From positions 1 through 49,173 of IMG/VR virus record IMGVR_UViG_3300037153_000350: 49,173 bases of DNA. One strand, 5' to 3'. The stretch is from a virus. The notes under the pieces were generated by a model. It saw only the letters and a list, made by a program, of their open reading frames with translations. It did not search any database and was not told where the DNA came from. Below are positions 1 through 49,173 of this stretch, in pieces; the stretch's first letter is position 1; the number at the start of each line of letters is the position of its first letter. The translations under genes and the position numbers were made by a program.

Positions 1-340
1 TCATCCCCCTCGGCGCCCTCCTGAGGGGCGCCAGAGCCGTCATCCCCCTCAGCGCGCTCCTGAGGGGCGCCAGAGCCGTCATCCCCCTCAGCGCGCTCCT
101 GAGGGGCGCCAGAGCCGTCATCCCCCTCGGCGCCCTCCTGAGGGGCGCCAGAGCCGTCATCCCCCTCAGCGCGCTCCTGAGGGGCGCCAGAGCCGTCATC
201 CCCCTCAGCGCGCTCCTGAGGGGCGCCAGAGCCGTCATCCCCCTCGGCGCCCTCCTGAGGGGCGCCAGAGCCGTCATCCCCCTCAGCGCGCTCCTGAGGG
301 GCGCCAGAGCCGTCATCCCCCTCAGCGCGCTCCTGAGGGG
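1..340 (-). repeat. 39-bp coding minisatellite, left part
   Basis: About 8.7 head-to-tail copies of a 39-bp unit, in frame with the minus-strand CobT-like gene, where each copy encodes 13 residues: S-G-A-P-Q-E-(R/G)-A-E-G-D-D-G. Units occur in two forms, GGCGCC (Gly) or AGCGCG (Arg) in the middle. The order from the left edge is G,R,R,G,R,R,G,R,R, a 117-bp higher-order period. Each unit also contains an imperfect GGCGCC..GAGGGGCGCC inverted repeat. The array runs off the window edge and resumes at the right end. Confidence 0.95.
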
Positions 341-1046
341 ATTGCTGGGGTTGTTTGGGTTGCTGGGGTTGTGACTGTTGGCGTTCCATGTCCGCGAGCC
401 GTTGTGCCAATGCTGCTACGTCCGCGGTGCTCCGACATTTCGGTAGCTCGCTTAATGCTTTTTGCACCAAATCGCGCACATTTGGGGAAAGCGATTTTTC
501 CAGTGTCCTTGCGCAGGGTATTACGTATTTGTTCCGTAATCTGCCGATTACCGCGGCGTAGTAGGGTGCGTTCAAGCGATCGTTGCCCATCGGCTTAACC
601 CTAGGGTCCTTGCGCCGGCGGTCGATTGCTTCAAAGTGCTTCCTGTCAACCAATGACGCCAACAGATTGCGCATATTGGGAAAGTGTGTGGCTTTAATTT
701 CTTTTGCTTCGATGCGTACATCCTCTAGCGCATTCGTCCAATGTTTCACACGCGCGCCAGCGTTAACAGCGTTTTCCCATGCGTTCCAATTAGTATGCAG
801 CACGTGGCAGCATTCATGCACGATATACGCGGTTAGACGATCCGCTTCCGCACGCGTCAGAATTAGTTCGGGCGGAAGGCTCGGCATATTCAACGTGACG
901 TGTGTGCGGCCCCATTTCACGCTCGCGGTATCGCCACCGTTTGTCGTGATACTGATATTTGACGCGGAATAGCCTGATCCGCGTCGCGCCAGAATTTTGG
1001 TTACAGTTTCACGCGTAGCTTGCACTACGTCGAAATAGCAAGGCAT
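1..1046 (-). CDS. CobT-like zincin/VWA protein, N-terminal part (runs off left edge)
   Basis: Partial gene read leftwards from ATG at 1046, with an AAAGGA ribosome site 8-9 bases upstream and 27 bases after the CobS-like stop. The 348 visible codons hold a zincin-like motif, HECCH at residues 77-81 followed by H84. N-A-L-E-D-V-R-I-E at about 105-113 could supply the third metal ligand (E108). This arrangement is known from the N-terminal domains of CobT-like and other VWA proteins that pair with MoxR-type ATPases. After residue 220 comes a Gln/Pro linker, then the acidic 13-residue repeats. No stop occurs before the edge. The C-terminal VWA domain is at 48016-49173, so this is one gene cut by the window ends. 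Metal binding and peptidase activity are inferred. The true role could be a chaperone-like adaptor rather than cobalt insertion. Confidence 0.88.
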   Translation of the reverse strand, partial: MPCYFDVVQATRETVTKILARRGSGYSASNISITTNGGDTASVKWGRTHVTLNMPSLPPELILTRAEADRLTAYIVHECCHVLHTNWNAWENAVNAGARVKHWTNALEDVRIEAKEIKATHFPNMRNLLASLVDRKHFEAIDRRRKDPRVKPMGNDRLNAPYYAAVIGRLRNKYVIPCARTLEKSLSPNVRDLVQKALSELPKCRSTADVAALAQRLADMERQQSQPQQPKQPQQSPQERAEGDDGSGAPQERAEGDDGSGAPQEGAEGDDGSGAPQERAEGDDGSGAPQERAEGDDGSGAPQEGAEGDDGSGAPQERAEGDDGSGAPQERAEGDDGSGAPQEGAEGD

Positions 1047-1073
1047 TGGCTTTGTCCTTTTACGTCTTGGTGT

Positions 1074-2543
1074 TCAGCTAAACTCGCGTGCGGCAGCACG
1101 CCCGGCAACGGTGGGATTAGTGTGTGTCGGATCGTCCGACGCTGTGGTGCTCGGATTAAGCGCTTTCGCGACCTCGCTCTTGTCATAGGCAAGGATGCAT
1201 TGTTGTCTTAACGTTTCCACGTCTTGTTCCGGTGCGCAATTTAATACTGCCGTGCAAAACGCCTCTTCGGCGTCATTGCCGTCAATCAAAGCTTCCGCCC
1301 ATGACAGCAATCTTCGCAAACCTATTCCGTGCGTCAGTGTCTGGTCATTGGCCGCAGCACGCGTTACCGAGGCACACTTAATTAACAATTCCGCCAATGC
1401 GGGTGGGCACTTAGTGTACGCAACGATAATATCGCGCTCCTGATCTTCTGACATATAGTCAAATTTCACACGCACGCCAAACCTATCTAAAAACGCAGCA
1501 TTCAGCCTGTTTGTATCAGTATATCCTTTTCGGCCACCACCGCCCGTGCCATTGGTGTTATCCGTTGCCAAAAATATCACACCATCCGCAACCCGCACGC
1601 GTCGGCCGGTTTCGGCGATGTATAACTCGCGATTTGCCAATACATTTTGCAGCACGAACAACGCGCCAGGACGCGCTACGCTGGGTTCGTCTAAACACAC
1701 CACGCAACCGGGTGTCTGTATCGCCATAGTCAGCTGTCCGTCTTGCCATGCCACTCCGCCATCGCTTGACGGCACGGTCATACCGACAAGTGTCGGCCCA
1801 TCTGTGGTATTATCGCATGAAATGATCGCACACGGGCGTCCGGTCTTGGCGGCAAGCTGGCGGGCAAACTCGGTTTTGCCCGTGCCAGCGGGACCATATA
1901 AATACACGTTCCGGCCGCGCGCGATCTGTGTCAGCGTCAACCCGGTTGCGGGAGGAAACACGTATTTGGTGTTGACCTTAGGTGTGTCCGGATGCGTGCC
2001 ATCCCATAGCTTTGTTGTTCTTTTCCCTAACGCGCCAGGAACCCCAAACAGTTCGCGCCATGTCTTTTCCTGTCCTGTGCACCGGGACACGGTAATCGGC
2101 ATTACACCTCCTGAGGTGGCAGCAGGCACAGGTATTTCCACAATTTCGGCCGGCTTGTGTGCGTCGCGGATCAGGTCACGTAACCTCGCGTCAAGTGCTG
2201 AAAACCCGTGATCTGATATGAGCGTGCGCAACGCGCGCATCTCAGTTTCGATCACCGTGTCCAAGCTTGTCCCGCTTGTCTCGGTGATTGGCGCGGTTTC
2301 GTTTTGATCCGTGGTTTCGTTTTCGTCTGGCATGTCCATGTCGCGCTCTTTGGTCACAAGGGCGCCAGCACGGATTACGCCGTCAACGTCGATACCGAGG
2401 ACACGTGCCATGGTTTGAAGCTGTGCCATGGTCGCGGTCCCTACGGTCACGCCCGGTATATCGTGCAGAACCCCGTCAATGTCGGGATGCGCGCGAAGCG
2501 CTTTGCGCAATGCGTTGCGCATGAGGATACTCTGTGCAGGCAT
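1074..2543 (-). CDS. CobS/MoxR-like AAA+ ATPase
   Basis: 489-residue AAA+ ATPase. Walker A is G-P-A-G-T-G-K-T (about 217-224), Walker B is V-V-C-L-D-E (281-286), sensor 1 is A-T-D-N-T (326-330) and an arginine finger D-R-F lies near 353-355. The spacing and the Gly-rich insert after sensor 1 fit the CobS/MoxR branch. CobS is the ATPase of aerobic cobaltochelatase, which works with CobT (VWA) and CobN. No CobN is present, and the partner gene next door is a VWA protein, so a MoxR-VWA remodelling pair is at least as likely as cobalt insertion. The N-terminal 160 residues are acidic and low complexity in part. Start at 2543 is supported by AAAGGA about 9 bases upstream. It heads a two-gene leftward unit with its own promoter. 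Confidence 0.9.
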   Translation of the reverse strand: MPAQSILMRNALRKALRAHPDIDGVLHDIPGVTVGTATMAQLQTMARVLGIDVDGVIRAGALVTKERDMDMPDENETTDQNETAPITETSGTSLDTVIETEMRALRTLISDHGFSALDARLRDLIRDAHKPAEIVEIPVPAATSGGVMPITVSRCTGQEKTWRELFGVPGALGKRTTKLWDGTHPDTPKVNTKYVFPPATGLTLTQIARGRNVYLYGPAGTGKTEFARQLAAKTGRPCAIISCDNTTDGPTLVGMTVPSSDGGVAWQDGQLTMAIQTPGCVVCLDEPSVARPGALFVLQNVLANRELYIAETGRRVRVADGVIFLATDNTNGTGGGGRKGYTDTNRLNAAFLDRFGVRVKFDYMSEDQERDIIVAYTKCPPALAELLIKCASVTRAAANDQTLTHGIGLRRLLSWAEALIDGNDAEEAFCTAVLNCAPEQDVETLRQQCILAYDKSEVAKALNPSTTASDDPTHTNPTVAGRAAAREFS

Positions 2544-2589
2544 AGGATTAATGTCCTTTCACTTGTCACCCGTGGTGTCGGGCGTGTTT

Positions 2590-2619
2590 CTTATACGCCA
2601 ACGTTTTGTTGTGTTGCAA
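2590..2619 (-). promoter_or_regulatory. sigma70-like promoter of the CobS/CobT-like operon
   Basis: On the minus strand TTGCAA (2614-2619) is followed after 18 bases by TATAAG (2590-2595). Predicted transcription starts near 2583, about 40 bases before the CobS-like ATG. The -10 is identical to that of the leftward early promoter at 41260-41288. Not tested experimentally. Confidence 0.55.
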
Positions 2620-2632
2620 GAGGGTTGTGCAC

Positions 2633-3064
2633 GTGCCAGCGGGAGGGTGGCGGGGCTCGCCTAACAGCCTTGAAGCTTTGTCCCGCTATCGCGTGCCGAT
2701 CGATCAGCAACCCAAGTGCGAGCGCTGCAACAAGCCACGCCTCAAGGGTGGGCGGTTTTGTCCAAGCCATGCCGGCTGGCGGAAGGCTGATCCGAGCAAT
2801 GGCCGGTTTGAGCGCAACGTGCTTGCCCGCATGAACTATGCGGGACGCTTGCCGGCGGAAATTACGCGCTTGCCGGTATGGCGAGCCATGGACAAGCTGC
2901 CGACTTCGCTGCGGTCCCCTGCGCGCTTGCGGCTTGTCCTGCTGTGGGACAAGCGGGAGGCGCACTGTCTAGCGTGGACTGCGGCTTTACGGGACGCACA
3001 ACGACTTGTGGACACGCACCCTGGATTGTCCCGCAAGTTGTCGTGGTATCTCCAGGACGCGTGA
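2633..3064 (+). CDS. small zinc-finger protein
   Basis: 143-residue protein with a Cys-rich motif near its N-terminus: C-E-R-C followed by C-P-S-H about a dozen residues later, a CxxC..CxxH zinc-binding pattern. Similar N-terminal knuckles (often ending in C-x-x-H-G-G) occur in phage terminase small subunits and HNH-type proteins, so a DNA-binding packaging or regulatory role is possible but unproven. The rest is basic and helix-rich. The start is uncertain: TTG 2606 opens the frame, but GTG 2633 has an AAGAGG site 9 bases upstream, and 2606 lies inside the divergent promoter region. It overlaps the following frame at its 3' end. Function not recognised beyond the zinc motif. Confidence 0.6.
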   Translation: MPAGGWRGSPNSLEALSRYRVPIDQQPKCERCNKPRLKGGRFCPSHAGWRKADPSNGRFERNVLARMNYAGRLPAEITRLPVWRAMDKLPTSLRSPARLRLVLLWDKREAHCLAWTAALRDAQRLVDTHPGLSRKLSWYLQDA

Positions 3065-3392
3065 TCTGGCAGCACCACGCAAGCGAATTACGCGCCCGAC
3101 CATTGGCGGGACAAAAGCAAAGGCGCCGGACGGACAACAGGACAAGGCGCCGCGATATGATGTCCGCGCGTCGCTCAGTTCGATGCTAGACGATCCGAAA
3201 ATCCTAGGCGCAGCGCGCGCTACAGCCGCGCGCACGCTGGCAGAAATGGACGGGATGATCGGCAAGCATCAGGAAGCGCCCGACCGTACGGCGGGCAAGG
3301 AAGAGGTGGCCTTGTCCCGCGATGAACTACAGCAAGAGCTTGACCGACTTCGCGCCCATTGTGCCGCACGTGCGGCACAGGACAAAGGCTAA
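3006..3392 (+). CDS. hypothetical helical protein, possible terminase small subunit partner
   Basis: 128-codon frame opening at TTG 3006, overlapping the zinc-finger gene by 59 bases. The convincing part begins near 3060 and contains the segment S-M-L-D-D-P-K-I-L-G-A-A and a C-terminal amphipathic helix (L-S-R-D-E-L-Q-Q-E-L-D-R-L-R). No good ribosome site precedes the TTG. A CTG near 3067, eight bases after AGGAC, or coupling to the upstream gene are alternatives. Together with the upstream zinc-finger frame it may form a split small terminase or regulator, but no defining motif was recognised. A 20-bp perfect palindrome lies inside its last codons. Confidence 0.45.
   Translation: MWTRTLDCPASCRGISRTRDLAAPRKRITRPTIGGTKAKAPDGQQDKAPRYDVRASLSSMLDDPKILGAARATAARTLAEMDGMIGKHQEAPDRTAGKEEVALSRDELQQELDRLRAHCAARAAQDKG
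3360..3379. other. 20-bp perfect palindrome
   Basis: TGTGCCGCACGTGCGGCACA reads identically on both strands with no loop. It lies in the last codons of the 3006-3392 gene, before the gene-poor leader. A perfect loopless palindrome of this length suggests a site for a dimeric DNA-binding protein. The half-site GTGCCG also recurs three times in the non-coding stretch 33660-34005. Confidence 0.6.
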
Positions 3393-3708
3393 GCCTTTGT
3401 CTCGCAACACATTTGGCTTCCTTGTCAAGGTAAAGGACAAGGATGAGCGCTTGTCCCGCTTGTCCGCGAGCGCTTGGCTCCGGCCTTTCGCCCCCCTCCG
3501 GGGTCCCGCCCGGCCGCGCATATCCCCATGATGGACGCACCGGCCCAGCGCGGAGTTTACCAACTTTCGGTTCGCTGTCGAAAAGACACCCGCGCTTTAT
3601 CTAGCGGTTGACCGTTTCAGGAGGAAAAAGACTTTGCCATAGGTTTCAAGGCACATTGAACGGTCCTGTGTTTGTCCTGTAGTGTCCGCTTCGGGTAGGA
3701 GGACGCGC
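3393..3708 (+). promoter_or_regulatory. gene-poor leader upstream of the virion operon
   Basis: No convincing gene. It contains several GGACAA/TTGTCC hexamers, a TTGACC (3608-3613) followed by AGGAGG (3619-3624) that serves no visible gene, and a possible weak promoter: TTGAAC 3656-3661, 16 bases, TGTAGT 3678-3683. The ribosome site for the first fibre gene, AGGAGGA, is at about 3697-3703. Likely holds the late promoter, but the exact one is not certain. Confidence 0.35.
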
Positions 3709-5388
3709 ATGTCCATCACGCTTAGGCACCGTCGCCTTGCACGGGATGGAACAGCGGCGCAGTCGGCACCCATGCCGGCGCCGCCGGTGCGGGGGTTTTC
3801 CTTCACCGACTGGCAGGTCAACAACCCCACCGCCCCGCCGCCGGGGGACAAACTCGACAGCGAGTTCGACCGCGCCGATCAGGCCATTACGAACACGATC
3901 ACTTGGGCGAATACTTCGCTGAATAACGACGGGACCTTGCGCGCGGCGAGCGTGGGATCAGCGCAATTAGTCCCTGGTTTGTTCGATAGTGTCGCGGATG
4001 ACGCGATTTCTGAGGTTCAGCCACTGGTAGACGAGGCGACCGCGGCGAGTTCGAGCGCGCTGGCTTCGGCTGATGCCGCGGCGACCTCGGCCACGACGGC
4101 ACAAACCCAGGCAGACGCGGCTTCAGGCCGGGCCGGTGACGCCGAAGACGCCGCGGCCGTGGCCCAAGCCGCCGCCGGGCAGGCGGTGACCGCGGCCAAT
4201 GCCGCGGCGGTTTCGGAGAATAATGCCGCCAATTCCGACAATCACGCGACTTTGGCGCAGAATACCTGCGATGACTACGCCGACGTGTGTCAGGCGTGGG
4301 CCGAGCACATGCCCGACCCGATCCCGCCGAACATCCTGGCGGTGATGGGGGTGACCGGGGATCACTGGTCTTCGCGCTGGTGGGCGACCCGCGCGCAGGC
4401 CGCGTTCGGGTCGCTGGCGGAGCTTTATCTCGGGGTTTCCGACACACCCCCGACCACGACACAGACCGGACAACCCATTCCGACCGGGGCGATCTACTAT
4501 AACTCTACGCTTCAGCAACCATTCGTTTGGGACGGGCAGGAATGGCGGCCTTTTTACGCGCCGACCAAGGCTTTGACCCTCGGGTTAACTTACGCTGCCG
4601 TGTCAAATCAAACGAATTTCGTCCTAACTGCGCCTGATTTAGCGGGTAATACCTACGCGATCAGCGTGACTAATCCCGAGCCGATTGAAGTCTTGATCAA
4701 CGGAGTGAGGCAAGTCGAAACCCAGGGCGCCCTCGCCGGTGACTTTAGTTTGGACCCGTCTACTTCGACCGTTGTCTTTACCAAGGGTCTTCTCGTCGGT
4801 AGCTTAGTTCAGATCGACATTCTGGCTCCGGCCTCGACACTGGCGCCGTCTTCGGTAACCACCGAGCAGTTACTTGATTTCGATATTGACCCCGCGACCG
4901 GGAACCCAGGTCAGATCGATGGTGCACGGACTACGTTCCCATTGGCCGATGCGACGACAAGAGACCTCATCACAATTGCGCGAGCGACGGAAATCCTGGT
5001 TTTGCTCGACGGTGTGGTCCAGAAACCGGGCAACGATTACAACGTGACATCGGCCTCTGGAGCCAGTTCCATCGTTTTCGGCGAGGCTCCGGTGGTGGGC
5101 GCGCAGGCATGGGCGCTCTGGTATGCCCCCGAAGGCGTCGCCGCGCGCGCGACCCCCACGGTAGCTCGCGCAATGGCGCCCGCGGCGGCGGCTGAGGTCG
5201 CGCCGTGCTTTTGTCCCGTGGGCATGGTGGTGACCTCGTTCTTGTCCCCGTCGCGCACGCTCTCTCAGCCCGGTGGTGAGAACTGGCGTGCCCTCGATGG
5301 GTCCTCGATTGCCGGCACCAGACTCGCCGAGCTTTTGGGCACGGATTTCCTGCCCGAGCAGGTCAACGCTTACGTGCGGGTGAACTGA
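3709..5388 (+). CDS. tail fibre / collar protein
   Basis: 559-residue fibre-type protein. The N-terminal region (F-T-D-W-Q-V-N-N-P-T) looks like the virion attachment segment of phage fibres. Residues about 100-200 are an Ala/Ser/Asp-rich coiled coil (A-A-A-T-S-A-T-T-A repeats), as in trimeric fibre shafts. The middle has T7-gp17-like beta segments (I-E-V-L-I-N-G-V, I-L-V-L-L-D-G-V). The C-terminal 60 residues (P-V-G-M-V-V..W-R-A-L-D-G-S) resemble a phage tail-collar domain, ending abruptly. Start ATG 3709 is preferred over GTG 3682 because AGGAGGA lies 6-7 bases before it. First gene of the rightward virion block, 3 bases from the next gene. Confidence 0.8.
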   Translation: MSITLRHRRLARDGTAAQSAPMPAPPVRGFSFTDWQVNNPTAPPPGDKLDSEFDRADQAITNTITWANTSLNNDGTLRAASVGSAQLVPGLFDSVADDAISEVQPLVDEATAASSSALASADAAATSATTAQTQADAASGRAGDAEDAAAVAQAAAGQAVTAANAAAVSENNAANSDNHATLAQNTCDDYADVCQAWAEHMPDPIPPNILAVMGVTGDHWSSRWWATRAQAAFGSLAELYLGVSDTPPTTTQTGQPIPTGAIYYNSTLQQPFVWDGQEWRPFYAPTKALTLGLTYAAVSNQTNFVLTAPDLAGNTYAISVTNPEPIEVLINGVRQVETQGALAGDFSLDPSTSTVVFTKGLLVGSLVQIDILAPASTLAPSSVTTEQLLDFDIDPATGNPGQIDGARTTFPLADATTRDLITIARATEILVLLDGVVQKPGNDYNVTSASGASSIVFGEAPVVGAQAWALWYAPEGVAARATPTVARAMAPAAAAEVAPCFCPVGMVVTSFLSPSRTLSQPGGENWRALDGSSIAGTRLAELLGTDFLPEQVNAYVRVN

Positions 5389-5391
5389 CCC

Positions 5392-7950
5392 ATGAAACCG
5401 TTCGATCTAGCGCAGGCGGCGGGCAAGGGTATTAGCGTCCTGCCCGATCTGACCACGGTGACGCCGCATGTGGGCGACGTGCTGACGGTGCAGAGTTTCA
5501 CTGGCGGCAACGCGTTTCTCACTTATGCGCCTCCTGGTGGCATAGGCGCGGCGTATCTGCCTTTGAGCGGCGGCACGCTGACCGGTCCCTTGATTTTGGC
5601 CGCTGATCCTGTTGCTCCGCTTGGCGCCGCGACCCGGCAATATGTGGATAATGTTGTAAGCACTGAAACCGGTGCGTTTCTGCCGCTTACCGGTGGCACG
5701 CTCACCGGGCCGCTCAACGGCACCACGCTTGCCATGGCAGGCAACAGCACGATCGGTGGTGGCACCGGGATCGGCACGATCGCTCTTAACCCACTCGCCC
5801 AGGTCACGCCGTTCTCCGGGTTATCGCAGTTCCAGTGCAGTTATTTCCCCTCGGCCAGCGGCGGCACCTTCTCCCAGGTCACCACCAACGGACGGTTTGG
5901 CACGGGGATTTTCGGCGCTCCCAACGCCTTCGTCTGGGGATTGCTGTCTACGCTGAACTTCTCCGGAACTGGCGGCGTCGGCCAGCACGTCGCCATGTAT
6001 GGTCAGGGCATCCGCACCAACGCGATTGCGCAGCCCACGACCACGGTCGCGATCACCTTGGGCGCGCCGAGCGGGACGATATCAGTTACAGATATCACCA
6101 AGTTTGTCTATGACAATCAACCGATCCAGATCAACGGCAACCCCTACTACCAGGTCAGCCATACGGGCACGACCGGCGCCGGCACCATCACCCTCGACCG
6201 GCAGGTGAGCGTCGCTGACGGCACCGCCGGGAACACCGTCACCGGGCAGAACAATCCCGCCGTCTGGGCCGGCACGTTCGAGAGCATCGACGCCACCAAT
6301 CAGCCGAGTTCCAAAACCAACGCGCAGCTCTCGGTCGAGTTCGACCTGAAGGCTAACGGTGCCGATGACGGTGGCACTCTGCGCGACGGTGCGCCGTCGG
6401 GTATTCGGCAAATCCTTTCCCTCGTCGGCGTGAAACAGAACGCCGCCGGCGCTGATTGCGAAATTTCCAACGCCATCGGCCTCTATACCGACGGGCACAC
6501 GACGTTTAAGAAGTTCATTCACTTCGGCGGCCCGTGGAACCAGGCGGCGCTTGATCTGCGTCACGGCACGCAGCTCGCCGGGGCCAACACGCTCTGGATG
6601 GCGTCGGGACAAACCATCGCCTTCGATGCCAACGCTGTATCTCAACTCTGGGGTGACGGCACCAGCCTGAACGCTTCATCGCCCCTGATCGCGCAGAACA
6701 GCGTGACCGCGACCGGGGGCGCGCAGTGGGGTACGTCAAACTTCGGCCTCGCGCTGAACGTGCGCACCGCTGGCCGCAATCCGGCGATTGGCCTCGCCGA
6801 TAGCGCCGGGAGTAACTATTTCGCTCTGGTCAACGGCAGCGGGACGTTTCAAGTCGCGGCGGCGCCGGCGCCGGGTGACACCACGACCCCGCCGACCACG
6901 TTGCTGGCGCTCAATCGTGCTACCGGCGTGTTGACGCTGAAGGCCGACCCGGTCGGTAATCTCGACGCCGCGACTAAGCAGTATGTGGATAGTCACACGG
7001 GTGCGGGCACCTACCTGCCGCTCGCCGGCGGGGCACTCACGGGCGGTATCAGCTTCGGCTCGCAGCTCGCTGCATCAATCACCGACCTGACGAGACATAT
7101 CGCCCTGTTCGGCACGAATTTTGGTTTCAGCGTCACCAGCGGGCGGTTGAATTACAACGTGCCGGCGGGCAGTGCGCATACTCTGGTGATTGGCGGCACC
7201 GACACCCTGATCGTGGCAGCAGGAACGACCACCATCAACCAGGGTAATCTGGTGATCGCCGGCTCAGTGACCACGAACGCCGGAGCACAGTGGACCAGCT
7301 CGAACTTTGGTCTGGCTGCGAACGTCAAAGCGTTCGGGCGCAATCCGGCGATCGGCCTTGCTGATAGCACGAGTGCCAACTATTTCGCCTTGATTAATAA
7401 CGCCGGGAACCTTCAAATTGCCTCGGCGCCGGCGCCGGGCGACACCACGACCGCACCAACAACGCTAGTTTCGGTCAACCGCAGCACCGGCGTGGTGACA
7501 CTGCATGCCGATCCGGTGGCCAACCTGGATGCCGCCACCAAGCAGTATGTCGATACCAAGGCCGGAACCTACCTGCCGCTTACTGGCGGCACGCTCATCG
7601 GTCCGCTCAGCGGCACGACGCTCGCCATGTCGGGCGCGGTCACCGCCGGATTGAATATCAACAAGATCGCTCTGGTTCCCGCCAACAGTGGCGGCACACC
7701 ACAAATCCAGGCGGGCGGCCTTGATGCCAATTGCAACCTGTCGATTTCCGCATCGGGAACCGGGTCGCTCATCATCGTCCCGCCCCTGTTGCTGCAATCC
7801 GTGTCCGGCCCGTCGATCCGTTCCGGCACCGGTGCTGCAACCGGCACACAGCCATCGGGGAGCTTGTGGATCAGGACCGATGGGAGTGCCGGCGCACGCA
7901 TCTATGTCAGTCAGGGCGACGGCACCTGGACACCGATTGCGAGCGTGTGA
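5392..7950 (+). CDS. long repetitive tail fibre protein
   Basis: 852 residues, strongly repetitive. The fibre motif (Y/F)-L-P-L-(S/T/A)-G-G-(T/A)-L-T-G occurs four times, and A-D-P-V-x-x-L-x-A-A-T-x-Q-Y-V-D three times. These blocks are typical of phage fibre shafts built from stacked beta-strands. A 91-residue segment is duplicated (6718-6990 and 7282-7554). The C-terminus ends in a short motif (S-L-W-I-R-T-D-G..G-D-G-T-W) seen at fibre tips. No enzymatic domain seen. It starts 3 bases after the first fibre gene and its stop overlaps the next start by one base, so the three fibre genes are co-translated. Probable receptor-binding apparatus. Confidence 0.85.
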   Translation: MKPFDLAQAAGKGISVLPDLTTVTPHVGDVLTVQSFTGGNAFLTYAPPGGIGAAYLPLSGGTLTGPLILAADPVAPLGAATRQYVDNVVSTETGAFLPLTGGTLTGPLNGTTLAMAGNSTIGGGTGIGTIALNPLAQVTPFSGLSQFQCSYFPSASGGTFSQVTTNGRFGTGIFGAPNAFVWGLLSTLNFSGTGGVGQHVAMYGQGIRTNAIAQPTTTVAITLGAPSGTISVTDITKFVYDNQPIQINGNPYYQVSHTGTTGAGTITLDRQVSVADGTAGNTVTGQNNPAVWAGTFESIDATNQPSSKTNAQLSVEFDLKANGADDGGTLRDGAPSGIRQILSLVGVKQNAAGADCEISNAIGLYTDGHTTFKKFIHFGGPWNQAALDLRHGTQLAGANTLWMASGQTIAFDANAVSQLWGDGTSLNASSPLIAQNSVTATGGAQWGTSNFGLALNVRTAGRNPAIGLADSAGSNYFALVNGSGTFQVAAAPAPGDTTTPPTTLLALNRATGVLTLKADPVGNLDAATKQYVDSHTGAGTYLPLAGGALTGGISFGSQLAASITDLTRHIALFGTNFGFSVTSGRLNYNVPAGSAHTLVIGGTDTLIVAAGTTTINQGNLVIAGSVTTNAGAQWTSSNFGLAANVKAFGRNPAIGLADSTSANYFALINNAGNLQIASAPAPGDTTTAPTTLVSVNRSTGVVTLHADPVANLDAATKQYVDTKAGTYLPLTGGTLIGPLSGTTLAMSGAVTAGLNINKIALVPANSGGTPQIQAGGLDANCNLSISASGTGSLIIVPPLLLQSVSGPSIRSGTGAATGTQPSGSLWIRTDGSAGARIYVSQGDGTWTPIASV
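6718..7554 (+). repeat. internal duplication in the fibre gene (two 273-bp copies)
   Basis: Copy 1 at 6718-6990 and copy 2 at 7282-7554, offset 564 bp, in the same frame. The copies share G-A-Q-W..S-N-F-G-L-A, G-R-N-P-A-I-G-L-A-D-S and A-P-A-P-G-D-T-T-T, but are diverged at many codons, so the duplication is not recent. Each copy ends at a Q-Y-V-D / L-P-L-x-G-G junction. Confidence 0.85.
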
Positions 7951-9620
7951 TGACCAGTCGCATCCAGGCACAGCGGTTTTTCAGTACCACCCAGCGCCCG
8001 GCCAACGGCTCGCGTCCCTCGGGTGAAATTTGGCTGAACTTTCCTGACCTCAAGCTGGGTATGATCGATCCAACGCAGACCGCGATCGATCTCTTGCCGG
8101 TGCGTGTTTACTCCCCTGCCGCGACCTATGGTCCGGGTGATTACGCCAGGGTGGCAGGCGTTCTGCAACGCGCCAAGATCACCATCCCGCCGCATGCTTT
8201 CATGCAATCCGAGTGGGACCCGGTGAACGCGCAAAGCGTCAACGATCTGCGCTACACCACCCAAACCCAGAACGACGCGCGTTATTACACGCAAACCCAA
8301 TCCAACGCGCTGTTCACCACCCAAGCACAGAACGATGCGCGCTACTGGACCCAGGCTCAGGCCGATGGGCGCTACCTCAAGCTCACCGGCGGCACGCTTA
8401 CCGGCATCATCGACGTGCCGTTGCCAGGTATCGGTTTCGGCGGCGGACACCATTTTGGTTTTGGCTGGGATGGGACCAACACCAACTACTATGTGGACAG
8501 CACCTTCATCGGCGCCATTGCCAACCAGGCGTGGGTCAATGGTCGCCTTGGAAATTATCTCCCAATCGCGGGTGGCACGATCACCGGCGCGCTCGCGGTT
8601 AATGGTTACACCACGCTGAATAACGCCACGATTAACGGCACCACGACGACGGGCACGATGGTTGCATCGGGCGCGGTCTACGCCGGTAATCGCACCGCGC
8701 TCTATCATGACGGCACCCGCGCGTATTGGTGGCTTGATGGTTCGAACACGTGGCAGATGCAGTGGACCGCCGGGGTGCTTTACTATCTCAACAACGTCGG
8801 CACCCAGCTCTGGCGTTGTGATAGTGCTGGCAGCACCTACAACGCCGGCAACGCTTCGATCGGAAATACCCTTACTGCTAATGGCACGATCTACGGTAAT
8901 GTTGGCCGGATCATATCCCAGGGCGCGCATAATCCCTCGCTTTGCTGCTACAGCACCGGCACTGCCACCGCCGGCGGCATCTGGGAGGAAAGCGGCACGG
9001 TCTATCTCGGCGGCATGAACGGCGACGGGACGCCTTCGGCAACCTTTGGCGGGTTCTCCAGCACCATCGTATTCTTCGCCTCGCGCACGGATTTCGCTGC
9101 GTATTACGCGGGTGGCACGCGCAACTACCAGTTCCAGAACAACTACCTGTTTCGGTTCACCGAAGGCGACGGCTGGCTGCACTATCAGGCGCCTGCTGGT
9201 TACCTCATGGAGATCGCCCCCGATGGGACGTTCTTCGTGGACGTGGGGCAGGCGTTCAAGCCAGGGGGTGGCTCCTGGGCGGCGCTCTCCGATCCGCGCT
9301 TCAAGTGCGATGAACAGCCCTACGCGTGCGGCCTGGGCAAAATCTTACAGTTAAAACCGATCAGTTTCCGCTATGACACGGACAAGGTGCGCCACGGTGT
9401 CGCGGGAGCCACCTATTACGGCTTTAACGCCGAAGACGTGCAACAAATCATGCCGGAGATGGTGTCCACCGGGACCGTCCGCGCGGCGGACGAGGACGGC
9501 ACGATGATGCACGCGTTAACCCTCGACCTGAGCGCGCTGCCCTTGGCTTTGGTCAACGCGATCCAGGAACTCGCAACCCGGCTGACCCGTCTGGAGAACG
9601 CCCATAATGCAACCGTTTGA
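7950..9620 (+). CDS. tail fibre with C-terminal S74 intramolecular chaperone
   Basis: 556 residues from ATG 7950, which overlaps the previous stop (TGATG). Near residues 85-155 is a repeated shaft motif (T-Q-x-Q-x-D-A-R-Y, four times) followed by Y-L-K-L-T-G-G-T-L-T-G. The last 110 residues form a peptidase S74 domain: S447-D-P-R-F-K452 matches the Ser-Lys dyad of endosialidase-type auto-chaperones, followed by Y-G-F-N-A-E-D-V and a C-terminal coiled coil. Such domains trimerise the fibre and then cleave themselves off, so the mature fibre should end just before Ser447. The middle has no recognised depolymerase fold. Likely host-recognition fibre. Confidence 0.88.
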   Translation: MTSRIQAQRFFSTTQRPANGSRPSGEIWLNFPDLKLGMIDPTQTAIDLLPVRVYSPAATYGPGDYARVAGVLQRAKITIPPHAFMQSEWDPVNAQSVNDLRYTTQTQNDARYYTQTQSNALFTTQAQNDARYWTQAQADGRYLKLTGGTLTGIIDVPLPGIGFGGGHHFGFGWDGTNTNYYVDSTFIGAIANQAWVNGRLGNYLPIAGGTITGALAVNGYTTLNNATINGTTTTGTMVASGAVYAGNRTALYHDGTRAYWWLDGSNTWQMQWTAGVLYYLNNVGTQLWRCDSAGSTYNAGNASIGNTLTANGTIYGNVGRIISQGAHNPSLCCYSTGTATAGGIWEESGTVYLGGMNGDGTPSATFGGFSSTIVFFASRTDFAAYYAGGTRNYQFQNNYLFRFTEGDGWLHYQAPAGYLMEIAPDGTFFVDVGQAFKPGGGSWAALSDPRFKCDEQPYACGLGKILQLKPISFRYDTDKVRHGVAGATYYGFNAEDVQQIMPEMVSTGTVRAADEDGTMMHALTLDLSALPLALVNAIQELATRLTRLENAHNATV

Positions 9621-9804
9621 TCCAACCGAGCGTCTGAGCGTGACGCTGGAAGCCCAACAGTGGAACCAGTTGCTGGGGCTTCTGGGGGAGGCGCCGGCGC
9701 CTTATCGCATCACCAACCCGCTGATCCAGATGTTGCTGAACCAGCTTAACCCGCCTGAACCAGCGTCGTTACAGAAGTTTCCACAGGAGGTTCGTTCATC
9801 ATGA
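9607..9804 (+). CDS. small hypothetical protein in fibre operon
   Basis: 65 residues, starting inside the last 14 bases of the fibre gene. The protein is helical with a Gln/Leu-rich middle (Q-Q-W-N-Q-L-L-G-L-L) and no membrane segment. Similar short proteins after fibre genes are common, but no family was recognised. Its 3' end contains the AGGAGG ribosome site of the next gene. Confidence 0.65.
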   Translation: MQPFDPTERLSVTLEAQQWNQLLGLLGEAPAPYRITNPLIQMLLNQLNPPEPASLQKFPQEVRSS

Positions 9805-9828
9805 GTATGACCCCATGAGTATGACCCC
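9801..9828 (+). repeat. 14-bp tandem duplication spanning a start codon
   Basis: ATGAGTATGACCCC occurs twice head to tail (9801-9814, 9815-9828). The AGGAGG at 9785-9790 is spaced correctly for the first ATG, whose frame stops after five codons at TGA 9816-9818. That stop overlaps the second ATG (9815), which opens the real gene. Confidence 0.95.
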
Positions 9829-10153
9829 GACACCCCGTCCGCCCACCCCGCCGGCGTCTGCCGACCCGGCGCCTGCAAAACCGGGGCAACACCAGAAAGC
9901 CACGGACGATCCTCCCGGCAAATATGGCTATCAGGGCCGGCCTCAAGGTGAGAAATCACCACCAGTGCCGGAATATGAGCCGGGCACCAATCCGCCGGGG
10001 ACAAATCCGCCGGTGGCTCCCGCACATGATCCGGCCACGACGCCCATTCCGGGTTCTATCCCAGGCATCGAGCGCCCGGATGGCGGTCCGGTCGAGGTCC
10101 CGCATGAGGACAAGGACAAGGAGCGGGACAAGAACGGTCCTCCCAAAAAATGA
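9815..10153 (+). CDS. proline-rich hypothetical protein
   Basis: 112 residues, Pro-, Gly- and charge-rich, without predicted helices or membrane segments. It ends in E-D-K-D-K-E-R-D-K encoded by GGACAA hexamers. Start ATG 9815 is the second copy of a duplicated start segment. Its own ribosome site is 24 bases away, so translation may depend on re-initiation after a five-codon leader. The stop overlaps the terminase start (ATGA). It could be a virion linker or small terminase substitute by position, but no motif supports either. Function unknown. Confidence 0.6.
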   Translation: MSMTPTPRPPTPPASADPAPAKPGQHQKATDDPPGKYGYQGRPQGEKSPPVPEYEPGTNPPGTNPPVAPAHDPATTPIPGSIPGIERPDGGPVEVPHEDKDKERDKNGPPKK

Positions 10154-11727
10154 AGGGCATGACCCCCGAAGAACAACGCTACGAACTCATCTTGAAACGG
10201 ATGATTGCGGTGCTTGACGCTGAGCACCGCATGATCCCGTTCACGCGTCTGATGATGCCGACGCCAAATCACCCCGCGGACCCTGATTTCAGTCGCTACG
10301 ACGTGCAGAAATTCCACGAGGTGATTGCCACGGCGCTTGAAGAACTCGAAGCCGGGCGGATCAAGCGCTTGATTATCTCACTGCCGCCGCGGCATGGCAA
10401 AACGCAGCTGGCCAGTAAGATGTTTCCGGCATGGTTTGCCGGGAGGAACCCTCATTCCAGTCTGATTTTCGGCACCTACAACGAGAAATTCAGCCAGGAT
10501 ATCGGTCGCGCGGTGCGCGATATCATGCTCTCGCCGCAATACAAGCAGGTTTTCCCGAACACGATCCTCAAATTCGACAGTCAGGCGTCGGATCGGCTGC
10601 AAACCACCATGGGCGGCATTCTGGCGTTTGTCGGGCGCGGTGGCACGACCACCGGGCGTGGCGGTGACGTGCTGATCATCGATGATCCGCTGAAAGACCG
10701 TCAGGAAGCTGACAGCCCGGTGATCCGGGATGCACTCTGGACGTGGTTCACCCAGGTGATCGCCTCGCGCCTCATGGATGAAAGCGGTCGGATCATGTTG
10801 ATCCAGACCCGCTGGCACCAGGATGACCTTGTTGGGCGGCTGACCGACCCGATGAACACGTTTTACGACGAAGAAGAGGCCAAAGAGTGGCACATCATCG
10901 ATCTTCCGGCACTCGCCATGGCTGGCGCGGACGATGCGATCGGGCGTGAGGATGGGGATGCGCTCTGGCCGGGCCGTTTCGGGCGTAATTTCCTCTTAGG
11001 GCTGCAACGCCGTGACAGCCGTGGCTTCTCGGCACTCTACCAGGGCCGTCCAAGCCCGGCTTCCGGCACGTTTTTCAGCGTCAAATGGCTGCACACCTAC
11101 CGCCCGGCGGAATTGCCTGGAAATCTGCGCTGTTACGGGGCGTCAGACCATGCCGTGAGCCTCAAGCAATACGCCGATAAGACGTGCCTGATGGTGGTTG
11201 GGCTGGATATGGATGAAAACATCTGGGTTTTGCCCGATCTGGTGTGGCGCACCATGACTGCGGAGCAGACCACCGAGGCGATGCTCCGCATGATGAAGGC
11301 GCATAAACCCCTCTTCTGGTGGGCGGAGCGCTCGCACATCTCCAAATCGATCGGACCGTTCCTACGGAAACGTATGCTGGAGACGCACACGTTTTGTTCG
11401 CTGATCGAGATGCAGCCCATAGCCGACAAGCAGACCCGCGCGCAGAGTATTCAGGGCCGTATGTCCATGGACAAGGTGCGTTTCCCGGAACGGGCCTCCT
11501 GGTGGCCGGCGGCGCGCGATCAGATGCTGAAATTTCCCCACGACGCGCATGACGATTTCGTGGACACGCTCGCATACGTGGGTTTGGGGCTGACCCTTCA
11601 GGTCGGCGCCGCCACGCCCAAAGCGCGCCCACGAGACAACACCGAAGGCACGTTTGGCTGGCTCAAGGAGCAGCGGGACAAGGCTGAGCGCGCGGTGAAA
11701 GTGGGCTTCGCCACGGGGGGATGGTAA
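10150..11727 (+). CDS. terL: terminase large subunit
   Basis: 525 residues. The ATPase half has a Walker A-like P-P-R-H-G-K-T-Q (about 79-86), Walker B V-L-I-I-D-D (174-179), a G-R-G-G-T-T-T-G-R-G-G segment before it, and the coupling motif I-Q-T-R-W-H. The C-terminal nuclease half begins with the acidic G-A-S-D-H near 325 and has H-D-D-F-V-D-T near the end, as in RNase H-fold terminase nucleases. Length is usual for the family. Start ATG 10150 overlaps the preceding stop by 4 bases; ATG 10159 is an alternative. It motors DNA into the prohead at the portal encoded next door. Confidence 0.95.
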   Translation: MKGMTPEEQRYELILKRMIAVLDAEHRMIPFTRLMMPTPNHPADPDFSRYDVQKFHEVIATALEELEAGRIKRLIISLPPRHGKTQLASKMFPAWFAGRNPHSSLIFGTYNEKFSQDIGRAVRDIMLSPQYKQVFPNTILKFDSQASDRLQTTMGGILAFVGRGGTTTGRGGDVLIIDDPLKDRQEADSPVIRDALWTWFTQVIASRLMDESGRIMLIQTRWHQDDLVGRLTDPMNTFYDEEEAKEWHIIDLPALAMAGADDAIGREDGDALWPGRFGRNFLLGLQRRDSRGFSALYQGRPSPASGTFFSVKWLHTYRPAELPGNLRCYGASDHAVSLKQYADKTCLMVVGLDMDENIWVLPDLVWRTMTAEQTTEAMLRMMKAHKPLFWWAERSHISKSIGPFLRKRMLETHTFCSLIEMQPIADKQTRAQSIQGRMSMDKVRFPERASWWPAARDQMLKFPHDAHDDFVDTLAYVGLGLTLQVGAATPKARPRDNTEGTFGWLKEQRDKAERAVKVGFATGGW

Positions 11728-11730
11728 TTC

Positions 11731-14058
11731 GTGAGCGATTTTGTCCCGACCCTTGGCGTTGTCCCGCCTGACACTGATCCTTCGGTCAGTGTCAATACAC
11801 CGGGCTTGTCCTCAACCCAGAAATTCATTCAGCGCGACCCGCCGCAGCCGCCTGATCCGCGGCGCAAACTGGTCAACCGCTGGACCAGCAAGGTTCGCCG
11901 CGCCAAGGCGTTCTGGAAGCCTACGTTTAGGCGCATGCGCGAAAACATGGAGTTCGTCGAAGGCCGGCAGTGGTCGAACATGCCGCGCAATGACGAGCAC
12001 ACGCGTGATGATCGTTACGTTGCGAACATATGTCTGCGGCATGTGCTTCAGCGCACGGCGGAGCTTTACCCGAACAACCCGAAGATGCGGGCCAAGCGCG
12101 CGCCCAAGCTTCTGGCGACCACCTGGGACGGCACGCTGGCTTCGCTGCAACAGGCCGAACAGGGCATCGCCATGGCGGCGCAGTCGGGGTTGCCGCCGAT
12201 GCTGGCTGATCCGCAGGGGGCGGCGGTGTTGCGTGACGCGATGATGATCAAGCAGTTTGACGACCTCATGTCCCGGATCGGAGACACGCTGGAAATTCTT
12301 TACGATTACAACATTCGGGCGCAGACGCATCCGTTCAAAACCTGCATGAAGATGACCGTGCGGCGTGCGATCATCACCAGTGTGGGCTACGTTAAGATCG
12401 GGTTTCAGCGTGCCATGCGCCTCTCGCCCGAGATCGAACAGCGCATCGCTGACATGAGCGAGCGTTTGGCGAACATCGAACGTCTCGCGGCGGACTTGGC
12501 TGATGATGAAATCCAGAAGGACAGCGCCGACGCGGAGGAATTGCGTCTGGCGATCCAAAGCCTGACCGCCGAGGGTCAGCTCGTCGTGCGTGAGGGGCTG
12601 ACGTTTGATTACCCTGACAGCACGGCGATCATCCCTGACCCGCATTGCCGCAGCCTGCGTGGCTTTCTGGGCGCGGACTGGGTGGCACAGGAGTACCTGC
12701 TCACCCCGGACGAAATCGAGGAAATCTACATGATCGACGTGGGCAGTTCGTATACTGCCTATGACGAGAACGGTAATTCCACCGGTTACGAACCCACTAT
12801 CACCGACCATTTCCAACCCAACCCGAACCGGGCTGGATACGATGATTATGTTGATCCCTACCGCGCGGCGGTGTGGGAAATTTACTCGCGTAAAGACGGT
12901 TCGGTCTACATCGTGTGTGATGGCTATCCGGATTTTCTCCAGGAACCCACCCCACCGCCGGCTGAGATCGGCCGGTTCTGGCCCTGGTTCGCCTTTGTCC
13001 TGAATGAAGGCTACGACGAGCGGCGCACCTATCCGCAGTCCGATATCGACCTGATGCGAGACATGCAGTTGGAGCTGAACCGCGCCCGACAGGGCCTACG
13101 CGAACATCGCCGCGCCAATCGGCCCAAGACCGCCGTCGCGTCGGGTATTCTCGAAGAACAGGATTTGGAGAAACTCCGCACTCATCCGGCGAACGCGCTC
13201 TTGGAACTCAATGCCTTGGCGCCGGGACAAAAGATCGATGATGTGCTCCAGGTGGTGAAGATGCCGCCGATCGATCCGGCGGTCTATGACACCGCGCCGG
13301 TGTTTGAGGATGTACTGCGCGTGCTGGGATCGGATCAGGCGGACCAAGGCACCACGTCTGGTGCCACCGCGACTGAGGTGAGTGTCGCGGAGTTCTCTCA
13401 GAACACCGACACCACGTCGATTATCGATGACATGAACGACATGCTTTCGGAGATGGCGCAGGGGGCGAGTGAAATCCTCATCCTCAACGTGGCGCCCGAG
13501 ACCGTGCAGCAGATCGTCGGCCCCGGCGCGGTGTGGCCACAATTGGACAAGCAGACCGTCGCGAATAACGTCTATCTGGAGGTAGACGCCGGCGCCAACG
13601 GGCCGCCCAATCGTCAGCAGGACGTGCAGATGCTGACGCAGTTGGTGCCTCTACTCCAACGCATCCCTGGCATTTCGCCCGAATGGCTGGCGCGGCAGCT
13701 GATCCGCCGCATGGGTGACGATATCGACCTCAGTGAGGCGTTCACACAGGGCCTCCCAAGCATGGAGGCGCTGAACCAGTTGATGGGTCAGCCCGCGGCG
13801 CCGCCGGGCGCTGCACCCGGTCCCGGCGGGCCGGAAGGGGCAGGGAAGGGACCTCCCCGCCCCGGCGATCCAGGGCAGGACCCCAACGCCCAAGGACCCG
13901 CGGGCCTGACCAATTCCATCCAGGCACCGTGGACCCAGGGGGCGCTGGGGCCGCGCGTGCCGCCGTTGCAGGTTTACGGCGCCAACGGCAACCGCCCCGG
14001 CATGGGCGGAGCGATGCCGCGTGGTGCCATGTCCAATCCGGGAATGCCGACACCGTGA
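11731..14058 (+). CDS. portal protein
   Basis: 775 residues, start GTG 11731 three bases after terL. The segment R-M-R-E-N-M-E-F-V-E-G-R-Q-W and N-P-K-M-R-A-K-R are typical of podovirus portals of this type. Helical mid-region with a coiled coil near residues 230-290, then the long stem helices around 540-620. The last 90 residues are Gly/Pro-rich and disordered. Portals form a dodecameric channel at one capsid vertex and dock the terminase and the tail. Position after terL and before scaffold/capsid supports the call. Confidence 0.88.
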   Translation: MSDFVPTLGVVPPDTDPSVSVNTPGLSSTQKFIQRDPPQPPDPRRKLVNRWTSKVRRAKAFWKPTFRRMRENMEFVEGRQWSNMPRNDEHTRDDRYVANICLRHVLQRTAELYPNNPKMRAKRAPKLLATTWDGTLASLQQAEQGIAMAAQSGLPPMLADPQGAAVLRDAMMIKQFDDLMSRIGDTLEILYDYNIRAQTHPFKTCMKMTVRRAIITSVGYVKIGFQRAMRLSPEIEQRIADMSERLANIERLAADLADDEIQKDSADAEELRLAIQSLTAEGQLVVREGLTFDYPDSTAIIPDPHCRSLRGFLGADWVAQEYLLTPDEIEEIYMIDVGSSYTAYDENGNSTGYEPTITDHFQPNPNRAGYDDYVDPYRAAVWEIYSRKDGSVYIVCDGYPDFLQEPTPPPAEIGRFWPWFAFVLNEGYDERRTYPQSDIDLMRDMQLELNRARQGLREHRRANRPKTAVASGILEEQDLEKLRTHPANALLELNALAPGQKIDDVLQVVKMPPIDPAVYDTAPVFEDVLRVLGSDQADQGTTSGATATEVSVAEFSQNTDTTSIIDDMNDMLSEMAQGASEILILNVAPETVQQIVGPGAVWPQLDKQTVANNVYLEVDAGANGPPNRQQDVQMLTQLVPLLQRIPGISPEWLARQLIRRMGDDIDLSEAFTQGLPSMEALNQLMGQPAAPPGAAPGPGGPEGAGKGPPRPGDPGQDPNAQGPAGLTNSIQAPWTQGALGPRVPPLQVYGANGNRPGMGGAMPRGAMSNPGMPTP

Positions 14059-14071
14059 GAGGGGCGCAGGC

Positions 14072-14245
14072 ATGTTCGATGGCAGTCACTTTCATCTGGA
14101 ACCAGACCCAGAGGATATTCAGCCGATCCCGGAGGTTACGCCGACGATGTTGGACGCGGTGTATCTGGTCATGGTGCTGAGCGGCATGATGATCGCGTTT
14201 ACGGGACTGTTCGTCATCGCGCTGGCAGCGCTGGGAAAGGAATGA
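14072..14245 (+). CDS. small single-pass membrane protein
   Basis: 57 residues. An acidic N-terminus (about 25 residues, D-P-E-D-I-Q-P-I-P-E) is followed by one hydrophobic segment, L-D-A-V-Y-L-V-M-V-L-S-G-M-M-I-A-F to A-L-A-A-L. Start ATG 14072 is chosen over upstream codons because GAGAGGGGC precedes it. It lies alone between portal and beta-helix genes. It could be a minor virion or holin-like protein, but only the topology is visible. Confidence 0.65.
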   Translation: MFDGSHFHLEPDPEDIQPIPEVTPTMLDAVYLVMVLSGMMIAFTGLFVIALAALGKE

Positions 14246-14248
14246 TCC

Positions 14249-15325
14249 ATGTCGATCTTGACGGTTGGCCCTGATGGGATGTTTCCGACGATCGGACAGG
14301 CGATCGCGCAGTCTGGCGACGGTGATGTGATCCGTGTCACGGGCGGCACGTATACTGATGACGTGTGCCAGATTTTCCGCAACGTCACGCTTCAGGCGGT
14401 CGGTTCGCGGGTGGTGATGAACTGCACAAAGAACATCAGTAATCGCAAAGGCATCTTTATCGTGGGTGGCACCAACGCCGCGCCCGCGGTGCGCATTGAC
14501 GGGTTTGATTTTGTCAATGCGAAAGTAAGCAACGCGGACGGTGGCAATGGCGCTGGCATACGCTTCCAGAATGGGTCTTTGTCTCTGACCAATTGCTGGT
14601 TCCGTGGGTGTCAGAACGGCATTCTCGCAACGCCCATTTACAAGGGCACGGGTGCCATCTCGATCGACCGCACTGAATTTGGTGGCTGTGGATCAGGCAC
14701 CGGCCAGACGCATAATTGTTACGTCGGTTACATCGACACGCTGAATTTCACCAACAGTTATTCACATGACTGCAAGGTTGGGCATCTTCTGAAGACGCGT
14801 GCCAACTCCAACACCATCGCCAGCAGTCGGCTCTATGATAACACCTCAAACGCGTCTTACGAGCTTGACGTGCCGAACGGGGGCAATCTCAGCGTCACCA
14901 ATTGTGTGATCCAGCAGGGCGCTAATTCGCAGAACGGGAATATCATGACGTATGCCGTGGGCGCGGCGCAGTTTGGCTTATCTCCGGGCCGCGCGGCGAC
15001 GATCGCTAACAACACGATCGTTAATGATAAAACCACGTCGTTCCCGCAAATGCTCTTAAATCAGGCGCCCTTCGCGGTGAACATCCAGGGCAACGCGCTC
15101 TGGCAGGTTCCCCTGACTAAGCTCTGCAAAGGGCCTTACGTTGCATCCGGCAACACAGTTCTGGATGCGCGGCCAACGCTTGATACCAAGCATCCGTTTC
15201 TGACTAAATTCCCGAAAACTACTGAGGAAGAAGATGCGGCAATGGAAGTTGCGCCGGAAGAGGAAGATTTCGACGTGATCGAAGCCTTCGACGTGAACGA
15301 GTTCTCTGAAATAGAAGAGGAATAA
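14249..15325 (+). CDS. right-handed beta-helix protein
   Basis: 358 residues with a pectate-lyase-like solenoid: repeated G-x-x-I, L-x-x-V-x-N-x-x-I and N-C-x-I-x-x-G coils from about residue 20 to 300 (for example G-N-G-A-G-I-R-F, L-S-V-T-N-C-V-I, I-A-N-N-T-I-V). The C-terminal 45 residues are strongly acidic (E-E-E-D, E-I-E-E-E). Phage beta-helix proteins are often tailspikes that bind or cut surface polysaccharide, but this one sits between portal and scaffold rather than with the fibres. No catalytic residues could be assigned. AAGGA precedes the ATG. Virion decoration or tailspike are both possible. Confidence 0.7.
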   Translation: MSILTVGPDGMFPTIGQAIAQSGDGDVIRVTGGTYTDDVCQIFRNVTLQAVGSRVVMNCTKNISNRKGIFIVGGTNAAPAVRIDGFDFVNAKVSNADGGNGAGIRFQNGSLSLTNCWFRGCQNGILATPIYKGTGAISIDRTEFGGCGSGTGQTHNCYVGYIDTLNFTNSYSHDCKVGHLLKTRANSNTIASSRLYDNTSNASYELDVPNGGNLSVTNCVIQQGANSQNGNIMTYAVGAAQFGLSPGRAATIANNTIVNDKTTSFPQMLLNQAPFAVNIQGNALWQVPLTKLCKGPYVASGNTVLDARPTLDTKHPFLTKFPKTTEEEDAAMEVAPEEEDFDVIEAFDVNEFSEIEEE

Positions 15326-15329
15326 CCAA

Positions 15330-15731
15330 ATGCCAGCAGTTCCGATCCAGGTTGATGGCGTTTTGTATGATTTGCTCAACAAAACGACGCAAAGGGTCGT
15401 TTTGCAGGGTCAAGCGAGCATTTCTGGTTTGGAGGTCGGCGGGGGGCCGATTTTTCCGCCGGAGCAACCGCCCGCGGGCGGAAAACCACCAATCCCGGTT
15501 CATCCAATTTGGGGGCCGCCGGGGTTTAATCCGCCAGGGGCGGGCATGCCTCCGGGGATTTGGGGTGGACCTGTCGTGCCGCCAGATGCAGGTCCCCCCG
15601 GTGGCGGTGCGCCGCCACCCGATGGCGGAGACAAGCCCCCGCCGACCGATCATGGTGGCTGGGGGTTCGTCGCTGAATGGTCGCGCTGGGGGTATTTCCC
15701 CGGTCCGACCGAGCTGGCGCCGAAAGGTTGA
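15330..15731 (+). CDS. proline/glycine-rich hypothetical protein
   Basis: 133 residues. The first 35 are an ordered-looking beta segment (V-P-I-Q-V-D-G-V-L-Y-D-L-L), the rest is Pro/Gly-rich (G-P-P-G-F-N-P-P-G-A-G-M-P-P) with a Trp-containing tail. Start ATG 15330 follows GAAGAGGAA. It has no recognised family. The low-complexity body suggests a flexible virion or linker protein. It is the last gene before the independently controlled PEP-CTERM gene. Confidence 0.6.
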   Translation: MPAVPIQVDGVLYDLLNKTTQRVVLQGQASISGLEVGGGPIFPPEQPPAGGKPPIPVHPIWGPPGFNPPGAGMPPGIWGGPVVPPDAGPPGGGAPPPDGGDKPPPTDHGGWGFVAEWSRWGYFPGPTELAPKG

Positions 15732-15741
15732 CCCTGGTTTG

Positions 15742-15780
15742 TTGTCTTACCGTCCTGTAAGCTACTACAGGACAAGACAA
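15742..15780 (+). promoter_or_regulatory. hairpin abutting the PEP-CTERM ribosome site
   Basis: TTGTCTT (15742-15748), a three-base bulge, GTCCTGTA (15752-15759), six-base loop, TACAGGAC (15766-15773) and AAGACAA (15774-15780): 15 base pairs in total. The right arm overlaps the first two bases of the AAGGA ribosome site (15779-15783). It could hide or expose the start of the next gene, or act as a processing site. There is no T-tract, so it is not an ordinary terminator. Confidence 0.55.
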
Positions 15781-15791
15781 GGACACGAACC

Positions 15792-16484
15792 ATGCGTAAT
15801 CGAGCTGTTTTCGCCGTGGCGGCGGGTCTGCTCGCCACGGCGATCTTGGGTTTGGGCGGGGCGTTGCACCTAGCCCATGCCGCAAACCTCGCCGTATTCG
15901 GCCAGACCAGTCACAGCAACACGCTGGTGGCGACCACCAACGGAGCAAACACCCAGACCACACTCACGATCGACAATGCCGCGATCGATATCAGCCAGCT
16001 CATCTCAGGCGCGCCGCCGGTGACCACGTTCTTCGATCTGCACGCGACCTCCAACGACGCCGCGGTGCCGTTCCTGGGCGCGGTCATCCAGCACTACGAT
16101 GGCTCGTTTTGTCTGACCTCCGCGATCAACTGCGGTGGGGTCAATGTACTCTCCGGGCAGTTCTCGGATGCTGCCTTCGGGGCGATCGGGGGGCCTGGGC
16201 TGGTCATCAACGTGAACAACCCACCGGACACGCTGACCCTGACCTCGGATATTATCCCGGCAACCGACCTCGCGGCGCCTAATGCGCTAAGCCTGGGGTT
16301 CACCAACATTCCTGATCCGGGACTGCATATCGTGGGCACGACGATCGCACCCCTGACCGCTTCTTTTGCCGGCACCGTGTCGGCACAGACGGTGCCTGTG
16401 TCGGAGCCGGGCAGCCTTGCCGTGTTCGGCGGTGCACTCGTGTTGATGGCAGGGGTCTTGCGTCTGCCGCGCCGGCGGTTGTAA
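15792..16484 (+). CDS. secreted PEP-CTERM sorting-domain protein
   Basis: 230 residues. An N-terminal signal peptide (R-N-R-A then a hydrophobic core to A-H-A about residue 30) is followed by a beta-rich, Thr/Asn-rich body of about 170 residues with two cysteines. The C-terminal 28 residues are V-S-E-P-G-S, a hydrophobic helix L-A-V-F-G-G-A-L-V-L-M-A-G and L-P-R-R-R-L. That order (motif, transmembrane helix, Arg cluster) is the PEP-CTERM signal recognised by exosortase in many Gram-negative bacteria; here the motif is S-E-P rather than V-P-E-P. No exosortase is encoded here, so sorting would rely on the host. A hairpin at its 5' side and a terminator at 16522-16546 make it a self-contained 'moron' cargo gene inside the virion operon. 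Confidence 0.85.
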   Translation: MRNRAVFAVAAGLLATAILGLGGALHLAHAANLAVFGQTSHSNTLVATTNGANTQTTLTIDNAAIDISQLISGAPPVTTFFDLHATSNDAAVPFLGAVIQHYDGSFCLTSAINCGGVNVLSGQFSDAAFGAIGGPGLVINVNNPPDTLTLTSDIIPATDLAAPNALSLGFTNIPDPGLHIVGTTIAPLTASFAGTVSAQTVPVSEPGSLAVFGGALVLMAGVLRLPRRRL

Positions 16485-16521
16485 GGTTTTCTCCCCTAAC
16501 ATCTACGATCTGTTGTGATCT

Positions 16522-16546
16522 CCCGGCCGAAAGGCCGGGATTTTTT
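16522..16546 (+). terminator. rho-independent terminator after the PEP-CTERM gene
   Basis: CCCGGCC, GAAA tetraloop, GGCCGGG, then A and a run of six T. Placed 38 bases after the PEP-CTERM stop. It separates that gene from the scaffold/capsid genes. Confidence 0.92.
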
Positions 16547-16638
16547 GTCAGTGTCTTGTCCTGCGAGGCTGGACAAAACCCACAACACCGCGCGATAACC
16601 CGTTCCTGGTAGCAACCAGTGCAGCGGTGAGCCTGGAA

Positions 16639-17814
16639 ATGTCCGGGTCCGAGACCCAGACCCCGACAAACGATACCACCGACGCCGGGCCTGCGCCCGG
16701 CGTTGAAACCCCGGCTGCGCCGGCCACTGGCGCACCGGACAGCTCCAGCGACAGTTCGACCCCGCCCTCGTCAGGCAGCGACAGTTCAGCTTCGCCCTCG
16801 TCAGGCGACAGCCGCCAGTCCGACCGTGACGAATTACTTGCCGCAATTCGTAAGGTTGTCCCGACTTCCCCGGAAGCGCCGTTTGTCCCCTCGGATCAAA
16901 CATCCGACGCGGACAAGGCTCCTGCCACGGGTCAGGACAAGGACAAGGCCGCGGCTCCAGGCACGTCGGAGACCCAAACTCCCGCCGAACCTTCCCCTTC
17001 CCAAACCTCCACCACTTCCACCGAGCTACTCCCTGATCCGACCGAAGCTGATCTGCGCAAGCTGCGTCCCGAGACACGGCGCCGTGTCGAACAGCTTTTG
17101 TCCCAGCGCAATGACGCACGCCGCGCCCTGGAACAAGTTCAGCCCGAGCTGAACCAACACCGTCAGCTGCAAGGCTACCTACAATCCAACCAGCTGGCAC
17201 CGGACGACGTGAACATCACGTTGGGCCTCCTATCGGTGCTCCGGCGCGGCGATTACCAGGGCTTCCTGACCGGCGTCATGCCCTACGTCATGGCGGCACA
17301 GGAAGCCGTGGGACAACGCGTCGCGCCCGATCTGCAAAAGCAGGTTGACGACGGGCTGGTGAGCGAAGAGGCGGCGCGTGAACTGACACGCACTCGCCAC
17401 CGCGCGACCCAGGCTGAAGCCCGCCTGCAAGAGCAGTCACGCGCGGCGGCAGCGGCGCAACAGGATCGGTCGGTGATGGCGATCCGCCAAGCGGTGGACA
17501 GCTGGGAAGCGAATGTTCGCAGCCGGGACCCCGACTACGCCTACAAGGCGGATGCTGTGCGTCGCTTCTCTCAGGCGCTGCTTCAGGAAAGGGGGATACC
17601 CCAGACCGCGGAGCAGGCGGTGGCCCTGACCCAGGCGGCCTATGACGAAGCGTCACGCGTGCTGGCACGCATGCGGCCTCAGCCGCAGCCAACTCGCCCG
17701 ACCCCGTCCGGCATCCATGTTGCAGCCGTTAACGGGGCCGCCGCGGCTGAACCACGCAGCATGAGGGAAGCCGTGCTTCTCGCCTTGCAGCACACACGCG
17801 CGCGGGCCTCGTGA
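16639..17814 (+). CDS. scaffolding protein
   Basis: 391 residues from ATG 16639 (GGTGA 8 bases upstream); GTG 16627 is a possible start four codons earlier. The first 130 residues are Ser/Thr/Pro/Asp-rich and disordered, including D-K-D-K encoded by GGACAA hexamers. From about residue 130 it is almost entirely charged helix and coiled coil (R-R-R-V-E-Q-L-L-S-Q-R-N-D-A-R-R-A-L). Low complexity followed by long helices, directly before the capsid gene, is the normal picture for a capsid scaffold, which templates the prohead and is then removed. Identification rests on position and composition rather than a motif. Confidence 0.78.
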   Translation: MSGSETQTPTNDTTDAGPAPGVETPAAPATGAPDSSSDSSTPPSSGSDSSASPSSGDSRQSDRDELLAAIRKVVPTSPEAPFVPSDQTSDADKAPATGQDKDKAAAPGTSETQTPAEPSPSQTSTTSTELLPDPTEADLRKLRPETRRRVEQLLSQRNDARRALEQVQPELNQHRQLQGYLQSNQLAPDDVNITLGLLSVLRRGDYQGFLTGVMPYVMAAQEAVGQRVAPDLQKQVDDGLVSEEAARELTRTRHRATQAEARLQEQSRAAAAAQQDRSVMAIRQAVDSWEANVRSRDPDYAYKADAVRRFSQALLQERGIPQTAEQAVALTQAAYDEASRVLARMRPQPQPTRPTPSGIHVAAVNGAAAAEPRSMREAVLLALQHTRARAS

Positions 17815-17832
17815 TGACGAGGTCTCACAACA

Positions 17833-18915
17833 ATGGCGTTCACACCAGGGGAACTGACCAATATCTCCAATGCCGCGCTTGATTACTACTACAACCGCGG
17901 TAACACGTTCAAACAGTCGATCCAGGCGAAACCGCTTTTGCGCTTCATGGAAAGCAGCGCAAAGTCTTTCCCCGGCGGCAAGGGCAACATCTCGTTGGCG
18001 GTCAAAGGCACCTATGGCGCTGGCGGCGTCAACGACCACGTGGTCGGCTACACGCACAACGACACGGTCAATTTCTACACTCCGGCGAACATCCTTCGGG
18101 TGAATTATCCGTGGCGCGAGCATCACATGGGTATCACGCTGACCCATACCGAACTGAAGATCGACGGTATCAGCGTGACCGATGAGCAGGGTGATGGAAG
18201 CTCGCTTTCCAACCACTCTGACCGCGAGGTCACCGTGTTGGTGAACCTCTTGCAGGACAAGCTGGAGGACTTTGGCGAGCAATACGCGCGCTCCATGAAC
18301 GCGCTGTTCTGGGGCGACGGGACCGCCGATCCCAAGGCGCTTGCGGGTATTCAGTCGATCATCGCGGACGTGCCCAACGCGGGCAATCTGGGTGGCCTGT
18401 CACGGGCCTCGAACACGTGGTGGCGCAACCGCGCGGCGACCACGGCCTACGGTGCGGCCGGGGGGCGGGGACCGGTCACATCGGCCACCGACAATGGCGG
18501 CGCGCTGATCCAGTTCCTGCAACAGGAATATCGTCAGCTGATCCGCTATGGCGGCCGTCCGACCAAGTGTCTTGCGGGATCGGATTTCATCTCCGCGATG
18601 GAAACCGAGTTCCGTGCCAATGGCAACTACACCATGACCGGCTTCACCGGCACCCAGGACGCCGCGATGGGGCAGCTCAAGTTCATGAACACGACCATCG
18701 AATATGATCCGACGCTGGATGATCTGGGCTTCAACAAACGCGCCTACTGGTGGGACCCGCGGCATATCTATCTTATGAAACAGGACGGCGAGTGGGATCA
18801 CCGCTTTACGCCAGCCCGGCCTTACAACCAGTTCGTTATGTATAAGTCTATGACCCACACAGGTCAGCTGGTTGCGCAACAGGTGAACTCGGCCCTCGTG
18901 GTGCAGATCGCCTGA
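17833..18915 (+). CDS. major capsid protein
   Basis: 360 residues. Sequence signs are N-T-F-K-Q-S-I-Q-A-K-P-L-L near the N-terminus, the P-loop/E-loop region (K-S-F-P-G-G-K-G-N), and G-G-L-S-R-A-S-N-T-W-W-R-N-R near residue 195, a segment common in podovirus HK97-fold capsid proteins. The C-terminal P-A-R-P-Y-N-Q-F-V-M-Y-K ends the shell domain. Start ATG 17833 lies 18 bases after the scaffold stop. A long inverted repeat follows the gene. Forms the icosahedral shell. Confidence 0.92.
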   Translation: MAFTPGELTNISNAALDYYYNRGNTFKQSIQAKPLLRFMESSAKSFPGGKGNISLAVKGTYGAGGVNDHVVGYTHNDTVNFYTPANILRVNYPWREHHMGITLTHTELKIDGISVTDEQGDGSSLSNHSDREVTVLVNLLQDKLEDFGEQYARSMNALFWGDGTADPKALAGIQSIIADVPNAGNLGGLSRASNTWWRNRAATTAYGAAGGRGPVTSATDNGGALIQFLQQEYRQLIRYGGRPTKCLAGSDFISAMETEFRANGNYTMTGFTGTQDAAMGQLKFMNTTIEYDPTLDDLGFNKRAYWWDPRHIYLMKQDGEWDHRFTPARPYNQFVMYKSMTHTGQLVAQQVNSALVVQIA

Positions 18916-18921
18916 TGCGTA

Positions 18922-18992
18922 GCGCGCGGCGGATTGGCTCTGGCACCGGCGCTTTTGTGTCCCTCGTCGGAGGTGCCCGATCCGCCGCGCGT
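18922..18992 (+). other. inverted repeat after the capsid gene
   Basis: Left arm GCGCGCGGCGGATTGG (18922-18937) pairs with CCGATCCGCCGCGCGT (18977-18992) with about 14 pairs and few mismatches, enclosing a 39-base loop. No T-tract follows. It may lower read-through or protect the abundant capsid transcript. It fills the gap between the capsid gene and the next gene. Confidence 0.6.
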
Positions 18993-19015
18993 GTTTATCG
19001 AAAGGGGTTTGTCTG

Positions 19016-19687
19016 ATGCAATTACTGCGCTGCATGGTCGCTCTCGCCGGTGATCAGGGCAATGTCGTTAACCGCCATCGTGGGCGGCCGATCGTGTTTC
19101 CGGAACTGCCGGTGCTGCAATACCTGCACGGTGAGGACGCGATTACCGACATTGCCGTGGTCGGCGAGTGTGATATGGGCAATGACGAAGCCCTGATCCG
19201 GCTTCAGACTATTTACGGCAAGGAAGCCGTGGAGAAGGTCTACCCAGGCAACCGTCCGCGGCTGCCGCAGAGTGACCGTTCGATCCCGATCTGCACGCGT
19301 CCGGTTTACGTGCCACGTCCGGCGCGGCCGGAAAGCCCTGATCCGATCTTGCGGCCTCTGGATGCGTTCGCGCAGGCGAAGAACACCAGGTTTGCTCCGG
19401 AGCCGGAACCTGAGGACGAGCCGACGCCTGAGGAAATCGCGGCGCATACCCAGGACCAGGACAACGATCAGGACAACGACGACCTGGCCCTCCAACAGCT
19501 TCCTGAGGGGGTGCGCGACGTTGTCCGGAGCCGTCCGAACGTGCGTGTCGAGGACCAGCCCGTCACGCGCGCTGGCTTCCGGGGCGCAGCACGACAGGCG
19601 CGGCGCACGTCGGAACACCTCCCCGATGTGTCCGGCGCACGTGAGCGCCGGCCGGAAGAGCCTGATCGCGATACGCCGCGGGGGTGA
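19016..19687 (+). CDS. hypothetical virion-operon protein
   Basis: 223 residues from ATG 19016, with AAAGGGG 8-9 bases upstream. The N-terminal 85 residues look folded (V-A-L-A-G-D-Q-G-N-V-V, V-L-Q-Y-L-H-G-E-D-A-I). The remainder is Pro/Glu/Asp-rich and disordered, with D-Q-D-N-D-Q-D-N-D-D encoded by GGACAA hexamers, and an Arg-rich end. Its position between capsid and head-tail connector is where T7-like and related phages place small head-completion proteins. No family recognised. Confidence 0.6.
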   Translation: MQLLRCMVALAGDQGNVVNRHRGRPIVFPELPVLQYLHGEDAITDIAVVGECDMGNDEALIRLQTIYGKEAVEKVYPGNRPRLPQSDRSIPICTRPVYVPRPARPESPDPILRPLDAFAQAKNTRFAPEPEPEDEPTPEEIAAHTQDQDNDQDNDDLALQQLPEGVRDVVRSRPNVRVEDQPVTRAGFRGAARQARRTSEHLPDVSGARERRPEEPDRDTPRG

Positions 19688-19694
19688 TCCTTTC

Positions 19695-20444
19695 ATGGCT
19701 AAGCAGCTACGCGACATGCTGACCGATCTCAGGGCGGAGCTAGGCCACTCCACCAATATCGCGCACGGGATCAACGACCGTGACACGCTGATCTACTATC
19801 TCAACCGCACACAGCTTGATCTTTACCGTGATTTTGATTGGCCGCAGTTGATCATCGATCGGGATGTGAGCGTCGCCAACGGGCAGAGATATTACCCCTA
19901 TCCCACTGATCTCGCGTTTGAGGACATCGAACATATCTGGGTGCTGATTAATACCGTCTATAACGAGTTGGGCTACGGCATTGGCCCTTACGAGATGATC
20001 CTGTGGAACAGCGATAACGGGTTCACCTCGTGGCCGACGCAAAAGTGGATGCACCATCCGGATGATAACACGTTTGAGCTGTGGCCGGTGCCGGACGCTA
20101 ATGCGGAGAACGCCAACGCCCTTGTCCGTTTGCGTGGGACAAAGACAGTCAAGCCGCTCATCAATGACAGTGATCTCTCGACATTACCTGACAACCTGAT
20201 CGTGCTCTATTCAGCGGTGGAAATCCTCCAGCGCGACAGCGCCAAGGATGCACCCTTAAAACTCAACAAAGCCAACGAGGCGATGCGGCGTTATCGTGTG
20301 AGACAAGGTTCACACAAACGCAACTATCCCTTCGGTATCGGTTCGGGCGGTGGTGACGCGCAGTCGCGTCCGTCGCGTCAGCCTACGTTGGGCCTGGACT
20401 ACATCCCGCCCGGTTACGGCTCCGGGCCAAGCCACGTGCCATGA
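19695..20444 (+). CDS. head-tail connector (tail tubular A-like)
   Basis: 249 residues from ATG 19695, seven bases after the previous stop, with GGGGTGATC upstream. The frame is open further upstream but that part overlaps the 19016 gene and is not used. The pattern L-R-D-M-L-T-D-L-R-A-E-L-G and L-N-R-T-Q-L-D-L-Y-R-D-F-D-W, then V-S-V-A-N-G-Q-R-Y-Y-P-Y-P, matches podovirus adaptor proteins that sit under the portal. The C-terminal 45 residues are Gly/Pro-rich. Follows the T7-like gene order: capsid, adaptor, nozzle. Confidence 0.75.
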   Translation: MAKQLRDMLTDLRAELGHSTNIAHGINDRDTLIYYLNRTQLDLYRDFDWPQLIIDRDVSVANGQRYYPYPTDLAFEDIEHIWVLINTVYNELGYGIGPYEMILWNSDNGFTSWPTQKWMHHPDDNTFELWPVPDANAENANALVRLRGTKTVKPLINDSDLSTLPDNLIVLYSAVEILQRDSAKDAPLKLNKANEAMRRYRVRQGSHKRNYPFGIGSGGGDAQSRPSRQPTLGLDYIPPGYGSGPSHVP

Positions 20445-20447
20445 TGC

Positions 20448-21860
20448 ATGGCAAAAGTCTTTTCCATCACCGATTTCAAGCTGGGGCTGGATACCCGTAA
20501 ATCCCCGCTCACCGCGCCCGGCGGCACGCTGCGTATTCTCGAAAACGCTGTGCTCAATCAGGGCGGCGAAATTGAAAAACGGCAGGCGTTTGTCATGATG
20601 ACGACGCTCAACCCGGCCTATCTTGCGGTGTTCGGGCAGGGTTCATCGCTTCATGCGTTCGCTGTAGGCTCTACACCCGCGATCGCGCCGGGGGCAACGC
20701 CGGTGCCGATCGTAGCGCATAACCTTGCTTATCCCGGTGAAACCGTTACCCAGATCATCGACATCGAAGCGTTCGATGACAAGTTCTTTGTCACCGGGCA
20801 GGGAGTCAGCGGGCAAACTTACGTCTGGTATGATAACATCCTGGTTCACGAGGTCGGGGGCGCGCTCTCCCATGGCACCTACTCGCGCACCTACAAAACC
20901 AAGATGTATCGCATCGATGGGCAGTATCTGCGCTTTTCCGGTGTCAACGACCCGGCGCAGAACGATCCCAGCTCCGCTACCGAACCCGGCGCCGGGTTCA
21001 TCAACGCCGCGGTCAATGATCCTGATGGCGAGTTGCTTCAGGGCATGGAGGTCTATTACGGCCAGATGGCGGTGTTCGCGAGATTACAAACGCAAATCTG
21101 GAACCTCGACCCGGACCCGACCAAGGATGAACTCGCGCAGGTGCTGAGGATCGGTACCATCGCGCCGCACAGTATCGTGCAGTTCGGCACGGGGGATGTG
21201 TTATTCCTCTCCGATAGTGGCGTGCGCAGCCTGAAAGCGCTTTATGTCAATCTCGCGGCGAGTGTGTCCGACGTGGGTTCAGCGATCGATCTCTCGCTGA
21301 TCCCGGTCATGCGGTCGGACATCAACGGCGCCAAGGCGGCACGGGCAACCGTGCAGCCGATCCAGGGTCGGTATTGGTTGTATCTGAGTGGCTCGATCTA
21401 TGTGTTGAGCTATTTCCCGGCAGGTAATATCACGGCGTGGAGTGTGTTTCTGCCCGGCTTTCCGGTGCGCAACTTTGCCATCGTCGAAAACCGTGTGTTC
21501 GCTTACGCCGAAGACAATACGCTCTACCTCTACGGCGGGGTTGACCAGAACACCTATGACAGTTCACGCGTGCGGGTGCGCACGCCGCACCATACCGCTG
21601 ACAGCCCGACCCAAAACAAGCGCATCCAGTCGATCGATGTGATGTGTCAGGGCGCGTGGTCGCTGAGCGTGGGGATGCTGCCCAATAACACCGAAGCGTT
21701 CGAGCTGGTGGCGAATATCCAGGACAACACCTATGGGCTGATGAGCATACCCTTTGCCGGATACGGCACGCATTTCGCCGCGCATCTTGAACATCAAGCC
21801 CCCGGCCCGGCGCTCTTGGCGGCGTTGCATTTCAACCTGCAAGAGGGCTGGGTGAAATGA
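20448..21860 (+). CDS. tail nozzle protein (tail tubular B-like)
   Basis: 470 residues, starting 3 bases after the adaptor gene. The N-terminal segment L-D-T-R-K-S-P-L-T-A-P-G-G-T-L and E-N-A-V-L-N-Q-G-G-E-I-E-K-R is characteristic of podovirus nozzle/stabilisation proteins. The body is a beta-rich propeller-like domain (G-D-V-L-F-L-S-D-S-G-V-R, Y-W-L-Y-L-S-G). Its last four bases overlap the next start. It forms the tail tube end in T7-like virions. Confidence 0.8.
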   Translation: MAKVFSITDFKLGLDTRKSPLTAPGGTLRILENAVLNQGGEIEKRQAFVMMTTLNPAYLAVFGQGSSLHAFAVGSTPAIAPGATPVPIVAHNLAYPGETVTQIIDIEAFDDKFFVTGQGVSGQTYVWYDNILVHEVGGALSHGTYSRTYKTKMYRIDGQYLRFSGVNDPAQNDPSSATEPGAGFINAAVNDPDGELLQGMEVYYGQMAVFARLQTQIWNLDPDPTKDELAQVLRIGTIAPHSIVQFGTGDVLFLSDSGVRSLKALYVNLAASVSDVGSAIDLSLIPVMRSDINGAKAARATVQPIQGRYWLYLSGSIYVLSYFPAGNITAWSVFLPGFPVRNFAIVENRVFAYAEDNTLYLYGGVDQNTYDSSRVRVRTPHHTADSPTQNKRIQSIDVMCQGAWSLSVGMLPNNTEAFELVANIQDNTYGLMSIPFAGYGTHFAAHLEHQAPGPALLAALHFNLQEGWVK

Positions 21861-22573
21861 GCCGTGTCAGCCCTGTGGGCGAGCATCCAGTCACCCGTGA
21901 CGCGGTGGCGTATATCGTGAAACATCTCCGTCAACGCGATCGCCGCGAGGTGTTCGCGCTGCGCTGGAACGATGATCCGGATAGCCTGATCGATGACGTG
22001 ATGGCGGTCGCCGGGGCGATGTGGCGATGCTGGACCTATGAGGACGAGCCGGTTTCGATCGGCGGGGTGATCCCATTACGGCCGGGCGTGGTTAACACCG
22101 GCGCGCTGGGCACGGACAAATGGCGCACCGTGATGCGGCCCATGCTGCGCTGGGCACACACCTACGCGCTGCCGGCGCTGAGACTGGGCAAGTATCACCG
22201 TGGCGAGGCGCCGTGTCTGGCGAACGCCGTGGACGGTGGCAACTTCATCGCGCTTTTAGGCGGCGCACCGGAAGCCTATCTGCACGGTTACGGACGCAAC
22301 GGTGAGGATTTCATCCTCTATGCATGGAGGCTGAACGATGGGGTTCTTCGGCGGCGGACACGCTTCTTCCGGCCCTCCGCAACAGATTTACCGCACCTCG
22401 GATGGCCGGCAGGTGTTGGGCGATGTGGGCCTGCCACAGGACGCGATCGACAAGGGATACACCTCGCAGACCGCGTATCAGGGCTATGTCTCACAGCAGA
22501 CCAGTCAGCAGCAAATCCAGGCGCAGAGGGATATCGCCAACCAGCAGGAGGCTGCCAACCAAGCACAGCTTAA
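21857..22573 (+). CDS. T7 gp13-like (acetyltransferase-like) protein with overlong 3' end
   Basis: The first 160 residues form a compact alpha/beta domain (R-E-V-F-A-L-R-W, V-A-G-A-M-W-R-C-W, P-V-S-I-G-G-V-I-P) like gp13-family virion-assembly proteins with a GNAT-like fold, which usually end at about this point. The frame then continues 78 codons across the start of the next gene (ATG 22338), with Arg/Pro/Ala-rich composition typical of an out-of-frame read. The overlap is 236 bases. Either the normal stop was lost or the extension is tolerated. Overlaps the nozzle gene by 4 bases at its start. Confidence 0.7.
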   Translation: MSRVSPVGEHPVTRDAVAYIVKHLRQRDRREVFALRWNDDPDSLIDDVMAVAGAMWRCWTYEDEPVSIGGVIPLRPGVVNTGALGTDKWRTVMRPMLRWAHTYALPALRLGKYHRGEAPCLANAVDGGNFIALLGGAPEAYLHGYGRNGEDFILYAWRLNDGVLRRRTRFFRPSATDLPHLGWPAGVGRCGPATGRDRQGIHLADRVSGLCLTADQSAANPGAEGYRQPAGGCQPSTA

Positions 22574-23288
22574 AGCGCAACAGGATTTACAGGATCAGCA
22601 GGCCGCGGCGGCCAAGGCACAGGCCGAGCGGCAAAGCACGTATGACACCGGCCGCGCACAGGCGTTGTCCCAGGGCACGCAAGCGGTGAACGCCGCGTTT
22701 GCCAATTTCACGCCGGATTATTTCAAGAATTACGTTTCCGATTACATGGGTCAGGTCGCGGATCAGGTTAACTACCAGAAGGCACAGGCCACCAAGGACA
22801 TGCTCTTTGGTCTGGCGCGACAGGGTATCTCCGACAGTCAGGCGAAAGCCACGCAGACGGGGCTAATCGAAGAGACCGCGGGGCGCACCACCGCGGAACA
22901 GACCGCGCAGGCACAGCAAGCCGCGGCAAACCTTCAAGCCAACGTCGCCGGGGCGAAGCAAAATCTGATGAACCAGATTACTAATACCTCAAGCCTAGGC
23001 TCGCCCATTGCAGCCTCCGACATGCCGGGTGTAAACCAAGCATTACAAACGCAACAACAGGCAATTTCTGGAATACAATCAAACGCCGGCGATGTGGTGG
23101 CGTCACTCAACGCCGTGCCAAGCGTGCCGACGTTGTCGAATATTTTCAGCGGTCTGCTCACCAATGTCGGGAGCTATCTGGGCGGAGCACAAGCCAATTT
23201 CGCCAATCAATACCGCAATCAGGTTTTGGGGTTGCAGGGGACAAGCCCGTCCCCCGGCGGTTCAACGAGCCTTAGGACAACCAATTGA
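22338..23288 (+). CDS. ejection (internal virion) protein, Gln/Ala-rich
   Basis: 316 residues. An N-terminal G-F-F-G-G-G-H is followed by a long Gln/Ala coiled coil (Q-Q-Q-I-Q-A-Q-R-D-I-A-N-Q-Q-E-A-A) to about residue 200 and a small Gly/Ser-rich end. Composition and position after the gp13-like gene match T7 gp14-type ejection proteins, which leave the capsid to build a channel in the host envelope. It begins inside the gp13-like frame. Its stop is one base before the next ATG. Confidence 0.7.
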   Translation: MGFFGGGHASSGPPQQIYRTSDGRQVLGDVGLPQDAIDKGYTSQTAYQGYVSQQTSQQQIQAQRDIANQQEAANQAQLKAQQDLQDQQAAAAKAQAERQSTYDTGRAQALSQGTQAVNAAFANFTPDYFKNYVSDYMGQVADQVNYQKAQATKDMLFGLARQGISDSQAKATQTGLIEETAGRTTAEQTAQAQQAAANLQANVAGAKQNLMNQITNTSSLGSPIAASDMPGVNQALQTQQQAISGIQSNAGDVVASLNAVPSVPTLSNIFSGLLTNVGSYLGGAQANFANQYRNQVLGLQGTSPSPGGSTSLRTTN

Positions 23289-23289
23289 A

Positions 23290-24336
23290 ATGCCCTTCCT
23301 TGCAGCCCTCCCGCCCGCCGCCATTGCCGCCGCGTCTGCCGCCGCGTCTGCCGCGGCGACATTGGGGGGCGCCGCCATGTCCAATGCAGCGCAGAGCCGA
23401 GCTGCGGACGCGGTGGCACAGCAGAATTATCAGACCCAGCTGGCGCAGAACCAGGGCTTCCTGTCCCGCATGCAGGCGACCCAGGCGCAGACCGCGGCGC
23501 AGTCCCAGGTCGAACAGCAGGCGATCGCGGATCGCAGCAACGCCGCGCTGGCGATGCGCCAACAGCAGTCCAACGCGATGAACCAGCAACAGCAGGTCAT
23601 CAACGCTGAAAACCAACAGATGGAGGCGATCCGCCAGCAAGGTGACGTGCAGGGACAAACCCTTGCCGCGGCGACCACGGCGGATCAGCTTGCCACGGCA
23701 CAGGCGCAGTCCCGTGCCCAAGCCGCCGCCGCGCTGGCATCCTCGGGTGTCATGCCGCAGGGGCCGGGACCGACCGATCCGGGCGGCACTGGCGACCCGG
23801 CGACCAATACCGCCGTCGCGCGACGCCTTGCTGAGGCGGCGACCAATATTCGTGACTATGGCTCGAAGATCGGCGCGGTGCAGGCGTATCAAGCACCGCT
23901 CACGGGCGTGAACACGGCGATTGCGGCAGCCAAAACCGGGATCATGCCGGCGGTCACGGCGCAGCAACTCTTGGCATCGGGCAATCAAACCCGGTTGCTT
24001 CCCTCCCAGGTTGCCTACACCAACGCCGCTAATACGGGACAAGCCACCGACGCGCTGCTGCAGGCGCGCGAACAGGCGGGTCTGGGTATCGCGGGGTTGG
24101 ACTACGGCAACCAGTCCACGCTCGCCAATCTTACGCAGGCGGACACAACCACGCTCGCGGCGAACCGGGCGGCACAAGAAAAGGTCAACGCGACGGCACA
24201 GCAACAGATCGCCGGGATTATTTCGGGGATCGGAAACCTAGGTCTTTACGGTGTCGGCTACAAATTCGGCGGCCCGAGTTTCCTGAACCCCTACAGCACT
24301 GGAACATCGCCCAATTTTCCTGGCCCCTCTCCATAG
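23290..24336 (+). CDS. second ejection-type protein
   Basis: 348 residues from ATG 23290, one base after the previous stop. The N-terminus is a hydrophobic Ala-rich stretch (A-A-I-A-A-A-S-A-A-A-S-A-A-A-T-L) that could insert in a membrane. A Gln/Ala coiled coil follows (Q-A-T-Q-A-Q-T-A-A-Q-S-Q), with a Gly-rich C-terminus (G-I-I-S-G-I-G-N-L-G-L-Y-G-V). The frame is open upstream to 23092 but overlaps the previous gene there. Similar in build to the preceding protein, suggesting duplication or a co-assembling pair. No enzymatic motif. Confidence 0.68.
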   Translation: MPFLAALPPAAIAAASAAASAAATLGGAAMSNAAQSRAADAVAQQNYQTQLAQNQGFLSRMQATQAQTAAQSQVEQQAIADRSNAALAMRQQQSNAMNQQQQVINAENQQMEAIRQQGDVQGQTLAAATTADQLATAQAQSRAQAAAALASSGVMPQGPGPTDPGGTGDPATNTAVARRLAEAATNIRDYGSKIGAVQAYQAPLTGVNTAIAAAKTGIMPAVTAQQLLASGNQTRLLPSQVAYTNAANTGQATDALLQAREQAGLGIAGLDYGNQSTLANLTQADTTTLAANRAAQEKVNATAQQQIAGIISGIGNLGLYGVGYKFGGPSFLNPYSTGTSPNFPGPSP

Positions 24337-24345
24337 GTGACGTAA

Positions 24346-26187
24346 ATGGTTCCGTTCAATACGGGTAATGCGCAGTGGGATCAGGGCCTTGGCACGCTTG
24401 GCAACGCGCTGTTTCCTGATCCAAGCCGGATCGCGCAGGCGGGATATTATGGCGCTGAGCAGCGCAAAGCGCTGGCTGAGACCGAGCGCATGGGCGCTCA
24501 GCAGGCAGCGACGAACGCGTATCTGAGCAGAATGCCGGGTAGCGGCATACCGACCCAGCCGTTGGTGTTCGCGCCCTCGGCGTTGGCGGGGATGCCGCCG
24601 CACCTGGTGAACCCCAGCCTGCCAATGGCTGGACAAGGACAAGGACAAGCGCCACCACTCCCGACCGCGACGCTGGCTGATACGATCACCACCCAAGGTT
24701 CAAGCGCCACACCACCGCCCGCGTCTTCCCCGGCGCCGAACTCGGGGGCGCCTGTGGCGCCCAACACCACCGCCAGCAACGGCACGGTGCCGGTGAATGA
24801 CCAGGGATCAGGCCCGATCCATCCAGGCACGTTCACGACCTCAGATGGCGGGACGAAAATGTCCGGCCCTGCCGCGGCGGATGGCAGCCCCAAACCCTTC
24901 GACGTGGGCACGCTCATGGCGCTGGCCGTAGCATCTGGCGCCACCGCGGAACAGGCGCATGCGTTGGTTGAGGGCTACATCGCAGACGCGTTCAACAAAC
25001 ACCTCATCGATCGATCGACCATGGTCGATCTGGACGCGCAGCTGGGACAAGGGAAGTTTCTGTCTTCTGCGACCACGCTCGAACAACAGCGGCTCGCCAA
25101 TGCGGGGCAGCTTGCGGTTACGCAGACCACGCAGGCCGGAGAGACCGCACGCAAGGGCATGGAACTGCAAAACGTCACCGATGCGCAGGGCAACCCAATA
25201 ACCATTCCGCTCAGTCAGGCTGTCACTACATCCGGTTTGCATCCATACACGCCGGCGCTCACGCAAGAAGCGATGCAACAGCAAGGGCTGAAAGAGCGTC
25301 TCGGTATGACGCAAGTCAGCGCTGTTGATGCAAAGGGCAACCCTGTTTCTATCACACTGGATGAGTTCAACAAAGGCAAAGGTTACAAGCCATACGACGC
25401 TTCTACCGATAAGATGCTGAACGAGCCAATTGAGGTTTACGTGCATGATGCGCAGGGCAATCGCACCATACAAACGCGCAGAGCGCCTTTAAGAGATGTC
25501 TACAGTCAAAATCTCGATCCGACCCCGGCGGGCACGGATGCATTGAACGGGGTCATTCGTGGCGCTATTGCTGGGGGCGCTCCGGTTACGCCTCCAATCG
25601 TGCAAGCTTATACCGCGACAACACCTGTCGGGGCACAGACGCCGGGGGACCAAGCGGCTGAGCTTTCAGCACAGAACCGTGTGCTTAATGACCGCTACGC
25701 ACCCACGCCGGCGGTTGGAGGACGTAAAGAACCGGTCGTGCTTGGTGGAGATATCAATGCCGACTATCAAAGTTTGGCGCATCAATACTGGCAGTATGGT
25801 AGCCCGCAGCGTCCTGAGGTTAAAGGCAGCTACATTCTGGCGTCACAGGCCGCATTCGATGACATGGTGGCGCAAGGGCAACTACCGGCAAACATCAATC
25901 GCGGCAGCCTCGCCCCTGAAGAAATTGGTAATTGGATTTGGAACAAACAAGTTGTTAACGTCAATGGACAGGACGTTATTCAGATCACTCGTGCACCCGG
26001 TAAGGGTCCGATCCGCCCTCCAGCGAGACCAAATTTATCTTCGACCGTCGCGCCTAAATCGCTTGGCCCGGCACCGACCGATCCGGCAACCGGGAAGATC
26101 ACGGCAGATAATAAGTTCGTGCGTGACAACCAGACCGGAAGAACTCTCGTTGTCCGTGGCGGCCAACTCTATGAGACAGGAAGATAA
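24346..26187 (+). CDS. large hypothetical internal virion protein
   Basis: 613 residues. The N-terminal helix (A-G-Y-Y-G-A-E-Q-R-K-A-L-A-E-T) is followed by a Pro/Ala/Thr-rich linker (residues about 65-170), where G-Q-G-Q-G-Q is encoded by three GGACAA units. A helical middle comes next, then a C-terminal domain with repeated beta segments. Position between ejection proteins and a lytic transglycosylase suggests an internal core or ejection component comparable to T7 gp15. No known motif was seen. Composition near 25300-26000 is less GC-rich than its neighbours. Confidence 0.6.
   Translation: MVPFNTGNAQWDQGLGTLGNALFPDPSRIAQAGYYGAEQRKALAETERMGAQQAATNAYLSRMPGSGIPTQPLVFAPSALAGMPPHLVNPSLPMAGQGQGQAPPLPTATLADTITTQGSSATPPPASSPAPNSGAPVAPNTTASNGTVPVNDQGSGPIHPGTFTTSDGGTKMSGPAAADGSPKPFDVGTLMALAVASGATAEQAHALVEGYIADAFNKHLIDRSTMVDLDAQLGQGKFLSSATTLEQQRLANAGQLAVTQTTQAGETARKGMELQNVTDAQGNPITIPLSQAVTTSGLHPYTPALTQEAMQQQGLKERLGMTQVSAVDAKGNPVSITLDEFNKGKGYKPYDASTDKMLNEPIEVYVHDAQGNRTIQTRRAPLRDVYSQNLDPTPAGTDALNGVIRGAIAGGAPVTPPIVQAYTATTPVGAQTPGDQAAELSAQNRVLNDRYAPTPAVGGRKEPVVLGGDINADYQSLAHQYWQYGSPQRPEVKGSYILASQAAFDDMVAQGQLPANINRGSLAPEEIGNWIWNKQVVNVNGQDVIQITRAPGKGPIRPPARPNLSSTVAPKSLGPAPTDPATGKITADNKFVRDNQTGRTLVVRGGQLYETGR
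24631..24648 (+). repeat. (GGACAA)3 cluster
   Basis: Three exact GGACAA units encoding G-Q-G-Q-G-Q. One of four three-unit clusters of a hexamer that is common genome-wide; the others are at 28819, 38520 (reverse) and 45861. Confidence 0.95.
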
Positions 26188-26190
26188 CCG

Positions 26191-26850
26191 ATGCCCTACG
26201 TCCCAACGCCCACTGATATCGATGCGCTGATCACGCAGGCGGAGCATACCTATAATCTCCAACCGGGCGTGCTGCGCGCGCTCTTAATGCGTGAAAGCAG
26301 TCTTAATCCGAACGCGACAGGACCCGGCGGCGAGTTGGGTATCGGTCAGTTCATGCCGGGCACCGCGGCGGCGTTCGGGATCGATCCGCGTGATCCGACT
26401 CAGGCGATCCCGGCCGCGGGTTTGTTTTTGCGCCAAAACCTGAACCGTTTCAGTGGTGATTACGACAAGGCGGTGGCTGGGTATAATTGGGGTCCCGGCA
26501 ACGTCGCGAAATTCGGTCTCGCCAATATGCCGGCCTCCACACGCGCCTATGTCGGGCAAATCCTCCATGGTGGTAGTGGTGCGGGCGGTGGGGGTGGTTC
26601 TGGCCGTGGCGCCATCGCGAACACACCGCTCGTCCCGGCGACCGTGCCACCGCCGCCCGCGTCCGCACCGCAACCCGCGCCCGATCCAGCAACCGTGCCG
26701 CCGGGACCGAACGGGGTGCCGTTTGTGCCGCCGCCGTTTCCTGAAGCAATGAATTTTGGCGGTGGAAGCTCGCTTGCGGACGTGTTCATGCAGGCGGCGA
26801 AGAACGTCCAAAGCGGCAACCCGCAGCGCAACCAGTTTATGTTTGGGTAA
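26191..26850 (+). CDS. lytic transglycosylase (SLT domain)
   Basis: 219 residues. Residues 10-125 form a goose-lysozyme/SLT fold: catalytic E35 in R-E-S-S-L-N-P, G-I-G-Q-F-M-P-G-T-A (50-59), and A-V-A-G-Y-N-W-G-P-G-N-V (about 94-105). After a Gly-rich hinge the tail is Pro-rich with a short conserved-looking end. SLT enzymes cut the glycan strands of peptidoglycan without water. Among ejection genes it most likely opens a local hole during infection rather than causing lysis. No separate endolysin was recognised, so a dual role cannot be excluded. Starts 3 bases after the previous stop. Confidence 0.9.
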   Translation: MPYVPTPTDIDALITQAEHTYNLQPGVLRALLMRESSLNPNATGPGGELGIGQFMPGTAAAFGIDPRDPTQAIPAAGLFLRQNLNRFSGDYDKAVAGYNWGPGNVAKFGLANMPASTRAYVGQILHGGSGAGGGGGSGRGAIANTPLVPATVPPPPASAPQPAPDPATVPPGPNGVPFVPPPFPEAMNFGGGSSLADVFMQAAKNVQSGNPQRNQFMFG

Positions 26851-26856
26851 AAACCT

Positions 26857-29800
26857 ATGCCCCCGCCGCCGCCGCTGGACGGAGACACCGCACGGTATAC
26901 GGTCCTTCCGGATCAGCCGCCGGCGGGACAAGGACAAACCCAGGAACGGTTTACGGTCCTTCCGGATCAACCACAAACAGGTCAGAGACAAGGACCAAAC
27001 CAGGAACGATTTACGGTCCTTCCGGATCAGCCTTCAGTTTCTCCGGTTTCTCCAGTTTCTCCAGTTTCACCTCCAGCGGACTATCTCACACCAAACCCGG
27101 CAACGGGGCTGATTGATCAGCCATCGGATCAACCGGCGCCGATACCCACGCCTACGCCCACACCCGTGCCTGTGGCACCACCAACACCGCCCTCCCTCGC
27201 GGCGACTGTTGCGCCGGTCTCGGCTGTGCCACCGCCCCCGGCGATCCAGGCAATCGATCCCAACGCGCCGCCGCCCGAACAGACTTACCTCACGCCGAAC
27301 CCGGCGACGGGATTACCCGATCAGGGCGTTCCGCCGCGCAGTCTCAGCGACATGGTCAGCCCGCCGGCACAGCGGATCGGCCAAGCGGTGCTAGAACCTT
27401 TCACCGAACCGGTTTTGACACCCCATGGGCGTGAAGTCTTTGGCGCTTCCACGCCCTATGTAGAGGCCGCCGGGCATCTGTTGTTGGCGCCGCTGCAAGT
27501 GCCTGGGGCGGTCATTCGAGGCGGCCAGCAAGCGCTGATCGAGTTGGGTGCACCGCGCGATATCGCGGCGTTGCCAGAAGCCTTTCCACACGAGGTGCCA
27601 GGGGTCGCGCATTATCAGGCGACGGCAGAAGCATTCCGGGAGGCGATGCATGAGGCGGCGAACCGGCCGCCGATTATCACGCCGACGCCGACACCGGAAA
27701 CACCGCCAGCACCACGTGAGGCGCTTCCGGCGCCAGGGGTGAAACCGGGTGAGGGCGAGACACCAAAACCGCCAGCACCTGAACCGACCCCTCCTGTGCC
27801 AATGCCTGAGCCAGTGCCTGAGCCAGTGCCTGGGATAAAGCCTGCACCACCGCCTGAACCGACCCCTCCTGTGCCAGTGCCTCGGCCAGTGTCTGAGCCG
27901 ACCCCTCCTGCGCCAGTGCCTCGGCCAGTGTCTGAGCCGACCCCTCCTGCGCCAGTGCCTGCGCCAGTGCCTGGGCCAGTGCCTGGGCCAGTGCCTGAAC
28001 CGACCCCTCCTGCGCCAGTGCCTGGGCCAGTGCCTGGGCCAGTGTCTGGGACAAAGCTTACGCCAGCACCTGAACCGACCCCTCCTGTGCCAGTGCCTGA
28101 GCCAGTGCCTGAGCCAGTGCCTGAGCCAGTGCCTGCGCCAGCGCCTGAACCAACCCCTTCTGTGTCAACGCCGCCATCAACGCCCGTGCCTCAGGTCGCC
28201 GAGGCTGAAACGTCAATAGTTCAGCAGGCACAACAGGACGCGGCTAACCTCACACAGGAACATCTGGATACCTACCAGCCGGGACAAAACCAGCGTCTCG
28301 CCGCGACCGCGAACCAGCCGTTTGTGCAAAGCTGGGCACAGACCCTACCACCGGCGGAACAGGCCAAGGTCATCGATCCGCGCACCAACGTGCTCACACC
28401 TGAAGGCCACACACGCCTTGCCAATGCGATGGTCGCACACGCGTATCAGGACCCCGGCTTACTTCGGGACACACTGGAAGCACCCTTTAAGGACGCCCCA
28501 GGCGTGCGGCAGATCAGTCAGGGTCTGGTCGATGCCGCGGCGGACTACGCCAACCTGCGCAACCAGATCGACGCGGGGGAGACCGCGCCTGCGCTTGATA
28601 TCACGCCTAATCTTGCGGAGGCGCTGCGCGCGGTGCATGAGGCGGGCAGCCCGGCAGCCGTGGCGAAAATCCTCACTGCCAGCACGGATATCCATCCAGC
28701 CACTGCGCAGATATTGCGCGGGTTCCTGAACTCGAAGCTTACGGGGTGGGCGCCCTCAGCGCGGATCGCGAGAACGCTCTCGAATTACGCTAACCAAGCT
28801 TCCAGCGTGGAGGACTTGGGACAAGGACAAGGACAAGTTGAACCGGCGGCGATCCTTCAGGCCGCTCGCACGAACAAAACCGCGTCCGGCGTTACCCTCT
28901 TTGGCGCTGCCCCGCTTACATCTGAGACCCAGGCGCAGCTCAGTCAGATCGACGCTCAGATCGATCGGCTTCAAGAGCACGTTCAGACATTGCAATCACA
29001 GAGCCGGCTCACACCGGAGAGTTCGTTGCGGTTGCAACAAGCGCAACAGCAACTCTCCAATCGGCTTCAGGCCCGCGCCGAGTTTGAGAAACGCTTTCGG
29101 CCGCCGGTGCGACGCACCGGAAAGAAAACGCTGTCTCCGGAATTGGAGGAATTTCATAAGCACCAGATAGGCCGCGGCACGCCCGCTTATACCAGTGCGT
29201 TCGCGGATGCCGGGCATGATCCTCGCACTGCGGTGAACAAGCCGATCACTGAACAGATCAAAATCCTGCACGGACAGACCAAGAAAAAGTTTGGTTTCTC
29301 AGACATCGAAATCGCATCAGGGCGGCCGCACAAGGAGGTGCGGGACCAACTATTAGACCTCTATCGCGCCGGCCAGGACATCATGAACGCGGCGGGTTAT
29401 GCGCATGAGGTGTTAAGCCTGCGCGGTAAGCTCCGGCTTGTCCTGGAACGCGCCGATCCCAAGGGAACCAAGTTCGGCGCCTTTGCACCGCTGACCAACA
29501 CCATCACCGTTCGCGGCCGCGCCAATTCGCTGGGCCATGAGTGGGTGCATGCGCTTGACCGTGATCTCATGACCACGTTCGCGCAACAACCGAACATGGT
29601 CGAGCTGTTGTCCCGCTACACCCGCGCGGGAAACATCAACAGCGCATCACCGGTCGGAGCGTGGATGGCGAAAGTCATGAACACGCTCTATTTCGATCAG
29701 GCTGATCTCGCATTGAAGCACCAGGATTTAACCAATCGCGCGGCGAAAACCGACGCACAGGGCAATCCCACACCGGATGCGCGACGCGCCCGTGTGCAGC

Positions 29801-32800
29801 TAGCGAAGCTCGAAGCCGGCGGGACAAAACTCCCGATCCAGCCCACCGGTTACCGCACCGAAGCGCACGCATTTGGCGATCCACGCTATTTCGCTAACCC
29901 GCAGGAACTCTTGGCACGCGCCACCGAGGCGTGGCTCGCACGCAAGGTAGAAAACAATGGCGGCGATCCGCGTGGCGTGGTGATGCCGGATGAAGCTTAC
30001 CTCAACGAGACCAATCGCATTCTGCGTATGCTCTATCCGAAAGATGACGAACGCACGGCGATCTTCGCCGCGCTGCAAGGACTGCATGACGCGATCCGCA
30101 TGGCCGACCTCTACGGCACGGTCCCTGGCGCGATGGCGCAAGACTATGGCGTGAGTGATCCCAACGGCTGGAACCGCTTGGTGGACAAATCCCAGCCGGG
30201 TTTGTCCTTTGCGCGTGGCGCCAGGACAACGATCAACAATCTCCGCAACATGCGCAGCCGCGCCAAGGACATCAAACTCTGGGATGATCGCCGGCCCGAT
30301 CCCGGTGAATTGCGCTGGCAGAAACGCTACTGGCGGAACTTCGATTATTTCATCAGTTCCAAGCTCGGCCACATGGACCTGATCATCAAGCAAGTCCCCG
30401 CCGCGGTGCGGCCATATTACCAGAAAATCCGGGACAAGTTTGGCGCTGATCCCGGATCAGGACGCTACACCGGCGTTGGGATTGAACAGCGCGCACGCCG
30501 GCGATCGCGGCTCAGCAACGCCCGGCTCGGGCTGATGTTCAAAGAAAACGAGCTCTTAAAGATGACCCCGGAGCAGAACCGCATGGCGTGGCATGCGCTG
30601 ACCACCGGCGAAGACACGTTCGAGGGCGAGCCGATCCCGGAAAACATCAAGCGCCTCGTGGGTGTGTCTTCCAACACCATCGCCACCACGAAACAGACCC
30701 AGACCGCGGCGCAGAAGCGCGATGTGAGCGGCATCCGTCGCTTACTGGACGAGGAATACGACCGTGCCCGTGAGGCCGGGATCAACATCCAATACGCGCC
30801 TTCAGGCTACGCGCCGCGCATGTATGACCATGCCAAGATCGGTGCTAATCCGAACGGGTTCAAAACCCAGGCGACCAAGCTCCACCGGCTGATGTTCGAC
30901 AAGGACGTGGGCACACCGGGGAGCGATCCGCAAACCATGCTGGATTGGTGGAACAACATGGGACGCGAGAAGGCTAATACGTCACAGGCTTTGCGGGACA
31001 ACATGGGCCAGCTGAAAGCCAACCTTCAGCGCCAGAAAGACATCACCACCGAACTCAATGACCCCGCGGCGATGCGCACGCCGGCACAGGATGCCGCGTT
31101 GCGCAAAGAGCTTCAGGATTTACAGCAAAACGCCAAACAACTCGCGGCCGGCAGTCATGACAAGCTGGGCGACTTCAACGCCGAAATCGCCGCGCGCAAT
31201 TGGTATACGCGCATCGTCACGGGCAGCCCGGATGATTTCGAGGTGGTGGGACCGTCCGGCAATTACCTCAATCACCGCGTGCTGCCGCCCGAAGCCGACG
31301 CGCTGATGTATGACTACATGGTCACCGACCTGAAACAACTGATCCCGCACTACCTCGATGCATCCGCGCGGCGTGTGGCTTACGCTGAGGCGTTCGGCCC
31401 CAAGGGCGAAATCCTCGAACAGATCATCCGCGACGCCACTGACGCCGGGGCGCGCGAGCCGGACAACGCGGCGATGCGGGCGCTGGTCCAGGGCATCACC
31501 GGCAGGACAAGCGGCGGTGTCGCGGTGCGTGGATTTGGTGCTGCAAGCAATTTCATCCACGCGTTCACATCGATCCCACTTTTGGCACGCACCGGCTGGT
31601 CGGTATTGCCCGAGTTCTCGGTAATCGCGGCATCACACGGTGAACCGTGGCTGGCATGGAAGGCGCTGACCGGCACAGTCGCTGATCTGATACGCACCTC
31701 TAACGCACTAGAACGCGCCGAGATCGTGGACTTTCTCGCCGTCGTCACCTCCACCATGCACGAGAGCATGCTCGCCGGGCGCATGGGCGCGGATTACAGT
31801 GACAGCCTCTGGATGAGTAATTTCATGCATCACTATCACCAAACCACGGGGGTGAACGATCTGACCCGCGCCACGCGTCGCGGCGGGGCAGCGGCCAACG
31901 CGTGGTTTCTACAGAAACTCTCACGGGATATCCTCAGCACGGATCAAAGCCGCTGGGCACAGAACCGCAAGGACGACGCACAGAGATTACTTAATGAGAT
32001 CACCGTCCCGCCGGACAAGCATGAAGAGTTTGCCCGTTACGTATTACAATGGGATTTATTCCCGAAGCTCGAAGCGCTGATGAACGCCAACAATGAGATG
32101 GCGACGTTGTATGGCTCGGCGTTGTTTCATCTGGAAGATCGCGCTTCGATGGACCCCTACAAGGGCGACCGCCCGATGCCGGCGGAACATCCCTGGATGC
32201 GGCTCGCATTTCAGTTGCGCACTTACAACTACGCGTTCATGCGCAACGTGATCAACTACCAGATGCACAAGATGGGCCATGCCTACTCACGCGCACAGCA
32301 ACGCGCGATCGCCGGCGGCGCCGGGCGGGCACGCGCGGCGGCCGAGGGGGCATTGGATTTCAGCTTGTCCGCGACCAAGACGTTCTCAGGCTACGCCACG
32401 CTCATGGCGGCGACCGCGATCGCCACGATTATTTACGCGATGATCTTCAACCGCGATCAGATCGAGGATCATCACAAGAAAGGCGACCTTGCGGACTATC
32501 TGTTCAATCTCTCCTTCCAGCGCGCCGCCCTGGCCGGCACGTTCGATCCGATCCAGCAAATCTACAACGGCCTGAAATACGGCGGCAGCGTCTCCCAGCT
32601 GATGAACGGCGCCGGCCTGAGCCAGATGCTTCAGAACGCCGAAAATCTCGCCCTGGGGGTGGCTGACCTGTTCGACCCGTCGCCCACCAACACCCGCCAG
32701 TATAACGCCCTGGAGGCGCTCTATAACCTCACCGTGGTACCGGCCGCGGCCTATGCCTCGGTGCTGGTCCGGCACGGGCTGGGTGGTGGCATCGGCTTCT

Positions 32801-33267
32801 TCGGTGGCACCAGCATGTTGCAGACCCTAACCTCACGCGCCGCGCGTGAGCGGTTCGCGACCTTCGTTGTCGGCCCCAAGGGCACCGAACGACCAACGCT
32901 GCCAAGGGCCGGAGCAGGCGGGGATATCTCCGGAGCGGACGAATACACCAAGGCGCTTCAACAGTTCATGCCCGGTGGCGGCGACAAGCCAAAGCCGCAA
33001 GGCGGACAAAGCTCGACCGGCGTGGGTGGCATGCTGTTCGGGCTGGGGGATGATATCGCCCCAGCCCTTGCGAACGTCGGCAAATACGCCTGGGAGTTCA
33101 TCCCCGGCTGGGCCAAGCTCGGCGGACTGATCGCCGGGATCGGTTCCGGCGGTTACGAGTATTGGCAGCACACAGCGTCAACACGCAACGCGCCGCCGAA
33201 AAGCAAACCCCCTGATCCCAACGATCCGTTCGGCACCATGACGCCATTCGGTGCCGCGGTTCCGTGA
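26857..33267 (+). CDS. giant ejection/polyvalent protein with HExxH motif
   Basis: 2136 residues, the largest gene. The N-terminal 450 residues are Pro-rich: three copies of T-V-L-P-D-Q-P and a long P-E-P-V-P / P-G-P-V-P tract. From about 490 on it is mainly helical (T-Q-E-H-L-D-T-Y). A zincin-like H-E-W-V-H sits at 894-898 inside N-S-L-G-H-E-W-V-H-A-L-D, preceded by F-A-P-L-T-N-T-I-T-V-R, which resembles the putative metallopeptidase domains of phage polyvalent proteins. The C-terminal region has a hydrophobic segment (M-A-A-T-A-I-A-T-I-I-Y-A-M-I-F) near 1850 and a Gly-rich end. By size and position it corresponds to T7 gp16-type ejection proteins, but the peptidase-like domain is extra. Confidence 0.75.
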   Translation: MPPPPPLDGDTARYTVLPDQPPAGQGQTQERFTVLPDQPQTGQRQGPNQERFTVLPDQPSVSPVSPVSPVSPPADYLTPNPATGLIDQPSDQPAPIPTPTPTPVPVAPPTPPSLAATVAPVSAVPPPPAIQAIDPNAPPPEQTYLTPNPATGLPDQGVPPRSLSDMVSPPAQRIGQAVLEPFTEPVLTPHGREVFGASTPYVEAAGHLLLAPLQVPGAVIRGGQQALIELGAPRDIAALPEAFPHEVPGVAHYQATAEAFREAMHEAANRPPIITPTPTPETPPAPREALPAPGVKPGEGETPKPPAPEPTPPVPMPEPVPEPVPGIKPAPPPEPTPPVPVPRPVSEPTPPAPVPRPVSEPTPPAPVPAPVPGPVPGPVPEPTPPAPVPGPVPGPVSGTKLTPAPEPTPPVPVPEPVPEPVPEPVPAPAPEPTPSVSTPPSTPVPQVAEAETSIVQQAQQDAANLTQEHLDTYQPGQNQRLAATANQPFVQSWAQTLPPAEQAKVIDPRTNVLTPEGHTRLANAMVAHAYQDPGLLRDTLEAPFKDAPGVRQISQGLVDAAADYANLRNQIDAGETAPALDITPNLAEALRAVHEAGSPAAVAKILTASTDIHPATAQILRGFLNSKLTGWAPSARIARTLSNYANQASSVEDLGQGQGQVEPAAILQAARTNKTASGVTLFGAAPLTSETQAQLSQIDAQIDRLQEHVQTLQSQSRLTPESSLRLQQAQQQLSNRLQARAEFEKRFRPPVRRTGKKTLSPELEEFHKHQIGRGTPAYTSAFADAGHDPRTAVNKPITEQIKILHGQTKKKFGFSDIEIASGRPHKEVRDQLLDLYRAGQDIMNAAGYAHEVLSLRGKLRLVLERADPKGTKFGAFAPLTNTITVRGRANSLGHEWVHALDRDLMTTFAQQPNMVELLSRYTRAGNINSASPVGAWMAKVMNTLYFDQADLALKHQDLTNRAAKTDAQGNPTPDARRARVQLAKLEAGGTKLPIQPTGYRTEAHAFGDPRYFANPQELLARATEAWLARKVENNGGDPRGVVMPDEAYLNETNRILRMLYPKDDERTAIFAALQGLHDAIRMADLYGTVPGAMAQDYGVSDPNGWNRLVDKSQPGLSFARGARTTINNLRNMRSRAKDIKLWDDRRPDPGELRWQKRYWRNFDYFISSKLGHMDLIIKQVPAAVRPYYQKIRDKFGADPGSGRYTGVGIEQRARRRSRLSNARLGLMFKENELLKMTPEQNRMAWHALTTGEDTFEGEPIPENIKRLVGVSSNTIATTKQTQTAAQKRDVSGIRRLLDEEYDRAREAGINIQYAPSGYAPRMYDHAKIGANPNGFKTQATKLHRLMFDKDVGTPGSDPQTMLDWWNNMGREKANTSQALRDNMGQLKANLQRQKDITTELNDPAAMRTPAQDAALRKELQDLQQNAKQLAAGSHDKLGDFNAEIAARNWYTRIVTGSPDDFEVVGPSGNYLNHRVLPPEADALMYDYMVTDLKQLIPHYLDASARRVAYAEAFGPKGEILEQIIRDATDAGAREPDNAAMRALVQGITGRTSGGVAVRGFGAASNFIHAFTSIPLLARTGWSVLPEFSVIAASHGEPWLAWKALTGTVADLIRTSNALERAEIVDFLAVVTSTMHESMLAGRMGADYSDSLWMSNFMHHYHQTTGVNDLTRATRRGGAAANAWFLQKLSRDILSTDQSRWAQNRKDDAQRLLNEITVPPDKHEEFARYVLQWDLFPKLEALMNANNEMATLYGSALFHLEDRASMDPYKGDRPMPAEHPWMRLAFQLRTYNYAFMRNVINYQMHKMGHAYSRAQQRAIAGGAGRARAAAEGALDFSLSATKTFSGYATLMAATAIATIIYAMIFNRDQIEDHHKKGDLADYLFNLSFQRAALAGTFDPIQQIYNGLKYGGSVSQLMNGAGLSQMLQNAENLALGVADLFDPSPTNTRQYNALEALYNLTVVPAAAYASVLVRHGLGGGIGFFGGTSMLQTLTSRAARERFATFVVGPKGTERPTLPRAGAGGDISGADEYTKALQQFMPGGGDKPKPQGGQSSTGVGGMLFGLGDDIAPALANVGKYAWEFIPGWAKLGGLIAGIGSGGYEYWQHTASTRNAPPKSKPPDPNDPFGTMTPFGAAVP
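26893..27032 (+). repeat. three-copy coding repeat (T-V-L-P-D-Q-P)
   Basis: TACGGTCCTTCCGGATCA occurs three times at roughly 56-60 base spacing in the start of the giant gene, each followed by Pro/Gln linkers. A related box, Y-L-T-P-N-P-A-T-G, occurs twice further on. They could be protein-binding or processing sites in the disordered N-terminus. Confidence 0.8.
27780..28160 (+). repeat. proline-rich coding repeat tract
   Basis: Irregular 12-bp and longer repeats built on GCCAGTGCCTGA, encoding P-V-P-E, P-V-P-G and E-P-T-P-P-(V/A)-P-V-P. They form a rigid extended linker in the giant ejection protein. Copy number is likely to vary by slippage. Confidence 0.9.
28819..28836 (+). repeat. (GGACAA)3 cluster
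   Basis: Three exact units encoding G-Q-G-Q-G-Q in the giant ejection protein. Confidence 0.95.
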
Positions 33268-33288
33268 GACAAGGAGAACTCCCCATCG

Positions 33289-33459
33289 ATGCTCACGATC
33301 ATTCTCGTCGTCCTGGTCATCATGCTCTTACTCGGCGGCGGCTGGGGCTATGGGACCGGATATTATGCCAATGCTCCTTACCCTTATTACGGCGGCATGG
33401 GGGTCCTGGTGATCGTCATCGTGTTGGTTCTTTTGTTGTTCAACGGTCGCATCTGGTGA
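33289..33459 (+). CDS. DUF3309-like small membrane protein
   Basis: 56 residues. Two hydrophobic segments (L-T-I-I-L-V-V-L-V-I-M-L-L-L and V-L-V-I-V-I-V-L-V-L-L-L) flank a Gly/Tyr-rich loop (G-G-G-W-G-Y-G, Y-P-Y-Y-G-G). This matches the build of DUF3309 proteins common in proteobacteria. AAGGAG stands 9-11 bases before ATG 33289. It follows the last ejection gene and overlaps the next lipoprotein start. Two membrane segments and this place would also suit a holin-type lysis protein; that is inference. Confidence 0.75.
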   Translation: MLTIILVVLVIMLLLGGGWGYGTGYYANAPYPYYGGMGVLVIVIVLVLLLFNGRIW

Positions 33460-33611
33460 TCCCACGCCAGCCCCTTATGGGGCTGATATTGCTGGTCCTT
33501 CTCACCGGCTGTGGTGATACCGTGCATGCAGTGTGCTATGCTGCCGCCTGGAATGCGACCATAACGTGTATCCCGATCACGATGCCGGCTGCACGGCAAA
33601 ATGTGAAGTGA
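33456..33611 (+). CDS. small lipoprotein
   Basis: 51 residues from GTG 33456, overlapping the previous stop by 4 bases; ATG 33477 is an alternative but would lose the basic n-region (I-P-R-Q-P). A hydrophobic core G-L-I-L-L-V-L leads to the lipobox L-T-G-C, so Cys would be lipidated after cleavage, leaving a peptide of about 33 residues with two more cysteines. Small phage lipoproteins after a membrane protein are often outer-membrane spanins or exclusion factors. Neither role is proven here. Last gene of the virion block. Confidence 0.6.
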   Translation: MIPRQPLMGLILLVLLTGCGDTVHAVCYAAAWNATITCIPITMPAARQNVK

Positions 33612-34009
33612 AACGGATTACAGTGAGCAAAATCAATGTGTCGGTGTGCAATTCTCACATGGTGCCGAAATGCGGCACAAGACAAAATCACACTACAAAA
33701 TATATTGAACGAAAACAGTGAGTTATAGCTGTATTTTAATGTGCTTCGTTTCCTCCGCGAAGAAGCACACCACCAACACAAAACCTACCGCAAGACACAG
33801 AAAACACTGGAAACTCTAGGATTGGCGCCTGTGCGATTGTAAGCGTTGTTGGGCGATTTCAGCATTTTGTGAGTGCGTAAACGCGGCACCTGCCGGGCAA
33901 AATCACGGTTTTCTGGATCGATCCCGTTTCATGTTGACGTGCAAACCGCGGTCGCCGGGCGAGTGCAGTATGGTGCCGCACTGTGCTGCACTCCTGGTGC
34001 CGAAGAGTC
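33612..34009. other. non-coding, AT-richer convergence region
   Basis: About 400 bases between the rightward virion block and the leftward polymerase gene. No convincing gene on either strand. A hairpin TGTGCTTC..GAAGCACA (33740-33769, 14-base loop) is the best candidate for a bidirectional transcription block, though no T-run follows. TGGTGCCG occurs at about 33661, 33971 and 33996. Could also hold an attachment site; none could be defined. Confidence 0.5.
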
Positions 34010-35950
34010 CTATCCCTTCTGATAGCGCGCCGTGACCAGTCCGGCAGCGCCCAAGGGCAGGGTCGCCGCCCAACCTGGGGATGTGCTCATGACCCGCGCC
34101 ATCAAGCGGTAAACCCCCTCGGCCTGATCCTCCGGCACTTCAGCGATCAGCTCATCATGCACGGTCGCAATCAGCGGCACGTGCTCCTGATGGTGCAGGA
34201 CGATCATCGCCTCAGCCATCACGTCCCGCGCCACAGCCTGGGTGATGTGTCCCACCACCTTGCCGGGCCAGGAACGCATGCGGGACCAGTTGGCGCCATG
34301 GCTGCCCATGAAGGTGAACTCATCGTGGCCATTGTCCGGGTTCGGCAGCATCTGGGGATAGCGGAACACCAGATGCCGTGTGCTCGGCAAACGGATCAGA
34401 AGCGCACGACGCTGACGGATAAATGTAAGTTTCCCCAGCGACTGCCCGGCACCGGGCGGTGCGTAGGTCATGCGCTGGAGCAACCGTGCGCAGTTCCACC
34501 AGAAATCAACGATGCGCTGGTTCGCGTCACGCCATGCGTGGACAAGGTCATCGCACACGGCCAAGGCAAGGCTCAGCCCGTGCGCGGCGGCGGTGGCCTG
34601 AAACCGTGCCGCGCCCATGCCGTAGCCACAGGCAAGCGTTAACACCTTGCCCAGCTGACGGTCGTTGGGCAGCCCAACCCGCCGCGCGGTTTCGCTGTAG
34701 ATGTCCTGACCTGTGTTGAATATCTCCAGTGTCGCGGCGTCGTCGGCCAGCCACGCCAACACGCGCGCTTCGATCTGTTTGTAGTCCATGATGACGAGTT
34801 TGTTGCCAGGTGCTGACTGGATGGTGGAGCGCAGACAAGACGCCACCACACCCATGGCGCTGTCCTCAAACAGCTGTTCCAGATCAAGCGTGGTGGCGCC
34901 AAAGCGGATCATGTCCAATGCCGCCGGCACGTCGCTGATCGAGCCACGAAAAAGGTTCTGTGGTTGCAATCTCCGTCCGGCCCAACGCCCGGTGCGTGAC
35001 GCACCATAGTATTGAAAGCACCCCCGCACCCGGTTGTCGCCAGATACCGCGTCCAGGATCGCGTCGAGCTTGGCGGTGGAGGCACGGGACGCATCGCGCC
35101 GGCAAATCAACACCTCTCGCCCAGGGCCGTTGCGTGATGGATCAGCCAGCCAGCGCTGAACAGTATCACGGCGCAGATCAGGAAGGTCCCAGCCGATGCC
35201 GGCGAACCAGCGCCGGAGCTTGTCCACCTGATTGGGTGAGGTGATCTGCCCGTTGGTCAGACGATTGAGCTTGTCCCGGATATCGCGCACGGCCTGATCG
35301 GAGAGTTCATCCAGACGCTGTACCAGGGGCACGTCCACGCGCATGCCCAAAGTGTTCAGCGCGTGGTCCGCCTCGAATAATAACCTCTCACGCGCGGAGA
35401 GTTCGGGCAGATGCTTGTCCGCCTCTCGCTCGGCGGCTACGTCCTGTGCGCAGTAATCCATCAAGCGGTGCCAGTGATCCGGCGCAGTCTCGTGCCACCA
35501 TGTGATCTCGGGTTCGATCGTGCGTGGCCGGGCCATACGCAGCATCAGGTCGCGCGCAGAGGTGTCTTTGGTGATACCCAGCCCGAGTACCTTGCCCAGC
35601 ATTTCGAGCGAGCCGGGATAACCGGCGACATAGGCGCGCGCCATGGTGCAGGACCATTGGGACAAGGGTATCTCCGGCCAGTCCCATTGTCTGAGTTTGT
35701 GCTGGTAGAGGTTCCACTCGAAAAGATAATTATGTGCTACCACGATGGCGCCGGCGGCAATCGCACGGACAAAGTCCGGCGGAGGATCACTGCTCAGCCA
35801 TGGCGTGACAGGACCATCACCGATTGCGTAGCAAAGCACGGTGATGCGCGTTTCGGGATGCTCAGCATAGGCCGCCGCCCCGGTGCGGCGTAGGTCCAGC
35901 ACCGACGTGGTCTCCAGGTCAAAGACGATCCGAGGCGGTTTCGTCCCCAT
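34010..35950 (-). CDS. family A DNA polymerase with 3'-5' exonuclease
   Basis: 646 residues. The N-terminal exonuclease domain has D11-L-E13 and a later D-Y-C-A-Q-D (165-170). The polymerase domain shows motif A V-I-M-D-Y-K-Q-I-E-A-R (387-396), motif B K435..Y443-G444 in G-K-V-L-T-L-A-C-G-Y-G, and motif C H598-D-E. All catalytic residues are present, so it should be an active replicative or repair polymerase. It lacks a 5'-3' nuclease domain, as usual for phage polymerases. Last gene of the leftward replication operon, five bases after the small upstream gene. Confidence 0.95.
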   Translation of the reverse strand: MGTKPPRIVFDLETTSVLDLRRTGAAAYAEHPETRITVLCYAIGDGPVTPWLSSDPPPDFVRAIAAGAIVVAHNYLFEWNLYQHKLRQWDWPEIPLSQWSCTMARAYVAGYPGSLEMLGKVLGLGITKDTSARDLMLRMARPRTIEPEITWWHETAPDHWHRLMDYCAQDVAAEREADKHLPELSARERLLFEADHALNTLGMRVDVPLVQRLDELSDQAVRDIRDKLNRLTNGQITSPNQVDKLRRWFAGIGWDLPDLRRDTVQRWLADPSRNGPGREVLICRRDASRASTAKLDAILDAVSGDNRVRGCFQYYGASRTGRWAGRRLQPQNLFRGSISDVPAALDMIRFGATTLDLEQLFEDSAMGVVASCLRSTIQSAPGNKLVIMDYKQIEARVLAWLADDAATLEIFNTGQDIYSETARRVGLPNDRQLGKVLTLACGYGMGAARFQATAAAHGLSLALAVCDDLVHAWRDANQRIVDFWWNCARLLQRMTYAPPGAGQSLGKLTFIRQRRALLIRLPSTRHLVFRYPQMLPNPDNGHDEFTFMGSHGANWSRMRSWPGKVVGHITQAVARDVMAEAMIVLHHQEHVPLIATVHDELIAEVPEDQAEGVYRLMARVMSTSPGWAATLPLGAAGLVTARYQKG

Positions 35951-35955
35951 TTTAT

Positions 35956-36147
35956 CTACGACCTACGACGCACCCGGCCGATCACTTTATGCTCGACGGT
36001 AATTTCGAATAACGTGCCCGGAGCGCAGAGTGAGCGCAAATTTTTCATAACAAGCTCGGCGTCTTCGTGGCTGACACATTGCACGTGTAGATCGCCGGTC
36101 TCTGGGTCAATCTCCACGTTCGATATTTCTGCCTTACCGTGTCTCAT
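35956..36147 (-). CDS. small hypothetical replication-operon protein
   Basis: 63 residues from ATG 36147, with the first 14 bases overlapping the end of the upstream gene. A longer frame to 36198 exists but lacks a ribosome site. The fold looks alpha/beta (I-S-N-V-E-I-D-P-E-T-G-D-L-H-V-Q-C, A-E-L-V-M-K-N-L) with a basic end R-V-R-R-R-S. Located between an HhH-like protein and the polymerase. Function not recognised. Confidence 0.6.
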   Translation of the reverse strand: MRHGKAEISNVEIDPETGDLHVQCVSHEDAELVMKNLRSLCAPGTLFEITVEHKVIGRVRRRS

Positions 36148-36415
36148 CTTTACCAACGTAAAAGTAGCGCTCAATCTCACGCACCGTGTGTGGACCACAC
36201 CCCGGCATACTCAGCCAGAAGACATGAGCGAGGTCCTGGATTTGCGTGGGATCGGACGGATGCCCAAACGCCGGGATCGCTCGCAACAAGATATGCACCG
36301 TGCGTGTGCTCAGCTGCGCCGCGGGGAAACCATAGTGTTCTTCTACACGTTCGCGCAGCGACGCCAGCTGACGTTCACGTTGTGCACGCGATCGTTCAGA
36401 ACGGGATTTCCTCAT
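36134..36415 (-). CDS. small protein with helix-hairpin-helix-like motif
   Basis: 93 residues from ATG 36415, overlapping the SSB 3' end by 20 bases. A very basic N-terminal helix (R-K-S-R-S-E-R-S-R-A-Q-R-E-R) is followed by a C-terminal M-P-G-C-G-P-H-T-V-R-E-I, which resembles the HhH turn (G-x-G-x-x-T) used for non-specific DNA binding. Likely a DNA-binding accessory of the replication operon. The frame is open further upstream, to 36502, inside the SSB gene. Confidence 0.6.
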   Translation of the reverse strand: MRKSRSERSRAQRERQLASLRERVEEHYGFPAAQLSTRTVHILLRAIPAFGHPSDPTQIQDLAHVFWLSMPGCGPHTVREIERYFYVGKDETR

Positions 36416-36974
36416 CTGCGTCCGCCGGGGCTGGATTGTTGGGGTCAATCCACGTGTCGAACTCTTCAAGTGCGCTACGACGACCATCCAGGCGCTCGCC
36501 ATCGGTGCGGCAGACCTGAAGGTTATTCAGCATGAAACTCACACCCATGTTGCCCGAGGTCTGATAGGCGAAGGGTGAGACCGTGGCGCGCACCGATTGT
36601 CCCGGCCAGATATCTTCCGGGACAACGATTTCCTGACGATTGGCGTCCACCAGTCCGGGGCGTTGCTTCGACCAGGGCGCGATATACATGCCACCAGGGA
36701 TTTGATAGCCCTTGTAAGGCTTTTCTTCGCACTTCCGAAACGGCAGTCGCAACCGACCGACGAAATTCTTGTCCTGGGATTTGCCCGGCCCCCATTTGGC
36801 GTCGATCGTCTCGGCCACGGCCCGGCGCAGCGCGGCATACTCGGGCGTCTTCTGTGCCGGCTGATCGAACAGGAGGTTGATCTGGAAGCGCGGCTCCCCA
36901 CCCGGCGCGGCAGGACGCGGCGTGAACAAGACGGGAAACGACAAAATACCCACAGGGGTGCGCAGACTGGTCAT
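36396..36974 (-). CDS. single-stranded DNA-binding protein (DUF2815-like)
   Basis: 192 residues. N-terminal T-P-V-G-I-L-S-F-P-V-L-F and a beta-barrel-like middle (G-Q-S-V-R-A-T-V-S-P-F-A-Y) fit the DUF2815/T7 gp2.5-like OB-fold SSB group. The acidic tail D-A-D-E-E-I-P-F closely mimics the bacterial SSB tip (D-D-D-I-P-F) that recruits replication and repair proteins. It probably coats single strands during replication and contacts host or phage partners through the tail. Lies between nuclease and polymerase genes. Confidence 0.85.
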   Translation of the reverse strand: MTSLRTPVGILSFPVLFTPRPAAPGGEPRFQINLLFDQPAQKTPEYAALRRAVAETIDAKWGPGKSQDKNFVGRLRLPFRKCEEKPYKGYQIPGGMYIAPWSKQRPGLVDANRQEIVVPEDIWPGQSVRATVSPFAYQTSGNMGVSFMLNNLQVCRTDGERLDGRRSALEEFDTWIDPNNPAPADADEEIPF

Positions 36975-36992
36975 AGTTAAGTTCGCCTTCTC

Positions 36993-38231
36993 CTAGTTTT
37001 CCGAAAAATCAGCCGCGGCGGAGGTTTTGTCCTGTGCCTGCCGCACGAGCTTCACACCCGAGCTTTGGGATTTCACGAACGGCACCAAATGCCGGTCCCA
37101 GGTATCCTGGGTCTGGCGATGCCGTTTCAGGGCTTTCTCCATCTGCGCCGGCGACAGAAGCGTCGTGACATGGGTGCGATCGTCCGGCACGCGCAGCATA
37201 CGCAGCACCTGCTCAACCTCGGTCTCGTCGACCCAACGCCGCAACGGCCGTGTCGGCCCCAGGCCCCAGCCCGTGACCGCCGCGGGGTCGGCTTTGAGTT
37301 TCTCGATCGCGTAAGCGCGCACGGCGTCGATCCAGACCTCGGCCAGTTCCGCGGTGATCAGGGCCTCGGCCAGGGTGTCGGGCGTGTCGGGAAGAACGTG
37401 ATCAGCAAAATCGCGTTTCGCCATCTCCACGGCTTTGGCGCCCAGTGCCGGGCATGCGTGCGCGACGGGACAAAACCGGCAGTGATCCCCCGTCGCCAGG
37501 GGCGCGTCAGGCTCGGCGCAGCGCTCCACTGCAGGGACAAGGACATCCTGGGCCCAGATCACCACGTCCAGCATATCCACCGTCCAGGAACGGATTTTGT
37601 CCCGGTGCCGGACGTTGGGCTGCACCACGGTGAGTTTGACACTGCGCACCCGTTCGTAGAGGTCCGGACGGGTGCGGCTCAGCTCAGCGAGCGTGCCCGC
37701 CGCGTAGTAAAGCAGCTGCGGATTGTCCTCGATTTCGATGACGATGCCCGAGCCATGTTTATAGTCGACCACCTCCAGGTCGCCGGCCTGATCGATCAGC
37801 GCCACATCGACGTGGCCGAACAACCTGACCGGCGGTGGTGAAGGGCGCTTCTTGAAATACTCATCCAGCCGCACACGGAGTTCACTCACGAACCAGACCG
37901 GGTCCTGCGAGATGATATGCATGAGCGCCACGCCGACGCTCTCGACCATCGCATCATCGATGACCACCGGGTGATCATCCTGGGTGCAAGTCCGGCCCAG
38001 CACGTCATCGAACGAGACAAGGCGCCTGGAGATACCGCCTTGAGTGATCGCCTTGCTCAGCGCATGCTCGATCAGCCGGTGCGCGACGGTGCCGGTCGCG
38101 GCATATACACTTGCGGGGCGCGGTGGCACGTCACGGGACAAGCGGAAGCTGCCCGGACACGCTAACCAGCGGTGCATTGACGAGCCGCCCAGGAGCGAGT
38201 GCGCCGGCAGGAAATCCTCGGTCTCGGCCAT
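36993..38231 (-). CDS. RecB/Cas4-like PD-(D/E)xK nuclease (DUF2800)
   Basis: 412 residues. N-terminal S-M-H-R-W-L-A-C-P-G-S is the entry motif of DUF2800 proteins. The nuclease core G-H-V-D-V-A-L-I-D..L-E-V-V-D-Y-K-H-G gives D, E/D and K of the PD-(D/E)xK site. A later H-C-R-F-C-P-V-A-H-A-C-P-A-L plus the early Cys suggests a Cas4/AddB-like iron-sulphur cluster. Probably an exonuclease for recombination-dependent replication, working with the SSB and the AT-hook protein next to it. Eighteen bases separate it from the SSB gene. Confidence 0.85.
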   Translation of the reverse strand: MAETEDFLPAHSLLGGSSMHRWLACPGSFRLSRDVPPRPASVYAATGTVAHRLIEHALSKAITQGGISRRLVSFDDVLGRTCTQDDHPVVIDDAMVESVGVALMHIISQDPVWFVSELRVRLDEYFKKRPSPPPVRLFGHVDVALIDQAGDLEVVDYKHGSGIVIEIEDNPQLLYYAAGTLAELSRTRPDLYERVRSVKLTVVQPNVRHRDKIRSWTVDMLDVVIWAQDVLVPAVERCAEPDAPLATGDHCRFCPVAHACPALGAKAVEMAKRDFADHVLPDTPDTLAEALITAELAEVWIDAVRAYAIEKLKADPAAVTGWGLGPTRPLRRWVDETEVEQVLRMLRVPDDRTHVTTLLSPAQMEKALKRHRQTQDTWDRHLVPFVKSQSSGVKLVRQAQDKTSAAADFSEN

Positions 38232-38248
38232 GGGATGCTGGTCCTCTC

Positions 38249-38869
38249 TTACGCGCGGAAGCCCACCCGTTCAGCCGCGGCGACGACCAGTTTGTAGAGT
38301 TCATAGCCTTGGGCCTCGGACACATCAGGCAGCCGTGTGACCTTCATCACCGTGTAGATCGGCGCCAGAGCGGCGCGGTGGTCCTTCACCATCTTCCGGG
38401 CCAGGCTGAGAGCCGCTTCACGTGCTTCACCGGCAGACATGGAGGGTTGTGCAAGGCCGAACTCGCTCAGGTCCTCATCATCGGAGAGGGGATCAGGTTC
38501 ACCGAGCATATCGTCGGCCTTGTCCTTGTCCTTGTCCCCGCCATTGGCCTTCTGCGCAGTAGCAGTGCTCGCAGACTTCGGCGGCCGACCGCGACCCCGC
38601 TTCGCGGGTATCCCAGGCTCAGGTTCAGTCGGTGCAGGTGCTGCGGGTGCTGCGGGTGCTGCGGGTGTAGCCACAGCTTCCGGTGTCACCGTCGCAGTGA
38701 CCGAACCCTGCTTGTTCATCTCGAAGCTCGCATCGGTGATTTTGAGGTCAATGTCGGTCAGCTTCACACCGTCCTGTTTGAACCTCTCGATCAGACGCCA
38801 GTAGTTCTCGAACAAATCTCCAGGCAGGGTGTCACAATTGTAGGTCAAAGTCAGATGCACGTTCGCCAT
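38249..38869 (-). CDS. AT-hook-containing recombination-operon protein
   Basis: 206 residues. A small N-terminal alpha/beta domain (H-L-T-L-T-Y-N-C-D) is followed by an Ala/Pro repeat (nine-base GCTGCGGGT unit three times on the plus strand), an AT-hook-like R-G-R-G-R-P-P-K, and D-K-D-K-D-K from three GGACAA units. A helical C-terminus follows (S-L-A-R-K-M-V-K-D-H-R-A-A-L). The AT hook suggests minor-groove DNA binding. Situated between helicase and nuclease, it may be an annealing or loading factor. The family was not recognised. Confidence 0.65.
   Translation of the reverse strand: MANVHLTLTYNCDTLPGDLFENYWRLIERFKQDGVKLTDIDLKITDASFEMNKQGSVTATVTPEAVATPAAPAAPAAPAPTEPEPGIPAKRGRGRPPKSASTATAQKANGGDKDKDKADDMLGEPDPLSDDEDLSEFGLAQPSMSAGEAREAALSLARKMVKDHRAALAPIYTVMKVTRLPDVSEAQGYELYKLVVAAAERVGFRA
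38520..38537 (-). repeat. (GGACAA)3 cluster on the minus strand
   Basis: Reads TTGTCC three times on the plus strand and encodes D-K-D-K-D-K on the minus strand, a different reading frame of the same DNA unit from that in the virion genes. Confidence 0.95.
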
Positions 38870-40372
38870 TTAGGTCACGTCTCCGCTTATTTTTGGTTGT
38901 TCCCACAGCTGGGCGATATCTTCAGCCTTGCGCCGGAATGTCTGCATGATGCGCTCATCAAGTGTGTCAGGCGCATAAAGAAACGTCGCCAGCACACTGT
39001 CTTTTTGTCCCAAGCGATGTGCCCGACCGATCGCCTGGAGGTTTTCACCCGGCACCCAGCTGGGTTCCAGGATCGCCACCTCGGACGCTGCGGTGAGTGT
39101 GATCGACGTGCCGCAGGCGAGGATTTGTCCCACGAACACGCGCACGGTCGGGCGGTGTTGAAAGAGATCGATCGCCGCGACGCGACCCTGGGGTGAGGTT
39201 TCACCTGTTATGATCACCGGATCGAACGCCCCCAGGGCACGGTGAAGATGGGTAAGAACTGACAGATGCCAACCAAAGATCAGGAGTTTGTTTACACCAC
39301 AGAACAAGCGCTCGGTGATCCACTCCACCGCCGCACTGACCTTGGCTTCGCCCAATTCACGTCGGAGGGTAGCGATTGGCGCCCCTGCTTCGATCCCGAC
39401 CCGGCGCAGCCGCGCCAGAAAGTTTTCATCCGTAAGCGCATTCGCTTGCGCTAATATCTGACTTTCCAGTGCCCGCGTTTCGGGCGTCAGCCCGGCGCGT
39501 AGGGTGGTTGCATCAGTCAACAGCGCTACGTCGTGGGTGCGGATGGGCGGCAGGTCTTTCAATACTTCGGCTTTGCGCCGGCGTAAGACAACACCCTGAA
39601 GCTGACGACGCAGCCAGGGCTGATTTTTAGAACGAATGATCTGGCGACCCCATGACGTGTCGCGGAACTCGGTGACGCGTTCCTCAAATTCGGCCTGTGA
39701 CATGTCATGCCAGACCGATGTGCCTTGCGTGGTTTTTTTCTGTCGCGTGACCCATGGCCACAGCGTGCGACAAGCATGGTATATTTCCCCGGCGTGATTA
39801 GGCGTAGGCGTGGCGGTGAGCAAGAGCACATGCTCAGCGCTCGCCTGGATGCCCTGCTCGGTGCCCCTCCGACCAAACACGCCAAGCGACCGGGCGGAGT
39901 TGTTCTTGAGATAGTGCGCTTCATCGCAAATCAGCAGGTCCCAGGATTTCTGGACAAGAACCCTGACCCAGTCGGTGCGAAATCCGGAACCGGACAATGA
40001 AATCGCGTCGTAGCCCAGGATCAGGATCAGCTTGTCGCGGTTTAACAGGGTCTGGTCCTTGGGGCTGTTCAGCTGGTTGCCCTCGATCAGGAGAACCCGC
40101 CCAGCCCAATCGGGGAACCATTTGGTGATTTCACTGCGCCACACCCGCCGGGCGCCGGCAGGACAAAGCACGAGGATACGATCGGCCTGGAGCAAATCCG
40201 CGGCGATCAGGGCTTGGCGTGTTTTGCCCAAGCCCACATCATCGCACAACAAAACACCACGCGACACGCCCGTTTTTAGCTTTTTGTAAATCCACTGCGC
40301 ACCGTCCACTTGGTAAGAGCGCATGGCTGAAGAACAACCGGATTGATTTGACGAGGATACAGCCACGGACAT
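38870..40372 (-). CDS. SNF2-family DNA helicase/translocase
   Basis: 500 residues. Walker A D-V-G-L-G-K-T (about 45-51), DEAH box C-D-E-A-H (149-153), motif III L-L-T-A-T-P, and motif VI Q-A-I-G-R-A-H-R-L-G-Q identify an SF2 SNF2/SMARCAL1-like ATPase. Length is minimal, without accessory domains. Such phage enzymes remodel forks or strip proteins from DNA. The stop touches the next start directly. Start ATG 40372 has GGAGG about 12 bases upstream; Met17 is a possible alternative. The 142-base gap upstream (40373-40514) holds no gene. Confidence 0.9.
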   Translation of the reverse strand: MSVAVSSSNQSGCSSAMRSYQVDGAQWIYKKLKTGVSRGVLLCDDVGLGKTRQALIAADLLQADRILVLCPAGARRVWRSEITKWFPDWAGRVLLIEGNQLNSPKDQTLLNRDKLILILGYDAISLSGSGFRTDWVRVLVQKSWDLLICDEAHYLKNNSARSLGVFGRRGTEQGIQASAEHVLLLTATPTPNHAGEIYHACRTLWPWVTRQKKTTQGTSVWHDMSQAEFEERVTEFRDTSWGRQIIRSKNQPWLRRQLQGVVLRRRKAEVLKDLPPIRTHDVALLTDATTLRAGLTPETRALESQILAQANALTDENFLARLRRVGIEAGAPIATLRRELGEAKVSAAVEWITERLFCGVNKLLIFGWHLSVLTHLHRALGAFDPVIITGETSPQGRVAAIDLFQHRPTVRVFVGQILACGTSITLTAASEVAILEPSWVPGENLQAIGRAHRLGQKDSVLATFLYAPDTLDERIMQTFRRKAEDIAQLWEQPKISGDVT

Positions 40373-40514
40373 AAGGACGCGTTGCCTCCACGATGAGTGG
40401 TATGGCTTGGATTTAGCTCAACCCGTGCATGCCATGGAATATGCGTGTATGCCGGGCCTGTCAACAGACAAATGCGAGGCGCCAACACGACAAGATGTTG
40501 TGTTAGGAAAAACC

Positions 40515-40988
40515 TTATATATCCGGGATCGTCTCTAGAGCGCCATAAAGCGCAATCAGCGCGGCGTCCGCGCGCCCCGCGCTTTTGACGCTAAGGAACT
40601 GCTTGGGATTGTGTGGGAATATCCTGATCGCGATCGCGCGATTGGATTTTTTATCGGCGGTAGCGCCAAAACGACGCTGCCAGTTCTGAGGTTCTACAAA
40701 TCTGGTTGGAACATGGTGCGCGGCGAGCACGCCGCGGATGATGCCATAACCCATGCCGAAGGTGAATGTGCTGCTCACCCCCTGCCGCGGCATGGCATGC
40801 ACGCGCTCAATAAACGCCGCAAAGGGTTTCATAGCATCGATCAAATCTGCAAGCAGGACCTCAGAAATTTCACGCTTATTACGCACCGGGAGGGTCGGCA
40901 TGTCGTGAACTTCGACAACTTCGTGGGTTGTCCCATCGACCAGGACAAGTGCACCCGTGAGGCCGGGATCGATACCCAGGATGCGCAT
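40515..40988 (-). CDS. RuvC-like Holliday junction resolvase
   Basis: 157 residues. The RNase H-like fold is marked by D7 in I-L-G-I-D-P-G, E61 in F-I-E-R-V, and D141 in G-R-A-D-A-A-L-I-A-L-Y-G, the RuvC acidic set. Aromatic loop residues (F-T-F-G-M-G-Y-G) are also present. It should cut four-way junctions formed during replication, clearing DNA for packaging. Start ATG 40988 overlaps the upstream stop by one base. Confidence 0.9.
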   Translation of the reverse strand: MRILGIDPGLTGALVLVDGTTHEVVEVHDMPTLPVRNKREISEVLLADLIDAMKPFAAFIERVHAMPRQGVSSTFTFGMGYGIIRGVLAAHHVPTRFVEPQNWQRRFGATADKKSNRAIAIRIFPHNPKQFLSVKSAGRADAALIALYGALETIPDI

Positions 40989-41218
40989 CAGATCGAACCG
41001 TCATCCATGAAGAAATCCAGTATCTCGTGGTTGTCCAGATACAGCGCATACAACACGGCGATGATCCAGTCACCAGAGACCTTATGACGCTGTTGCCACA
41101 TCTGTATCGTGGAATAGGAGGGTGGCTGGGAAGCGACCTTATGTTTCGTGATCAATTTGAGCAGACCGCTGGGGCCACCGGAACGAACGAAAATCAGGTC
41201 GGTGTTCAATTTGATCAT
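40988..41218 (-). CDS. small Cro-position DNA-binding-like protein
   Basis: 76 residues. The central part (G-L-L-K-L-I-T-K-H-K-V and S-T-I-Q-M-W-Q-Q-R-H-K-V-S-G-D-W) has the spacing of a helix-turn-helix with a recognition helix, as in Cro/YdaS-type regulators, and an acidic C-terminus. It is the first gene of the leftward operon behind promoter 41260-41288 and faces the repressor-like gene, the classic Cro position. The exact family was not identified. Confidence 0.65.
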   Translation of the reverse strand: MIKLNTDLIFVRSGGPSGLLKLITKHKVASQPPSYSTIQMWQQRHKVSGDWIIAVLYALYLDNHEILDFFMDDGSI

Positions 41219-41259
41219 GGAAGCGGCTTTGTCCTGATTTGTCCGGCATAGGCACGTGA

Positions 41260-41288
41260 CTTATACACGACAAAACGTGATCACGCAA
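41260..41288 (-). promoter_or_regulatory. leftward early promoter
   Basis: On the minus strand TTGCGT (41283-41288), 17 bases, TATAAG (41260-41265). Transcription would begin near 41253, 35 bases before the Cro-position gene. The spacer contains the palindrome CGTGATCACG, so a bound repressor would block polymerase. Confidence 0.65.
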
Positions 41289-41306
41289 CGCGCGTGTGAT
41301 CGATCA
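41276..41306. promoter_or_regulatory. operator-like palindromes
   Basis: Two perfect 10-bp palindromes, CGTGATCACG (41276-41285) and TGATCGATCA (41297-41306), sharing TGATC and lying two helical turns apart. They overlap the leftward promoter. Likely sites for the repressor-like or Cro-position protein. Confidence 0.5.
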
Positions 41307-41427
41307 GTCTAATACCTGGACGGGTTGTGCCACGGGAAATTCACACGTGGGGATCAACCCTTGGTGAACGCAGTGGCATGCAGGAATTACAAGAAATCTT
41401 AAATGAGTGCAGGGATTTAACATCTTG

Positions 41428-41456
41428 TTGTGTTTTTGCCCGGACGGTGTTAGGAT
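41428..41456 (+). promoter_or_regulatory. promoter of the repressor-like gene
   Basis: TTGTGT (41428-41433), 17 bases, TAGGAT (41451-41456). Predicted start near 41463, giving a leader of about 19 bases before GTG 41482 with AAGGA inside it. Confidence 0.55.
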
Positions 41457-41481
41457 ACCGCTGTCAACCAAGGATGATCCC

Positions 41482-42183
41482 GTGTCCGACACTGTCACCG
41501 GCGTGTCTGCCGAAACCCCACGGCGAAAAAAGTCAGCCGACAAAACCGTAAAATCCAAGACTGTCGAATTTCCGGAAGAGGCTCGCGAAGCCATCGAAGA
41601 GGCCAAAGAGGCTATGAAGGAAACTGCGCAAGCGACTAAACGCGCGTGGGAACGGCGAGAAAAACCGCCTGAGCCGCGCCCAGAGTTTGAACCGTTCGCG
41701 CGCAAACTGCGTGATGCGATGATAGCAAAAGCCATGACCGCGTCCGACGTGGCGCGGTATATTTGGGGCGAGATGACGGATTATCGTGGCTACAAGGTCG
41801 CACGCAACCGCGACCGGATCGGCCATTATCTGGCCGGGCTGTCACTGCCTGATCCGGAGAATTTCAAAAAACTCGCCCAAGCCGTAGGATTAACCGAAGA
41901 CGAGTTGCGTGCCGGATATACACCGCCGGTACGGGAGTTCGCGACAGTGAAGGGAGGCGCAGCGCCTAAAAACGGTCGCCCCCCTGCATCCTCCAACGAT
42001 CTGGAGATCACCAAAATCGAAAACAACCTGTATTATGTGCGCGTGCCACACGAATTACGGTTAAACGTGCAAGGGCTTATGGATTTGATCCGGCTCATCG
42101 ACCAGCAACCACGCAGCGGTAATCCTGGCACGCTCGACACCGATAACACTGATGCTAGCACCAAAACTCCTGACGCAGCTTGA
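41482..42183 (+). CDS. repressor-like helix-turn-helix protein
   Basis: 233 residues from GTG 41482 (AAGGA 7-8 bases upstream); the frame is open to 41407 but lacks a site there. A charged coiled coil (E-E-A-R-E-A-I-E-E-A-K-E-A-M-K-E) at about 30-60 precedes an HTH domain (F-A-R-K-L-R-D-A-M, M-T-A-S-D-V-A-R-Y-I, I-G-H-Y-L-A-G-L-S-L-P-D-P-E-N-F). A C-terminal small domain follows. It faces the Cro-position gene across paired promoters and precedes the excisionase and integrase genes, so it is probably the lysogeny repressor. No self-cleavage (LexA-like) motif was seen. Confidence 0.75.
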   Translation: MSDTVTGVSAETPRRKKSADKTVKSKTVEFPEEAREAIEEAKEAMKETAQATKRAWERREKPPEPRPEFEPFARKLRDAMIAKAMTASDVARYIWGEMTDYRGYKVARNRDRIGHYLAGLSLPDPENFKKLAQAVGLTEDELRAGYTPPVREFATVKGGAAPKNGRPPASSNDLEITKIENNLYYVRVPHELRLNVQGLMDLIRLIDQQPRSGNPGTLDTDNTDASTKTPDAA

Positions 42184-42538
42184 AGCCGCAACGCTATTGC
42201 GTTGCTCGGTCTCCAAGATCGCCACGCTGCGGCGCCGGGGCGCGTTGCCCTGGCTGCCGGGGCGTCCTGTCCTCATCCCTGAAGAGAGCATCACCACATG
42301 GCTCGCCACCAAGCTCAACCAAACCCAGCAAGCGGCTCTACTCAAAGCCGCGACCTCATCCGCAAACTCTACGCCGACAACCCGATCATCAAAACCTCCA
42401 GCCTCCATCTCAACCGTCGTGGGGTCTGGGAAATCCGCTACAGCCAGCCCGACGCCACCGGGCGGTGGCGTTCGCGCACGCTTTCGACACGCACGACGGA
42501 TCAACGCGACGCCCAGGCGCAGCTCGACGAATGGCTGA
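42152..42538 (+). CDS. excisionase-like HTH protein
   Basis: 128-codon frame. The first 63 residues form a MerR/Xis-type winged helix: L-T-Q-L-E-A-A-T-L-L, then S-K-I-A-T-L-R-R-R-G-A-L-P and P-V-L-I-P-E-E-S-I-T-T-W-L. After that the sequence is Ser/Thr/Pro/Arg-rich, like an out-of-frame reading, and runs 241 bases into the integrase gene. It overlaps the repressor end by 32 bases. Excisionases usually are 60-90 residues, so the visible domain is complete and the tail may be non-functional. Confidence 0.65.
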   Translation: MLAPKLLTQLEAATLLRCSVSKIATLRRRGALPWLPGRPVLIPEESITTWLATKLNQTQQAALLKAATSSANSTPTTRSSKPPASISTVVGSGKSATASPTPPGGGVRARFRHARRINATPRRSSTNG

Positions 42539-43416
42539 GCACTGCAATCAAAACACCAGGGACAAACGGTGTTGTCCCGAAACCACGGCGCATGACGATC
42601 CAGACCATGGTGGATGCCTATGTCGCGAACGGCCGCACGGCGCAGAACACGCATCTGCATAAGGTGTGTGCCGTGTTGGGTAGCCTCACCGCGGACGAGT
42701 TAACACCCGAGGTAATGCAAGCATATCGCACTCAACGCGGACACCTCAAATCAGGTTCGATGCGCCGCGAGTTGGGTGCGCTTATCTCGGCACTGCGTTA
42801 CGCCCGCAAACACAAGATGCTGGATATCGTGCCGGAAATCGACATGCCGGCACAAAGCGCGCCGAAAATCCGCTACCTCACGCACGCGCAGGAAAGCTGG
42901 TTCTGGGACAAGGCGCAAGCCTGGGGGCGAACCAACGCCAAACACGCCGCGCGCGTAGCTTTATTCGCAGCAATCGCGTTGGACACCGCGGCGCGTCGAG
43001 GTGCGATCATGGGGTTGACCTGGGATCGGGTGAATTTCGATTTGATGCAGATCGATTTTCGTGAACCAGGGCGCCCGGTGGTGCGCAAACGCCGTGGCAT
43101 CGTCAATATAGCCGATCGGCTGTTGCCGGTGTTGCAGGCGGCCAAGGCGACGGCAACAAGTGAGTATGTCCTGGGGTTTCCAGACGATCTGATGTTCTCC
43201 TGGCACCAGTTCACCGCCTCGATCGGCATGCGTTGGGTCACGCCGCATGTGTGCCGGCACACGTGGGCGTCGCTCGCGGCGATCGATGGCGTGAGCTTGC
43301 TCCAGATCGCGCATGTGCTGAGCGACACCCATGAGACGGTGGATAAATACTATGCGCATCTGGCGCCGAACGATTTGCGTGCTGTGATGAACCGGCCGCG
43401 GCCCACACGATCATGA
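42298..43416 (+). CDS. int: tyrosine-recombinase integrase
   Basis: 372 residues. Catalytic features: Arg pair in T-A-A-R-R-G-A-I (233-234), H317-V-C-R320-H, and the nucleophile region D-K-Y-Y-A-H-L (Y352, or Y351). The N-terminal half contains an arm-binding-like segment (G-V-W-E-I-R-Y-S) and a core-binding domain. Together with the excisionase-like gene it provides site-specific integration and excision. The attachment site was not found; there is no gap immediately downstream. The start could be later than 42298, because the first 30 residues overlap the excisionase frame and look unstructured. Confidence 0.93.
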   Translation: MARHQAQPNPASGSTQSRDLIRKLYADNPIIKTSSLHLNRRGVWEIRYSQPDATGRWRSRTLSTRTTDQRDAQAQLDEWLSTAIKTPGTNGVVPKPRRMTIQTMVDAYVANGRTAQNTHLHKVCAVLGSLTADELTPEVMQAYRTQRGHLKSGSMRRELGALISALRYARKHKMLDIVPEIDMPAQSAPKIRYLTHAQESWFWDKAQAWGRTNAKHAARVALFAAIALDTAARRGAIMGLTWDRVNFDLMQIDFREPGRPVVRKRRGIVNIADRLLPVLQAAKATATSEYVLGFPDDLMFSWHQFTASIGMRWVTPHVCRHTWASLAAIDGVSLLQIAHVLSDTHETVDKYYAHLAPNDLRAVMNRPRPTRS

Positions 43417-43652
43417 TAATGCGATTGGCAACGCCCGCGGCGATCTTGATCAGTGGCCTTCTCGTGGCCGGCGTCCTTGCCCTGAACGGTCGCTATCACG
43501 TGGTTGCTGGCGACCTCTCACACATGTCGGTGCAAATCCTGGATACCTGGACCGGGCATGTGGATGACTGCCAATGGGTGCCCGGCGCCGGCGGCGGTAG
43601 TGTCTGCACGCAATTACGCCCTCCGACAGACAGATATTCCGTTCTGCCATGA
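43413..43652 (+). CDS. small membrane-anchored protein
   Basis: 79 residues overlapping the integrase stop by 4 bases (ATGA). Residues 5-24 are a hydrophobic anchor (A-A-I-L-I-S-G-L-L-V-A-G-V-L-A-L), followed by an outer domain with H-V-V-A-G and L-D-T-W-T-G-H-V-D-D-C-Q-W and a second Cys. Short anchors with a 'T-W-T-G-x-V' box are common next to phage or prophage genes. A superinfection or envelope role is possible but not shown. Confidence 0.65.
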   Translation: MIMRLATPAAILISGLLVAGVLALNGRYHVVAGDLSHMSVQILDTWTGHVDDCQWVPGAGGGSVCTQLRPPTDRYSVLP

Positions 43653-43677
43653 GACCTCAAAATTAGGATGCCCTGAG

Positions 43678-43992
43678 ATGCGGCTCAAAAACATGTTGAT
43701 TTCGCGTGTGGACGACACGGTGGACGAGGTGTTTTATCTCGACTGGATCACGGCGCGAAAATACAACGAACGTCGGGACAAGGATCAGCCGATGATATTC
43801 ACCGGCTGGTATTGGGCGCGTGGCGCGATCGAAGGGGGTCCCTTCAAGACCATGTCTGCGGCCTATCGTGATGCGTGGTACCGACAGGTTCAACACGTAA
43901 CGCCGCCGAATATCCGAGCACAAAGACGGATACAGAAAACACCGCGTGTCAGGTATTATCCAGTTTCTCCGGTGATGCATGAAAAAGATTAA
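43678..43992 (+). CDS. hypothetical protein
   Basis: 104 residues from ATG 43678 (AGGA 11 bases upstream); the frame is open to 43504 but overlaps the previous gene. Features: D-E-V-F-Y-L-D-W-I-T-A-R-K-Y, F-T-G-W-Y-W-A-R-G, G-P-F-K-T-M-S-A-A-Y-R-D-A, and a basic C-terminus. It looks like a compact soluble domain; the G-P-F-x-T..A-A segment resembles small phage DNA- or protein-binding proteins. Family not recognised. Confidence 0.6.
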   Translation: MRLKNMLISRVDDTVDEVFYLDWITARKYNERRDKDQPMIFTGWYWARGAIEGGPFKTMSAAYRDAWYRQVQHVTPPNIRAQRRIQKTPRVRYYPVSPVMHEKD

Positions 43993-44572
43993 AACCCCGA
44001 AGACGCCTTTACCTTTTGTGGCGATGCTCCAGGACTACAAAACCAGCAACGGCTTTTCCAACACACAGGTGGCGCAGGAAATTTCATTGTTGACCGGCAG
44101 TAACGTCTCTGCCGCGCAATCGAGTATCAGTTTGTGGCTAAGAGGCGCAGGTTCGCCTGGAAATGTTTATAGACCCGCATTGGCAAAACTACTCGGACAC
44201 AGCGAACAAGAGTTGTTCGCTGAAGCTCCAAGCTCGCAACAAGGCTTGGGACCTGCGCGCGCTGCGCGTGCGCAGACACAGAAGCAAAACGTAGAAAAGC
44301 GATCACGCGCAGAGTTAATAAAACCGCCCGCGGCGACTGAGGTGCTGAGCTTCGCGGCGCGCAGTGACGGAACTATGACGGTGAAGCTGCATGTCACGCT
44401 GGATGCCCGTGCCGGGCTTCAGCTGATGCAGCAGCTCCTGGAGTTCGGCCTTGTCCCGGAGACAGGACAAGCCGCCGGGCTTGCTTCCACCATCACCAGA
44501 AGGAGTATCACCGATCATGGCGAAAGGGATAGGACCGAAGGGCCGTCGCAAGGTCGCGACGACGATGCGTGA
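43979..44572 (+). CDS. XRE-type helix-turn-helix regulator
   Basis: 197 residues, starting inside the last 14 bases of the previous gene. The first 75 residues form an HTH: F-V-A-M-L-Q-D-Y-K, N-T-Q-V-A-Q-E-I, S-S-I-S-L-W-L-R-G and L-A-K-L-L-G-H-S-E-Q-E-L-F. A helical linker and a second domain (M-T-V-K-L-H-V-T-L-D-A-R-A-G-L) follow. The last 18 residues run over the start of the next gene. Probably a second transcription regulator of the lysogeny/accessory operon. Confidence 0.75.
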   Translation: MKKIKTPKTPLPFVAMLQDYKTSNGFSNTQVAQEISLLTGSNVSAAQSSISLWLRGAGSPGNVYRPALAKLLGHSEQELFAEAPSSQQGLGPARAARAQTQKQNVEKRSRAELIKPPAATEVLSFAARSDGTMTVKLHVTLDARAGLQLMQQLLEFGLVPETGQAAGLASTITRRSITDHGERDRTEGPSQGRDDDA

Positions 44573-44699
44573 ATACGTCGCCGGCAATCTCCATTCAGGC
44601 TCATCCTCCGGGCCGATCGTCAAGGACCCAGCACAAGCCAAGGCGATCGCCATGAACCAGGGCCGCAAGGCGTCCCGGTCTGGGAGCAAGGGCCGATGA
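44517..44699 (+). CDS. DUF6496-like small basic protein
   Basis: 60 residues from ATG 44517 with AAGGAG 11 bases upstream; it begins inside the HTH gene. Pattern M-R-E-Y-V-A-G-N-L-H-S-G-S-S and V-K-D-P-A-Q-A-K-A-I-A-M-N-Q-G-R-K-A matches a family of short basic bacterial and phage proteins (DUF6496) of unknown function. Very basic, so nucleic-acid contact is possible. Its stop overlaps the next start (ATGA). Confidence 0.75.
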   Translation: MAKGIGPKGRRKVATTMREYVAGNLHSGSSSGPIVKDPAQAKAIAMNQGRKASRSGSKGR

Positions 44700-44893
44700 C
44701 GGGCGCAGGAGCGCCGCAGACGGCGATCCGCAACCCGGACATGCTCTTGATGTGGTGCGCGCTTCAACGCCAGGGGGACAAACCTACCGGGGCCACCGCG
44801 CGCTTGGTCGAGTTCCTTGAAGAGATCGTGCTCACGCCCGCGATGGATTATGGAAAGACAAACCCGGACAAACAGCTGAGCTTACCGTTCTAG
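44696..44893 (+). CDS. small hypothetical protein
   Basis: 65 residues overlapping the previous stop by 4 bases. Helical middle (M-L-L-M-W-C-A-L-Q-R-Q-G, A-R-L-V-E-F-L-E-E-I-V). Its C-terminus D-K-Q-L-S-L-P-F contains Q-L-S-L-P-F, which matches the bacterial sliding-clamp-binding consensus (Q-L-x-L-F type), an interesting but unproven hint of clamp interaction. Last gene before the terminator. Confidence 0.65.
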   Translation: MTGAGAPQTAIRNPDMLLMWCALQRQGDKPTGATARLVEFLEEIVLTPAMDYGKTNPDKQLSLPF

Positions 44894-44949
44894 GGTTTTA
44901 TAGGAGCTTGCACGACACCGGCATCCCGCGCATAGAGCTATGATGCGCT

Positions 44950-44990
44950 GAGGGGGCCGAGTGCTGTTGCACACCGGCCCCCTCGTTTTT
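44950..44990 (+). terminator. rho-independent terminator of the lysogeny/accessory operon
   Basis: GAGGGGGCCG (44950-44959), 15-base loop, CGGCCCCCTC (44975-44984), G and five T. Ten paired bases followed by a T-run, 57 bases after the last stop. Confidence 0.92.
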
Positions 44991-45222
44991 CCTGCCCGTC
45001 GCCGCGGCAGTTACGCCGCTTTCCCCTTGAAGGTCACCACTCCTGCAAGGCGCGGCCGGAAAGCGGGTATCGCGGAGAAAGGACACTCCGCGACAGGCAC
45101 AATATGTGCAGCATTTTCGTGCCCTGCAAGACGTGATCGAGCGGCTTGACCTTAATGGTCCTGCGCTGTTGTTGTGTCACAACCGTGTCAGTCATCACCC
45201 ATCGGACAAAAGGACAGTGCTC
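44991..45222 (+). promoter_or_regulatory. leader of the primase-helicase gene
   Basis: No gene seen. Contains a hairpin CGCGGAG, AAAGGACA loop, CTCCGCG (45071-45092), and GCACAATATGTGC just after it. The primase frame is open here but lacks a ribosome site. A promoter is expected but none matches convincingly; TTGACC at about 45148 has no good -10. Confidence 0.4.
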
Positions 45223-47724
45223 ATGCCCGATATTACGAACGATGCGTTTTTGCGCGTGCTCTTCGACGGCGACGCGAACGTAGCACTCACCCATCTTTGC
45301 GCGTTCCCGCATGATCCGGACAAGGACGGAGGCTGGGGCGGCGGCCGCGGTGAATGGATGCTGCCATATTGCAAGGCGGACCTGAATACCTATTACGCCG
45401 TATCCCTGTTCACCGCGGCCACGCGGCGCAAGGTATGGTTCGACCGGTGCTATGTGCTGGGGATCGATGATGTCGGCACCAAGATCGACCCGGCGCGCGT
45501 GCGGACACTCATGGACGGGTACGAGCCGACGTATCGGTTAGAGACCTCGTCGGGCAATGAGCAATGGGGTTATCGGATCAATCCGCCCTTGCGGCATTGC
45601 GCCAAGGTGGAACTACTCCAGCGCGCGGTGCGGGTGAAACTCACCGGCATCGATGCACCCGACACCGGACAAGAAGGGGTCAACCGATATTTCCGTCTGC
45701 CAGTTGGGACCAACCGCAAGGCCGCCTGTGGGCCGAACGGGTTTCGGGTTGTGCTCCAGACATGGAACCCAGACCAGGTGCTGGATCACGCGAAGATCGA
45801 GCGCCTGGTCGATGCACTGTTCGATATCAGCCAGGCGGAGGAACTCAAGGCAGAACTCTGGGACAAGGACAAGGACAACAAACCGAGTTCTCCTGGACAG
45901 CTTTCACGCACCACCTCGACCTCGACCCCGACCTCGACCCCGACCTCGACCTCGACGACCTCCGCCGCCGCCGGTGTTGATCCCGTGTTTCGTGCCATGA
46001 AGCGGTTGGGGCTGGTCCTGGGCGGGCCACGCAGTTCGCCCATGGGCGTCGGCACCTATGACGTGATCTGTCCCTGGGCAGCCGATCACACCGCGCGTGC
46101 CACCACCGGCACCGCGTATGTGCCAAGCACGGGCGCGTTTAAGTGCCAGCACGGACATTGCGTTGACCGTGACACGGATGCGGTGCGTGCACGCTTAGAG
46201 GACATGCTGCGCGACGCGACTGGCGGCAAGGAAGGCTTGGTGCATGAGGATGTATTGTTGGAGGTGGTTGACCCCAAGGATGTGCCGACCCCACCTCAGG
46301 GCCTGCGCGGCCCGAACAAGTCACCGCAGGACAACGCGCTGGCGTTCATGGGCCGGATCGTATTGGTTCTCACTGAAGGCTGTTTCTTCGATCTGCTCAC
46401 GCGTGAACGCTATCACTCCGATCGTGAGTTCAACGCGCGCTTCAAGCACGCGCTGTATGATGTGCTACCGGTGTTGAACCAAGGCACGGCCAAAGAAAAG
46501 CGACTGACACCGGCGCAATGGTATATCGAACATCCCGATCGCCGGTTAGCCGATGGATTTGTGTCGATGCCGGGCGAGGGAGCACTCTATCAGGACGGCC
46601 CCAAGATCTTGGTCAATCATTGGCGGCCCCACGTGCGCGCGCTGCGTCATGCGCCGGTGGGTGACGTGAGTGCGGACAAGATCGCGCCTTACCTCAAACT
46701 CTTCTGGCATATCTTAGGAGACACTACGCTCGAAGAGTGGGAGCTGGGCGAGCATGTGCTGGACCTGATGGCGCTGATCGCAGGGTCGCCCACGGTCAAG
46801 CCCGGCCATCATGTTGTCCTGACAGGACAACCGGGGCTGGGCAAGGAACTGATCATAGCCCCCTTGCTTGAGGTGCTTGGCGAACAGGCTCTGGTAATCA
46901 AACCGGGTGATCTCAGTGCACAGTTCAATCCCTGGATGACGCGACGGCTCGTGTTGATCTCAGAGATGCGTCAGACCACGCGCGGACAGCTGACACCACA
47001 TGATCAGATGGCGCTGCTCAAAGTGGCCACCGACAACGCCAAGAAAGCGGTGTGGATCAATCCGAAATACCAAGCCCCCTACACCGCGCGCAACGTGCTG
47101 GCGCTCTGGATCACCTCGAACGAGCAGATACCTTTGCACTTAGATCAGGGCGATCGACGCTTCTTGGTCCTGAACCGACTGGCAACACCACTGTGGCCGA
47201 TGAGCCGATATGCCGATCTCGTGCGCTGGCTGCGCACGGACAATAACGCCGCGCGGGTGGGCGAATACTTTCATCGTCGATGGGTCGATATGGGGGATAC
47301 GCGGCGGGATGCGCTCATGGGGCATGCGCCGCGCAATGAGGACAAGGTATTGCTCGAAAGCTTGTCCGCCGATCCGATCGAAGCATGGCTACGCGAAACT
47401 ATCGCGACAACACCCCCTAATCCCATGGCGTTGCCAAGTGTGGTGAGTGTCGCATACGTGATGAAACGTCTTGTCGATACGCGTCGAAATGGGGACGAAG
47501 GACTGCACCCGAACTGCAACGTTCCGACCGCCACAGCGCTCGGAATAATGCTGCGGAAATTAGGTGGAATATCCGCTCATGATGGAAAACCGGTTTGGAT
47601 TAATGGTCGGCCGACACGACTAATTGTTGTGCGGGATTACGATTTGTTTATAGGATTGACGCCAGATGTGCTGGCAAAAATTGCCGATGATAATTCTCAA
47701 GGGTTTTCTGGCTTGAAAAGCTAG
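45223..47724 (+). CDS. primase-helicase (RepB-type primase plus SF3-like helicase)
   Basis: 833 residues from ATG 45223 (AAAAGGA 8-9 bases upstream). N-terminal region: C-Y-V-L-G-I-D-D-V-G-T-K and Y-R-L-E-T-S-S-G-N-E-Q-W-G-Y, the acidic and SSGN motifs of phage/plasmid RepB-type primases. A Ser/Thr/Pro linker follows (about 230-247), then F-K-C-Q-H-G-H-C (306-313), a zinc-like knuckle. The helicase part has Walker A G-Q-P-G-L-G-K-E (535-542), W-M-T-R-R-L-V-L-I-S-E-M for Walker B, and L-W-I-T-S-N-E for sensor 1, as in SF3/D5-like phage helicases. It likely opens and primes the adjacent origin. The last 60 codons are noticeably AT-richer. Confidence 0.88.
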   Translation: MPDITNDAFLRVLFDGDANVALTHLCAFPHDPDKDGGWGGGRGEWMLPYCKADLNTYYAVSLFTAATRRKVWFDRCYVLGIDDVGTKIDPARVRTLMDGYEPTYRLETSSGNEQWGYRINPPLRHCAKVELLQRAVRVKLTGIDAPDTGQEGVNRYFRLPVGTNRKAACGPNGFRVVLQTWNPDQVLDHAKIERLVDALFDISQAEELKAELWDKDKDNKPSSPGQLSRTTSTSTPTSTPTSTSTTSAAAGVDPVFRAMKRLGLVLGGPRSSPMGVGTYDVICPWAADHTARATTGTAYVPSTGAFKCQHGHCVDRDTDAVRARLEDMLRDATGGKEGLVHEDVLLEVVDPKDVPTPPQGLRGPNKSPQDNALAFMGRIVLVLTEGCFFDLLTRERYHSDREFNARFKHALYDVLPVLNQGTAKEKRLTPAQWYIEHPDRRLADGFVSMPGEGALYQDGPKILVNHWRPHVRALRHAPVGDVSADKIAPYLKLFWHILGDTTLEEWELGEHVLDLMALIAGSPTVKPGHHVVLTGQPGLGKELIIAPLLEVLGEQALVIKPGDLSAQFNPWMTRRLVLISEMRQTTRGQLTPHDQMALLKVATDNAKKAVWINPKYQAPYTARNVLALWITSNEQIPLHLDQGDRRFLVLNRLATPLWPMSRYADLVRWLRTDNNAARVGEYFHRRWVDMGDTRRDALMGHAPRNEDKVLLESLSADPIEAWLRETIATTPPNPMALPSVVSVAYVMKRLVDTRRNGDEGLHPNCNVPTATALGIMLRKLGGISAHDGKPVWINGRPTRLIVVRDYDLFIGLTPDVLAKIADDNSQGFSGLKS
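45861..45878 (+). repeat. (GGACAA)3 cluster
   Basis: Three exact units, encoding D-K-D-K-D in the linker before the Ser/Thr/Pro tract of the primase-helicase. Confidence 0.95.
45913..45960 (+). repeat. six-base linker repeat in the primase-helicase
   Basis: ACCTCGACC-type hexamers repeated about eight times, encoding T-S-T-S-T-P-T-S-T-P. It separates primase from zinc/helicase domains and is probably a flexible, slippage-prone linker. Confidence 0.85.
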
Positions 47725-47725
47725 A

Positions 47726-47912
47726 GGTGTAAGGCAAGGTGTTAGGTAAAGTGTAAGGCAGGTTTTTCTAAGGGTATATATATTATCCCTTACACCTTAC
47801 ACTTCATTATAGAACTAAGGGTAGATAGAGAAAAGAGATTAAAAAGAATATAGGGTATACACAGAGTTATAGTAACAATGGGTGCAAGGTGTAAGGCGTA
47901 AGGGTGTAAGGC
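47726..47912. repeat. iteron cluster, candidate replication origin
   Basis: Copies of GGTGTAAGGC: 47726-47735; GGTGTTAGG 47738-47746; AGTGTAAGGC 47750-47759 (12-base steps); inverted copies at 47788-47796 and 47796-47805; then GGTGCAAGG 47881-47889, GGTGTAAGGC 47888-47897 and 47903-47912 (15-base step). Between the groups lies a very AT-rich stretch (TATATATATT at about 47776 and 47811-47875). Repeats flanking an AT-rich unwinding element directly after the primase-helicase gene are the usual look of an iteron origin. Confidence 0.75.
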
Positions 47913-47954
47913 GAAATTCAAGCCCGCGCGGCGACATTTTGTTGTGAGGCCAGT

Positions 47955-47990
47955 CCCGCCGATGTGCCGATAGGGTGGCACATCGGCGGG
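47955..47990. terminator. strong hairpin between convergent genes
   Basis: CCCGCCGATGTGCC (47955-47968), eight-base loop GATAGGGT, GGCACATCGGCGGG (47977-47990): 14 perfect pairs. No T-run on either strand, so it may be a bidirectional block, or a structural element of the adjacent origin (single-strand initiation or fork barrier). Confidence 0.55.
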
Positions 47991-48002
47991 TGGTATCATT
48001 TC

Positions 48003-48016
48003 GGCCGCGCGCGGCC
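48003..48016. other. 14-bp GC palindrome at the CobT-like stop
   Basis: GGCCGCGCGCGGCC is a perfect palindrome ending at the stop codon of the CobT-like gene, just past the origin-side hairpin. Function unknown. Confidence 0.6.
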
Positions 48017-49173
48017 TAGTCGGCGCCGCGCGGATCGGCCTCCTCCAAGATATCAACCAGCACGCCCAGTCCGGTCCGGGCGAGGTGCGCCAGATCATTC
48101 ACGTTGACGCTGTATGGCTTGGGGAACGCGGCAACGATACTCTCGCATGCCATACCTATTCCCACAGTTTCGACACCTAGACCCGCAGCATAGCGGCACG
48201 CGCTACGCACCGCATCGGCGCCCCAGTCACATTCACCGTCAGTCAGAACCATGAGTAGCTTACGGTTTGCGCTCATGTCCGCGATCATGGGCGCTACGTG
48301 CATGATGGATGGCGCGAGCGGGGTCCAATAGTGGGGTTGCGTATGCAGCAACGCCGCGGCGCATTGTGAGACTGGTGTATCCCAGTCTTTGATCACTGTT
48401 ACAGTCGCTTCAAGATTAGGCTTAGCGTTCGTGTGGAATACGCTGATTGCTACTTTTGCGCCGGCGCTTTCAGCTGCACGCGCGATATGCCATGCGGCTG
48501 ATTGCGCCATGCCCATCCGTGTGGTGCTGCCCACATATTCGCGCATCGAAGCTGAACCATCGATGAGGATCATTAACGCAGTATCAATGCCGGGCGTGTC
48601 ATCGCGCCGTGAATACACGTCAAGGGCGCCTGTGCGCATACGCGTTATCGCGCGGCGGTCTAGGCGCCCGCTTGTCTCGTGATGCGTGCGGCGGTGAATT
48701 TCATCCGTCACCAGCAATCGGGATATCTGGCCGTGCAGCACGCTATTGCCCGGAAGCGTGCGCGTGAGGATGTCCGCGTAATGGGCTTGGTGTGGGGTTG
48801 GTGTGTTGTAGTTTTGGTGTTCTGTGATACTGCGGGCGGTATTGAGCTTGTGTGGGTTGTCTCCTGGATCGATGCCACCACGTGTGGCCGCATCGCGGAT
48901 CATGTCGGATATGCCCATGTCTGTGCCCTCCTGAGGGGCGCCAGATCCGTCATCCCCCTCAGCGCCCTCCTGAGGGGCGCCAGAGCCGTCATCCCCCTCA
49001 GCGCCCTCCTGAGGGGCGCCAGAGCCGTCATCCCCCTCAGCGCCCTCCTGAGGGGCGCCAGAGCCGTCATCCCTCTCGGCGCCCTCCTGAGGGGCGCCAG
49101 AGCCGTCATCCCCCTCGGCGCCCTCCTGAGGGGCGCCAGAGCCGTCATCCCCCTCGGCGCCCTCCTGAGGGGC
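48016..49173 (-). CDS. CobT-like zincin/VWA protein, C-terminal part (runs off right edge)
   Basis: The frame is open to the last base of the window and holds 385 codons: six and a half 13-residue repeats (84 codons), then G-I-S-D-M-I-R-D-A-A and a helical region, then a VWA domain. The metal-ion-dependent adhesion site is complete: D-G-S-A-S (in I-L-I-D-G-S-A-S-M-R), a threonine in T-P-L-A-P-S, and L-T-D-G-E. The start is not the internal ATG 48918; it lies across the window ends at 1046. VWA proteins of this type clamp to AAA+ partners, here the CobS-like ATPase. Whole protein: at least 733 codons plus the missing repeat bases. Ends at a GC palindrome convergent with the primase gene. Confidence 0.9.
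   Translation of the reverse strand, partial: APQEGAEGDDGSGAPQEGAEGDDGSGAPQEGAERDDGSGAPQEGAEGDDGSGAPQEGAEGDDGSGAPQEGAEGDDGSGAPQEGTDMGISDMIRDAATRGGIDPGDNPHKLNTARSITEHQNYNTPTPHQAHYADILTRTLPGNSVLHGQISRLLVTDEIHRRTHHETSGRLDRRAITRMRTGALDVYSRRDDTPGIDTALMILIDGSASMREYVGSTTRMGMAQSAAWHIARAAESAGAKVAISVFHTNAKPNLEATVTVIKDWDTPVSQCAAALLHTQPHYWTPLAPSIMHVAPMIADMSANRKLLMVLTDGECDWGADAVRSACRYAAGLGVETVGIGMACESIVAAFPKPYSVNVNDLAHLARTGLGVLVDILEEADPRGAD
48925..49173 (-). repeat. 39-bp coding minisatellite, right part
   Basis: About 6.4 units in frame with the VWA gene, all encoding the Gly form (E-G-A). Three AGCGCC units are followed by three GGCGCC units, which are synonymous for Ala. The first unit has Gly in GGATCT context (one base change). 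No Arg form appears here, in contrast to the left-end array. The last unit is cut by the window edge. Confidence 0.95.

Follow-up and report, generated by a model that had tools for sequence, protein, structure and literature searches.

Short DNA words and their known readers

The closest described systems are Chi, read by RecBCD or AddAB, and KOPS, read by FtsK, which are short, exact, over-represented, intragenic and lineage-specific words recognized by ATP-driven DNA machines. Chi words are host-specific, and phages make use of them. Another example is the stoperators of Cluster A mycobacteriophages, which are ~13 bp long, number tens of sites, lie mostly between genes and are oriented with transcription. 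They form a set of many dispersed repressor sites in temperate phages, with a word that varies by group (PMC9283540, PMC6550527). Several enzymes of DNA metabolism also act at short sequences: T7 primase recognizes 5'-(G/T)(G/T)GTC-3' (PMC12839067), AEP primases such as that of NrS-1 can be sequence-specific (PMC8718748), and RuvC-type enzymes are sequence-dependent and cut at short sequences (PMC7078210). A further system is the cobaltochelatase-like AAA+/VWA pair CobS/CobT (CobST), which is common among the tailed viruses infecting bacteria and archaea and is described as aiding host cobalamin synthesis through the host CobN (PMC8651126).

An exact word in excess on both strands

The window, i.e., the whole 49,173-base stretch of DNA analyzed here, is a temperate phage record of ~60% G+C. 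Its genes, called with a simple gene caller, include those for a terminase, a portal, a major capsid protein, PolA, a Gp2.5-like SSB, a RecB-like exonuclease, an SNF2 helicase, RuvC, an integrase, a primase-helicase and CobS/CobT. The nearest annotated phage found was Mae-Yong1326-1, and scans of genome contigs for prophages yielded no match.

The hexamer GGACAA and its complement TTGTCC occur 133 times in the window (83 and 50 copies, respectively), close to the ~130 copies estimated in a preliminary description of this DNA, and rank sixth among all hexamers and first among those not composed purely of C and G. As that description had suggested, the count was set against a codon-preserving null, in which synonymous codons are shuffled within each gene so that proteins and per-gene codon usage remain unchanged. 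This null, which keeps codon usage and not all codon-pair effects, expects ~51 copies (z about 11-12.7), ruling out codon usage or dipeptides as the cause of the excess; a Markov-4 model expects 87 copies. All one-base variants of TTGTCC lie near or below expectation, so that the word is exact and each of its six positions is specific, and its best extended form is TTGTCCC (54 copies vs. 13 expected).

Copies lie mostly within genes, in every frame and in both orientations. The two strands are equally enriched all along the genome (2.3-fold and 2.8-fold), and enrichment relative to gene sense is 4.6-fold and 3.4-fold. The likeness to Chi and KOPS proposed earlier remains the best class of explanation. 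The word is over-represented beyond codon usage; the strand skew relative to replication that usually marks Chi and KOPS is absent. Moreover, whereas the readers of Chi and KOPS are encoded by the host, the word of the window is phage-borne, and its presence goes with that of a MoxR/VWA gene pair (see below).

The sites are clustered (CV of spacing 1.3), and no regular spacing was found along the window. Tandem runs of two to three copies, listed in the preliminary description at 10108, 16935, 24631, 28819, 38520 and 45861, are real; (GGACAA)3 is found on the plus strand at 24631-24648, 28819-28836 and 45861-45878, and on the minus strand at 38520-38537. The inverted pair TTGTCC-N9-GGACAA occurs at 16556-16576, 20122-20142 and 40928-40948. 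Similar inverted pairs lie at 2934, 44451 and 46814. The densest stretch (2606-3672) holds 15 copies in 2670-3680, where ~14 had been noted, but it is mostly coding rather than non-coding as first described, and contains two small ORFs (2606-3064 and 3006-3392) kept in relatives. The fibre genes (6600-9990) carry 2 copies and are indeed sparse. Within the window, the CobS/CobT module likewise carries hardly any word (2 copies vs. 1.9 expected under the null), but when pooled over 20 relatives it is enriched 2.0-fold, compared with 2.2-fold for the rest of the genome, and the proposal that this module is newer does not follow.

Lineage-specific words share a GTC core

The word of the window is rare in most of the 78 first relatives. 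Its absence from close relatives with the same codon usage, which the preliminary description had named as an outcome that would refute its reading, literally occurs, yet each lineage has a top word of its own: TTGTCC, TGGTCC, CTGTCC, CGGTCCC, GGGTCC, TGTCTC, GTGTCT, GTCTCC, GTCCCC or CGGTCCCG. GTC is the core shared by all of these words, and the flanks vary. Nearly every genome encoding CobST exceeds the codon-preserving null with a sharp GTC word that differs by lineage, and site density in word-bearing phages of the family is about one per 370 bp in either orientation.

When phages with the same word are aligned, most pairs retain the sites at a higher rate than control hexamers of equal G+C, typically 1.6-1.9-fold (18/22 vs. 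0.44 for the control, 39/91 vs. 0.26, 78/103 vs. 0.55, and 25/52 vs. 0.23), with weak differences in two pairs, G006-G016 and G007-G011 (weak values 36/63 vs. 0.52 and 23/27 vs. 0.82). Between phages with different words, site retention is mostly at or below the control, and TTGTCC is often aligned with TGGTCC or CTGTCC. Retention within a word and exchange of words between lineages thus suggest that the word is under selection and that its reader has switched. Collectively, the codon-preserving null, the occurrence in all frames and on both strands, and the conservation of sites support the view that the DNA word, and not the peptide, is what is conserved.

A mutational or repair bias, perhaps linked to CobST, could make or protect GTC words that have no function as sites; it would likewise raise counts on both strands as well as apparent retention, and slippage could give rise to the clusters and the (GGACAA)3 runs. 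However, selection more easily accounts for an exact word of 6-7 bp whose one-base variants share none of the excess and which is kept against protein and codon pressure; such a bias is an improbable source of it.

The word follows CobS and CobT

The comparison covered 34 relatives with complete or near-complete genomes. Of the 23 that encode CobST, 22 have a sharp GTC word, as against 1 of the 11 that do not (Fisher p 9e-7; Mann-Whitney p 1e-5; kinship ignored in both). The cut-off for word presence (z 7) was chosen after the data had been seen, whereas the rank test is threshold-free; in some phages even background words score z 7-9, and weak word calls are therefore unsure. In a scan of gene families present in 4-30 genomes, run on a continuous score over all 34 genomes, CobT ranked first (p 1.7e-5) and CobS second (6.8e-5), with the next family at 5e-3; both kept these ranks under a GTC-blind statistic. 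A separate presence/absence scan of families omitted two discordant genomes. That this gene pair predicts the presence of the word goes beyond the observations of the preliminary description.

Individual genomes illustrate the association. The first relative found with hardly any word (G004) lacks both CobS and CobT, whereas its neighbours have both. G042 and G045 have the primase, RuvC and PolA in common with G046 and G051, which bear a word, but neither CobST nor a word is present in G042 or G045. PolA was rejected as the reader. The sole CobST-lacking relative with a word (G030) retains a remnant of CobS, and one exception (G036) encodes full-length CobST without a GTC word. On a TerL tree, CobST changes ~5 times. 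In the best case all 4 independent contrasts agree with the association (4:0), and otherwise three agree and one is tied (3:0), with a sign test p of 0.125-0.25; only 4-5 such contrasts exist, too few for significance.

Outside the family, CRP-810, which encodes CobST, shows CGTCTG in excess (142 copies vs. 65 expected), and phiM5, which encodes a MoxR ATPase with a DUF7192 neighbour, shows TGTCA (423 vs. 142). In the Cobavirinae phage T5S1, TGTCT reaches 222 copies vs. 133 expected, at a z of only 6.3. No such word was found in 50-kb parts of RHph_N1_10, PhiR41_1, S-SM2 and LeBron, which carry a CobS/CobT or MoxR gene, and in MW202898, where no CobST was detected, the sharp word is GGCCA, which lacks GTC. 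The link between word and CobST is thus strong within the family of the window and suggestive beyond it.

These phages also bear on the idea that the word is a host signal of the Chi, KOPS or uptake type mimicked by phages, so that differences between words would reflect differences between hosts, much as Chi varies from one host to another and is exploited by phages. However, 50 kb of pSymB from the phiM5 host show no excess of TGTCA (53 copies vs. 64 expected), the GTC core stays constant while the flanks vary, and presence follows a phage gene pair. On the basis of phiM5 only, a single phage, a host site is unlikely.

Other candidate readers

The primase was favoured at first. Many words of the family fit NKGTC, those of the form NKGTCC resemble the T7 site (G/T)2GTC (PMC12839067) in having a GTC core preceded by T or G, and the primase-helicase of the window (45106-47724, plus strand), with its C-terminal DUF5906 helicase, matches structures of the PrimPol NrS-1, whose type can be sequence-specific (PMC8718748). 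Accordingly, the primase of each phage could set the word as its recognition site for lagging-strand priming. In contrast to this expectation, Mae-Yong1326-1 has a strong word and no detected homologue of the window primase, whereas G004, G042 and G045 carry the primase with a weak word or none. In addition, both strands are equally enriched along the genome, unlike what fixed forks would produce, and T7 primase sites are single-stranded template sites in only mild excess in T7 itself. On gene content and strand symmetry, priming was dropped and now seems decidedly unlikely. Other phages with an AEP primase and a Cas4 exonuclease (BPP-1, AhaSv, AH2, PW916, MW202496 and MW202483) showed no sharp GTC word.

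Silencing of the prophage through sites of an immunity repressor would accord with the integrase of the window and with the stoperators, through which mycobacteriophage repressors act at scattered positions (PMC9283540, PMC6550527). Yet the window contains 133 six-base sites, most of which fall within genes, without preference for a frame or a strand, rather than intergenic, oriented ones, and the integrase and its adjoining gene also occur in wordless relatives, neither of them tracking the word; a stoperator-like role is therefore very doubtful. Least probable of all, with hardly any credence left, is that the word is the cleavage site of the phage RuvC-type Holliday junction resolvase (40515-40988, minus strand), dense for resolving branched concatemers before packaging: although such enzymes are sequence-dependent (PMC7078210), orientation would be irrelevant to them and the family encodes one, this candidate, favoured after the primase, was rejected because the word does not track RuvC, which is present in many wordless phages of the family (G004, G010, G042, G043, G045, G047, G049 and G053) and elsewhere (SOVA965, S72, MW202711, MW202496 and phiCbK), while the word-bearing G048 gave no RuvC match.

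The CobS and CobT proteins

CobT and CobS, the best and second-best gene correlates of the word, are the preferred candidates. CobS (1074-2543, minus strand) is a MoxR-type AAA+ ATPase with AAA_5 (3e-18) and CbbQ_C domains; its fold is that of MoxR, and the top Foldseek matches are CbbQ2 and NorQ-NorD. Its N-terminus is predicted, with fair confidence, to form a four-helix domain (residues 3-67), which may serve to bind either DNA or a partner. CobT is split in the record, as the contig ends fall inside its 39-bp tandem repeat array and, joined in phase, give one gene. The N-terminal part (3-1046, minus strand) comprises a helical domain with conserved HExxH and LEDVRIE motifs, followed by a linker of 13-residue repeats, and the C-terminal part (48016-49173, minus strand) contains the VWA domain (VWA_2, 1.8e-7); the joined CobT gene lies next to CobS; CobT_C scores 0.0027, below its cut-off, and is found in the CobT of relatives. 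No known DNA-binding domain was identified, and the predicted structure of CobT (pLDDT 51) is too poor to read.

By these features the window genes are members of the viral CobS/CobT pairs whose published role lies in cobalamin metabolism through host CobN (PMC8651126). That role gives no reason for a genome-wide word, and no CobN was found among the window genes examined. The papers searched made no connection between CobS/CobT and genome words.

A possible DNA address read by a CobST-dependent machine

We consider the chances about even that selection maintains the word as a DNA address specific to the phage, and that a DNA-handling machine dependent on CobST reads it. The family of the window would keep a GTC-centred word as long as it encodes the CobS/CobT-like AAA+ (MoxR)/VWA pair, GGACAA/TTGTCC being the version of one lineage. 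CobS/CobT, alone or with a partner that it remodels, may form an ATP-driven machine that recognizes the word on DNA, and the word, read on either strand, might mark phage DNA as distinct from other DNA. Through such reading the machine might load onto phage DNA, spare it or steer it while the phage replicates, takes over its host or packages its genome, with sparing from a nuclease, loading or packaging choice as possible outcomes. From the co-occurrence in genome sequences, we infer that CobS/CobT is probably the reader, rather than something always inherited together with it.

In its broader form, the proposal is that the phage CobS/CobT is a DNA-directed AAA+/VWA machine, and not a vitamin B12 accessory, that would recognize a scattered GTC self-word, co-evolve and switch with it, and so constitute a new kind of virus-encoded self/non-self DNA address; we hold this tentatively, at somewhat less than even. 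The role of the widespread viral CobS/CobT pairs has so far been guessed from their name alone, and the association between genes and word is a clue at the sequence level that the pair concerns DNA, at least in the family of the window. As the word differs between phages, the predicted match between reader and word is directly testable. More generally, genome statistics alone can reveal sequence readers encoded by viruses.

Short DNA words in the window and in other phages

Besides GGACAA/TTGTCC, the window carries a second enriched hexamer, GGATCA/TGATCC (93 observed vs 49 expected). The strongest word among the phages examined is TGACA/TGTCA of phiM5 (MF074189), a phage with a MoxR ATPase and DUF7192, in which 423 copies (142 expected) are evenly distributed between the strands; this enrichment was not found in the part of the host replicon pSymB examined (50 kb). 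In the Rhizobium phage P106B, which carries a MoxR gene, CCTGGA reaches a z value of 11 and CGTCC one of 8.9. GGCCA/TGGCC is in sharp excess genome-wide (225 vs 96) in the Manatee Spring podovirus MW202898, in which no CobS/CobT was detected.

Within the window's phage family, the relative G036 encodes full-length CobS and CobT, yet lacks a GTC-centred word, and is the sole clear exception to the association between such a word and the two genes.

Features of CobT and of a virion protein gene

The 39-bp tandem array of the CobT linker occupies both contig ends (1-340 and 48925-49173), which, when joined in phase, form a single CobT ORF. Proline-rich repeats with periods of 12, 39, 60 and 75 bp lie elsewhere (26892-28164), within the gene of a 2136-aa virion protein. 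In the N-terminal domain of CobT (1-1046), LEDVRIE comes after HExxH; this zincin-like motif, conserved among phage CobTs, could explain the "peptidase" annotations in cyanophages.
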